From Tribonema minus (Eukaryota; Sar; Xanthophyceae; Tribonematales; Tribonemataceae), in NCBI GenBank assembly GCA_017506865.1, contig JAFCMP010000514.1, positions 186,001 through 250,000 of the forward strand: DNA of 64,000 nucleotides, read 5' to 3'. Positions 1 through 64,000 of this stretch are shown piece after piece; position 1 is the first letter of the stretch; each line of letters starts with the position of its first letter. The translations under genes and the position numbers were made by a program. The notes beneath the pieces are model-generated. The model searched no databases, was not told the DNA's origin, and was given only the letters and a program-made list of their open reading frames with translations.

Positions 1-714
1 CACGCGAGACAGGCCGTTACACGTGCATTTGCGGTTTCGCACCGCCGGTGTGGAGTTCAGTAGTGCGGGGCGTGCGTCCCCCCCCCCTGTCCCCCATGTA
101 CATTGTGTTTGAGGGTGTGGTAGGCTGCGCCAGGCGTGCGCAAGCGTCGGTTTCGTTGCAACATCAGAGGGTGCGTCGCGCCACTGCAGGCTTGTCCGGT
201 GGCTGCGCCCCATCCCCTCCTTCCCTTCGTTGTCATCCCCCCAGAGTTGAAGTTGTGCAGACCAGCACACACAAATGCCCCCCCTGCGCTCCGCTCACTG
301 GTGCGGTATGTACCCCTTGTGTCCGGGAGTGGGAGAGCACATCGCTGGCCCGGGTTAAATCACATATAAGCACAAGTGCCACTGCGCGAGCGGTGCATAA
401 TGTTGTCTTCAGTTCATGGGGTGTGACTGATGTTTTGTTGTCATGCATGTGGGTTGACCTTGGCATCACGACTGTTCATGTGTGTTCTGCCATGCTGGTG
501 TCGTGTGTGGGTGACATATTGCGCCACTGGTTGGTTCTTGCGTCATGACAAGTTTACTGTAGGTAGCTTCACCATTTTGGGTTTCCGTACCAACTGTCAA
601 AAGCGTCATCAGCGTCGCGGCTGCTCAACAGCCTGAAAAAAAAAGAACAGAAGGAGGAGATAGACACACGCCAAGCCAAGAGGAGGAGGGGGGAAGTGGC
701 AAGGCAAGGGTAAC
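1..714. other. Left-edge non-coding stretch and LSM4 5' flank
   Basis: I see no supportable gene here. One open frame of 166 codons on the + strand (48-548) has low-complexity, Cys/Ser/Val-rich content and no recognisable motif, and I do not call it. The last 80 bases before the LSM4 start are purine-rich (an A-run at about 637-644, then AGGAGG-type stretches) and probably form the LSM4 5' UTR and core promoter. No TATA box stands out. Confidence 0.4.
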
Positions 715-2039
715 ATGGTAAGTGTCCAAGCCACCTATGCTTGTGCTAGAGTTTTGTGCATCAAACACCTGCCACTACTGTTTAGATCCCCAAGCTCAAA
801 CTGTGTTTTTCTCTCATGCTTGCCCTGCAGCTGCCGCTGTCGTTGCTACGAACGGCGCAGAGCCACCCCATGCTGGTGGAGCTCAAAAACGGCGACACCT
901 ATAACGGCCGCCTGGACATGTGCGACAACTGGATGAACATCAAATTGAGAGATGTCATATGGACCTCCAGGGATGGCGATAGATTTTGGAAGCTTCCGGA
1001 GGTGTATGTGCGAGGCACCAGTATCAAGTATATGACCATCCCTGACGAGGTGCTGGAGATGGTGGTGGAGGAGGAGGAGGGCAAAGAAAGTGAGTGCCTG
1101 GTGCACAACAAAGATGGACTTGAAGTAGCAAAATAGAAAACACCTTGCATTTGCTGTAGGTACTTACTTTACATTACAGTATGCTATGGCATGGTCGGAT
1201 TCGTGCTGTCGCTATGGCCGTAAATGCTGTCTTAGCTCTGTGCTTAGACGTGATGCTGCATACGCCATGCCGACCCTCGGACTGAGGGTGAAGGTTGACG
1301 AGCAATTAGCCATACCCACGAAGTTCATACCAGTGCTTCACACAACGTGGCTTGAGTCATGTTGTGCGGGAGCGATAATACTTCAACTGGTTGGATGCTC
1401 ACGCTGTCCGGGGTGTTGGCAGCACCAATTGTGAGACAAGATGGGTCCGACACTGAACTACCTACCTAGTCTGCGCAATGCCACTCACAAGCAGCGATCA
1501 CCTCTCTTGACGACGTGTTTGACGTAGTCGCTTTATGTATTGAAGTTGCTTATCCTCCACTTAAAGCGACGTTCATGCATGGTGCTTCCCTTGAACAAGC
1601 ACACAACTTAGGAGGCACTTAGGTGATCCCCTGAGAGGGCTCAACTTGACTGCTGCCGACTCTTATCCTCCAACCCTGCTGCTCTTTAGCAGAGGACGCC
1701 TTGCATCGTGCCTCTCGCAAGGGCGCGTAGCAGCAAGCCCGCTTGAACTCTTCTTTCTATCTTCAACCCTGTTTATCATGTTGAACCCTACCCTGCCCGC
1801 GCCTCTCAGAACGAGCAGCAGCAGGATGGAGAGGCAGCGCAAGCGGACGCGGCCGCGGTCGTGGTGGAAACATCAGGGGGCGAAGTGGCGAGCGTGGCGC
1901 AGGGCGGGGGGCTGGCAGGGGAAGGGGGGAAGGGGCTCGGGGAGGGGGAAGGGGGGCAGGGGGGCGGGGTAGGGGCGATGGTGGCAGGGGCAGGGGGAGA
2001 GGGGACTCGGGGGGCGGGAGGGGCCCGGGCAGAGGGTAG
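715..2039 (+). CDS. LSM4: U6 snRNA-associated Sm-like protein LSm4
   Basis: LSm4 is a subunit of the LSm2-8 ring that binds the U6 snRNA 3' end in the nucleus, and of the cytoplasmic LSm1-7 ring in mRNA decapping. Exons: 715-717, 831-1089, 1810-2039 (163 aa). The first coding exon is only the ATG; GTAAGT follows at once and the acceptor CCCTGCAG at 823-830 restores the family N-terminus [11 protein letters not shown]. The Sm fold covers about residues 2-76, with Sm1 ([28 protein letters not shown]) and Sm2 ([15 protein letters not shown]). The second intron (GTGAGT 1090, CTCTCAG 1803-1809) is phase 1 and opens an Arg-Gly-rich tail of about 75 residues ending in RGPGRG-stop, as in animal and plant LSm4. 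Length and domain order are normal. The Pro-rich frame on the opposite strand of the tail is a shadow. The function is known for the family; the exon joins are my reading. Confidence 0.95.
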
Positions 2040-2993
2040 GAGCGGTGAATGGTTTGTGTGTGTGCGGATGCCATCGAAAAGCGGTAATGACCACTGCTGG
2101 CACCGTGCGATGTGGCGACAATTTTGTGTTTTTGATTTGAGCATCTGCTTGACTGTGTGTTGAGCACTGTGTGTGTGTCCCTGGTCTTTTCAAATTTGGT
2201 TGCTGAATAGCCAGTTTTTATGCCCAGTCAAGATGCATTCCCTAGGCACTGCTAATGCCTGAGCAGGGCATTGCGCAATGCCGGATTGGGTGCATTGTCA
2301 CAGCAAGGAAACGTGCATGATTCCACCACTGTATAGACGCACGAATGCCTTTGTGTATGTATGTCTGTGGCACACGACGAGAGCTGGTAAAAGCGTGCCT
2401 GTACGGCTACGCTGAACGTGGCATCATCACTCTCGACGGGGCCCTGAAGTATGCCCAGCATCTGCCACATCAATGCCTCGTGTGCTACACACAGTGAGCA
2501 CTGCAGCGTCATGACATCCTCTGTTTGAAAACTTTGCATGTCGAGGGCGCTGCATTTGGTCACAAGGATGTGATACTGCAGCAGCACACTGATGAAATGA
2601 GCAGCTCGCCAACAACACAATGAACATGACGTGTCAACATCAGCAGCATCATAAGTGCGCCACTACAACAGTTGCAGGGGCAAATGCACACTGCTGCCCA
2701 TTCTGGAGGATCACTCTGGGCGGTTGATTGTAGCCACAAGTGCATAAGCGCAGCAGCAAAATTACAAAAATGCTTGATATCCTTGACAAACAGCCTCGCT
2801 GCAAAGGTAAATTGTACTGTGGGCAATGGTGATGCTCACTCATAGTACATGAGGAGCCTTGTGCAAATGCATCGGCAGCTGCTCGCTGACTCAATGGCGC
2901 GCAGCCTTGGCCTGTCCAATCAGCACCTTCCCAGACCTCCCTCTGAAAAGGCTGCAAGAATGGGCCAAGTCTGCACATCTGGGGAGCGAATGA
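2040..2993. other. Convergent intergenic region, LSM4 / SLF2-like gene
   Basis: This stretch holds the two 3' UTRs of convergently transcribed genes. No open frame has a recognisable product. I found no clear TGTAA signal for LSM4, but one is present for the minus-strand gene (see 2762-2766). Confidence 0.4.
2762..2766 (-). terminator. Candidate poly(A) signal TGTAA
   Basis: Read on the minus strand this is TGTAA, about 230 bases past the stop codon of the SLF2-like gene. TGTAA is the usual poly(A) signal of green algae. A five-base motif can occur by chance, so support is weak. Confidence 0.35.
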
Positions 2994-5900
2994 CTACTGC
3001 ACTGCGGCAGCAGCAGCAGCGCTGGTGTTGAAAAAGCCCTTGAGGGTGCTCTGCGTGGGCGCGGCGCGCGCATTTCCCGCGCACTCCGCCGAGAGCATGG
3101 AGAGCAGGTCTTTGCACTTGCGCACGTCCGCCTGCATGATGTCCTTCATGCGCGACGACAGGCCTTCGGCAGCTTCTGCTATGGCCGTAAGCAGTTGACC
3201 TCTGTTGGGCGTCTGCGCTTCCCCTGTGGGTGAGGGGGGCGGGCGCGTAGGGGGCGCAGTGCACGAGATGTGCTTGTAAGCTGGGCTTGACTGACGAAAA
3301 CACGAAAACACCATCATTGGCTACCCCGCATGACATGCACACGTACTGACAACATGAAACAGGCCACCGTTTGTCATGCTGCCCAGAAGGCGCAACTTTG
3401 GGAGACATTATGTGATGGCACAGCCAATGAGGCGAGCAGCGTTTCGACATCTACTCGCAGAGTGGTCAACGTCAACGTGTGAAGCACAAGTCTCAATATG
3501 CATACTGACATATGGCATGCCAGTGGTACCGCATACACAACAGTTCGTGTTCCTGAACGTTCACCACTTTCAAAAGCTGCTGTAACTGTCACAAAAACCC
3601 ATCATGCTCATGCAATCACCCCCTATACACCGTACACATCATATACAAAACCATGTTACTGATTCCGGCAGTACACCATTTACGCAGCAAACAGCTGTAC
3701 CTGATGCTGCCCCATTCTGACACGGCTGCGGAGGCACCAGGGTCGACTCTACCAGGGTCTGAGCACAGCCGAGCACTGCATACTGCCGCGCGGGCCCAAA
3801 GCGACCGCCTTCTCGTAGGCCCCGCGTGTCGATGTCGGCGCGGAGCACTGTTATGGCAGCCAAAGTCTGTAAATAACAGGCCAGAAAGCATTGTTTTTGT
3901 GACAATGAAGGCACGTGTTGGGAGGTGTATTGCGGCCAGCAGGTGGCAGTGGTGTGGTTTGAACATGTCGGATGTGCACAGAGTGCAGGAGTGGGTTGAG
4001 CATCAGCGACACTGCACACTTGCTGTGGGGCCGTGCAAGGCGTGCGTCCAGTGCTACAACACGGCCGTAAAAAGGGCCAGGGATGGACATGTACAATGCG
4101 TGGGTCAGGCCTAAGTGCACATGCTTTTGCTCACTTTAAAGTTGTGCTTTTACGGTATGCATCAGGCCTGCATGCCCATGTAACACGTATGACACGAGCT
4201 TCAATGTCACCCTCACCTCACTGGCCAGATTGACCAGATCATTACCGCCCACCCATTCATTCATTCATTCATTCATTCACTGTGGAGCTCACCTGAACAA
4301 GGCCGGCTTCACGCGGCCGCACGGCGGCTTGCTCCCTGGCATATGCTGTGTCAGCAAGCAGCGTATGCAGCAGCGTGCTGTGCGCATACGCGGCCTGCAA
4401 CTGGCGGCTGCGTGGCGTGTCGCTGGTGATGTGACGCGCGACGTGCACGCAGGTCTCTATCGAGGTGTCCACGTGGCACTCCCCTGTGGCGACGTGTATA
4501 ATACGATACGGAGGAAGGTTAGGCGTGTCTGTCATTATCCACAGCTTCATTTCATGCTTCAAAGTATTTCTGAAGTATCGCACGATGGACTGTTACAAGT
4601 TCACCTGAAGCTGTGCTCAAAGTTGGATTGCTAAGTCGGGACGGTGAGCTGGCCACTTCAATGCAGACATAATCAAGAGCGTAAACACACACCCTCCCTT
4701 CCAGCTTCACAAGCTAAGTACTTGTAAAGTATTGAGCACTTAGGACTGCCCACGGTGCAAAGGAGCCGCTTGTTACGACGTGGTGTCGACAGCTCACACA
4801 GCAGCGCCGAGCGCTGAACACGCACCACCACTTTGAAGTGTGCAGTGACGCTCCAGAAATTGTAGCAATTTTTGACATGAAGTGACAGACTCACGCCAGC
4901 TCTCTCAGGGCATGGTGCGTTTGTGCGCACAAGAAACGTCAATACAAAACTTGGTTTCAGCAGTGACACTGCCAGGCGTGCACGCAACTTTCAACAGTCG
5001 GAGGGTGGGTCAGTCGGAAGGCCCGTAAAAGCACAGTATTAGTGTACTGAGAGCCTGAAGGGTGACTCTCCACACACGATGGACGTTCTCTCGTGGCATG
5101 CCAGGAAGCTGTGGCCAGGATCTGTAAACACTGCCAGAAACTTCATGTTCAGGAGGCTCAAAACTCATGCGCGGAGCAAAAGTTAGGCTATCACAGGTCT
5201 ACAGTCACCATGCACTCATATCTGAGCTGAGCCTTGCAATATGGATGCAAATGTTCATGTCCATGACCACCTTCACACCCATTGCCTGCTGCACAGACCA
5301 CTATGGCCCTGACCAATCCCTGACCGATTCATGATTACATACAGCAGCGCAAGCCCCGTCTTTGAGGGTCTTCCATCCGTAACCTGAGCTACCCTGGGGT
5401 ACTGCTCCACCAAAACTTCCAAGTTTGTTGCAATGTGAACATGAATGAATAGACTTGATTGTGCCAGCTGCACTTGAATACACGCAGCGTGTATCACCTG
5501 CCAGGTCCTCCAGCTTAGCAATCAGCCCCCCCAGCGCGTCATCGCTCCCCCACCGCCCCTGCTGAGCGCCACCACCAGCTGTTGTTTGTACGAATTACTT
5601 GATGAATTCATGCGAGTGTACTTATGCAACATGTATCACCTGCCAGGTCCTCCAGCTTCGCAACCAGACCCCCCAGCGCGTCATCGACCCCCACCACGCC
5701 TGCCGAGCGCCGCCACCAGCTGTTATTTGCACGAACATACTTGATTTATAATCTCTGCAGTTGTATCTATGCAACATGTATCACCTGCCAGGTCCTCCAG
5801 CTTCGCGACCAGGCCCCCCAGCGCGTCATCGCTCCCCCACCACGCCTCCGGCATCGCGCCAAACACCGCCACCAGCGCCGCCTGCGCCGCCGGGTGGCAC

Positions 5901-7517
5901 GCCACCGCCACCCCCCTGTCCACGGACAGCGCCGCCAGCGTAACCGCCAGGTCTGACAGAGCATCAGCGCTCAGCGCGTGCCACCCAGCGTTCAGGCACA
6001 GCGCGAGGGACTGCAGAAAAGGGTCGACGTTCGTCCAGAGGCGCGCGGGGGGGAGCGCTGCTGCTGCGGAGGTGTCTGCGTCGTCGTCGGTTTCGGTGGT
6101 TGCGGCGGTTTCGTCGGTTTCGCTGAGCCACGCTGCGCCCGCCGCCTCATAGAAGTCTTGGAGCAGGGCCTCTGTGATGCCCATGGGCTGCTGTGGGTGT
6201 TGGCCGTTGGCGGGGGATGTGAGGGCTGACAGCGTTGCAGCTGCTGCGATTACATCCCTGCACATGCACAAGGGACAAGGTGGTCAACTGAGTGAACGAA
6301 GGGTAACCCTACAAACCTCTTAGAGGGCCACGCATGTTGGGTTGGCTGCGGCGGCATGGTGCGCGGCACTTGCATAGGTTTCATGAGCAGGAATAGGCGG
6401 CGACGCGTGGGCAGTTCGCATCGCCAGTGTCACAGCGGCAGAGCCGTCCTGTGTCTTCACATCTCAAACGCTGATGCATACTCTACAGAGCCCAATCACT
6501 CATGCCCTCCTGCAGGCTCGATCATGCACGCTTCACAAGCACATGCAGTACCCCTGCGCGCATACGCTCAGCCGCACAACTGGTCTGCACACGACGACCC
6601 AACTTCAATCGCGGCACGTCACCTGATGCTGATCACGGCCTTCTCCGTCACGCCTCCGTCCGGATGAAACGCCGCCACCCGCAGCAGCCACTCCACCAGG
6701 TACGGCGGCGGCGCCACCCTTCTCTGCAGCAGAAACTGAGCGATGGTGCGGTCCGAAAGCACATCCAGCAGCTCATCGCTGCCACACGCATCGGTCCGCT
6801 GCAGAATGGCGTTCAACGGCTGCAGTTGCGGCGGCGCTGCTGCGGCTGCGGGGCACCGATTGGAGAAGGTGTAGTGGCTGTGCGGCAGCGCGGCGCCTGT
6901 GGGGCGCAGCGCGCTGACCAGGCCCTTCATGTCCACAGAGTCCTCATCCACGTCGTCCATGGAGTCCATAAGTGGCTTCACGGGTTGCTGGCGGAGGGAG
7001 TAGAGATGAAGCTTTGTGTGAGCTTCGCGCTGATGTGAGTATTTGTTAAATGGTGCGCAGCTACTGTAACTGCCGACCAGCAAGGGTGTGACGGCAGCGA
7101 AGTCGACTGTGGTAACAGCAGGTGAGCAGGTGCTTCACCAAGAAAGGTCGTTGCAGTGCAGCTTAATTGGCACCGGCTCAAGCTCACTCACGCATGCACT
7201 AGACAATCATTGTTGAACATGTGTGCCATGAGTCTGCAGCGAAGAGTTACTGAAGGAATTCAAGGTCACTCAAAGCAGCACATCGACACTCGGCAGTAAG
7301 GAACACTCACCACGTCAATAGGGGCATACAGTATGTCCATGTCGACTTTGAAAGTGCTCTCCGCCTGCTTCAGCCGCTCCCCCATGGCGATGTCTTGCTG
7401 CACCTCCAGCAATACACTTTCGAACGAGTACTCCGAGTTGGGCTTCGCGGCTGCCTTAGGTTTGGCGATGATGGGCCTGAAGGTGAGCAGCTCATCGTCT
7501 GAGCTGCTGTCATCCAT
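2994..7517 (-). CDS. SLF2/FAM178-like (CANIN) protein, probable SMC5/6 recruitment factor
   Basis: Six exons in 5' to 3' order: 7517-7311, 6987-6623, 6257-5785, 4483-4293, 3866-3701, 3223-2994. The intron phases agree at every join (0,2,1,0,1) and give 543 aa. The start is the MDDSSSDDELL Met at 7517. Residues 1-69 are acidic, then helical and Glu/Lys-rich. Residues about 90-200 contain ALPHSHYTF, LQPLNAIL and IAQFLLQ followed by YLVEWLLRVAAFHPDGGV. This order (IPxxHPGExIF, NPL, LLKWLFQMMSVHxD) is that of the CANIN region of SLF2/FAM178, the Nse6-type factor that brings SMC5/6 to damaged DNA. The rest is Ala/Leu-rich and probably helical, with no motif I know; the C-terminus is a short poly-Ala. 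The protein is much shorter than human SLF2 and lacks its long N-terminus. The 3' end of the third exon is tandemly triplicated (5498-5877). Alternative: another helical-repeat protein. The domain call is by memory of the motif pattern. Confidence 0.6.
4253..4279 (+). repeat. (ATTC)n microsatellite
   Basis: About six to seven copies of a 4-base unit lie 14 bases beyond the donor site of the fourth exon of the SLF2-like gene, inside the intron. Confidence 0.9.
5498..5877 (-). repeat. Triplicated exon end plus donor site in the SLF2-like gene
   Basis: The 3' part of the third exon (from CTGGTGGCGG to GACCTGGCAG) with its donor GTGATAC recurs in three tandem copies. The donors lie after 5785, 5640 and 5498 (spacing 145 and 142). 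Each extra copy is preceded by a usable AACAG acceptor. The outermost extra copy (5578-5498) is 81 nt, phase 1 on both sides and open, encoding a second helix like WGSDDALGGLIAKLEDLAG. The middle copy (5719-5640) is 80 nt and would shift the frame. Confidence 0.8.
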
Positions 7518-9109
7518 GGTGCTGCTGGTGGTGTGCTGGTTCAGACTTCCCTGTGCTCTTCTTCACATCAGGGGCAAGGTTCGTTCGCTGCAAGTGTCGA
7601 GTACCGTACTACTACTACTGTAGAGCAGCACTTTCGGCCAGCAGATCAGCAACTACACCAAAAGGTGTGATTCCGCATTCGACCCAGCGCTGCAGGCTCC
7701 TACTGATGATTCACATATTATGTCTATTGTCAAAAAGTTTTTGGCGCGAACGGGCCCTTTGGTGCTAATAAGCAGGGTTATGTTCCACAAACGGCACCAT
7801 ACAGAACCAAGTGCTGCTGTATTCTCAAGACACACGAGTGAGTGAGTGAGTGCTACCCGCTTTCCCCTTTTAGCATGGTCATAGAAAGCTGCCATCGCGC
7901 TCCGTGTATGGCGACGTAACCACATCATGATTCTGGCCTCAACTCGACATGCTGCTGCATGTTTTCAAAAAACGTATGCGACTACATAGCCAATGCTAGA
8001 AGGGGGGCTCCGGAAAGCGGGGCAAAACTCACTGACTCACTCACTATTGTGTACTTGCAGCAACGCCAGTGCAGTTCATGTATGGTGCCAGACATCAACA
8101 TAACCCTGGCGTCGTTTCGAGATGACGATGGACCGCCGTGCTCTGCTGAGGTCAACAAGTCAGCAACTTGATCATGGCAACATGTAGTGTCAACAGCTGG
8201 CTTCCTCCGTCAGCTTAAAGGTCTGATTTCTATCAGGCAGACCATTTGGTAACCGCAAGCCACAATGCAGCTCAATCCACGAACGCTTTTGTTGACAGGA
8301 ATGGCACGATCAATTCGTGTCTGCAGCACTGTTCAACGCACCCCTTCATGTTAGTAGTATGTAACCTTCTGAGTATTGGTACACGGTAACACGCAATATG
8401 ACGGAGTCTAGAAAGAGCGGGCAGTTGGACACGGACCCAGCTATGGCATGCGTAGTGGAAGGGGAAATGCTGGTTTGAAATGTCATATAGGTTGATGGTC
8501 AATGAGCAATATGACACTTTGTGACAAGGTAGATGTAATATATGGTAGCAAGCTTGACATCAATCATGTGGGCGTATTGCGCCCTAATCAACAACATTCC
8601 AAAAGGTACAGCCAACAGCATCAGGACGCGGCATGGCATTGGCATGCAGTGTCACACACATGGTGCATCTGCACGCAGTACTGAAGTCATATGCAATGCA
8701 TTTAGAGGCGATCATCAGATGGCGGAATGGATGTCAGCACGTGTGGCCCTTATCTTCGTGTCAGAGCCATTGTAATGGTGCGGCTGGGAGGTGCCACTAT
8801 TTGTGCTGTGTGCACTAAAACGATGTCACTGCGGTGCGACGATGGCGCCAGCATGTGGCCGTCCTTGGAAATGGCAATCTGCAGATTCAGCAGCACACCG
8901 TCTACTGGCAGCAACCCTTACAAAAAGTACCACGGCATGCGTGCTACAGTAGCTGCAACGACCCTGTCTACCTGACATACTGAAGTGTACACAGAGTAAT
9001 ACGGCATTGTCGGATGTCCTTGATACATGCATACCCTGTTCAGCTTAGTTTCTAGTGTGCTCCCACCTAGCGATCTGCAAACTGACCGACTGCACTGCAC
9101 TCGCACTAC
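7518..9109. other. Intergenic region between SLF2-like gene and gene A
   Basis: This stretch contains the promoter side of the SLF2-like gene (just above 7517) and the 3' UTR of gene A. Open frames here are short, without motifs, and not conserved with anything I recognise. A short (ACT)n run occurs near 7608-7619 and a (TGAG)n run near 7836-7851. Confidence 0.4.
8918..8922 (-). terminator. Candidate poly(A) signal TGTAA of gene A
   Basis: TGTAA on the minus strand, about 190 bases past the gene A stop codon at 9110. The position fits an algal 3' UTR; the motif alone is weak evidence. Confidence 0.35.
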
Positions 9110-11167
9110 TTACTGCTGGGCACTGTGTGCAGCATCTCTGTCATCTTCGCCTATTGAGAGCGTTGGAGCAGGTGCAGACCGCTCAGCATCAACTTCAACA
9201 TCCGCTTTGCCGCGACCGCTGCTGCACGCAGGCGAGCTAATATATATACCAACAGGCACTTGGCAGGCTGCCGCGTCGTGGCAGTCGGGGACACCGCGCT
9301 CGCTCGGCATCTTGTGGAAGGATGACGCCATGAGGCACCCCCCCAGCTGGGGGTAGAAGTGCTCCACAACCGGAAACAGAACCAGCAGCAGCATGCTGAT
9401 AATGAGCAGTGCGCTCGTCACATCCTGTGCGGTCTGGCTCATGTAGTCCACCCGCGCCAGGTAGAGCACGAGCGTGGTGAAGAAGATGACGGCGGCGCTG
9501 TAAGTAGAAAGGCGACGCTCCACACCTGACTGGTGTGGCTGCACGTACAGGTATGCCACCATGAAGACCAAGGCGAAGCCGAAGGCCAGGGCCAGTTGAG
9601 CACTGGTGCCTGGCAGCATCAGGGCCTGAAAGGGGCACGCAGGCAGCACCGGGGTAGAGTTTGGGTTAGGTTACCCAGGGGGGGCGCAGTGGTGATGGCA
9701 GCTAAGCCAGCCAGCAAGAGATACCGCAGGTGCTGGCATGTCATAAATGTGGCGTGCAGTGCCAAGTGCACCTTTCGCGCGTGCTTGTCACTGTGGCTGG
9801 CATTGAAAGGTGGAATGGTGCTGCAGCTGAGTGCTGACAACTACTGAAACTGAGAAGCCCCACGAGACAATCAGATGTTACTGTAGTCTGTTGCACAATT
9901 ATGCAGACATGAGGACTTAATGTGAGTTGGTCGTTTGCACAAGCAGGCTTGGAGCAATGAATGATTAGAGGCACTCTACACCATGTGTGCTACGCACAAT
10001 GCTTCAGCAAACCACAGCCCTGACCATAACCGTGACCGTGATTTTCATGTACGCAGTTCTGAGCTCTGACAGAGAACGGCGCAATCTCGTGTAGGATTAG
10101 CACGGGAGTTTGGAAGTAACAGGATAAGATTAGGGCCAGCACAAGGGCATGGTCGGACTATGTACTTGTGACCTGACGGCATCTTCGTACATGCATGTCT
10201 GCTGAGCATCGACACCAATCAAACGTCTCAATAATACAATTGCTCACCAGCAGACCAGCCAGTAGCAGGCGGCGTACGCACTCCACCAGCTCCCACCACG
10301 GCGCAGCGCAGTGATACGAGTCCCAAAGAAACGGTCCGGGCGCGCGCGCCTGCGCTGCTGCCACTGGGTCAACTGCGCTCGCGAATGAGTCTAGTGCTTC
10401 CGCCTTGAGCGCTGCCACACGCTGCTTCCACAGCAGCACGGCGAACAGCGCAGGGACACCGATGGGGTAGACCAACACCATGACGCCTGCATAGGCGACG
10501 TAGGCAGTGTGCGTGGGCGTGCCGCACTCAATGCTGTAGTCAGCGCGCAGGTAGCTCTTGCCGGTGCCGTCGAGACGGTCGCAGGGGAACACCTGCAGCA
10601 CTGTTGTGGACACGGATGTGAAGACCAGAAACAGGAAGGCGAGGGCCATGTCGACATTGCATGCGTGCAGCGCTCGCAGCCAGCTGTGCGCAGGCAGCAT
10701 GGAGTAGCGCTTGAGCCGCAGCAGCAGGCGCGGCGCAAAGAGCAGGGGCAGCAGCGCCAGCGGTGCCGCGGTGCGGACGACGAGCTCGCCGTAGAAGTTG
10801 AAGTTTGTCGCGCAGCGCAGCAAGTTGAAGTCGAGGTTGACCCAGCCCACGACGCCCAGGAACGTCACCAGTTGCCGCGGGACGACGCTGCCCGTTGCGC
10901 TTATGGCCTGCGTGAGAATCTGCAGTGTGATCACTGGCGTGCGCAGGCTTGCAGAAACTGCCAGTACCAGCTGCGCCGCGCGGCCGTGAGTCATGGCCAG
11001 CGCTTTCTCGCTGTGCCGCGCCATCGACACCGATGCCCAGGCGACCACCATCAGTGCCAGCAGGGCCAGCACGGTGAGTAGGAGCGTCACCACTTCCAGT
11101 CCTCCGTGACAGTTGAGGCACTGGTAGCCGGGTGCTGCAGCGTAGCCGTCGGCGCAGACTGCGCAGT
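9110..11167 (-). other. Gene A: C-terminal membrane domain (last two exons)
   Basis: Exons 11167-10248 and 9625-9110, joined in phase 0 (LLAGLLV + ALMLPGTSAQ). After the last cysteines (QCLNC) come hydrophobic segments starting VVTLLLTVLALLALMVVAWA, then LALLPLLFAPRLLL, MALAFLFLVFTSVSTTVLQ, AYVAYAGVMVLVYPIGVPAL, the WWELVECVRRLLLAGLL pair, LALAFGFALVFMVAYLYV, AAVIFFTTLVLYL and LLIISMLLLVLFPVV. That makes about eight to nine spans. Between spans lie the family-typical LRADYSIECGTPTH loop and the WDSYHCAAPWWELVE motif. The layout resembles the TRP-like membrane ends of other protist beta-helix proteins. The tail of about 60 residues is acidic and hydrophilic, probably cytosolic. Confidence 0.8.
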
Positions 11168-14100
11168 CTGCGGTGCACGTGCGGTGGCGGCAAAGGCAGC
11201 AAGCAAGCGCAAGGGCAGTCGTGAGTAAAACGCCTGCATGGGCGTGGGCGTGTACAGGCACCTGAGCGTTGATGCAAGCAGTAGGACTGCCATGCGCCTT
11301 GAGTGCTCATGAGCAAAGTACTCTTGTGTGACAGTGGAGAGCTTAATGTGACTGACTCTGCCCAACGCGTAGTGTAGTGTGCTGGCCATCTTTCACGTCT
11401 GCTCGCCAGCGTGTGTGTGGCGTGTACAGGTAGGTGCCTGAGCATCTGATGGAGGAGCGTGACCCTGACAGTTGACAATTGGGCTGAGCATGATAGGCGC
11501 GTTGTGTGACATCAATCTGGTGTATACACCGTGTATTACTGTCAGAACCAGTGTTAGCGCTGTTGCGGGCGTTGCTACAGGTAAGCTTGACCTGTGCATT
11601 ACCGGGCACCCACGACCTCAACTGTAGCATGAATCAACAGTAGCACCTGTGATCATGTCATCACCATGCTCTGAGCGTACTGTTGTGGTTGTGCACTTCA
11701 TGATTTGTGATTGTGCCATTCATGATTGGTGTTGGTTATGGACTTGAATCCATGCGTGCTTGCGGGCCTCAGCACATGACGCTGAAAAAGGTACGCTTCA
11801 AAGTTCAAGTCATGTATTCAACACAACAGCAATACCACTTTAAACCCAAGAACGAGGCTCAAATGCAAATTTCACAAAAGCAATGAAGGGGCAACCATGT
11901 GCGGCATGGGAGCAATAAGATTTTGCGCGTTGTCAGACAATCTGCTGCACAGTATCACCATGAATCTGGTGTCAATCCGCATGAGATCGACGATGACGAT
12001 CATTGCATGACGCCATCAAGCTCTGTTCATCAAACATTGCGAATGCAACTTGTGAACACCACGTTCATTTCAAACGCCTTCTGTGCATCAGGCAACAAGT
12101 TTCCATCCCAGCACTCAAGGATTCATTTCTGTTGGTCAAAGTGCCAGCATTAGCTTGCGACATCGTCTAACGAAACATGTCTGCGGCACTGTAACTGCCA
12201 CACTCACAGGGCCCTTGGTAACCTTCAGCGCAGTACTGGTCAGGCTCAGCCGTCGCCATTCCGCCATCACATGCATCGGACCTCCAGCATGCCCTGCAGT
12301 GCACAAATGGTGATACAAACACATGAGTCACTCTTGACTCGAGAGTCTCGAGCCATGCCAGCAAGCTCATTCATGTGCGGTGGCAACAGAGAACTTGTGA
12401 CGCATTTACTCGTAACACAATATAGAAGTATGATGACTTAATGTAAGACTGCTGAGACATGATTCCGGGATTAAAGAAGCATGGTCCACAGCTAACCCTA
12501 GTCTCACTTTGCAGCCCTTGCCCTAGGCCAGCCTCAAATGGTGCGCACCCAGAAAAGCTCTGCACACACACTACATGGGGTTAGCGTTTGTCACTGTTGC
12601 AAGTGATGCACGCCATGTTATGACAAATCTTTTGCAAGCGCCACGCACTACAGAATGAACGCAAGATGCTTGATAAGAACATTGAGTCAGCAAGGATGTA
12701 CTCTCAACCAAGATTGCTCACTATGCTGCCGGGGAAACACTGCCACACTCTTGTGAGGAGTGGGGCACCCTTATACTTACTACTACTTGAAGTACACTTC
12801 AAGTGTGCACTTGCATACATGCACACATGAGACAGGACACCCGCGCACTAACCTGATGTCTGTCTGTGTGAGTGTCTCTCTCCAGTAGCCAAGACCCAGA
12901 GTCATGGTTTCCACCGTCTCGCCATAGGTCAAACAGGTGGACTCGGGAGCGTTGCACATGCCGCACGCGTTGCCGTTGATGTACTGGCCGGTGGCGCAGC
13001 ACTCCCTGCGGGCGGGCAGTCAAGCAGTGCTCAGTAAGGACACTCCCTCAGTGTACCTTTTATGGCGTCACACTCCGCAACTGTGGTCCGGGGGGGGGGC
13101 AGGGGGGGTGGATGCAACAAGGAAGTATATGATCACGTACTCGATAACATGCACTTTGTGACACATGCTGTCCTCGACCACGGTTGCGAGGTACTGGTAG
13201 TTTATCCACGACTGGAACAGACAAGTTGCAGTTCTGCAGCAATGACGAGTTGGTGACTCATATCCTGCAGCAATATGCCACTGTGACTGCTATTTGAGGG
13301 CTGTATGCCTCGACCGTAATCTGTCAAGTTAAAGTACACCGCGTGTTTGTTCCCATGCCTGGATTCCGGCTATTGTGACGATTGACAATTAGCGTTGAGA
13401 TTAGGCCAACCCTCAATGAAGCACACTTAAACTAGGGTTAGGCCAAAGCTGAACCTGCACCCGCGGGCATCGCCGAATGTAGCACAATCGGTAGCAGCGG
13501 GCGCCATTTCACATCTACTGTGCGTGAGTATCGTTACATGCACCTCATCTATCAGACCATGCGTCACGCCACCCAATGCACGAACACTAAAGCGGCGTAT
13601 CTCTTGCAGACGCAGCGAACTTCACAACGATGCACAGTTTTGCCATACAAACGGCGTTATTCTAGTGGTGATGAATCACCAATTATTTAAGTGGTGACGA
13701 CTCAACGGCTGCACATCAGTACTCTACAAACAAAGCAACTTTGCAGCTTCAAGTTACAGTTGCCATCACACAACATACCCATACATCAGCCACGTACATG
13801 ATATACACACGCACCAGTAGGTATCCCACCCCGTCGTGACATCGACGCACGACACTCCCGCAAGCGCGCCCTGGCCACCAGCATAGCAGCAGCTGGCGGC
13901 GTTGCCCTCAAACACCACTGCATCATCAACTTCAACTCCCAAGCGCGCGCCATCGCCAGACTGCAGAATGGCCCCGCCGCCGCCGCGCACTGCCACATTG
14001 CCATCAAACGATGTGCTGAGCATGCGGTGCGCAACGCCCAGGGGTAAGTTCTGCAGGTACATGCCGCCGCCACCAGTGCTGGCTGTGTTGTTGGCGAATT

Positions 14101-17100
14101 CGCACTGGTTGAGGTGCGTGGGTCCCGTGGTGCTGAGCACTGCCGCGCCACCGCCGAGCGATGCTGCACAGGCAATTTGCCAATTAGATGCAAGTCAGGC
14201 ATCAGCGGATATGCAAAGGACTGCGGCCAGCACCAAGAGCACCCCTTCAAGCGTCATTCCCTTCGAGCGTCATTCACTTCAAGTTGAAGTACCACATCAT
14301 ATGCAGGTGGTTTCTAATGCATATGACACAGATCGCAGCGTGCGCACACGTGATGCAGTTCAGATAGCTCTGCAGCCAGCATCAAGAGCACCATTGAGGC
14401 ACCATGTCATCTTCAACTTCAAGTACCTTGTTGCTGAACGAATGGTCACCGTGCACGAGACATAATGTAGCTCAGATTGCAACCAGCGTGCTTACCACAC
14501 TGCAGAAGACAAGGTGCACGACGGTGCTTCTCAGTGGTGGCAACTGAACCAGGAAATATAGCCTATGTTCTGAAGCACAATGTTGATGACCGTACAGGTG
14601 TGGCGGGTGCTGCTGGCTGTAGCCAGGTGCCGGCACTCGGCACTTGTGACAACACAGACTCTGAGTCTCCGGCTGAGTCAGGGTCTCCACCAACATGGGC
14701 AGAGTGATTTCAATCAAGCGCACATTGATGAAACCTCATGCGTTCGCAAAGCATCGTGTAGGAGAGCAGCTGTATAGCTCGTACCCGAGTTGCCGACAAT
14801 GCTTGTGGACTCCATGGCTATGCCATAGGTGCCCTCTTTGAGCGCGATTGCACCACCCAAGCCGGTGGCTGCGCAGCGTTGCAGCACCGTCAGCACACAG
14901 AATGCATTCATGAGCGTCATCACACGTCTGGTGGCATGCACATTTGTGCAGGAACTGCACCTGAGGCAGGCGCGCAACAGCCAGAGAGCAGACACGCTTG
15001 CAGCTGGACACTTGATGTCCTGTGAACTTCGAATGCTCGACGCTTGATGTTACGACAGACATATGCCTGTGGGGCGCAGAACCTCCATCAAAAAGGAGAA
15101 GCACTTAGGTTACTACAGACGATAGTGTGTTCACATAGTGCTTCAGAGCTTTCAAAGCTAGCAAACGACATCCAATGGCATGCCAAGTTCAATGGGCCAG
15201 CCTACAGAGTGCAGTATGCTCGGTGCCAGTCATCCATAGAATCTTGCAACTGCCATCTGGTGCCAGCTGTTGGTGAACCTTGTACTTCAAAGTATCTACT
15301 TGAAGTTGTTCAGGTCGGTGTTTCAGTGGCGAGTAGACAGCATTACATCTTTGCGCTTGTACAGCTGAAGTTCAAGTTGAAGTGTTGAGGCAGCACTCAC
15401 CAGTGTTGCTTGTTATGGTGGAAGTGGTGATGGAAAGGGCGCACTTCTTGCGGCTGCAGCTGATTCCGCCGCCATTTCCGCCAGCTGATTCAAGACACAA
15501 GTCGGCAATCAGCGGACAATCAGAATGTGCTGCAATGTTGCATGTGTGATCGCCAACAGGTGCATTGACAGACGCTGAGCTCTTTACATGTGCTTGAAGA
15601 CAATAGTAGTTGAAGTATAGTTCGTGAGTTATACACTCTCAGTTCTACAAGCAAGTCCCACTGTGGGTATTCCTGAACAAAGCGGGGTGGCGCATACTTT
15701 AAGTCAATAGTAGTTGAAGTATAGTTGTACAGAAAAAGAGACACACACAAGCTGCAGTGCTCATGCAGTATTCAAGTGTCGCTTCAGACTCGGGCAATGT
15801 CGTTGCCAGCACTACGGAGTACCTGAATTTCCTGCCACCACAGAGTCTGTGATGGTGACCGTTGCTCCGACTGACGCACTGAGCCCACCGCCACTGCTGG
15901 TCGCTGTTACAAAGCATGCAAAGTGGCCAAGCAAGGAATTAGGCTATGTGGCATGATGATACCAGGAAGGGGTCTTGTTAGTGCTGATTGCGCAAGTATC
16001 AGCTGTGGTCGGTGCTCTGTGAAAGGAGACAACTGCTTTGCGTGATTTCAAAGCTCCTTAAAAGGACCACAGGCTCCTATCTGATTGTGCCAGGGACGTT
16101 TGTGTGTGTGTGAATGTGGGTGATACATACAATTTGTACTGGACTATCATCATGTGCCATGTACATCTACTTTTGCATGAATCTGATAGGGTGTATTTAG
16201 ATATACTTCAAGTAATACCTGCACAGTACTTCAAACTATTGGATTACAACAATTAGGAGTGGCCTGCACATGTGCTTTGCATCAGCGCTGTGCAAATAAC
16301 GACAAGCGTAATATCAACGTGCTCCTCAGTCATGTTTGCCTCGGGGCACATGCATAGTGCTAATAACGTACTTTGCAAATACGTTGATTTAACAATGTTG
16401 CTTGACACCCATGTGTTTGAATTATTGACGGCTGCAACACTCAAATGTCACGTCGGTCTACCGTTGGATTCACTCTAGAGTTATTGCTTGAGGGTCGCCA
16501 ACTTGAGGGGCCAGACACTGACCAACATCATACTCACAAGGTCATTGCATGGCAGCACACCTTAGAACACGCATTGTGAGGGGAACAGCAGCACGGCGCA
16601 GCACCTGCGCAGCATTATCCTGCTTCGAAGCATGCTGTAGGGCATTGAAAGCACAGCCTGCATATGGTGCAGTTTCCACACCACTGTCAGCATAGCACAG
16701 ATCCATCCGGAGCACATGATCATTCGCACCTGTGTTCGCAGAGATGTAAGAGCTGTCAATGGTCACATGGCTCTGCTCGAAGTATGCACCTCCGCCACCG
16801 CCTTCGTTTTCGCTGTCCAGTGCTGCACCGTGGCAACATGTGCAAGGCGCCATTTCAGCACCAGGTGCGCAATGAAGCGCACCACTACCACAGCACAACA
16901 GCAGGTATGCACATGTGTGTGCTGAGAATGTATAGTCTTTACATATACAAAATGCTGCCAAATCTGCCAGCGACAGTGTCAGCCCGCCATTTGCTGCACT
17001 TTGCTGCAGAGCTGAATGCTGGTGGTTGCTGTCATTACCAGACACTAAGCATCCAGACATGCCATTTCAATGTCATTTACTTTAGCCACATGGGTTCTAA

Positions 17101-19637
17101 GAAAAACATGTTTTGGCCACTGGGCCTAGGTGTGTTGACTGCAGAACCATAAACTGGAACCTGCAGCAGACTAACAAGGCAGTCGTGCTTTGCCGCGTTG
17201 AAAAAAACGACATGTTCCAATACAATGGCCCTGCACCGTGTTTCCTACTTCACCCACATTTTCTTTGATACAAATGGGCCTGAGATCCCTACATTATGTA
17301 CCTGAGTTCCCTGTGATGTTGGTGGCAAATACGCTGCCATTACCCCCAAATGCGGAGAGTGCCCCGCCACTGCCACCTGAGCAGAATGGTCACATAGCAA
17401 TGAACATACTATTAGGGGCATCTTTACATGCACACGATGTACCGTCTTGTCTGAATTTAACGACACTGTCCGACTCATGCGTCAGTCTCAACTAAGCCAC
17501 CCAAATCATAGGTCACCCTTTTAACTGGCCATCTCAAATTGTCCGCAGCTGCTGCTCAACATCTTGAAGTACGACATGTCGAGGTAGAACTTTCAGCCAG
17601 CCAGCACCACGACCAGCAGCATGAGCACTGCAGAAGTGCAACAGGATACCAACGTAGTTGAACGCTATCAGCAAAAAGGGAATTTTGCACGCTGCCTGTT
17701 TGCTGAGCACTGCAGCCCGAGGTTCGACTGCACCAGCCGCAGCAGCTTGTGGCCCTGCATGCAGTAGATGTGACTGTGGGTTGTCTGCAAAAGTAAGATA
17801 CCGTCTGTAAAGTTCGAACATTGAAGCTGCCCTGTATAACATTGTGAGACTTTGATGATTGGTGCACGAGCGCTTCATGCGCACCTGTGTTGTTGGCAAA
17901 CACTGAAGACAAAACAGTCCACTGAGCCTCTTGCGCATACGTGGCCCCGCCAACGCCTGCACAGCAGCAGCAGCATGTGCAGAGTGCACAAGTGTGAGGC
18001 GGAGTATGGCAGTCAAGGGTACCACAAGCAAGGCAGAGCTTGCATGTGCAGCAGGCACCATTTTGTTACAAGATGGCTGTCCATACTTGAAATGTGCTTT
18101 TTGAGTGTATTTGAGGCAACATGAATACATAATACCGACTTAAATGTAATGTCTTGGTTAGTATGGTACATGTCAGACTGCTGGGTAGTGGTGATTATCA
18201 TATGAGCTGCGTCATGATCAGACATGAATCAGACTAGTAATCACACCAGAGCACATCTAAATGCAAGTACACATCTGAGACACTGTTGCAAAGTGTACTG
18301 GTTTGTGGAACTGTTATTCTTAGGCAACGATGTTTCACACATCATCGCAGGCTTGTTCACTTCGTGGTACTCAGCACACAGATACCTTCCAAAGTGTTTT
18401 GCGCATCACATCAAACTCAATTGGTGCTACCAAATACTTCAGAAGTATATGAAAGCGGTTTTCAGAGAGAGTACGCGCTCTTGGTGGTTTTACAACCCCT
18501 GTCAGTGCATGCAAGATCGTGGTTGCCATTAGCACATGAAGCAGCGCCTGCCGATGGAGGTCATGAAATAAATGACAGCCGTCCTGGACAAATCAGTTTA
18601 CAAGGGAGTATTTGACGCACTGCAAGGGGTGTGTTGGCACACTGCACGCAGGAGCTCTCGCTTACGGTCAACATGTACGTCATATGGACATGATCTCAGT
18701 TCCAACTGTACACAATGATGTGAAACACGTCAATAAAACAGACAGTGACTGACAGTTACACAGGTGAGAGATGAATGGCCCGGCTTACTAAAGCTACTGT
18801 TTCTTGGTTACTGGACTGAGCAAGCGCATGTTAACTGCCGTTCAGGCAACTGCACCCACCAGCGGAATTCCCGCTGAACGTGCATGTTGAAGTGCTGCAA
18901 GTTGATCCCTGATGGCACGCCAGAGCACCGCCGGCTCCTATGCCTGTGAGACGCACAAATACAAAGTAAACTCATTTTTTGAGGTTGAGCATGCTCCCAG
19001 TGCTGAGTATCAGCAGGTAACTTCATTATGACTACTCGTAATAGCACTGTGCTCATTTGGGGTGCCTGACGGGAAGAACAGCCGCCGCTGTGACAGCTGG
19101 GCTTAGGGGCACTGATGTGCCTGCTATTGGGCACGCAATGCTGGGTCCAGTCACAACATTAGTTGTCGTGATGCATGTCACCATCATCTTGACATGCCAT
19201 GTCATCATCTGCCTTGAGCACGAGCGCTACTCACTATGTGGGCTGGGCGCAAGCACTTTGCAAGAGTGTCTACGGCAAAGCACTTTACAGAATTGTCTAT
19301 GGCAAAGTGGCATATTGCTCCATGCGTCAAGGTAAATAGAAAGACAGCAGAGCCATGTGGTTCTTGATTTTATTTGGTACTAGATAGATTTAGTGAATGC
19401 AGAAGAAACACTTACTACGTTCACAAGCAGGCAGGCTTCAGGTTTTTTTTGCTGTCCATAGCAGCGGTGCGACTCACCTGAGTTGTCTGAAAATGTGGTG
19501 TCGAATATGGTGCAGTTGCCTGAGGCGCACATTATTGCACCTCCCATGTAACCTGCGCAGACATAATGTATCAAGAGGGTCAATAAACAGACGAGCAATC
19601 GAAGCAAAGCGCTGAATTGCAGTAAATGCGATGAAAT

Positions 19638-19679
<42 letters not shown>

Positions 19680-20393
19680 TGAAGTCTTACAATACACTGG
19701 ACTCGACCTTTTGATCATGCCCTTGGTCATCGAAACAATGTAGCAGTTGCTGCATCGCATCACATACGCAAGCATTGTACACGAGAGGCCAAGCCTCGTC
19801 TTCAAGAATTGGGCAACATCTGCAAATCTGCAGTCAGCTGTGAACTTAATTTTCGAGTGGCACGAACCAAGCCATGCTGCGAAGAACCAGAAATGCATGC
19901 ACACACTTCTACCTGAATTGTTGCGAAACTCGCAGGAGTTGACGCTGAGCTGCGCTGCATCCACAAAGATGGCGCCACCCTTGCCAATCGTCTCTGGATC
20001 TTCATGTACTGAGGAGCCATCTTCCAATATCACGTTTTCTAGCTCCAGGGATGCCTGCGACAGAATGCGGAAAAGCTGGGCTGCACCGGTACCCCTCACA
20101 ACTGCCCCCTGCATGCCCTGGACCCTCAGCTGAGTGCCTTGTTCCACGACTAGTGGCGACGCGAGTGTCGCTGCTCCCTTCCAGATGACCAGGATGTTGT
20201 TGCCCTTGCAGTCCATCGCTGCACGCACTGCTGCTACATCCTCATCCGTCTGAATGACAAGGACAGTGGAGCTGCTGCGTGGGCAGGCGGCAAGTGGGGC
20301 CGGAGCTGCGACAGCATCGCGAATAAATACCATTGCACACAGCGCCATGAGTACGACAGCACGAATCCATTGGTGGCGACCCACGCGGTTCAT
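9110..20393 (-). CDS. Gene A: beta-helix (Pmp-type repeat) / Cys-rich / polytopic membrane protein
   Basis: Fourteen exons, 5' to 3': 20393-19913, 19552-19478, 18943-18860, 17956-17885, 17376-17302, 16822-16730, 15903-15823, 15484-15401, 14868-14785, 14163-13815, 13005-12853, 12293-12208, 11167-10248, 9625-9110 (1050 aa). The Met at 20393 starts a signal peptide (hydrophobic VVLMALCAMVF, then AVAAPAP); an in-frame Met at 20501 adds 36 residues. Residues 30-160 begin a beta helix (GGAIFVDAAQLSVNSCEFRN). The next eight exons each encode one rung with GGA[ILV] and FxxN-like motifs, as in Chlam_PMP repeats, and all have phase-1 introns on both sides. The 349-nt exon carries three more rungs. Residues about 493-585 are Cys-rich (GYWRE, CDGG, YCAEGYQGPYCAVCADGY). 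The rest is a membrane domain. Known family: large surface proteins of algae and other protists, function unproven; adhesion or sensing is inference. A possible ninth rung near 17590-17760 looks frame-damaged and is left out. Confidence 0.8.
19640..19677 (+). repeat. (GT)n microsatellite
   Basis: Nineteen GT dinucleotides in a row inside intron 2 of gene A, about 90 bases from the second exon. Confidence 0.95.
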
Positions 20394-20501
20394 CTCTGAG
20401 GTTCGCTTGTGCACGATGGATGCACCACGACGATTGCTGCCCTTTGCGTGCTGCTTCAGCTGTTCTAATGCACGGGTTGTGAAGATATTTGCGGATGTCA
20501 C

Positions 20502-23500
20502 AGCAGCTGACCTGTCGCGGGACCCACATCCTGCGTGTCAGTCGAGCCAGCACTGATCCAGGTCAATCAGCCCCATCTTCAGCCCATCTTGACGGGGTAC
20601 ATCGTGTCGAGACATATAGATTCAACGAAAGCTGCCCCTGAAGTAATCAGGCGCAGCCCGTCTTTGATTATTCAGGCGCCCCTGCCGGCGGCAGGGCGGC
20701 AGGCCACCTGCTTCCCAACGCTTCAGCAGGAACTTCAAACATGAAGTTACATGACTTGAGAATAAAACTGTTTCAGCGCCAAGCCCGGTCTGAAGATGCT
20801 GTGCGACACCAACAGGCTACGTGCGGGGTTACTCGAGTCTTGCGTACAAATTCTGCAGGAGAGCACACCGTTGGGAGGCACTGGCACTGCACTGGCACAC
20901 TGCACTGGCACGCACTGCACTGGCACGGCGCACTGCGCACTCGCACTGGGACAGGGTTGCGCGTGTGCCTTTGTCTGCCGAGCGGACGGTCTCACAATGT
21001 CCTTGTCACAGCTTGAGCTTGGCACTGCTGAAACAGGCAGGTCCGCCACTGTCCATTGCAAGCGGCTGGCGATTGATTCAATCGAATATCAAGTTGGAAA
21101 AGCAGCGGCGCGCTTTCAACGTCAACTCCACCATCATGGTCGCCTTGTAACAGCAGGCTGATGGCCCTGCGTCTGGGTCATCATGATTCTGGTCGCCCTG
21201 ATGTCACAGTCACTGTGCTTATGGTCTAGCAGGTCGTGATGTTGTTGCAGGCATCAATCAGCAGGGCAACATGTGCGCGGCTACTCGAGTCCCATGCGAC
21301 AAATTCTGCAGGAAGCACACAGCACTGTGGAGGCACTGGCGCCTTGGAACTGACACTGGCTGGCACTGGCACACGCATACGCACTGGCACGCATTGCCAA
21401 CTGCACTCAGCCGCTGAGTCTGGCACGGCGCACTGCACGCACTGCACTGGCACCGTGCCACGTGACGGCGCACTGCGCACTCGCACTGGGCCAGGGTTGC
21501 GTGTCTGGCTCTATTTGATGAGCGTCGGATCTCACAAGTCCTTGTCACAGCTCGGGCTTGGCAGCGCTGAGACAACCAAAATTGAATTCCGCCACAGTGA
21601 CTGCCCATTGCGAGCGGCTGGGGCGGACACTGAGATGGTGCGGAAAAGCAGGGGGCCCGGGGGGGCGCTTCAACGTCAACTCCATCATGCTGCCCGGCCT
21701 TGAGGCAGCAGGCCAATGGCCCTGCGTCTGGGTCAATATGGTCCCCTGATGTCACAAGTGCTTGTAGTCCTCCAGTGGTGACACGAGCAGCAGCTCCGAG
21801 TCCGACCTGCCAGTGGCAGCACTCGACATTCCTTGCGCCCCGAAGGAACAGCATTAAGACATTATGTTGAGGTGCTGAGAGCGCCGCACTCTTCATAGAA
21901 GCTGGAACTGCGCGGGAGGAGTCATTGCGGCGAGGTGGCATAGAGTTGTAAAACTTCCTGCCATTGTAGGGCACGTGCCAGCGCATACCAAGTATGACCA
22001 TCAACTTGAATGGCTTGCGAGGGCGCTCGAGGCAGTGCTCGACGACAGCGCGATGCAGGCACCACATCAATGAAGCATCAGCAACAGCAGCAGCAGCAGC
22101 AGCGGCAGTCCCTTGAGCAGTGCACTGGGCGTGAGGGCAGGACTGATGGAGGTGAGGCCCCATGCTTCCTTTGTGCTCGACAGCGAGACATTGCAGAACG
22201 GCGATTGAGCATAACTGTTCACTAGCACGCATACAGCACACATTGCTTGTCAGAGTGCTCTTGCAGCGCAATCCAAGTGTGCAGCAACATATCCATGGCT
22301 GCAGCACCAAGTCTTCTCTTGGAAGCAATGGTACCCGACGGCGTGCTGATTCCCCAGAGCATGCACTTCACATGCTTGCTGGTACGTGCATGAGGTGGTA
22401 TGCGCTCAGCCTGCCTGTTTGTATGCATGCCACCTTGCACAGAGGTGTTCGGCTAGCACAGCACACGTGTACACTGGATTGACATGTTGCGTGACACTCC
22501 GCACCTTGACGAGCGCTGTAATGTGCTGAGCAAGCAGTGCGCGGTGTTTCAACATCAGTATTGACCTATGAACATGAGCGCGCTTGTATACATCAAATTG
22601 CTTCATAGTATCTCATTGTAGCTCTCGTGGCGAGGCTTGTATACAATGGCCAATAGAGGCCTCTGAATGCCCTCAAAGCACAGCGCTGTTCAGAACTAGC
22701 CCCCGCCCCGCGCCGCTCGCCCCCCCGGTCCCCCTGCCGTAGTCACTTTGAGTTGTTGTTGAACTTCGAAAGTATGCACGACCTCCTCAGTTTTCCAGTG
22801 AGCCTCTGAGATGTGTGCGTTCCCAGGATTCCATGAAACGCTTCACAACAACTTTGACAAAGTTCATTGGCCAGGTTCCGTGCTCCCACTGCAGGGTTGT
22901 GAAGTGGTAATGCAACACGAGGCAGACCTGCAACACGAGGCAGACCTTGTGCAAGTGCAAGATCAGTGCTTGGCAGGTGGCGAGTTGCCACAACTGCCAA
23001 ACCCCCGTTCTTCCTTATCCGAGGGCGTCAGTTGTTGTGCTGTGGAAGCGTGCGCCTCTGGCGTGCCAGGGCGGATGCTGCTGTGGCCACATCTGGCATG
23101 CTGCTAGGGGGGGGATATCAACATCGGGCTCGCTCATGGCGCCTGTGTGCGGCCGCATCCAGCCACGTCCATGCAACATGGGGGGGCACAAGACTGCCTT
23201 GTCAGCCTCGCGCCACGATCAGCAGGGAGGGGGACATACCCCATGATGTATGATGATTGATGAGAATAGTGGTGGTTGAACATCCAGGAAGATAGCGAGT
23301 GCGTCACACTACAGACAAGCGCATTGCTCAGCCACGCACCAGACAAGCGCTAGCAGTCGGTATATCTGACTTATCAATCGCGCCTGAACGCATGCATGCA
23401 TACTTAGCTTGCGGCTCAAATCAGTGGAGCGATTGGGGCAACATTCAGGCACCTCAGAGCACACCACCAATGTTGCGGCGGCGATGGTCAGAGGTGTCAT

Positions 23501-23958
23501 TGAGCACTACTGCGCGCAATGAGCAGAGCAGTCTACAGGCATGGCACACAGATTCACACAAGTGAAAGAAAGGCGACTTGATTGAAGGCGACGACTTAAA
23601 ACTGGCCAAGGGCCACCAGCAACAACTGTACGCGAGAGGCTAGCCGAACTTTGAAAGCTGTGCTGCCGGCTTACTTCTGCAAGGAAAAGTACATGTACCG
23701 ACTGCGCTATATCAAATGACCTCACGCCATTGATAAAACATCAGCAAAGGGCTGCCGCAAGTGAAGCTACGCCTGCATAGTTAATTAAGAAAACCGTTGC
23801 TACAGATTGCTCCTACACTGAAAAGAGTACACACACGAGCAGCTGCCCTACATCACATGGCCTCATACCACGGGCCTCAAATGCCTTGACTGCAGCGTGC
23901 GGCAAGGTCTTGAGTTAAACTTGCGTTGCCCCAGATCCCTCTCAGCAACTTTGTTGTC
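20502..23958. other. Intergenic region between gene A promoter side and gene B 3' end
   Basis: About 3.4 kb without a gene I can support. It holds the gene A upstream region, a diverged tandem duplication (20817-21759), a CAG/CTG-rich stretch near 22078-22104, and an 18-base doublet at 22913-22948. The longest open frame (22328-21258, minus) runs through the duplicated, CACTGG-rich DNA, is full of Cys/Ala/Gln and matches nothing I know, so I treat it as chance. Confidence 0.4.
20817..21759 (+). repeat. Diverged tandem duplication with CACTGG-type microsatellite
   Basis: Copy 1 (20817 to about 21207) and copy 2 (about 21267-21759) share an ordered series of blocks: GGTTACTCGAGTC / GGCTACTCGAGTC, ACAAATTCTGCAGGA, GGCACTGGC arrays, GGCGCACTGCGCACTCGC, CTTGTCACAGCT, and GGCCCTGCGTCTGGGTCA. 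Divergence and different lengths of the CACTGG arrays show the duplication is old. It lies upstream of gene A, so it may touch its promoter; that is inference. Confidence 0.75.
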
Positions 23959-26023
23959 CTACAAACTCTGAACAGCAGGGCCAGGCTGGGACGTGCGCTC
24001 AGTTTCAACGTCTGTTTTGCCGCTCGAGTTCCTGCGTGCAGGTAGGAAATAGCTGGCGGGTGTGTGGAACGGTGCGATAAGGTAGCTGGAGGAGCCGCCG
24101 GCGCTGGGCAGCTTGTGGAACGAAGAGAACTTCAATGACCTGCCCAGCCGGGGGTAGAAGTGCTCCACGACCGGGAATATGACCAGCACCAGGATGCTGA
24201 TGATGAGCAGCGTGCCCGTTGCGTCCTGCGAGGTCTGGCTCATGTAGTCCACTCGCGCCATGTAGAAGACGAGCATGCAGATAAAGATGATGGCGGCGCT
24301 GTAGGTGTGCAGGCGACGCTCCACGCCGTGGCGGTGCGGCTGAACGTAGAGGTACGCGACCATGAGGAGGAAGGCGAAGACGAAGGCCAGGGCCAGTTGA
24401 GCACTGGTGCCTGGTAGTATCAGGGCCTGCACGCAGAATAGCAGCAGCGGGAAGAGCAATGCATTCACCACGGCGATGGGCAAAGTGTAGCCCTTGCGCA
24501 TCGTGGCACGCAGTAAGGCGGCAAGCACCGTGGCAGCAGAAGCCAGTGTGCAGGTTTGAGTGTACGTGACAGCAAACACCAGGCAATGTGCTGCTGGCAT
24601 GCAGTTGATGGCCAAGAAAGAATTATTCAGCTTCGATACAGCAGGTTATTGCACAGACTCTGAGGACACCGCAGGGTACCTGTCAAGCCAAGAGATGCTG
24701 CTTGAATGCGGACCTAGCCCCACAGTGACTGTTATCAGGCATCAACGATGCATGAAGTATTGGTAACCTGATCAGTGGCATGACACCGGAGGGAGCAGAC
24801 AGCAGCACTGGCATGCAGACGTGGCATCTTGCATGAGCTGCACGAGCACAGCCAGACCACCCGGACTTACAAATTGAACAAGGACTGTACCCCTACTAAT
24901 TGTGCCAACCCAGCACGCAGTGGTGCACTGCCGAGTGCGTATATGGCACGAGGTGCTCGGGCACCGTGTGACACTGGCAATGAGTCACCGGCAGTTACGT
25001 TAGCAGCACACTCAACATCACCTCCTCCTCGATGTTTGTACAAGCTCGCTGAGCATTGCCATCATGAAAACGCCCAGACAGCGCCTAAGTAGTAGCTCAC
25101 CAGCAGACCAGCCAGCAGAAGGCGCCTTGCGCTCTCGACGAGCTCCCACCATGGCGCGATGCCATGGTAGGAGTCCCAGAGGAAAGATCCCGGCGTGTGC
25201 GTCTCCATCACGGGCAGCGGATCAAGCGCGCTGGTAAAGGTCTCTGCGGCTTCATCCTCCTGAGGAGTCGCCTTGTGGTGCCGCCACAGCAGTACGGCGA
25301 AGAGCGCCGGCACGCCGAGAGGGTAGATAAACACCATGATGCCGGCGTAGGCAACGTAGGCGGTGTGCGTGGGTGTGCCGCACTCGATGCTGTAGTCAGC
25401 GCGCAGGTAGCTCTTGCCAATGCCACTGAGGTGGTCGCAGGGAAATGTCTGCAGCACCGTTGTGGACACGAATGTGAAGACCAGGTAGAGGAAGGCGAGG
25501 GCCAGGTCGACGTCGCGCGCGCGCAGCGCTCGCAGCCAGTCATGCGCAGGCAGCGTGTGACGGCTTTCGACCAGCAGCGCCAGGCGCGGCAGGAAGAGGA
25601 ACGCCAGCACGACCAGCGGCGCCACGGTGCGGAATATGAGCTCGCCATAGAAGTTGAAGTCCGCCACGCAGTGCAGCACGCTGAAGTCGAGGTTGACCCA
25701 GCCCATGACGCCGAGGAACGTCACCAGCTGCCGCGGCATGGCGCTGCCGGTGGCGCTTACGGCCTGCGTGAGGATCTGTAGAGTGATCACCGGCGTGCGC
25801 AGGCGTGCGGAAACTGCCAGGATCATCTGCGCTATGCGCCCGTGCCGAATGGTCAGAGCCCTCTCTGTGTGCCTGGCCAGCGACATGGATGCCCAGGCAA
25901 CCACCATCAGTGCTAACAGGGCCAGCACAGTGAGCAGGAACGTCACCACGCCCAGACCCCCGTTGCAGTTGAGGCACTGGTACCCCGGTACGGATGCATA
26001 GCCGCTGGCACAGGCTGCACAGT
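23959..26023 (-). other. Gene B: C-terminal membrane domain (last two exons)
   Basis: Exons 26023-25101 and 24426-23959, joined in phase 0 at LLAGLLV + ALILPGTSAQ. They align end to end with gene A: VVTFLLTVLALLALMVVAWA, LVVLAFLFLPRLALL, LALAFLYLVFTFVSTTVLQ, AGIMVFIYPLGVPALFAVLL, WWELVESARRLLLAGLL, LALAFVFAFLLMVAYLYV, AAIIFICMLVFYM, LLIISILVLVIFPVV. The LRADYSIECGTPTHTAYVAY loop is identical in both. The reading frame also stays open upstream of the last acceptor, up to 24615, with a hydrophobic stretch (ALLFPLLLFC). Retention of that piece would add one span; gene A does not share it. The tail is about 16 residues shorter than in gene A. Confidence 0.8.
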
Positions 26024-29000
26024 CTGCACAACAGAAAGAAAGGATAGATACAGGCATTTTGGTAAATATTTCTAAAGAAATATCGATGATCAAGTCAGTT
26101 GTAAATACACAAGCCAGCTAGCGCCCGGTTGTACTTCAGAAGTACTATGCACAGAAACATTGCCAGGCCCAGCAACATCATGTCAACGGGACAAGAAGCA
26201 ATCGCCGTGGCCGTCACGGGACCCGTCGCTTGCTTGCACCCACACAACAGCTGTCTGCACCAGATAGGCTTATCCATTGACAGCCCACTTTCAGCTACAC
26301 GATCCTGCCCTGGTGTGCACCAGTCCACGGTCTGCCACCCAGCCTAGAAAGTGACAGATTCTGATCAGACTTGAAGTATGCATCAAGCAAATCCTGCTAA
26401 GTGTAAGATAAGAGGGGATGTACTGCGAGTAATCTGGAGCTTCATGAATGCAGAGCAACTGTGCAGGCAGTGTCTGGCCTGCCGAACTTTGGTGCAATGC
26501 CAGAAGCCATATGCTGGGCACATGCAACACACACTCAGTCACCCTTGCGTCCTGAAATTTTACGATTGCTGTCCACAAGTTGTCCACCAATATACTGATT
26601 GCAGGCACGCGTTGTACTCACATGGACCTTCATAGCCTTTGGCGCAGTACTGGTCCGGTTCAGAAGCCGCTGCCCCCCCATCGCATGCATCCGGTCTCCA
26701 GCATGGCCTTGATAGTACACCAAGATAAATGTCATAACTTTCAGTGCATGCTGCTAGGCAGGTCACTTTCACAATGCAAAGACTCAGAAAAGTGGGAAAG
26801 ATCGGTATGCTGGTTACATGGCTACAGCTCATGCCACTGGGGCATAAATGGCAGAACGTACAAGCTGTTTCTAATGGGCAGGAGGCGCGATAACTCGTGC
26901 AGCACGCATTGTAACATGGGCATCACTCATACAGGTAATTACAACAACAATGACATCGGGAGTGATGCTGCAGGCAGCAAATTCACTACCACAGCAGCTG
27001 ACCACGCAAGCTCAATGAACAACGAGGATGTCATTGAAAGAACTTTAGCAAGGTGATGAGACAGGTCTTATACTACACACTAGGAGTATACATAGCAAGC
27101 CCTACCTGATGTCCGTCTGTTCCAGCGTCTCTCTCCAGTAGCTGGGCCCTAGGGCCAAATTCTCAACCGTCTCGCCGTAGGCTGTGCATGAAGACTTGGG
27201 CGGATCACAGATGCCGCACAAGTTATTGTTGATGTACTGCCCAGTGCCACAGCATTGCCTGGAGATGCACGTGCAAGCAGAGTGAAATTCAAGGTGCTGG
27301 CCAGACCACCGCTTCAGCATGATATGGTGCCATCTGGCAGGGGGTCCAGCACTCAACTTGAAGTATGAAGGAATAGAGTCATGTAGACTTTCCAGAAGTG
27401 ACAGTGAGGTTCCTTTGAGAGACAAGGAGTAACATGCCGTGCATTTCCGGTTTATACGTATGGCAGGCAACATCCTGTCTCCTTTTCATCAAGTGAGATA
27501 ACGATGATGAAAACTAACCTCTCTCATGCCTTATGTGATCACCTGAACATGGAGGGGCGGTGAAAAACTATCTTGCTTGCAACTCAATCTTTGTAACTGC
27601 GGAAGGCGACAGATGCCGGTGCAGCATTTCTTGTATGGGTGCAAGTACGTTAAGGCGTGCATATCGTAAGCTCGCTTGCCACAATCATGGGGTATCAATC
27701 ACTGAATGTACTCAAGTCTTGCGTGATTGTGCTCCATTCTGAGCATGCTCCTTCAGTCCGACCATCATCACATACAGTACCTGCCCTCTTTCTGCGGAGG
27801 TTAAATCATGCAACAATGTACGCTAAGACATGAATGTAGGTCACAATGCCACATGCAAACCCGCCTCTAAGTCTTTTGGGCGTTTTGGGCATTTTGCGAC
27901 CTTCACATCTGAAAAGTATGAAGACCTGCTGAAGTATTCCTCGATTGTGTTATGCCACAATGTTATTGAAGGCTTGATTTATAGGCCTGGAGCTGCGTAC
28001 TCAAAGTATGCATGGCAGCTGGCATCACGCCATATGCAGCAATGCAACATGTCACATGCCTCGTGCCGTCACATGTTGATGGTCTCTTCCAATACTTGGC
28101 AGGTGTCGCTGATAAGCTCAGCTTGTTTTGCAGCTCTGAAATTATGAAATATGTGGTTCTGCCCAAGTAGTGTGTCCGGTGAAAGTGCAACATTCCAGCA
28201 CCCCCAACAGCAATGAGAACAACCCGGAGGCACACCAAAGTCAGATCTCACACCTTCTAGGGCAAATGCTGTTGGGAAACATGGGGGAGTCACCTACCAA
28301 GTAGTGCCCCATCCAGTTGTGACGTCCATACACGACACTCCTTCAAGGGTTTTCTCGCCGCCCGCATAGCAGCAGGCAACGGTGTTGGCCTCAAAGACAG
28401 TGGCACTGTCCACCTGCACGTTTAAATGCGGGCTGTCGCCATACTCCAAGATGGCGCCGCCGCCACCGAGGGCGACCGCATTGCCAGTGAAGGATGAGTT
28501 CACCACGCGTTGCGTGAGAGCATAGTCCAGCTCCTCAAAGTATATGGCCCCACCGCCTTTGATGGCCTTGTTGTTGGCAAATGCGCTGTCAATAATGCGG
28601 TTAGAGCCTCTGACGCCTTGCACTGCGACGCCGCCGCCGAGCGTTGCTGCAGGCGCACCCCAGCAAGCAGTTGAGGGTGGCGCGTGTGCCAGCTGAAGTC
28701 AAAAAGCGCACCTGGGTGCAGCTGGGTGATATTTTGATCACAATGAGGATTCTCTCAGCTTGAGAATGCAAGGTCGATGCTGAGCAGCATGAACGTGTTG
28801 CAAAACACCATATGACCACAAAAGAGGTGGAAGTTCACATTGAACACCAAAAACCAAAGCAAATGCGACGTAGGCGTAGGTAAGCGAAAACAACATGAGC
28901 CATCAGCAGCCTGGGCCAGGTAGCTTCGCAGCATACAGTGAGCCAGAGGACACGCAGGCGCGTGCATTGTGCAACAAATTTGTTGCCTGTGTGCAATGGG

Positions 29001-32000
29001 TTGCAATGAATCATCAGATGCACACTGCGCTGAATGTACCTGAGTTGCCGATGACGCTCGTGGACGTCATGTTCACATTTGAGCTCTCTTGGTTGAGCGC
29101 AATGGCACCACCACTCCCGCCAGCTGCACAGCAAGGCAGAAGCAGATGACAACAATGCTCAGCATGACGAGCCCCTGCTAGGCCTCAAGCAGAGTGGTGC
29201 GCGGATGAATGGTTCGCAAGTGAGGGCGTTTTCCTATACCAAGTACATGACCATGGCGACGATACAACGTAGCGCAGTTTTAGATAACGTAAACCAAGTA
29301 CATGAAACCATGGCGGCGATACAACGCAGCGCAGTTTTAGATGACCCATGACGTAAACAACAGCAGCAAAAGTGGATTCTTCACAAGTACAAACTTGATT
29401 GCATGACCTCCACGGGATAGTTTGTAGCACTGATAGTAGCTGGTGTGACTGGTCCTCTCACATGTCAAGTAATTTAGTACCTCCTCATGCTTGATAACAG
29501 AAGTATTTGCAGCTTGACAGTATGTGCAGCCTCTTTGACGCACTTCAACAGCATAGTAGCAATGTGAATTGAAAGAAGCAAGATGAGTATTAAAATCAAG
29601 TTCATGTGGGTGTTCGCGTACTTCAAGTGTATGAGTTCGCAGAAGGTTGCCACTTGCACAACCCCACCTCATCTGTTGCAATGTTATCGCTGCGTCTCAG
29701 AAGTGGCCGCACTGCAGAACGGCTGGTGCCTCAACTACGTGGCAAGCACTTTTGGTGTGCCCCGAACTTCCATGGGCAGGCCGAAGCAGTTCAAAGCAAC
29801 CGATGTTGCACGATACGAGCTGCGCAATAGCTCGTTACGACATGCGTGAACTGAAATTTCCGGCATCATGACGATATCACGGTTGTGCCTGCATCTCTAC
29901 ATGCCATGAACCTCCCATCGTCTGGGTTTGCCATCATGAAATATACAAAACAGCTGACTCTTTTTAAGATCTCGGTTAAACTTTAGCCGCCGAGAACAAC
30001 AGTAGTTGTTCTCACCTGTGTTTCCCATAATGACAGAGTCAAATACAGCAATGGCGGCACCGCGGCGCCTGCAAATGATGCCACCTCCATCTGCTGCGGC
30101 TGCGATTAGGAACAAACAGTGTGATACGACTGTCAGGACAACATCTCACTGCACATAAGAGCATTGCAATGTGCCAGTCAACACGGGCAATCACTGGTGA
30201 ATGATACTCAAGAGTAAAGTATGCAGCAAATGGTACAGCCGTGTGCACTACTGCAGAGCAGCACCATGGGCCGACGCATCAGCATCACAAACTACTGCAG
30301 AACCAGAACGCTCATCGTGCATTGCTATTTGCAGAAATGACACATTGTGGCAAAATTGCACATTCGCCTTCATTGGCATAGAGCACCAAAGCTTGCAATG
30401 CAATATTGCCTCATGTGGTAGCGATACGTGTGTGGCAACATGTTGTGGACTCACGACCATTTGGGCACTTGAGTGACCAGTGATACGACAATGGGTTCTG
30501 CAATCTATTGCTGGTGCAGGCAAACAAAGGCTCCGCGACACAATTGAGGTGTCAGCCCAGGACCCTCACAGTCAGCATCAATTGTACCTGAGGTACAAAA
30601 GCGCCAGTCTCACCTGAGTTCCAAGCCACAGTGGAGTTTTTCATGGTGCAACTTGCCCCCGCGGACAAAGTAAGGCCCCCGCCGCTGCCAGTTGCTGTCA
30701 TGCACGCATTGTAGCAGTCCAAACAAGAATCAGAGGCGTAACTTCCCTGCTGCCTGTTGATGAGCGAATGGTCGAGATTGTTCGGATTGCTGCTCTCAAC
30801 TGTACCACACCAGAATAAATTGATGCACCAATGATCAGATTCATTCATTCAGCTCAGCGGCCAAGCCAGAGTCAGCGTACTGCAGTTGAATCAGATGTTT
30901 TCCATGCTTGCAATGCCACCATCGGATTTATGCTGATGGTCAGTTTGGTTAGAAGTGTGCTATTGCTGTTGATATTGTGGTTTTGCAGTGCATGTTTGCA
31001 GAAGTAGCGACTTCTGTGATATGGCCAGCAATAACAATGACCAGTCCACGACATCCGCCTGGTTTCAATCATCATGGATACCTTGCAACACAGGTCAGGA
31101 ATTGATGCGTTGTAGCATTGTTACGCAGTAGTACAAATTCATAGATGATGCCATGTGCAAATGATACATTTCAGGTATTGAAGAATTGTAGCACTGTTGT
31201 GCAGCAGCATAAATGCCACAACTGATGCTATGTGATACACAACTGCCCAGAGTCAACCAGGCCAGGATTGAGTGGCAGGCTGATGAGCAAACAACCGGTG
31301 AAGGCTGTTCAGGGCAATGCTGTGCATCATGTCAGTGATCTATCAAGGGAAGAGCAGTGCTGAATGCCAGATCGGCTGTATTGTGGCCCGCATGCAAGCC
31401 ACATGATTGATACAGTACAGGCGCAATGACCCACCTGTGTTCATTGAGATGTTGCAGCCTGTGATGACAAGGTGCGCTTGCTCAAGGTACACGCCGCCAC
31501 CATCATGATTCGATGATGCTGCAGGGTTGCAGTTTACGGACAAGGTGGTATAAGGCATACACCGGCGGTGCATTGTCAGCACAAGTAAAGCACGACATCT
31601 CGTGAGAAAGCGCAGTCGTCTTGTAATCATTGTGCAACTTGGAGCCCACGAGCGGGTCTAACACCCCACCACCTGTGTTCTGGAGTACTGACGGTTAACA
31701 AGGTCAGCACCTGACTTGCATGCGTGACCGACAAGGTAATCACAGGTGACGCTTGCCTGCAGAGCTAGTACTTGAAGGTATATCACTACACAAGATGTGG
31801 TCGTCATCTCCAAGTTGCATTCAGATCTTGATCAGCAGTGTCAAACCTTGCACACATTTAAGCTCTGTTCTTAAAGCGTAGCATCACTACCCGCGGCATG
31901 GTGCATTGGTTGATGACCAGTACTGACAGCCTCCCATTACTGGACATGTACTGATTGATGATACACAAACCCGCATGGCCACCTATTTCAGCCAGTCACA

Positions 32001-35000
32001 AAACAGGCAAAAACGAGGCCAGTGATAACATTGTACACCATGATTCAATTCATGAACAGCTACGCACCTCTATTGCTTGTGATGTTGGTGGTCGATATAT
32101 TGCCATCGGACGGCATACCGCCAGTCTGTCCTACAGCAAAAATTGCCCCGCCAGCTTCAGCTGGCAAAGATCAGTGCATAAGCATGCCCGAAAGGAAGAC
32201 AAGTCAAGGGATGCGCTGTCAATCACCACTTCGACAGTCAATGGTACATGTAGGCTTGAGTCACTGCCCTCAGTAGATGCCACAAATGGCGAAGATATAT
32301 GTGCAGGCTTGCACATCAATAGCAATCTTATGCAGGTCGTCTGCACAGCAGTAACGATCATGATGCTGGTGATTTTAGACAAGGATGCCAATGTAGGTGC
32401 ACATGAGAGCAGTGTCATCATGGGTGCACATGTTCTCCTGTGCAAAGGAAACTGGGGCATTTGCCCATTTGTTGCCATGACAGCACTTCTGGAGTTCCGA
32501 GCCAACCTCAGCTGCGTTCTTGGAAAGCATTACATCACACCAAAAGCATAGCCACCCCGTGAAGTTGACAGCAGACGAAACACCCTCCACTGGGCAAAAA
32601 AATGCAGCCAATAACTTTTAAAGCACAGGTGGTGGATGAGGATATTCGAGTGCACAAGCAGCCAATGTATTACATACCAAGCGCAGTGTTGCCGGTCAAA
32701 ACTGATGACGAAATGGTCCAGCTGCTACTTTGGAAGTACATGCCCCCTCCTTTGTCTGCCAGGCAGCGGGTGCATACAAAGGGCAGGTGCATGACAACAA
32801 CAGGCTACAGGGGTTAAGCATGTAATTATAAGGAATAGTATGTATAACTTACAGGATCATGCTTGAGCTACCCACAATGCATGGGTCGGCAGCAGCATGG
32901 CGTTTCCGCATCAAGCGCTGTGCAGTTGCCAACAATGACAGTGAGACAGTGCAATGACCACTCAATCTATTCTGAGCATGATGAAGGCCATCGGTAAATG
33001 TTGCAGCTCTGCTATGCACTGGGCACGTAGGAACAACCAAAGACAATCTATTTCTAAGCATGATGAAGGCCATCTGTAAATGACCTGAAGAGTGTTGCAG
33101 CGCTGCTGTGGACTGGGCACGTGGGAACAGCCAAAAAGACAAAGAATGCTGGCATGGTGGAGCGGTGCTAGCACTGGGCACCTTGGATGCCGCAGGAGCA
33201 GCCAAATGACATTGCTGGCATGATGGCACATCGAGTTTTTTGCTGTGGCACTGCTGCTTCAACGTCAGTGAAGAAAGTTTGTCACAGCCATACGGTCAGG
33301 GTTAGGGTTAGTCGACATTCAGTCGCCTTGGAGAGCATAAGTCCTTCCATGAACAGCTTATCAGTGCAGGAGCAGCAGCAGTTTCAGTTTCCTCAACACG
33401 ACCAGAGACAGCATCCTTGTGCGCCACTACACCAGACAATGCACTCCCTCGTACGAAGTGGTTGCAGGTATGTCTCTGCACCCTGTCAAACCCCCTTAGA
33501 GTTTGGCATGCCTCAACTGGCAAACATGTGGCACTGACATGTCAGTGGACACTGTAGGTGTATGCGCGCTGCAAGCAATGCTGAATATGCTACTCACCTG
33601 CAGAGTTGTTCATGAACATGGTCGAGGAAGTGTTGCAGGTACTCTCGAAGGAAAACAGACCACCACCTGGTCTATTGGTACCCGCCGCCACTGGCAATTA
33701 CACAGAAGCGTAGAGGTATCACCATCAGCAGATGTCAATTATTCTTGCCCCAAAGAAAGAGCTACATCGTGATATTAACATGCTACATACCTGAATAGGT
33801 AGGGCACATTGGAGAAATCAACTTTTTGCTTTCTGACGTGATGCTTATTACTTGCCACCATGCCCCAAGATTAGGTACTGACCCAGGCTGCAGTGGTCCC
33901 CTCACCCCATTCCCGATGTGCCGTGTCCCGATATTGGTACGTTGGCAGCAAATGAGCTCTACAGAATTCTCAGGTTTGCAGGTAGGCAAATTGCCCAGCT
34001 TCTGATTCACAATCAATTGTAAGCACATTATCTGCTTCATTACAGCACATCATAACACGCTCTTGAACAGATGTGCATACTGATATAACGAGTGTTGTTG
34101 AGAAAAGTGTTGCGCGAAAACCTTGCAAAAGGAAGCTTGCAAAAAGGAAGCCTGCTTGCAACTTCCTGACTTGACAAATACACTCCTACACCATCATAAC
34201 AGCAAGAAGACGAAATGGCATGCAAAAACCCCACAACCTTGTCAGGGCCTGCAAAGGGGTTAAGGGCGGGCGTCCTAGCGGCCTCACGGCGCTTACACTG
34301 TGACCATTCCTACAGCGTCCAGGGCGTAAGTATTGAGTTAGCGCTAATACTAGGCTGACCCTAACCCTCGACCTACAGTTGGAAGTATCACTAGTGTGCC
34401 AACATTTGAAGTTGATTTATAAGTAAGCCGGAAACAGCCAGCACAGTGCTGCGGCTGCGGCACCGTGTGGTATATCACCGCGATACGCTTGAGCGTTGTT
34501 GAATATCACACAAAAGACGCCGCCCACGCATCGACCGTGAAGCGGCTAGTGGTAGGTGGACACGGTGTAGGAGCGGTCAGCCCGAGGAGCACCAAACCGC
34601 TCCTATGACAAGCTGCAATAGCCTTGATTCCGAAGCTTGGCAAAGCCAGCAGTACTCTAATGCAGCAGTCCCCCAAAGCACAGAGCACAGAGTTTGTCAA
34701 ACGGTAAAGGATACACACCCCTGCTGCAAAACAGCGCTCTATTTAGGCACTTTTCTCAACAAGCGTACAGCACCAAAAGAACAAAGCTCGGCGTACTCTT
34801 CGTTGTGATAGACACCTATCAGAGCCTGAGCGTGTGCACACAGGGTACATACACCTGCCTTGAGTCACAGAAAGCTTAGGCTCTGCTGCTAGGCTCGGTA
34901 GCCAGGCTGCCGGATCTGTGACTGCAAAATGGCGGTTTGATTCTTCATTCTCTCATCTATCTGAAAGCCTCACAAATGTTCATGTGCGCCATCATGTGTT

Positions 35001-38000
35001 GACCGACAAAGCGGATTGCATCCCTTCAGCAACTCGAGGATCTAGCTCAAGACTCTCATCCGGGTTGCCAGCTGGTGCCAACAGTATTAAAAGGTCCACG
35101 TGAGTAGTCAGGGTATGCAATACTCTCACCATGATTGTCCGTGATAGATGTGTCGTCGATGAAGCATTCTTCGGCGTAAACACACGCGACGGCACCTCCA
35201 CCGCGCCCTTGACTCAAGCGGAAAGCGTGCAAGAAAGCATATGTTAGCACCCTACAGCTTATCGGCATGATGCCAGCGTGATGCAGTAAAATGCAATTGC
35301 CAGGGTCCTGGAAACTGTGCCTTAGACTTGACTGTGAACGGACCTAAGGGTCCTAGAAAGTGTGCCCTAGACTTGACTGTCAAACGGCGAGGTGCATATG
35401 CGTGTCATCCATTTGCGTATAAACAGACCGGCACAGTTGCAATGCATGACCGGGCGCTTCAGCTCTTGATAGTATACCCAGAGCAGTGGCCGTCATTGCA
35501 TCTGATTGCGTTTTGTTAGTTGCGCGAAAGTGGTGGTCGTCTTCAGTTGACAACGCCGTGGCCATGATTGCAGTACTTCAAGCATAGCAAATGCTCATCG
35601 ATGCATCAACAGTCAACATCGTAACTTTGAAGTACCTATTCAATCACGTGCGTTGCACCACTGTGACATTATTGAACATCAATGTTTGCTGCATCACAAA
35701 CTCCAGCGTGCTGGCACCCCACTGATCATAATATGCCATGGTGTGTTTTTGTGTCAAGTGATTGTCCGACGGACACACCTTAGGAAAACCAAGACAGGAC
35801 GCACTGGGAGCTTCCTAGATTACTCTCATGGGTCTGTGCTAACCTATTGGTTTCCGCATGAGAGGTTCTGCACTGTAAGTGCATAAGGGTCAGCGGTCAC
35901 TCTTCTGGGCGCCTGTGCGTCAACTGCCTACATTGCCTAGGGAGATTCGGTATGTGGCAATCAACTTCTAACACCATGGCATGTGGCGCAGCTGATTTGA
36001 CAGCAGTAGCGCCCGCAGTTCAACAGCTTTTTGCTCACACAAATCTTTCCTGCATCAGCAGATTCACACAAAACCTGCCCTGCTGCATCAATCGGCTTTG
36101 AGTCCTAGCAAACAGTCAAGGATGCCGCACTTGGGCAACATGGTATAAGAGCTGCACAGCAGCCTGAGCAGCGTCGCTTCAGTAAAATGAGACAAGTAAT
36201 AAGTCTGCCAGACCAAATCTATGGGCATGTAGAACTTGAGCGGAGACTTTGCTCGCAGCGCAGCAGCAGCTGCTGTCCGGACTGCTTGTATCGCTGCAGA
36301 TGCTGCTATTTGTGCTGTTGTGACTGCATGCTGCCGAATCGGATGGTCGTGCAAGCATGCTGCCACAGTCGCCGAGCAGATTTTACTTGTACCCTGCATG
36401 CTGCAGTGCACCTGCATGACACCATCAGCAGCGCTTTTAGTCCAGCTGCTGCAGCCCTTACTCGTGAGACCAACAGCACCATTTGATGCAACCCTTGCTG
36501 GTTCGCTGGCGCTCCCAGATACATGCCTAACCTCAAATATTCAAATCAACGCGCTCATGGTAGTCTAGTACGTATGGACTTGTATTTATAAAGGCCCAAG
36601 GGAGGCCGGGTTGCCTATGCAATCGAAAAGCTTGCGTCAACGCAGCAGCCTAGTCTGCGCTGTGCCCTAGGAGCTTGGATACCGGCGCCGCAACACAGCC
36701 CAGCATTCGCGCTCCACGTGTGTACGCCATAACGCGCTCCGCCAACTCCCGCGCCAGCGATATGCTCAGCTCAATGAGGATCTGACGCTTAGCTAACCCG
36801 GCCTTGCGTAACACATCTGCCTTCCCCCCCCCTGAGCACAGTGCTGAGTGCATTGCCAACTCCTTAACAAAAAGGCTTGTCTGCTTGCCCAGCCGTCCGT
36901 ACGACTCCTGCACGAATGGCACAAAAGCCCAAGATGACGTCAAGGTGCCGGTGTGGTGCTTGACCTTCGCGTCCTCCCCCACCCCAGCAGCATAGCCGTC
37001 CGTGTTCGAGGCATTTGTTCTGCCTGTCAGGTTCGAGCTCGCTGTGGGCGCGCGCACACTTGTGTCTAGCACTATTCCCTTGTTACGGTATGCACTGCTA
37101 AAGTGCAGACACCCTGGGTCAATGACTGTGTCCGCCCGATACCCCGGTACCTTGAAGACGCTAGCGTCCTCATTGCGGACAATAGAGACATGGTGCTGTC
37201 TCAAGATGCGCTGCAGGCACCGCTTTTGGGCAGTGTGTGTCGCGTTGTGCCCCCGTATGTGCTGGCTGGGGCAGCTGATCGCATGCGTGGAGGTGGGGCT
37301 CACATCACTGCACCGCCATGGGCACACCTCGCCCTGTATGCCCCACCCGTCTATGAAGATCGCAATCAAAATCATCGTGGCTGCTGCCATACTGGACATG
37401 GGCGCCGCACCCGGGCGGTCATTGGCAGTGGGTGGCACGCTCATCCACGCCATTGCCCCGGACGCACGCTGGCTGCGCAGCTGCGCCAGGACCCGTGCGC
37501 TAGCCTGTTGGCGGCGGCGGCTGGTGTCGCGCGAGTCACCAATAGGTGCAGCCTGCGTCGGCTTGCCCACGGCACCAGCCGAGGCAGCCTCTAGGTCCTC
37601 CACCAGGCAATCCTCGTATTGACGTCGAAGAACATTTGAAAGGCCGGCTTGTAGTCCGTGCGTGAAGTGACCGCGCCGGCGGCGGGGCACTACCTTCCTG
37701 CAGATCTCATCAGCATAGGCCTCCCAGTCGTCGTCGTCGTCCTCCTGCCCGCCGCTGCAGCTGCTTTCTTCCGCGCTAGTTTGTGTTTTAGCGGGCGTGG
37801 AAGGGGCAGCCGCGGCAGCGGCTTGAGGGCCAGGTACGGTCGCCGCCGCAGCGGCCGCCTCGGCGCCAGGCACAATGCCGTGGGTGTGTGGGGCTGGCTC
37901 AGTGGTCACTGTCTCCGTGACGGCAGTTGCGGCGTAGATCGCTTGCACCGCAGTGGGGAGCGTCGACGCTGCGGCCGTCGTATCTGCTGCCCACCGTAGC

Positions 38001-41000
38001 AACGATGCTGGGAGCTGCTCGGCCACAGCTGTGCGTGATTTTTCGCCGCCATCAGCTGTCAGCGCTCGCGTAGAGCGTCGCACGGCCTCGATGATTGGCG
38101 GCAGTCCCTGGTCCTCGCGTATTGCGCATGAGTGCTGCGCGAACCAGGTGACTGCGCCGTGTTCGTCAGTGCCGAGCCTCAGGGCCCCTGCTGCCACAGT
38201 GGCATGAATTATTGCCGGCCTCAGTGTTGTGCATGCCTGGGCCGTGTATGCGGCTGGTGCCAGTAGCCCCAAAAGCGGCATGCCCAGACCGCCTCGTCGC
38301 TCCGGCAACCGTGACGCCCGCAGTGGCACTGCGATGTCCGTGAGTTCTGGCGGGCCCAAGCGCGGCAATACCAGCACGCTGCCACTGCTGGCTTCCTCAT
38401 TGTCACCAGCAGTGCAGGCGGCCAGCAGGTGTGACTTCATGGCTGCCGCGGTAGAGCAGCCGTGCAGATGCAGCATGCGTTCGAGCGTCCATGCACAGAA
38501 CCCGTCAAACGCGTGCAACCATGTCTCACTCAAAGCCGTGTCAACGACCCGAGCTAAGAAGCCCATGCGCTTCGTCAGTGACCTGCGTAGAATGAACTGT
38601 GCTGCCTGTAGGTGATGCCGCGCCATTCCAGCTAGCTGCCACGACAATCGCCATGTCCCTGCGTCGACAAGATGCTTGCTCATGGCAGCGTGCACATAGG
38701 CTGGGTGCCCTACCGGTACCCCGACCGACGTAAAGCCCTGACTGGATTCTGGCATGGTGGTGTCCACAAACGGTATGTCAAGGGCGCGCAGGCGTGCTCT
38801 GGCCGCTTCATCAAACACTGTGCCGCGCATGGCGATGGCCAGCGACTTGTCTGGTCGAACGCGTAGGCCCCCTGCCGCCAGCCGGCGGATCACCTCTGCC
38901 ACCCCAGCGGCCGCTGCATCGTCGAAGTAGGCAGCTTGCAGCACGTTGAGGTCATCCAGGAAAGCGCAGTGCGGGGCTGGCGGTTCCGCTGTGCTGTGGC
39001 CGTAGGCCGGCATACTGCCGGGCGTCGCATTCACTCCATCAGGGTAGAAGAGTAGGAAGGCCGCTGCCACTGCAAAGTACAGCGGCCCTAGAGGGTCCCC
39101 TTGCTGGCACCCTAGGTGGGAGCAGATAATGCGAGCTTCACCGTTCACCTCCACCCGCATCTCTGGGGCAGTGTCACCACAGTATACGGACTCAAAGTGC
39201 GGGAGCAGCTCCGGACAGAAGAGCATAAGCCCCCGCACAATGGCGGCGCGATCCACACTGTTAAATGCGTTCTCACAGTCCAGTTGGATAGTGGTGCCAT
39301 ACAGCTCGTGCCACACGCGCGCGCGCGCTGCCACATGCTCGACGCCAGACCGGTATCCTACGCCAAACTGCGACATGGAGGCCAGCAGCCCCGATATCTT
39401 GCCCTTGACACTCCGTGCCGCTGTGGACCCGAGGAGTCTGCGCCAGACACTGGAGCAGGCGATCGGACGCCGCTTCTGTCCTATGCCTGAGAGGGCCGCG
39501 GCGCGGAGAAGCCGTTGCGATTGCTCCGGCAGCAGTTCGGGCTCAACAAGCAGCGTCGTGAACACCTTGGCCAGGTGATGAGCGAATGCCGGTTCCATCA
39601 CATCTGATTCTGAATCACCAGCTAGTCCTGGCGAGGCACTGCTCACGGGGCGGGTGGCTGCTTTCACTGGTGCACCAGGCCCAGCGGCCATCAAGAGGTG
39701 TTCATAGCGTAGGCCGTCCAGCCCTCCTGCCTTCCCCGCCCCTGCTGCGGACAAGGTCGACAGTATGTCTGCCGCCTCCACCTCGAGGCGCCGTCCGGCT
39801 GCGCTGGCAGCATCCTCAGGCCTATCGCTGTGATCATGTGCCTGACCCGATTCGAAGACAGGACTGCCGCTGCCAGCTGGCCCGGTGGTCGTTGCCACCC
39901 CTGCGCTGTGTAAGCAGTGCCGCCGGGCGTCGCGTACCAGGCCGCGCACTTGCTCCATTGGCGTATCGACTACCCCCGGCCGGGTGCCAGTTTCAGGGTG
40001 CTTTGCTGCCAGCACCTGTGCCGTGACCTCGTCTGCTGGGGCGCATGCTTCACGCGCCTCTAGTCGTGCGGCAGCCAAGCCTACCCCCCGTCGCTTGCCT
40101 GAGAGGGCAGCGCATGCTGTTTGCTGCCTGGAGTCAGCCTCCGTCCAGTCGGCATCGAAGTTCGTTTGTGCCGACGCCATAGCTGCGTTGTTTGGTTTGG
40201 GGGCCCGCAGCGCCGCTGCTGCTGACAGCGTCTTTCTCAGTAGCTCCGCGAAGTCGCCAGACAGCAACGCTGCCAGCCGGGCCGCAGGCGGCATACCGGT
40301 TCCCTCCGGTTGCCTACCAAAGGCCATCGCTGCTAGCAGGTGCAGCAGCCTGTAGCCGCGCTGCACTAGAGTCTGAGAAACCTGATGAGCAAACGCCCCG
40401 GCACCATGGTGGAGGCGCACCCGTGCCGCCTCACGTGCACTGTCTGTGGCGTCCGCCAGTAGTCGTGTGGCGTGCTCCACTAGCCGTGCCCACTGGGTGC
40501 ACTGCAGCTGAGTGCGGAAGGGGTTGGCAGTCGTGGTGAACCGCAGCAGCAGTAGATCCGCCTCATTGGTCTGGTCAAGTGCGTGGACGACCGAGGGCGT
40601 CGAGAGGTCCCAAGCCAGGGATGCTCGTGCCTGGGGCTTTGAGGGCCTGCCACTGGTGGTGGTGGTCGGGGGGGGCGGTGACGCGGCATCGTCCGGCGGG
40701 TCCACGTCCATGTCCGCCCATCCCACGGCCGTCCCGCGGGGGGGGCTGCTGTCCTGCAGCCTCAGGCTGTCAGACTGAGTGCGGCTGCCGGCGCTGCTAG
40801 GCGGTGCCGCAGCAGCTGCCGTTCGGCGCCGGCGTTGCGCGCCGGTTGCCGTGGCCGCCGGGCGTTTCTTGCTAGACTTTGAGTTGGCAGCGCCACTAGC
40901 CGGCACCGCCGGTAGTTTTGGAGGTGTCGCTGCGGCAGCCCCCGCCGCCGCGGCCGCGCCGTCGCTACCCGCACCCCCGCCCTCGGACTGGCCCGGGGGT

Positions 41001-44000
41001 ACTGCCGGGCGTGCGCGCGTGGGGGCGCTTCCATTCCGTCGACACGTGTGGCATGGCGAGGTCAGCGCGCATTGCCTCTGCCCCGCGCTGGCTGACATAT
41101 GGACCAGGCCGCAGGCACCTGTGCATGCACTCAGCTTCCTTACCGCCCGTAGGAAGTCTTCTGCCGTGCAACCATACATGGTGCTCATCTCCTGCACATG
41201 CTTGGCATGGTGTGCCCCAGTGCTGCAGGTACTGCTGCCTGAAGGGGCACGGTCACCGGATGGGTCGTGATCAACCTGCTGCCGGATGCCCTTGGCGTAT
41301 GCTGCCGCCGGATTTTGCTGACAGTGTGATGTGCTCGCCCCAGGGTTCAGCATCGACCTCGTGCAGCTACCACCGTTGAAGTGGGCCACTACCGGTGCCA
41401 TGCGGCTCGCAGCTGACAGTTTGCCTCGCTGTTTGCTGTCCTCTTTCTGACCAAGCTGCCAAAATGCCAGTGTGCATAGTGGACACCTCAGTGGCTCAGG
41501 CTGCTGTGGCAACTGCAGCGCAGTACGGGGCTGTGTCCGACTCGGAGCCGTGATGTGGGTGCTGTCAGCTTGAGTGGTCGCCGACGCTGTCATAGTGGTT
41601 GGCAAGGGCGGAGCTGCCGCAGGGGCGACAAGCAGTTCAAAGTGTCCCACATTTGTATATAGCCCAGGCGGCGTCCACAGCACATCCAGATGGCAGTCAG
41701 GCTGAGCTGGAGTCGCCGGTGCGAATACCGCTGGCAGCCCCATCAGTTGTGCCAGCACCAGCCCTGTTGATTTTTGCGTGCTGCCAGTGGCCTGAGGCTT
41801 GGCCTGCCACACCGTCACCGAGACCGCGTAGACCGCTGCAACAATGGCCCACACAGACAAACCGAGGGGCCGTCCCCACACGCCCTCTTCCTGTAGGCGT
41901 TGCAGCAGGAGCGTGTGCCCGCTGTCCTTGCTATCCGTTTCATTTGTGCCGTACTCGATTGCGAGGCAGCGAGCGCGTGTCCCGTACGTGTCGAATTGTT
42001 CACGTGTACACGCAGGTTGGGCTGCGGCATGCGCGGTCAGTTGACGCATCGATGACATGCTGGCCCCTTGTTTGCCCGCCCCCTGCGTGACGTATGCCAC
42101 CATCCCGTCCAGCAGTGCCTCTCGCATGGCAATCACCAGCGCTGGGGCCGGCAGTCCGTGCTCAACTGCGACGCTGCCTATGCCGTGTAGAGCTGTATGA
42201 ATCAGGCAGTTGCCGTTGCCCACGTTGCTCACGGGGCGAAGCTCCCCACCACGTGCTAGCGTCGCTGTGTTTTCCCCAAGCGCCTGTTTGTGGAGTGCCT
42301 GCAGGCCCGTGTGCCAAGTGGAAAAGCCATAGTTGGTGGCTTTTGCCAGCGCGTCTTGCTGCTCCTCCACGGTGACTGTATGGCACACGGTTGAGGGTAT
42401 CCGGGTCGCCACCGTCACGGTGGTGACCTTCGCCGGCCCGGATATTGGTGCTGAGGGGGCAGAGGCACCGCCCCTTGGCGGTGTGGTGGCTGGTGCCAGC
42501 TGCCCTAGGGGTGCAGGAGAATTGTCGCACTGGGCCTGTCGCTCCTGCGTCCGCCGTCTGTGTTTACCTCTGCGTCGACTGCGCTTTCCACTGGCAACCA
42601 TAGCCGTGACAGATGCTGTCTCGGTCATTGTTGCGTGGGTGCTGTTATCACCGGCCTGCGTTACGTCTGACTCGCCATGTTTCCCGGCTGGCTGGCGAGG
42701 CGACCTGGCAACGACCGGTTCCCTAAGGGAGAGTTGGTCAAACACCGCTGCCAGGTCGTTACCCTCTTCTCGGAGGGAGAGCAAGCTGAACGTGACCGTC
42801 AGGTCATGCATCTGATTCACCAGCGGTGCGCAGGGAGTCCGGCCCAGCAGGGTCTGTGTTGCTGGCGCGTGCAGTCGGCGTGACGTGCGGCCGGGTTCAA
42901 GCTTGGTACCCGTCGGCCAAGCGCAAAGCACCGTGACGCGTGCCCGATTGGGGGCAAGGGCCAGTGCACGTACCCTGCGCGCGAGTGCGCCAGCCGCCCC
43001 CAGCAAGCCTTGCCAGTGAGATCCCGTCGGGTCCCTGGGGCATTCGCTAGACTGAGCGCCCGCTGCGACAGCAGCTGCTGCACTGCCAGGTGTGCTGGGC
43101 ACACGATCGTTGCTTGACATCGTTGCGCCGCTATCGCTAGCACGACTTTCGCCAGGCAGCACACCCATTGTGCTGCTCCGGGTCAGTCTCGGCAGCGGCG
43201 CAACTGCCACACCGTCCAACGTAGATGCATGGGCTTGCCTGGGGTCCACCCCCAGGTGCTCGCATCCGAGGATTTTGCGTATGGGACCACATTTGCTAGC
43301 GGCGGCGAGCAGCGCGGCTGTTGGCTTCAGGCTATTCCCCCCACCAACAGCTGCACCACCCGCTGCCGCCGCGCATGTCGTTGGTCGGGTGTGTATGTCA
43401 GCAATGTGATCATGGCCTGATGCACGGTCACAGCCTGACAGTGTGCATGCTGTCGCGGCGACCGGGCCTGCGAGGCAGTCGGCGCAGCGCCACACGTCGC
43501 ACTGGTCCAGGGCCCCTAGATCACCAGATGGTGTCGTGGCGCTTGCTGCTGTGCGTCTGATGAAGAGGTTGCCGCACCCATCGCAGACCTGCTCCAGGCC
43601 GCCGCATATTGGTCGGTGGTCTAGGAAAAGCTGAACATGCAGTTCTGCAAATTGCTTCCCTTTCCCTGTGTGGCGCGTGCGCTGGTGTGCACATGCGTGT
43701 GCCGCTGGGCAATTCTTGTCCAGGGCGCGAGGATTTGCTCGCACTATGAACTTGTCGCACATGCGGCAGTCCAGCCCCGGGATATTGACCTTCCGGTTGG
43801 CAGCGTGTATCTTGGCGGGCGCCAGATCTGTCCTAGCGGTGATGCCGGATATTGGGTGCCCGTTGCGACTGTTACCGTCAGAGGTGACGCTGCCGCCTGA
43901 CAGAGAGGCGCCGCTGCCAGCTGGCTGCAAAAACCGGGACGTGATTTGTCTCTGGTGACCCGCCGGCCCAGGTTCGCCAACTTCCATCGGTACAGGCATG

Positions 44001-47000
44001 GTCACGGTGACCGGCTTTGCCAGCGCACCGCCAGACTGTGGCTCTGGGCGGGTGACGCTGCCAGTGCTTTGGGCGCTGGCGCGGCGCCGACCCCGCCGGG
44101 GTGCAGCCGCCCCACGTTCGCCGCCCGGTGCAGCAGCGGCCGCTGGTGCTGTTGTCACCATGTCTGCAGCACATGGGGTTGCCGCTGCGGTGACCTCCAT
44201 CGGCTGAGGACCGGGATGCCACTGGGGAGAGGCGCCGCTGCTAGCTGGCTGCGAAGGCCGCGACGTGATCCGTCTCTGGTGACCCGCTGGCCCACTGGTA
44301 GGTTCGCCAACTTCCATCGGTACGGGCACGGTCATGGTGACCGCCTTTGCCAGCGCACTCAGTTTGCCACACGGCGACTCTGGGCGGTTGATGCTGCCAA
44401 TGCTTCCGAGGCGGCCCAGGGGCGGCCCAGCATTGGCGCCGCGGCGCCGACCCCGCCGGGATGCAGCTGCCCCGCGTTGGCCATCTGATGCGGCAGCGGC
44501 TGCCGGTGGTTTTGGCACCATGTCTGCCGCACGTGGCGTTGCCGCCGCCGTTAAGTCGGAGGTAACCTTGCGACCGCATGCAGCGGCGGCTGTGACAGTC
44601 GTCCGTGGCTGTGCAACCACCTGGTTGGCCGGTGCGGGCCCCGCCGCTGGTGCGGCAGTGGCAGCCGTCACTAAAGGCGTTTTCCGCCGCGATCGTCGTT
44701 TTGGCATTGGCGTTGTCGCTACTGGTGGATCCGGCGGCAGTGTCGCCCGACGGCGTGTACTTGCCGCTGGTGGCGGTAGTACCACCAAGCTCAGTACAAT
44801 TATCGCTGTTGGCGGCAGTGCCTCCCGTAAACTCGCCGCTTGAGCCTCCGAGTCACTGGCAGGCTGATGCCGCGGGCGCTTCGTCTGTGAGCATCCCCTG
44901 TTACAGTGATTACTGGCACCTGGGCTGGTCAGATGGCGGCGGCGCTTCTTGACGTGCGCATGGCTGCCACTGCCCTGAGGCTCGTCCGAGTCGGCTGACG
45001 ACAAGTGTAGTCTGCGCATGCTTCTGCACAGCTCTGCAACCTGACTGCATACTGGCACCTCTGGCATCGGCCGCGGTCTAGAGCTCTGGGCCATCAGCTG
45101 AGGTGGTGGCGGGCCGGGTATCGGCGGCGGGCCCGGAATCGGTGGCGGACCCGGGATCGGCGGCGGGCCCGGTATCGGCGGCGGGCCCGGGATCGGTGGC
45201 GGGCCCGGTATCGGCGGCGGGCCTGGAATCGGCGGCGGGCCCGGGATTGGCGGCGGGCCCGGGATCGGTGGCGGCGGCGGTATCGCTAGGCGTACCCAAC
45301 GGCCAACACCATGGCGGCGTCTGCGGCGTGTGTCAGATTGGCGTGCAGCTTTGACCTGCCACCACCACAAGCCAGTATTCAGCCCGTGGTTGCGCTGTCC
45401 CCGTTTGCGTTTCAGAGGTGACCCCTCCCCATGTGAGGTAGGGCTGGTAAGCCAGTGGAGGGCCATAGCTTTGAAAGGCGACTTTGAGGGGCGAGAGAAA
45501 AAAAAAAAAAAAAAAAAAAAAAAAAAGCCCAGGCTCGATCTCGAAAGCGCGGCTGCCTACCGCGAACACGTCCTTGCACAGCTATACCACTTCCAGTTCA
45601 AGATCACACCCTGCTCTGGTGTATCTGGTGAGGTGCTTTTCCCGCCGTCGTGAAACGAGCGGTGGTGGAACGAGTCGGTGTGCTCAAGCTCTCTGCCTCT
45701 GACCAACACAAGGCAGCTAGGTTGAATGCAATGCTGTGCAATTCGTGTCCTTGCCGCTGCAGTGTCGTGATCCTGTCGTGTCTGTGCGTGTGCTGAATGC
45801 AGTCAGTCTCTGCCAGGCGAGGTCCCTTGTGCGGCTGCAAATCAAGCTGGTCAGCAAGCGTTCAAACCTTAATCTGGTGAACTGCTATCTACTGTCCTGC
45901 GATCCAGTGTGCCCTAGGTTCCCCCTTCCCGATCCGTCGACGGCGATATCGTCTGATGTTTTCTTTTTTTTTTTTTGGTTTAGTTTGCCCTTCTTGTGCT
46001 TCGGCCGATGTCGCTGTGTGCGTAGGTAGCTTTAGCAAAATCAATGCGAGGCTTACTTGCTGTCACCGGCGACCCACGCTGCGTGTCTGGCCTTGTTCGC
46101 CACAGGCCCGCGGTGGAGCGAAATCCGCTCTCTAGTCCTCGGGCTGTAGCCAGGCTGACAGGTTGAGCGTGCGGTGCTGCTGTGCCCTCAGTGTCCCCTG
46201 TGCATCCTCGCCTTCCGCGCCGCCGCTCCGCCAGCGGCTCCTCCTAACATGGTGGTGCACCGTAGTCTAGTACTCTGACAGATGACATTGTTGTTGACGG
46301 GTCCTCAGTGCCGCAACTCACCTGCAGTATTGCCAGTCATATTGCAGCCTGACACGTGGACTCGTCCGTTGTCAACATGTATTGCCCCGCCCCCGGTGCC
46401 TGGTATACCAGAGTCTGGCCCACAAATACATGCAGTTCGCAATGAGGAGACCGGTGCTGCAATAGTTATGGCCATGCGCAGCAACAGCAGGGTGACAACA
46501 GCAACGTGGCATCAGCAGCCGCAGCAGCTTGCGCTGGCTGCTTCAGCAACGGCATCACCAGCAGTGCACCACTAGCTGCTGCTGGGCTGCCAAGTTCTGG
46601 GTACTAGTGTAGCATGTGACAGCAGCTAGCCTCAGGGAGACAACGTAGTGGTAGCTGCAGTTGGGCGGGGCGGAAATGCTTGCAAATGTTGAGCGCACCG
46701 GTACACCCTTTGTGCACTGCGAGCCAGTTGCTAACAGTGTGGTGTGTATACATACTATACATACTTCATATCATAGAGGGTCTTTCGCCCCTTTGGTGGA
46801 AATTAACTTATTGAATGAGGTGTTTTGCTGACATCGCATGACGGCTCATATACTGAGCCACATTGTAGAATCATATATTACCACCGCGCAGCTCTGATTT
46901 CACCAGGAGCATAGAACTATGGTTGTGACATCATTGTGCTGCTCATGCGGAGACACGCCAGTGCGCACAACATCGCAGCACACAGTGCATCCAGACATCA

Positions 47001-50000
47001 CGCAACAGTGGCCAAAACACATTACAACTCTTTTGCAACCCATTTGACTGCACTCAAATGTACATACCTGTCTGATTGTTACCAATGAAGATTGATGACA
47101 AGAGTGTTCCATTAGATGACTGCGCCAAGATGGCACCACCGTCTGCAAATAGTTACAAGCCAGGAAATCGTCTACCGTGAGGTTGAATTTACCACCATGC
47201 ACGAATTCTGAACATTTTGAGCATGCGTATCGTGCACCACGTCAGCTTATTGCATACGCTATCCACCAATGGCAGCCAACCACCAATGAGTCATGTCCGT
47301 ACTGGGGAGTGTTGATTCGAGGAAACTTTTGAAGACGATCTTGCATGACACATTCCAGGCTCTCCAACTGCTGCAGAGGTCAACTTTGCTGCAGCTTGTC
47401 CGCTAGACCCTACTTCGCAGAGGTGGCAGCAATTGTGGGAGATTCACCGCTACCCTTGCAGATTTATTTACAGCGGTACCCGTAAACAAGCTTGCGCCGA
47501 GCAGTGGATGTCAAATGTCGTTTTACACTCATTGACTTGACTCAAATGCCCTCAAAGCCGGCGGGGCAAGCCAGCTTCAACGCACCTACATGCTGATCAC
47601 AAGCGCAATATTGCAAGCTATTGCAATGCGCAATACCAAAAGCAGAGCGCAGAAATTGATGCTGCTACACTGTGACAGCCCAGCCTTCCCGACCCCCGTT
47701 TCAAGTCATGCCAGGGACAGGTCAAAAAGCGCTGCAGTGGGCACCTGTGTACAGCTTTGCAATTGTCCGTCGCAACCCCCCCCACCCCTCCCACCCCCCT
47801 CCCCCGCGCCTGCCCGCCCCCCAAAAGCCTGGTTACAAAGTGTGTCGAAGTAATCTGCTTTCATACTGCGCACAATGACCGCATGATAATTTGTGGGCAA
47901 GTAAATTATTTGCCAAATTGAATGGGCAGAAGTCCGGAATGCACATACCTCCTGCGGTGTTGTTAGTAAAGCGTGATGCGGAAAGGATCCACCGTGTATT
48001 ATTAAAAAAGACTGCTCCACCTCCTCCATCTTTGCCAGAATCCTTCAAAGTGCCTGCACAGCAGCAGTGCGCAGTATCGCAAGCAAAACACTGTCAGACT
48101 CACATTGTGCAGTAGCTGCCTCATCAAAGCTCAATGCATTGCATACCTTTCAGGAAGTACACTGCCAGTGGTGGAAGATGTTTTCAAAAACTTTCACAAA
48201 TTGTGAGATTTCCTGCCGACTTTGTGTTTAGAGTCTTTGGCGATTTGGACACAACATGGAGCCAAAACCAGGAACCACAGTGGGCACAGAAGAGGGGAGG
48301 CGGTGGTGTAGGCGCACAGTTCACAAGCTGCACAGTCTCAGCCTAAGACAGACATGCAGCAGTCAGCAACCAATGCGGACCAGGCTGTCGCTTTGCAGCC
48401 ACGCGATGCGTTCCCCGTGATACACTCAATTCGCAGCTGCAGTGCCTGTTGTGCTGATGCACAGTGCTCATTCAGCGTTGTTGACACTGCACTGTGTTTA
48501 TTCAGCATCGATTCTGTGCGCCTCGCATGACATTACATCAAGCAGCCCACACTGAGGTAGTTAAATCAACATCATTACATATCAGTGAAAACCCCGGAGT
48601 CCAGAGACTCTGAGCCAGATCTCTGATGTCTGCCAGTACTACTAGCCTCAGGATCCTGGTATTGTATTTCAGAAGTAATAGTCATGCGCAGTTGCTGCAG
48701 CCAACTGGGCTGCGTGCACCCCAAGTTTTTTTACTGGCCCTGCTACGCACGGCGCACTGGCAGGTAAGCAGTCATGCATACACTTTGATGCGTTCCGCCA
48801 CTTGGTAGGCCAGGGAGTCTGCCATTCTCACATCAGTCAGGAAATGACACAAGGCAAAACATGCATGCAATATGTAGGGTTACCCCACTCCGTATAATCG
48901 CAGTACTACGTATACGTATAAATACGCTTCTACGGCGTATAACTATCAGGACTTCTACACCGAGCGTATAATGGCAGTTGTGGGCTGTCATGCGCTCCAA
49001 AGGCTCGCTATTGCCACAAGACAAATACTTTCATGTACATCAGCCGAAGCCTCACGCCAGTGCAACGGTATCAGCAGCTTAGGCACATACGACTGGCAGG
49101 GAGCCGCAGCCCGAGCCTGGTTGACTTCACTTCCGAAGTCAGCCCGTGCTGCGTGAGATGCAAGTTGTCGACGAGTGCTTTCAGCTTTATTGAGTGCACG
49201 TTGAGCAAGAAGTTCTTGTCCGCTTCCGATCCAAGTGCGAGAGTTTGATTGCGTCTGTCGGACACCGGCTGTGCTGGACTTAAGGAGATACCAACAGCAG
49301 CAGCAGCAACTCCCGACCTGCCCGCCATGATTTGGGGGATTCAACACCAGCAGGAGTAGCATCAGCTGAAGCAGCAGCACCGGCCGTGCAGCGGTCCGCA
49401 CGCACTCGAGTAGCTCTGCAGGGCGTGATCGCTTGTGTTGTGACCGCCCCACAGCAGCCCATTTTCCAGCAGGATTTTGCGCTCGACACCTACAATGCAG
49501 GGGTCCCTCTGCACTTGACCCGGCACCCTGCTCTCAATAAGGCGGGGCTGTTGTGAGAGGGACCCAGCCTGCACCAGTGTCCGGTCTGCTGCTCAAGCGT
49601 GTCACCAACACCGTCAAAATTGGCCGCATTCAGGGAGCTGGCCTTGGCTATTTGAATTCAGCTGAGTGCACGTTGAGCAAGAAGTTCTTGTCCGCTTCCG
49701 ATCCAAGTGCGAGAGTTTGATCGCGTCTGTCGGACACCGGCTGTGCTGGACTTAAGGAGATACCAACAGCAGCAGCAGCAACTCCCGACCTGCCCGCCAT
49801 GATTTGGGAAATTCAACACCAGCAGGAGTAGCATCAGCTGAAGCAGCAGCACCGGCCGTGCAGCGGTCCGCACGCACTCGAGTAGCTCTGCAGGGCGTAA
49901 TCGCTTGTGTTGTGACCGCCCCACAGCAGCCCATTTTCCAGCAGGACTTTGCGCTCAACACCTACAATGCAGGGGTCCCTCTGCACTTGACCCGGCACCC

Positions 50001-53000
50001 TGCTCTCAATAAGGCGTGGCTGTTGTGAGAGGGACCCAGCCTGCACCGGTGTCCGGTCTGCTGCTCAAGCGTGTTACCAACACCGTCAAAATTGGCCGCA
50101 TTCAGGGAGCTGGCCTTGGCTATTTGAAATCAGCTTGTGAATGATGGCTGGACGCGTCGCGCAGCAGCAGGTGGCGATCCGCTTTTCAGCATCATAGCAT
50201 TGCTGCCAAACGGAGGTAGCATCTTCCACAGTGTACGCAATGCGTATGCAGTCGTCAAGGATGCCACAAGGCTAAAGGCAGCTAATAGTATGTGGAATGG
50301 GCAATGGAGCTCGCTGACAACCAATTATATACCATGAATATAATATTATGATCACCTATGAGTAAGGCTTGTGCAGAGATGGCCATTCTACGCTGTTATA
50401 CGCTTTATACGCCATTATACGCATATAATTATACAAGCATATAATTGGAAAACTTGTACGCTCTGGGGTAACCCTAGCAATATGTGAAATGACTCAGAAA
50501 TCCCGCATTTTCGTTGAGAGCACAACTTTGACACACGGTGTTTGCTTGTAAAAAGCTCCCGCTGCCCCCCCTCAGGCTGACAGTATGAGCACAGCAGCTT
50601 TGGTACACGGTTCTGAGCCAAGCACTGTGCAAGCGGAAGTACAATCACAGGCGAGTAAGAACATGTTATGTGTTGCTGGGCATTGCCGGGCGCAGACACC
50701 GTGATTGCAGCCTCAATCGCTGACATGACAGCTGCGATCATGTAAAACCTGTGCAAAGGCGGGCGTTGCCTTGTGACTCAGATGTAACATAATGTTAAAC
50801 AGTTCATGAACGGCGTTTACACACCTGTCATGTTGTTTCTGGTGAACACTGATGACGACACCTTGACCGATGGCGTCGAGCCATCGTAATGACCTGTCGC
50901 AAAGATGGCTCCTCCGCCACCTGCACAAAAACCATAATGTATTTCATTGCAACCACAGTTGTGCACTGTCAGTGAGTCGTATGCACCATGGTACCATGCC
51001 GCGCCATCAAAACAGCACGCAGCGTCATGAACACATCTACTACTCAGAAACAATGCCTGTGACCTTGAAAGCACTCCTCAGTGTTTATGAGTCACTTTGC
51101 ATCTCACTGTTGAACTTTGTGAGTGATTGCAACCTCAGAGTCGCTGCCATTGCAGGCGCGCACTACCGTTGAAGTAGACGCTGACAACTTCCATGTTCCA
51201 ACAACGCACAACATGATGCTGCTGACTGCTCGCACCATGGTGCTCACTAACAACTGAATCGTATAACGTTTGACTAGATTTTGCCAGGTGCCAACAGTCA
51301 CTTTAACTGCAGATTCTGAACCTGTCCGACAGTATTTTATTGATGATGTGATGGGTACTTCTGAATCAAAGTATTCCGGCAGGGGTTCCTGCCTTGAAGA
51401 TCTTGTCGAGAAGTTCGTCCTCGGCACAATTGCGCCGTAGTACGTTGACCCTTATGACATGTAATTGTTATTTGCAAAGTAATACTTTACTGTTTTTGAT
51501 GATCACCACATCAATCACGCAGGCCTGCAATTGGAGATGCTTTCATAAAGCTTTGAAGAGTTGCCACATTGGATGCTTCTGGTTACTGACAGCCTGAGGC
51601 AGCTTCAAGATAGCTGATAAATTAAACCTTAACGCAAACTTATGCTTGCAGTGCCTTAGGTCCTCAAGACAGACTGGCAGGTCCAGCTCACTCAGTCAAA
51701 CAGCCCAAACGCAATTTTAGTTGAACCTTCAAGCTGAAACTTTGAGTCATTCAAAAATTTTGAAAGTCTTTAAGCCCGAATGCAACCATATTCATTGGCA
51801 ATACGATTCTCCCAACATGTCATATAGGTTGGGGCTGACTTGGTCTATTCACTTGTTGAGACTGATGTTGATCCTGATGTGTAGTCATACATGAAGCTCA
51901 AGGGCACCAATTTGAAATGAACTTCAACTTTCAAACTGGGTTCAACAGGTTAACAATACTAGTAGCGATCTCTGAGTCACTGATCAGCGTGCGGCAACCA
52001 CAGCTCAACTTTCCTCCAGCTCCACAAAAATAATATCGGCAGGGGCAGCTACTAGTAAGTGACTCAGACGCCAACAAGTTAAACCTGCCAAGGTGCTGCT
52101 GATTGATGACGTAAACATGAACAGCTTGACAATGTAGGCCTTGACAGCAGCATGCCATGTTCTAGATTGCATTTGGGCCGAGACGAAGCCTGCTTCCTCA
52201 CTCACGCTCACCAGACTCTGTGTACTACTAGGATGATGTGCAGGGCCAGCGAATGAAATCATTCCACTGTGACAGCGTGCCTGCTCCTGGACCAGAAGCC
52301 TCAAGCCTTCTCAGAGTGGTGTGATCAACGCACGCGGTTTACATGCCCGCCAGCTTGTTGTGACAACATTGCGCTTTGGTGCAGATTGCTGGATCTGACT
52401 ACGGTAACCGTAGTGACTGCCAAACCTGATCAGCACTAAGTCTTCCAAATTGATTGCGCTGAATCAGATCCTGCCAGTGGTCTTGAATGAGTTTCTCACT
52501 TTCGGTTTGGACGACTCTACAATCATTATAGACATGGTGCTTGAAAATGATCGCCTGGAGAGGCATTGCCCGGGCTCGCTTCGCTCAGTACCGTAGTGAA
52601 TGAAGGCGAAAAAAACATAATTTTCATGTGAAATGCCTTTAGGTATAAGTTAGAGCCGTCCTGCGCACCGCCAGGCTCTTCTTGCGTGAATATGGGTGAA
52701 AAACACGTGAGGATTGCAGATGGATTCACAGCGCTCTTGATAGGGCCGTAAGTAACAATCAAGTGAATGAATCCTAAATTGACAATCAGGCCGCGCCAAA
52801 CTTGTGATGAGGTGGCACACAGGCGTCACTCAGCACGCGGAGACATGGCAAGAGTGGGCTGTCACAGTTCAGCGCCATGACTACTAGGCTTCGAGCTGCC
52901 GCTGCCTGCGCCACGAGCGGTACGCTGAAGGGCTGTACCTGTGCTGGTCGCAAGCGCTGCAATTGGCGTCATGTTTGCCACGAATGTGAAACTGGAGCGC

Positions 53001-56000
53001 TGAACATAAGCATTCAGTGACAATTATTGAGAATTTCACAGCGCAAAACTGGCTGCGCAGAATGGGTCTTGAAAGCGTTAGCTTACCTGTTGCCTTGTTG
53101 TCCATAAAGGTCGATGATGATATGGTGCAGGATGATTGTGCATTTTTAGTGCCGATAAATGCTATTGCACCACCGTAAGCGCCTTCAGGCTGCTGTTCTT
53201 GATCACCTGCAGAGTCCTGATCTGCACCTGGCACTGGGCAATCATCGCAGTGCGGCACAAAGATGTGCACCGTAGCGCTGAGGATGTTGCTCTGAATCAG
53301 ACTGATTCAGCTGGTAGTACAATACATATGCCAACGACGCCTTGCCTCTGGCAGAAGAATTATCTTTGAGGGCTTATGCATATGCAGCGCTATGCAGTGC
53401 CATGAAGGTGCTGCGAGCGTTCGGTTTCAATGCAGCGTATGCCGTGCATCAAACCTACCCAGGCTCTTGAAAACATTGCAACGGCTCACTAACAGGTCCA
53501 AGTGATCATGGACAGTGTGATTGTCATACACAGCAGATCACGAAATTATGTGCTAGTAGTCATGATTATCACACTACTAGTAGTAGCTGCCGCGCAATGA
53601 CATGAGAGACTCTCCGAGTCAGTATCATTTACATCTGAAGTGTGCAGTTACTGTAACAGTTACAGTAGTATATCATATAAAGACAATTCTATGAGTACTG
53701 TGACATCACAGTCACTGTGGTGCATGAGGCAACTTCAAGTTGCCTCAGAGGTTCTCATATTACAACGGTGCTCAACGTAATCAGCATGTATCAACCAGGG
53801 TTCAGATGTGTCATGAAATGACGTTGAATTTGCAGTTTTACAATGATCATCGAATGTGGTACTTTAATTTATTGTCTTTGATAATTTGTATCATAATGTC
53901 TGCAGCAATCACTCAGTCACAGTGATTCGAATTCATGATAAATTAATAATATTTGTGTCAACAATTGAACTTGCAGGACCAATACATGTTCAAAGCAGTT
54001 GCGTAAAAGACACAGTTACTCTGCCAAGTGTGACACCATGTGCTGCAGCACATTGGCAAGCGCTTACTAACTAATAGCTGCGAGTCAATGATAAAGCCGA
54101 GTCACCGCAAATTGCTCCTATATGCTATAGTACCGCAACGACTCGGAGGTCCCACTGGCAGAGCCTTCAAGACGGTGTGGTATTTTGGCACCCCAGGGCC
54201 AGAGAGGGGGCGCCTACCCTAGCATTGACAAGAATATACATAAAATTTCAAGTTGTCAAACTTCTGAACAATTTGCCAAGCTTCTGAGCTCAGCTCAGTG
54301 GTAGCAGCGCAAGGACACCACACATAGCATCAACATCGTTTACTATGCGTGAGGTCGGACATTTATTTCAGCAGTTTTGGCTTCAGCAGTTTTGGCATGC
54401 ATTGCAACTTCAATCCCGAAGTTCACGTTTTTCAAGTTGTCCAACACACTGCCAAGATGAATCCGAATGAAAAGTTTCCCCCGGCTATTTTCATTTACTT
54501 TTACAACAGTTCAGAAGCTTACAAGTCTTGTGAAGGTTATGAAGGCAGCTCAAAGGTTGTTTTTGGTGAGTCAGACTTCAACTTGGTGCATCTGAGCAAT
54601 TTGACAAAGTAGAAACAGACTGAGAGCAAACACCCCAGATAATTGCAACAAAAATGAATGTTATCATGATGTTAGGTTGTATTTTGTTAGATTTCAAAGA
54701 TTTCAGAATTCATAACAACAACAACAACAACAACTGTTACTAAAATATTATCATGAAACACTTGCAGTACGGTAAACATCAATCTCACTCACCCACATTG
54801 CCCAGGAATGTTGAATTTGAAATATTGCAAATGCTCTTTTTGCATCTGATGGCGCCTCCTGTCATTGCGCACATTGTCAGATTGCATGACATGACGTGTA
54901 AATTCAATGCGGTCAACATGCACACATCAGGGTGCGACAATTTTTAGCTCATGAAACCCTGAATCTACAGGATACATGGCCTACAAATTCCTCCAAGTTG
55001 AGACCTCTACTTATTATTGCTTGCAGAGCTTGGGTACATCGCGATGATATGGGTGCCTTGCATCGCATTTAATTTCCATCAACAACCCCCTGGCTATTTT
55101 CATTTACTATTACAACAGTTCAGAAGCTTACAAGTCTTGTGAAGTTATAAAGGCAGCTCAAAGGTTGTTTTGGTGAGTCAGACTTCAACTTGGTGCATCT
55201 GGGCAGTTTGACAAAGTAAACGGACTGAGAACAAACACCCCAGCTAATTGCAACAGTTCTTTGAGGTATCTGACACACCGTACTGCGTAAAAAATGGGTG
55301 CGCTCTCGATCTTCAAGTAACTAAGTGTTGGACTTGTCCAGGAGTAGACTGACCACCTATTAGTCTAAGACAAGTAGTAAGTTGTCGTGTCATACTATGC
55401 AAATTGAAATACTCACACTCAGTCTCAGACTGACAGACTGCTATAGAAAGGATTGAATTGCGAAAAACGGGACCCAGCATCAATCCACTTTGGCAAACTT
55501 CAAGTCTGGCTGAACCCTACCAGCGTTTGCTGCTGAATTTCAAAATGATGTTGAGGTTATTATGTGAAGGCACCAGTGTTGAAGTTGGTTGGGATACCAT
55601 GATGAGCACTGAGCACTTTTCAAACTTCACCATGGAGTTGAACTCCTGTACTTTGCCAAAGTTCACAGTTGAGGTTGATGTTCAAGTCTGTAATACAGTG
55701 TCACAATTGAGAGATGTCCATTTGCAGCGTTCACACCAGGGCCTGTGCGTCCCATTTTGTATTCAGGTCCCGTTTTTCGCAATTCAAACCTATTCTGAAG
55801 CCTTCAGGTTGTGAAACTATCCAGATTGTCCTGCGATGTGATGTCAAAAGAACAAATGAGCTGATGATCTTGACAAAGGCCTGCAACGTGACCTATTAGT
55901 AACTCAACCAATTGAATAGTAACAAATTGAATGCCGAAGCGCCGCTTCGGAAGCGCTGGCCAAAATCATGCATGCGACTTGAATGCAGCTGCATTTTGAG

Positions 56001-58086
56001 CTCCAGATTCTGGTAGTGCCAGACTGTCAGTGAGTGCCACTGATAGAGACTTGTTTATGCATTAGCCCAGCCCTGTGCCCACTAGGATCATGAGAAACCT
56101 ATCAGTGGCAATGACAGGCGCAAAACCTGAGACTTCCAGTACTACTGGGCAATCATTGCTCTTTTTAGCCGAGTACATTGCATAACGTACGATCTTACTA
56201 ATTTATTTAAAAGGAGGCATGGCATTTGAGTTCACTCACATACAGACACTGTTGCTGATTCAAGTTCAACTGGGAACGCCTAGCAGTTGGCAGCAGTTAC
56301 TGCAGTTTCAAATTCAGTTGGCATCGTCACCGGGTGGTACTAATGCTGTAACTGATACAGTAACTGTCACTGTGACAGCTGCTGCAGTCACTCAGCACTG
56401 TGCAGCACCAACTGCTGTGACCAGCACTCTTTCACGCAGCTGCTGACAGTAACAATCACCAGTCACTCACGTCTCAGTGACCAGCACACTTGGCCAATTT
56501 GCAAGTGATTTGATGCTGGATCCTGTTTTGCATTTCAAGTTGAGGAACAGTTGAGAAATCCTGCGTTTTGTGACTAAAAATCTGCAGCTGCTGCTGCAAT
56601 CTTATATCGAAATATGACATCACGTAGCATCCGGTTTGTTACAATACTCTGAGACTAATACAAAATTTCCTGAACAGGATAATCATTGTAAGTGACATTA
56701 GTTCAATAAGTTGCATAAAACTCCGAGGTACCTTAAGGTTGGTAAAGCGCGCTCACTCAGCAGCCTAAGGCTAGTGCAACACGCGAAACACCACGTTGAA
56801 CACGCATGTGTAACATAACCAATTGTTCCTGCATGGCTGAAAAAAAAGAACTGTTTAACGTGACAGTAACCTGTTACACAAACAATTTGTTCAGCAAATG
56901 GCGTGAAAACGACCCCGGGCCAGATGCAAAAGAGCGACGCCAAGGCAATACAAAGGAGCAGCTGCTGTTCTTGTGTCATGCCAAATGTGAAGTGCGCCAT
57001 AATGATTGCATTCACGGAAATCGCACGATTCAAATGATCCACATCAAGTTCAAAATATGTGTCAGGACTTGGGTAACTTCAACAGACCAACTTTTAATTG
57101 ATGCTCAGCATTTCAACCTTTATTATCCATTGATGTTCAACACTTCTTGAACAGCTGAAACTACAATATCAATATGCGCTTAGCCTACCTCTGCAAGCCG
57201 ACCACAGTGACAGTGACTGCAGGAAGAAGTTATCACAATGGTGACGTCAATATCATAGAGGTACCTGAACTACGCTGGTGGGGCTGATGAGATGATTATT
57301 GTTGGCTGGAATCAATGTGTTCAAGTTGGCATCCGGCCCGGGGGTCGCTTTCATGCCAATGAAGGCCATTGGCAAGTTGAACCTGCCAGTGTTTGCCTGC
57401 TATTAATCATGTGTATATATTCAAAAGTGACATGCAATTTACCAGTAACCAAGAGTTAAACCTGGTAACGTTGAAACCTCTGGCTGGTTCAGGACCAGGC
57501 CCTTTGAGCATGAGGGACCAGTACAACAACTGACAGTGTTTACAACGACTGTTTCAGGTTAGCACTCAGTAACTTACTATTACAGCTACTTGGCAATTTG
57601 CAGTATGTAGGAAGGTCAAACCTTCTTACCTCTGTTGTTGCGGAATACGCAGCCATAGACTCTGAGCTGGGCAGACGTGACTGTGATGGCGCCATTCAAA
57701 GCATCCCGCAGCGTCAGATTCACCAGCTGCAGCGATGCCCCGTCCTTGACAACAAATAATCGGCGACAGACACCCCCTTTGCGACCCACAACAGCCGGCT
57801 TCAAAGGGTCCGCCTGCAGCACCCTCAGCTGGGCCCCTTCTTCCACAACTATCGGCTCCTCAAGTGCGACGGCTCCTTCCCAGATAGCCAGGATCTCCTT
57901 CTCACTCCAGCAACTCACTGCATTGCGCAAGGCCGGCAAGTCGTCCGCAGATTGTATGTACAACGGCCGTTCAAGTTGTAAGACGGCTGCAGGGCATGGA
58001 ACGCGCGCACCGGAGGTACTTATCAGGGCTTTGCTGCACCAGAGCGCGAGAGCACCCAGCGACAAAGCTGCAGTCGCGCTGCCCAT
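23959..58086 (-). CDS. Gene B: long beta-helix (Pmp-type repeat) / Cys-rich / polytopic membrane protein
   Basis: Paralogue of gene A spread over 34 kb. Nineteen exons, 5' to 3': 58086-57630, 53206-53087, 50920-50825, 48053-47949, 47142-47068, 46414-46322, 35207-35130, 33690-33598, 32755-32678, 32160-32068, 31518-31435, 30694-30614, 30099-30016, 29123-29040, 28646-28298, 27258-27106, 26707-26622, 26023-25101, 24426-23959 (1199 aa). All phases agree. The Met at 58086 begins a signal peptide (GSATAALSLGALALWC); an in-frame Met at 58236 is an alternative. Thirteen small exons, all phase 1-1, each encode one rung: for example GGAIFATG...SSVFTRNN, GGAVFFNN...SRFTNN, GGAIHVD, GGGVYLEQ. The exon at 33690 may instead start at 33666. 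The Cys-rich part has GYW-like SYWRE and YCAKGYEGPYCAACASGY. Introns hold a 9.7-kb LINE and a hAT relic. Role unknown; a surface receptor or adhesin is inference. Confidence 0.8.
28298..28646 (-). other. Gene B exon matching the 349-nt exon of gene A
   Basis: This exon has exactly the length of gene A's 14163-13815, enters in phase 1 and leaves in phase 2. It encodes three rungs (FANN, GGGAIYFEELDYAL, FTGN, GGGGAILEYGD) and then the linker ACCYAGGEKTLEGVSCMDVTTGW that leads into the Cys-rich exons. It is the best block for aligning the two paralogues. Confidence 0.85.
29241..29350 (+). repeat. Tandem doublet, period 55
   Basis: Two near-identical units beginning AAGTACATGA and ending CGCAGTTTTAGAT(A/G)AC lie in the gene B intron between exons 30099-30016 and 29123-29040. 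Confidence 0.85.
32966..33190 (+). repeat. Imperfect tandem repeat around GCATGATGAAGGCCATC
   Basis: Two clear units of about 85-95 bases (GAGCATGATGAAGGCCATCGG... GCACGTAGGAACA; then AAGCATGATGAAGGCCATCTG... GCACGTGGGAACA) and a partial third (CACTGGGCACC...GGAGCAGCC), inside a gene B intron. Confidence 0.75.
35304..35388 (+). repeat. Tandem doublet, period about 44
   Basis: GGGTCCTGGAAACTGTGCC... and GGGTCCTAGAAAGTGTGCC..., both followed by TTAGACTTGACTGT or CTAGACTTGACTGT, just below the gene B exon 35207-35130. Confidence 0.8.
36560..36571 (+). repeat. Target-site duplication of the LINE, left copy
   Basis: GTAGTCTAGTAC, repeated exactly at 46262-46273. The two copies bound the retrotransposon precisely. 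Confidence 0.9.
36650..45466 (-). CDS. LINE polyprotein: Pro repeat, Zn-finger-like, OTU protease, reverse transcriptase, RLE
   Basis: One open frame of 2938 codons. Residues 59-120 are about ten PPPIPG repeats. Residues 305-521 hold two copies of an Arg/Ala-rich unit with TVPVPMEVGEP. Cysteine pairs near 565 (CRMC) and 620-660 (CDGC, CADC) look like zinc fingers. An OTU-like cysteine protease begins at GNGNCLIHTAL (C1087) and its likely His is in VGHFELLV (H1275); the usual DGNC reads NGNC. The reverse transcriptase covers about 1900-2250: GLDGLRYEHLL, RPIACSSVWRRLLG, motif A QLDCENAFNSVD (D2063), motif B CQQGDPLGPLYFA, motif C FLDD (2169-2172). The C-terminus has CPWRC...H...C (about 2715), then RADTVID (D2779) and IVLDTSV (D2801), typical of the restriction-like endonuclease. 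I see no AP endonuclease and no RNase H. A larger single ORF than most LINEs. The Met at 45466 is the first in frame. Confidence 0.9.
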   Translation of the reverse strand: MALHWLTSPTSHGEGSPLKRKRGQRNHGLNTGLWWWQVKAARQSDTRRRRRHGVGRWVRLAIPPPPPIPGPPPIPGPPPIPGPPPIPGPPPIPGPPPIPGPPPIPGPPPIPGPPPIPGPPPPQLMAQSSRPRPMPEVPVCSQVAELCRSMRRLHLSSADSDEPQGSGSHAHVKKRRRHLTSPGASNHCNRGCSQTKRPRHQPASDSEAQAASLREALPPTAIIVLSLVVLPPPAASTRRRATLPPDPPVATTPMPKRRSRRKTPLVTAATAAPAAGPAPANQVVAQPRTTVTAAAACGRKVTSDLTAAATPRAADMVPKPPAAAAASDGQRGAAASRRGRRRGANAGPPLGRLGSIGSINRPESPCGKLSALAKAVTMTVPVPMEVGEPTSGPAGHQRRITSRPSQPASSGASPQWHPGPQPMEVTAAATPCAADMVTTAPAAAAAPGGERGAAAPRRGRRRASAQSTGSVTRPEPQSGGALAKPVTVTMPVPMEVGEPGPAGHQRQITSRFLQPAGSGASLSGGSVTSDGNSRNGHPISGITARTDLAPAKIHAANRKVNIPGLDCRMCDKFIVRANPRALDKNCPAAHACAHQRTRHTGKGKQFAELHVQLFLDHRPICGGLEQVCDGCGNLFIRRTAASATTPSGDLGALDQCDVWRCADCLAGPVAATACTLSGCDRASGHDHIADIHTRPTTCAAAAGGAAVGGGNSLKPTAALLAAASKCGPIRKILGCEHLGVDPRQAHASTLDGVAVAPLPRLTRSSTMGVLPGESRASDSGATMSSNDRVPSTPGSAAAAVAAGAQSSECPRDPTGSHWQGLLGAAGALARRVRALALAPNRARVTVLCAWPTGTKLEPGRTSRRLHAPATQTLLGRTPCAPLVNQMHDLTVTFSLLSLREEGNDLAAVFDQLSLREPVVARSPRQPAGKHGESDVTQAGDNSTHATMTETASVTAMVASGKRSRRRGKHRRRTQERQAQCDNSPAPLGQLAPATTPPRGGASAPSAPISGPAKVTTVTVATRIPSTVCHTVTVEEQQDALAKATNYGFSTWHTGLQALHKQALGENTATLARGGELRPVSNVGNGNCLIHTALHGIGSVAVEHGLPAPALVIAMREALLDGMVAYVTQGAGKQGASMSSMRQLTAHAAAQPACTREQFDTYGTRARCLAIEYGTNETDSKDSGHTLLLQRLQEEGVWGRPLGLSVWAIVAAVYAVSVTVWQAKPQATGSTQKSTGLVLAQLMGLPAVFAPATPAQPDCHLDVLWTPPGLYTNVGHFELLVAPAAAPPLPTTMTASATTQADSTHITAPSRTQPRTALQLPQQPEPLRCPLCTLAFWQLGQKEDSKQRGKLSAASRMAPVVAHFNGGSCTRSMLNPGASTSHCQQNPAAAYAKGIRQQVDHDPSGDRAPSGSSTCSTGAHHAKHVQEMSTMYGCTAEDFLRAVRKLSACTGACGLVHMSASAGQRQCALTSPCHTCRRNGSAPTRARPAVPPGQSEGGGAGSDGAAAAAGAAAATPPKLPAVPASGAANSKSSKKRPAATATGAQRRRRTAAAAAPPSSAGSRTQSDSLRLQDSSPPRGTAVGWADMDVDPPDDAASPPPPTTTTSGRPSKPQARASLAWDLSTPSVVHALDQTNEADLLLLRFTTTANPFRTQLQCTQWARLVEHATRLLADATDSAREAARVRLHHGAGAFAHQVSQTLVQRGYRLLHLLAAMAFGRQPEGTGMPPAARLAALLSGDFAELLRKTLSAAAALRAPKPNNAAMASAQTNFDADWTEADSRQQTACAALSGKRRGVGLAAARLEAREACAPADEVTAQVLAAKHPETGTRPGVVDTPMEQVRGLVRDARRHCLHSAGVATTTGPAGSGSPVFESGQAHDHSDRPEDAASAAGRRLEVEAADILSTLSAAGAGKAGGLDGLRYEHLLMAAGPGAPVKAATRPVSSASPGLAGDSESDVMEPAFAHHLAKVFTTLLVEPELLPEQSQRLLRAAALSGIGQKRRPIACSSVWRRLLGSTAARSVKGKISGLLASMSQFGVGYRSGVEHVAARARVWHELYGTTIQLDCENAFNSVDRAAIVRGLMLFCPELLPHFESVYCGDTAPEMRVEVNGEARIICSHLGCQQGDPLGPLYFAVAAAFLLFYPDGVNATPGSMPAYGHSTAEPPAPHCAFLDDLNVLQAAYFDDAAAAGVAEVIRRLAAGGLRVRPDKSLAIAMRGTVFDEAARARLRALDIPFVDTTMPESSQGFTSVGVPVGHPAYVHAAMSKHLVDAGTWRLSWQLAGMARHHLQAAQFILRRSLTKRMGFLARVVDTALSETWLHAFDGFCAWTLERMLHLHGCSTAAAMKSHLLAACTAGDNEEASSGSVLVLPRLGPPELTDIAVPLRASRLPERRGGLGMPLLGLLAPAAYTAQACTTLRPAIIHATVAAGALRLGTDEHGAVTWFAQHSCAIREDQGLPPIIEAVRRSTRALTADGGEKSRTAVAEQLPASLLRWAADTTAAASTLPTAVQAIYAATAVTETVTTEPAPHTHGIVPGAEAAAAAATVPGPQAAAAAAPSTPAKTQTSAEESSCSGGQEDDDDDWEAYADEICRKVVPRRRRGHFTHGLQAGLSNVLRRQYEDCLVEDLEAASAGAVGKPTQAAPIGDSRDTSRRRQQASARVLAQLRSQRASGAMAWMSVPPTANDRPGAAPMSSMAAATMILIAIFIDGWGIQGEVCPWRCSDVSPTSTHAISCPSQHIRGHNATHTAQKRCLQRILRQHHVSIVRNEDASVFKVPGYRADTVIDPGCLHFSSAYRNKGIVLDTSVRAPTASSNLTGRTNASNTDGYAAGVGEDAKVKHHTGTLTSSWAFVPFVQESYGRLGKQTSLFVKELAMHSALCSGGGKADVLRKAGLAKRQILIELSISLARELAERVMAYTRGARMLGCVAAPVSKLLGHSAD
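43904..44550 (-). repeat. Internal duplication in the LINE N-terminal region
   Basis: Two units (43904 to about 44205, and 44229 to about 44550; period about 325) encode the same order of motifs: AAATP.AADMV, GAA..RRGRRR, then PVPMEVGEP and AGHQR.ITSR. They are clearly similar but have drifted apart. Confidence 0.8.
45109..45290 (-). repeat. 18-bp tandem repeat coding for PPPIPG
   Basis: About ten units of an 18-base, G+C-rich sequence, each reading Pro-Pro-Pro-Ile-Pro-Gly in the LINE frame, with only synonymous differences between units. The flexible Pro-rich stretch lies close to the N-terminus. Confidence 0.9.
45498..45526 (+). repeat. A29 homopolymer (T29 on the LINE strand)
   Basis: Twenty-nine A residues on the + strand, 32 bases upstream of the LINE start codon on the coding strand. 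It lies inside the element as bounded by the target duplication, so it is not a poly(A) tail of this element. Confidence 0.95.
46262..46273 (+). repeat. Target-site duplication of the LINE, right copy
   Basis: GTAGTCTAGTAC, exact match to 36560-36571. It is 49 bases below the donor site of the gene B exon 46414-46322. Confidence 0.9.
48867..48874 (+). repeat. hAT target-site duplication, left copy
   Basis: GCAATATG directly before the left TIR; repeated exactly at 50477-50484. Eight bases is the hallmark length of the hAT superfamily. Confidence 0.9.
49191..50134 (+). repeat. 472-bp tandem duplication inside the hAT element
   Basis: Copies 49191-49662 and 49663-50134 are almost identical, differing at a handful of sites (for example GATTGCG/GATCGCG, TTTGGGGG/TTTGGGAA, TTGAATTC/TTGAAATC). 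Each contains a coding piece ending FALDTYNAGVPLHLTRHPA, or the FALNTYN variant, which resembles the hAT segment just before DUF659. Confidence 0.9.
50137..50337 (+). pseudogene. hAT transposase fragment (DUF659-like)
   Basis: A reading frame of 66 codons beginning MNDGWTRRAAAGGDPLFSI and continuing with PNGGSIFHSVRN and AVVKDATRLKAA. This fits the DUF659 start DGWT...P..NF...P.G.IFL.SVD.S..VKDA. The preceding hAT-like piece is in the duplicated arms. Frames are interrupted and the C-terminal dimerisation domain is absent, so this is a remnant of a plain DNA transposon. Confidence 0.7.
50477..50484 (+). repeat. hAT target-site duplication, right copy
   Basis: GCAATATG directly after the right TIR, matching 48867-48874. 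Confidence 0.9.
52700..53060 (+). repeat. Dispersed repeat, copy near gene B second exon
   Basis: This copy shares GCAGATGGATTCACAG, AGCGCCATGACTACTA, GGCTTCGAGCTGC, GCGCCACG and GCAAAACTGGCTG, in the same order, with 61046-61770. It is spread and diverged. One end runs up to the acceptor side of the gene B exon 53206-53087, so repeat DNA abuts coding DNA here. Confidence 0.6.
53207..57629. other. Gene B intron 1: A+T-rich, repeat-bearing
   Basis: This 4.4-kb first intron is visibly richer in A+T than the exons. It contains a 170-bp direct repeat pair (54479 and 55085), a (CAA)n run at 54716-54734, a stretch rich in CAGTCACTG-type words at 56350-56460, and a copy of a dispersed repeat also seen at 61090-61440. 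I see no further rung exon in either orientation. Confidence 0.5.
54479..55250 (+). repeat. Direct repeat pair of about 170 bp
   Basis: Units at 54479-54651 and 55085-55250 share, in order, GGCTATTTTCATTTACT, ACAACAGTTCAGAAGCTTAC, GTGAGTCAGACTTCAACTTG and AACACCCCAG. They are about 90% alike by eye, with small gaps, and lie 606 bases apart in gene B intron 1. No target duplication or coding content identifies the element. Confidence 0.8.
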
Positions 58087-58326
58087 GGCCAGTTTTGTTT
58101 TTGGGGGGGCAGGTGCAAAAACCCTTTCAGTGCGGGCAATTGCGTTTTTTGCCGAGCCGATGGTGGCATACTGGAGATGCTCCTCGTGTGCTCTTATTTT
58201 GAGCATTTGAGCTGCACAAATACAAATTGTTTGCAAGAAGTTTGGTTTTGAGTCCTGGCAGTCCTGATAATAGTATTTTAATACGGCGGCTGCTCCCGCT
58301 GTCTAGCCTATTACGGCTGATCAATC

Positions 58327-58590
58327 ATGCGATCAATCATGCCCGGACACAACAAACGGCTTCTGCGCTGCAAATGGAGCTACGTCATTGCTCATGATGG
58401 TGGCTTCTTTGGGTTTGTTTCAGGTTGCAAAAGCTGCGACAGCAGCAGGAGCAACAAGCCGTGTCCGAAGTCTCTGCAGACCTTGCAGGTGCAACAGACT
58501 ACAGATATCACCGTGTTGAACCGAGCCGCTAACTGCACCAGCGGAAACTTTCTCGTTGAGTGGCATGGTACTGTGAAGCTTCCCGATACA
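58327..58590 (+). pseudogene. Broken copy of gene C exon 1
   Basis: Starts MRSIMPGHNKRLLRCKWSYV, close to the gene C start MRSIMPVNNKRHLRCTWSYV, and continues through NCTSGNFLVEWHGTVKLPD. The signal-peptide stretch differs by small indels (AHDGGFFGFVSG instead of ACVMVMAFLGSFQ). At about 58590 the similarity switches to antisense gene B exon 1, so the copy is cut short with no splice donor. It is a by-product of the tandem duplication. Confidence 0.8.
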
Positions 58591-58873
58591 ACGGTACCGG
58601 TTGTTCAAGTTGTAAGACGGCTGCAGGGCATGGAACCGGAGGTACTTATCAGGGCTTTGCTGCACCAGAGCGCGAGAGCACCCAGTGACAAAGCTGCAGT
58701 CGCGCTGCCCATGGTAGTTTGCGGGCAGGCAGCAGCAGGCAGGCCGGTAGGCAGGTTGCGTTGAAAAGAGCGGGCAATTGCGTTTTTGCCGAGACGGTGG
58801 TGGCATGCCGGAGAGATGCTCTTTCGTGTGCTCTTATTTTGAGCATTTGAACATTTGAGCTACACACAAACAA
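58591..58873 (-). pseudogene. Broken copy of gene B exon 1 (5' part)
   Basis: On the minus strand this repeats the first part of gene B: MLKIRAHE near the start, the block around GCCCATGG, and the stretch ending in GGTACTTATCAGGGC. Compared with 57961-58236 it has indels that break the frame, and an extra GGCAGGCAG-type run at about 58723-58746. It ends at the junction with the gene C copy at about 58590. Confidence 0.8.
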
Positions 58874-58962
58874 ACAAACAAAAGTTGGTTTTGAGTCCTG
58901 ACGCGTCCCAAGAGTAATACGGCGGCTGCTCCCGCTGTCTAGCCTAGAACGCTGATCAAATC

Positions 58963-59548
58963 ATGCGATCAATCATGCCCGTAAACAACAAACGGCATCT
59001 GCGCTGCACATGGAGCTACGTCATTGCCTGCGTCATGGTGATGGCTTTTTTGGGTTCGTTTCAGGTTGCAAAAGCTGCGACGAGCAGGAGCAACAAGCCC
59101 GAGGATTGGTGTTTGGAGTCACAGACTTGGCAGGTGAAAAGCACCACAGATATTGACGAATTGATCACAGCCGCTGCGGCCGACAACTGCACCAGCTTTC
59201 GAACCTTTCTCGTTGAGTGGCATGGTACTGTGAACCTTACTGGCGCCCCCATCGTCATTGGGGAGGATACACACATGACTATCAGAGGGAGCAGCGCCGA
59301 TGCAGTTCTAGACGGCGCCTCCAATTTGGATCAGATTCGATCCTCATATTCCAGCGCCACACCGTCAGGCTACGAGGAAAAACTCCGCGCGGGCCTGATT
59401 GAAGTATCGGCGTCCAAGTTGTCCAAGTCGGGTTCTTTGGCGCTGGAAAATCTAACTCTGCGAAATGGCGCTGGGGACATGTGCGGGGCCATCTACGTTG
59501 CAAGGAAAGCTAGTTTGAACGCGACGGAGTGCAGCTTCATCAACAACG
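58963..59548 (+). CDS. Gene C: beta-helix surface protein, exon 1 only
   Basis: The ATG at 58963 opens 195 codons that end in a phase-1 donor (AACAACG|GTGAGA at 59548/59549). This is the same phase and the same final motif (F.NNG) as exon 1 of genes A and B. A signal peptide is clear (WSYVIACVMVMAFLGSFQVAKAA). After it come a TTDIDELITAA segment, FLVEWHGTVNLTGAPIVIGE, SLALENLTLRN and the first rung GAIYVARKASLNATECSFINN. Compare LVIWKGAATLASPLVVEQG in A and LAIWEGAVALEEPIVVEEG in B: the three exons are homologous. No following exon was found within the remaining 4.45 kb, so the gene either has a very long first intron or is cut off. Role as for gene A; unproven. Confidence 0.75.
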
Positions 59549-61045
59549 GTGAGAGATAGGACACATTTTTCCGGCAGTCAAAGTACGACGGTAACAGCGT
59601 AGCTGTATTTGTTGTGTATATGTTTTGTTTGTATATGTTTTCGAATGACATTTTACGTGCTTACTTTTTTCTACTGGAACAAACAACCATAGTGATTGTT
59701 GATTACACAAGCCTTAGACAAGTGAAGTCAAGTCAAGTGTCGCACGTGAACCAAAAAATTAAAAATCACACGGTTTACGTACTTGGGATTAAAAGAAACA
59801 ATCATAATGATTTTTTATGATACACCAAGTGTCTCAAGTCAAGTCAAGTGTTGCACGTGAATTAAACATCAAACGAGAACAAATGAGGTTTAGGCTGAGA
59901 CCGACACGATTTTTTTTCAGAATACTAAAACGAGCGCTGGTCTTTGTTCAGGGTTGCTCGCGAGTTTGACCTTGTCCACAACATTTACCCAAACTCTGCA
60001 CCCTTTCCAGGGTGGCGCGGTTTGCAAAACCACTCGCAGAACATGAGCAGGTTCGAGCTGAACCGTTGATATTGAAGATAATATTATAAATATAATTGTT
60101 TGATTCCGGCGCCCGTGCGAAAACCCATCAAGTATCATTATGGTACTCACCTGCTGCACGAACTCTCTGAAGATATACTACAAGTATGGTACTTTTTGGC
60201 TGGTGCTGTTAAAAAAACATATCGACAGTGAGAACATTCTGTGAGAGTGTCCAAACACTCTGTCAGTGAAGGTTTCTTTTTGTTGTAGTGTACTTTGTGA
60301 ATAATTGTATTTTCATGAATATTCAATCTCTGTAGTTTTTGAAAACAAAACTGATACATTATGTTGGGACCTAGCTGTTGGCGGATGACGGGATGCGATG
60401 TGATTTGCACAGAAGCAATGCTGCGTGAGCATTGTAAAGCACCAGCACAAGTGCAACAGGCATCTGACAACTCAGGCTGTGTATTGGGGGGGGACCGTCA
60501 TCAGGGGGAGTGCATGATGGCCGCAACGGCGCAATGACCCGGGCTGCCAAACAAAACGCCTAGGTGGGTGCAAGGATTTAGCAGTCTCCGCCCGGGCTGT
60601 TAGCTCCACGTGCCGCCCAGAACCACATTGGTATGATTTCTGCATGTCATTGACAACCAGAGACTGCGCCGCGTGTGACTGCACACCAAGACTGCCACCC
60701 CCCCCTCCTCGTGCCCCCTGCTGGTTCCTGGTTTTTGGCTTCATTTTTTGCCAAATTGCCGTAAACTTTGATATTAACTTAGGACATATGCAATATTATT
60801 TGTTTCAATTATAGTTTGTAATTGTAACAGTTGCATGATATGTTGACGTGACAATAAATTTATCACCACTGTCACTGTCACAGTAGCCTACTAGGCCAGT
60901 AGCGTATCGATGCACTTGCTGCAGTGAGAGAGAGATGCTACTGTAATGACAGCTTTTTCGAGCCGTTCAGCGCCAGCACTTTTAGCGTGAACCTGCCAGT
61001 AGATGTGAAACAGACTGAGAGTTATTTGAAGACGGGGGCATATTG

Positions 61046-61770
61046 CAGATGGATTCACAGCCGTTCAGAGCCTCTGAGGGCTGTGAAAAATAATCACTAA
61101 CTTACCGTAGATTGAATTGCGAAAAATGAGACCTGAAGTGGGAAAACCCAGCAGCAAGCCACTATGGCGAAGTCTGGTTGAACCCTGCCAGCGTTCTGTA
61201 CTTAGCCAAAGTTCACAGTTGAGGCTGATCTTCAATTCCATGTTCAACACGGTATATCTCAAGATCCTGACCGTAGAAAATTGGTTTTTTTAATTAATAA
61301 ATTATAATCATTTCTTGGCATGACTATTACACCCACGTCATCACGATTGAGAGAAGTCCATCTGCGGAATTCTTCCCTGTGGATCGCGTTTTGAATCCAG
61401 GTCCCATTGAATTTTTCTGCAATGATCATTCAAACCTTTAAGTGAATGAATCGGAAACCAGCCTATCAGATTGCGCCACCTTGAAGCTTGTAAGTAATAC
61501 GGTCGCAAGCCTAGCAGTCAATGAGCACGCCAAGATGTGGCGGGAGTCACTGTGACTGTGCAGTGCCATGACTAGTAGTAGCACTACGCTTCGAGCTGCT
61601 GCTGTTTGCGCCACGCTGAAGCCTTAAGGCTGCACCTTGCTGATCATTAGCGCTGCAAGTGACGTCGCGATTGCCATGTATGCGGAAGTAGAGCGCTGCA
61701 TACTATTAAAATGCGATTCACATCTCAGTGACACGCGTGCATTCACAGTGCAAAACTGGCTGTGCAGCAC
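61046..61770 (+). repeat. Dispersed repeat, right copy
   Basis: The first half matches 55450-55800 (GATTGAATTGCGAAAAA, GTCTGG(C/T)TGAACCCT, GCCAAAGTTCACAGTTGAGG, CGATTGAGAGAAGTCCAT-type). The second half matches 52740-53060 (CGCTTCGAGCTGC, GCGCCACGCTGAAG, GCAAAACTGGCTG). The same mosaic is thus found on both sides of the gene B/C promoter. Confidence 0.6.
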
Positions 61771-61773
61771 GCC

Positions 61774-61792
61774 GGGGGGGGGGGGGGGGGGG
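61774..61792 (+). repeat. G19 homopolymer
   Basis: Nineteen consecutive G residues, right after the conserved AACTGGCTGTGCAGCACGCC end of the dispersed repeat. Able in principle to form a G-quadruplex; also a likely sequencing or assembly weak point. Confidence 0.9.
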
Positions 61793-62285
61793 TCCGATCT
61801 TATGAAGCAGCTGAAAGTTTAAGATTGCACTAACTTGAAGCGACGGTGTATTGAAAAATCAGTAATTTATCAACAAATCAATTATTATAGTTTCATTAGT
61901 GATTGATGCATTGTGCATAGGAAGAAGAGAGGAGCAAAAGCAAGAAGATCAAATGTTGCACTCTCCGCACTCAAACCAAAATAGGACTAACTTAAAGTCT
62001 TCTACCAGTAAGTCACCTTTCTCAATGGCATGCCTCAAAGGCTGCCGCTGCGGCTGTCGATTTGAATAATTAAATATTATTGCAAGAACAGGACTTTGAA
62101 TTAGCCGCATTATTGAAAACGCGTAGTATTACCTCACACTGAGGGAATCCCATATAACATCCGATTCATGTAGTAACTTCCACAGTTGCTGTACCGTTAA
62201 AATGATAGCATGGCACCGTGACTGTGTGACAGTGGTCAATGATTGCCAATGGCAAGACAGTCACTGTGGTAGCCTCACTGACAGG

Positions 62286-62403
62286 CTGGCCTCTGGCAGT
62301 CTGCCAGTGAGACCTAGTGTTAATAGGTGCTTTGGAGTACATGGCTGGCCACTGGCAGTCTGCCAGTGAGACCTGGTGTTAATAGGTGCTTCGGAGTACA
62401 TGA
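62286..62403 (+). repeat. Tandem doublet, period 59
   Basis: Two units sharing CTGGCAGTCTGCCAGTGAGA and then TGTTAATAGGTGCTT and GGAGTACATG, with few differences. CTGGCAGTCTGCCAG inside each unit is itself an inverted repeat. Confidence 0.9.
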
Positions 62404-62958
62404 CATTGTGCAGGGCGTGCATGTGCAGAGCGCAAATTCTGGGCCGTACAGGCGCTGCAGCAGACTGGGTGCTGCAGACAAATTGACATTTGGTCAATTA
62501 GTATAAGTTTATGGTAATTCGGTTTTATTGATGAGTCTAGGAGTCATCATGATGGTGCCATGCAGGTGAGTGCTCCTGTGAACCATGAAAACCTGTGCAT
62601 GCTACCCAACCTACAGTATGATAACCTCAGAGTCTGAGACTAGGTATGGCTTTGGCTCGAGCAACTATCATAATGAGAGATCAGTGACTGACGAGGCTAA
62701 TCAACTGGTAGTTACAGTGACTGCCATAATGCCTCAGACCCAGGGCCTGCCGTGACAGTCACTTTTTCTTCAGCACAAACTTTAATATCTGAACTGAGGA
62801 GCAGCTGCCGCCGCAGTGGAAGGCTGAAACATCGGATTATCCTAAAGCTTGTTTAGATGAAAAATGATGGCTCCGAATCACTGAATCAGGCATGGCATTG
62901 CGTGGGTACCCCGGCGGCGACACGTTTGAGCCTGAGGAACTGGGACGCAGCCGCGCTA

Positions 62959-63772
62959 ACGTGTTTGCACTACACGGTCAATGACGAACAGAGCAGACAG
63001 CACACTGACACCTCACAGCACCCCTCATGCAAGTGTGTGTGTTATCAGGCTATCGCTCACTCTGCAGTGACACAAGAGATCACCCAAATCAACCAACTGT
63101 AACCGCCAATCCAAGAACTGTCTTGGAACTGTCCCAAACTTGAAGAAGAGACAAGTTGAACCAGGTGGCACCAACCCAGTGGCACCACAGTCACCCCCCC
63201 TAGGGCTTTGCTAGGCTCGAAAACAGGGAAGCAACCAGAAAACAGGGAAGCAACCATGACTTCACTATGCGTGATTACGGCACGACACAAGTGCAAGACT
63301 TGCACACTAGAACATGCGAACTGTCTAAGCGAAAAACCTTTAGGGGGGGGTGAGAGAGTAGAGCTTCGACCACCCGGGTAGTACTGCTCTAGGCATAGAA
63401 CATGTGAGGCAGCTGCGATAATGGCCAACCTTTTACGGTGTAGTTGACAGTTCGTGTCTTTGAGAGTGCTAGGTCGCGGGTTCAAACCCTCATCCTGTGA
63501 ATGATTCCCCTTTTCTTCCAACATCCCCCGTACCGGAACCAACTAATGTGTGTGCACTACACGGTCAATGACGAACAGAGCAGACAGCACACTGACACCT
63601 CACAGCACCACTCCAAGTGTGTGTGTTATCAGGCTTTCGCGCACTCTGCAGTGACAGAAGAGATCACCCAAATCAACCAACGTAACCGCCAATCCAAGAA
63701 CTGTCTTGGAATTGTCCCAAACTTGAAGAAGAGGCAAGTTGAACCAGGTGGCACCAACCCAGTGGCACCACA
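62959..63772 (+). repeat. Direct repeats of about 225 bp around a 360-bp core
   Basis: Units at 62959-63188 and 63549-63772 share GCACTACACGGTCAATGACG, then GTGTGTGTTATCAGGCT, GAGATCACCCAAATCAACCA and AGGTGGCACCAACCCAGTGG, with few differences. The core has a tRNA-like B box. No coding domain is seen. I do not assign a family; the simplest reading is a segmental duplication, or a repeat pair with a SINE-like insertion between. Confidence 0.8.
63438..63500 (+). other. tRNA-like sequence, possible SINE head
   Basis: GTGTAGTTGACAGTTCG followed by TTTGAGAG and then GCGGGTTCAAACCCTC. The last part fits the polymerase III B box GGTTCRANYCC well; the first fits an A box only loosely. The would-be anticodon stem does not pair, so this is not a working tRNA gene. 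A tRNA-derived SINE fragment is the likely explanation. Confidence 0.4.
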
Positions 63773-64000
63773 GCGCACGGCACGTCATGGGGCGGCTGCG
63801 GCGTGCGGTAGGCGCCATCTTGAAGCGCTGCGGCTGGATAGTGGGGAAGCGGCACAGTGACTGCAGTAGTTGACGTTACGGTAGTCATGATTGCTGCGCC
63901 GTCTTAGAGACTCTAGCTGATTGACAATGTGCTGACAACGTCCCTGTGCCTATGTCACGCAGAAGCAACTGGGCATGGCGGGGCCATCACGTGCCTAGGG

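Follow-up and report, generated by a model that had tools for sequence, protein, structure and literature searches.

Phase 1-1 exon cassettes of one predicted beta-helix coil each in a family of putative surface proteins with Pmp-type repeats in Tribonema minus

In animals, modules of class 1-1 are the rule in exon shuffling and, in the part of PMC8001218 cited here, such shuffling is described as restricted to Metazoa; the same part of that source notes that glycine is favoured at class 1-1 junctions and offers the glycine of the proto-splice site as a reason for phase 1. The plant LRR receptor kinases have 72-nt phase-2 exons encoding one LRR each, which are ascribed to exon duplication and shuffling in the cited section of PMC3050792. 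For the chlamydial Pmps, the cited portion of PMC11166332 gives the larger repeat as one coil of the beta-helix, with GGA following the FxxN motif after only 4-5 residues in 57% of the motifs (122/214). The family considered here joins the animal and the plant kind, in that a photosynthetic eukaryote has 1-1 modules of one coil each. Its cassettes share with the metazoan modules the phase-1 introns on both flanks; by contrast, the metazoan module is a self-folding extracellular domain while the algal one is a single predicted coil in a photosynthetic host, and the algal cassettes were examined within one family, whereas shuffling in the strict sense places a module in unrelated proteins. They share with the plant LRR kinases the short same-phase exons of one solenoid repeat each, but differ in being of phase 1 rather than phase 2, in encoding a Pmp rung rather than an LRR and in forming arrays of exon plus intron of about 250-290 bp. 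The likeness to the Chlamydia Pmp repeat (PF02415) is that the algal rungs too have GGA[ILV] and then FxxN and that the short gap from FxxN to GGA is where the introns of the cassettes are located, with the difference that the algal genes are eukaryotic and intron-split. Among the literature matches listed, which cover the field incompletely, no algal Pmp-type protein with one exon per rung was found.

The window, i.e., the whole 64-kb stretch of T. minus DNA that was analysed, carries two tandem paralogous genes on the minus strand, gene A (20393-9110) and gene B (58086-23959), with exon boundaries that are throughout predictions made from DNA alone. Joining the 14 exons of gene A gives a frame of 1050 codons without a stop, i.e., 1050 aa, the same length as in an earlier sequence-only reading of this DNA. 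Its exon 1 (19913-20393) contains the ATG, a signal peptide recognised by eye, the start of the repeat region and one rung (profile score 16.6 bits), and it stays open up to its phase-1 end at GTAGAA. Then follow eight single-rung cassettes (within 14785-19552), at 19552-19478, 18943-18860, 17956-17885, 17376-17302, 16822-16730, 15903-15823, 15484-15401 and 14868-14785, all with AG/GT sites, phase 1 at both ends and a continuous frame. The 3' part consists of a three-rung exon of 349 nt (13815-14163; phase 1 in, phase 2 out), two Cys-rich exons in continuous frame (13005-12853 and 12293-12208; phases 2-2 and 2-1), a membrane-domain exon (10248-11167) that lies in the joined frame and has matches genome-wide, and a last exon (9110-9625) entered in phase 0 and ending with the stop codon.

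Gene B has the same layout, and its first 17 exons join into an open frame of 722 aa. Exon 1 (57630-58086) begins with ATG and ends in phase 1 at GTAAGA. The 14 single-rung cassettes (within 29040-54858), all of phase 1 at both ends and in continuous frame, are at 54858-54793, 53206-53087, 50920-50825, 48053-47949, 47142-47068, 46399-46322, 35207-35130, 33690-33598, 32755-32678, 32160-32068, 31518-31435, 30694-30614, 30093-30016 and 29123-29040, the acceptor of the seventh being AAG instead of CAG. The three-rung exon (28298-28646, again 349 nt) lies in the joined frame and the first Cys-rich exon (27106-27258) continues it. The exons 3' of the latter were placed via homology to gene A, partly by eye: the second Cys-rich exon (26622-26708) by eye from the gene A homologue, the membrane-domain exon (25101-26023) as homologous to that of gene A, with which it is 72% identical, and the last exon (23959-24426) with its start set by eye, from gene A homology, between GCAG and GCCCTGATA, within the stop-to-stop frame 23959-24645.

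Some other features of the window and the genome are noted. The 11.1-kb intron between cassettes 6 and 7 of gene B contains a reverse-transcriptase element (36568-45317) with an RVT_1 score of 29.0 bits, just below the cut-off of 29.6, and with an open frame of 2968 aa on the minus strand (36650-45556). Since two further copies are 100% identical to it over about 8.75 kb, the element moved very recently. The intron that separates cassettes 3 and 4 of gene B has a 472-bp unit twice in tandem (49191-50135), the two copies being 97% alike and having no cassette inside, and a 145-bp tandem repeat of 2.5 copies is present at 5490-5847. About 103 bp of a gene A intron (17440-17542) recur, whole or in part, at many genome sites with 74-100% identity, and are possibly a short mobile element. 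Elsewhere on the assembly contigs, eleven fragments of plastid psaA/psaB, at L047 and L048 (C168, C490) and nine other places, look like plastid DNA in the nucleus; one of them closely matches the PsaA chains of solved photosystems, and together they indicate a photosynthetic lineage.

The correspondence of exon and rung in genes A and B is close, with definite exceptions. The earlier reading, which had counted 8 and 13 cassettes and taken every internal rung as one exon, is right for the 8 of gene A (72-93 nt), whereas gene B has 14 (66-120 nt), the one at 54858-54793 being easy to overlook; and besides these 22 single-rung exons there are exceptions to one exon per repeat, namely in both genes the exon with three rungs and in gene A a rung within exon 1. 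As that reading had stated, phase-1 introns lie on both sides of the cassettes, which holds for 22/22, with 24/24 of the introns bounding cassettes in phase 1. The later introns of gene A are in phases 2, 2, 1 and 0, and thus phase 1 belongs to the cassette region and not to the gene as a whole. At all 24 cassette introns the junction codon starts with the final G of the exon and encodes G, A, D or V, which fits the proto-splice-site explanation as put forward in the cited part of PMC8001218. The motifs are looser than had been described: an early GG and a late [FILMV]xxN occur in 22/22, but the strict GGA[ILV] in 13/22 and the strict FxxN in 9/22. Over 108 family cassettes, the 22 of the window included, the late asparagine is 98% conserved, the GG of the paralogue cassettes being 100% by construction as they were selected with a GG-GC pattern.

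The phase was then tallied for 192 rung motifs from A, B and 11 paralogue stretches, with the splice sites scored blind to phase, where the tallies do not count independent events because the copies in an array are related. Donors scoring above 2 on a generic matrix are found for 116 of the 192 motifs, and 115 of the 116 are in phase 1. The acceptors are less clean than the donors: the best generic acceptor is in phase 1 for 143 of 185 motifs and, among 66 cases from paralogues, the nearest CAG for 59. If both splice sites are required to have a high generic score, 14 of 192 motifs are left, with 12 of class (1,1) and 2 of class (2,1). Genome-wide, the pattern TGCAG-N5-GGNGGNGCNAT, which has the phase-1 spacing, gives 206 exact matches (among the first 100 or so of them, which were listed, many in near-identical copies on C201, C209 and C269), as compared with 28 for N4 and 23 for N6; the reversed acceptor-to-GG patterns give 1, 2 and 1 matches. 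By these phase tests a chance origin of the exon-rung layout is rejected.

On the joined exons the Pfam profile Chlam_PMP (PF02415, cut-off 20.6 bits) scores 59.1 bits for gene A and 58.3 bits for gene B. On the DNA of the three-rung exons it scores 24.5 bits for A (13817-14164) and 22.1 bits for B (28297-28644). The profile runs from FxxN to GGA and hence across the exon junctions. Against the unspliced 158-Mb genome it gives no match at E <= 0.001, perhaps because it crosses the junctions, or perhaps because so short a profile might miss that threshold. From these likenesses we infer that a cassette would form one coil of a parallel beta-helix and that the family proteins would be exposed at the surface. 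The AlphaFold models are of low confidence, with pLDDT 32.1 for the fused-rung exon (two sequences) and 44.6 for the membrane exon, the model of which is helical. By contrast with the chlamydial autotransporters, the C-terminal part of A and B resembles a helical membrane domain, as judged by eye and from this low-confidence model, and at E <= 0.05 neither the C-terminal exons of A nor the membrane exon of B matched an autotransporter family of Pfam. Solved structures include no relative of the membrane domain at E <= 1, and over 21 family members it has no Pfam match better than E 0.008; none of the candidates in viral (15) and GTDB (19) contigs was confirmed.

The membrane exon of gene A has 119 matches in the 158-Mb genome (554 contigs), of which 45 span at least 200 of the 343 residues, A, B and six near-identical copies being included. 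Paralogues were sampled in the 10 kb upstream of ten matches, in six further stretches and in one upstream extension. Plain single-rung cassettes are present in 8 of the 10 paralogues sampled first, while in the 10 kb upstream at L033 and L035 there are few, if any. Judging from these comparisons, A and B are two diverged genes of a large family, the products of which are predicted to be secreted and anchored in the membrane and to comprise a signal peptide, Pmp-type repeats, a part encoded by Cys-rich exons and a multi-pass membrane domain. It is noted that one family member is present in copies that are 99.3-100% identical and partly inverted, at L043-L046 (C201, C209, C298) and on C269, with one cassette of L043 having a stop that is absent from L044; for the gene A region, a search of the assembly gave no further copy.

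Several paralogues (L031, L032, L037, L038, L041 and the C201 group) have tandem units of about 250-290 bp, each made up of one rung exon and one intron. The introns of such arrays align about as well as the exons, and in L037 neighbouring units align over the full length of both; there, the closest pairs of units are two pairs, each two units apart, which looks like the outcome of a two-unit block duplication. When units are compared over the family, with those scoring below 18 or lying too near an end dropped, the best match lies within the same gene for 66 of 133 units, as compared with an average of 13.2 and a maximum of 24 in 200 label shuffles. A recent duplication of cassettes in A or B themselves is rejected, the best DNA matches being 0.63-0.68 for the 15 of 22 units compared (7/22 were left out by the score limit of 18 or the flank limit). 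With no close copy for any of these 15 comparable cassettes, A and B appear to be old members of the family. A few cassettes in the arrays are broken, their donor being lost, their frame shifted or a stop present; of these, the single cassettes at L037 6291 and 6827 and at L044 2555 are frameshifted or have lost the donor.

The number of cassettes can differ between close relatives. Two neighbouring genes on C223 (within 365924-395907) have, from exon 1 up to the 3' part that they share, 23 cassettes in L049 plus L038 and 10 in L041, as counted by hits above 25 bits of a profile partly trained on these loci; weaker hits, of 10-16 bits within the fused exon and of 11 bits at L041 7127, are excluded; by a simple rule, both splice sites are present in 19/26 and 9/13 of all hits, respectively. 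The 3' part of the pair is 97.7% identical over 3.6 kb, with a pS of 0.012 in the membrane exon. L041 contains a 2.7-kb stretch without recognisable cassettes, where an insertion or a loss may have been involved. The identity of 97.7% could reflect gene conversion, which makes the age of the number change uncertain. In L036 and L042 the number is the same, with 12 and 12 collinear cassettes, and it is also the same in four copies on C201, C209 and C298, which are collinear at 99.7-99.9% identity with at most 13 gap positions. Thus, the length variation anticipated from the sequence-only reading is supported among paralogues, by the tandem units and by 23 versus 10, while two other close comparisons are unchanged. 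For its suggestion of cassette swapping there is a hint: L036 and L049 plus L038 have one pair of cassettes with 90% identity, the other L036 cassettes having best matches of 65-75% there, which hints at exchange of cassettes between genes.

The reading that we prefer, and regard as probable, is that the family is built from one-coil 1-1 units of exon plus intron, in arrays that are lengthened and shortened in frame upstream of a 3' anchor under selection. In this reading each cassette would be a symmetric 1-1 exon for one coil of a parallel beta-helix, with the introns sitting in the short turn between the xxxN of one coil and the GG of the next. The evolutionary unit would be exon plus intron, and by unequal exchange or tandem duplication in the array whole units would be gained or lost in frame and in register, with the new copies then diverging. 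The 3' anchor, comprising the fused rungs, the Cys-rich part and the membrane domain, would be held by selection. Unequal exchange as the mechanism, and a role of the variable coils in binding or adhesion, are what the pattern suggests.

The rates of substitution bear on this scheme as follows. In the membrane exon of 11 genes dN/dS is 0.15-0.38 in 54 of 55 pairs, with 0.58 in the closest pair, and in the fused-rung exon it is 0.21-0.31 in six pairs of four genes, two others having been missed by the search pattern. For the 12 orthologous cassettes of L036 and L042 it is 0.17 (bootstrap 0.03-0.66), and for the six best-matching cassettes of L038 and L041 it is 0.65 (interval 0.35-1.39). The total divergence of the L036/L042 cassettes (14/887) is not significantly lower than that of the rest (64/3102; p = 0.41). 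Among duplicated rungs within arrays dN/dS is 0.47-1.09 overall. One calculation gave 1.09 for L032 and 0.84 for L037; from JC values, using only pairs with alignable introns in seven stretches, it is about 0.47 in L031, 0.97 in L032, 0.77 in L037, 0.78 in L038, 0.57 in L041, 0.71 in L036 (two pairs) and 0.67 in L044. L032 and L037, whose introns have diverged least, have some of the highest values, and more diverged arrays go down to 0.47. The simplest reading would be constraint on settled cassettes and a freer divergence of fresh duplicates, where the within-array values do not separate relaxed from positive selection.

These values are also what leaves room for the view that the arrays are a by-product, in which one ancestral one-rung exon was copied and the copy number then drifted neutrally, giving length without function. 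A within-array dN/dS of 0.47-1.09 fits relaxed constraint as well as diversification, and the comparable one-repeat exons of the plant LRR kinases are ascribed to exon duplication in the cited section of PMC3050792. On this view, however, it would not be expected that the late asparagine is conserved to 98% over 108 cassettes or that the orthologous cassettes appear constrained, as the dN/dS of 0.17, with its wide interval, indicates. We thus give it a real chance, while leaning against it.

Another proposal, the combinatorial splicing of the sequence-only reading, is that regulated exon skipping lets one gene give many isoforms with differing number and set of coils. As 22/22 cassettes of A and B are 1-1, any skip would keep the frame, and the few defective cassettes of paralogues would be tolerated under skipping. 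But the symmetric phases are equally expected from exon duplication, and early decay or assembly error explains the broken cassettes equally well, so that we consider regulated skipping unlikely. That the arrays are remnants of pseudogenes or artefacts of the assembly, as might be supposed from the broken cassettes, the 99.3-100% identical and partly inverted copies on C201, C209, C269 and C298 and the very recent element in the gene B intron, is highly improbable given the dN/dS of the membrane exon (0.15-0.38 in 54 of 55 pairs), the open frames in A and B and the differences between units along an array, which an assembly duplication would not give.

Returning to the reading of one-coil units gained and lost above a selected anchor, a bolder extension can be formulated, which we regard as rather doubtful. 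It is that the length and the face of the beta-helix in dozens of surface receptors are remodelled via gain, loss and exchange of exon plus intron, making an active non-animal 1-1 system that would be quick enough to set neighbouring genes, and perhaps strains, apart from each other, possibly with skipping too, and that would serve self/non-self or partner recognition.

What the family offers is a natural, testable case where the intron position appears matched to the smallest structural unit of a solenoid, which could let recombination change the protein coil by coil. It is located outside the animals, to which the shuffling of 1-1 modules is described as confined in the cited part of PMC8001218. 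As the arrays of the family are of differing age, the gain, loss and divergence of coils would be measurable.
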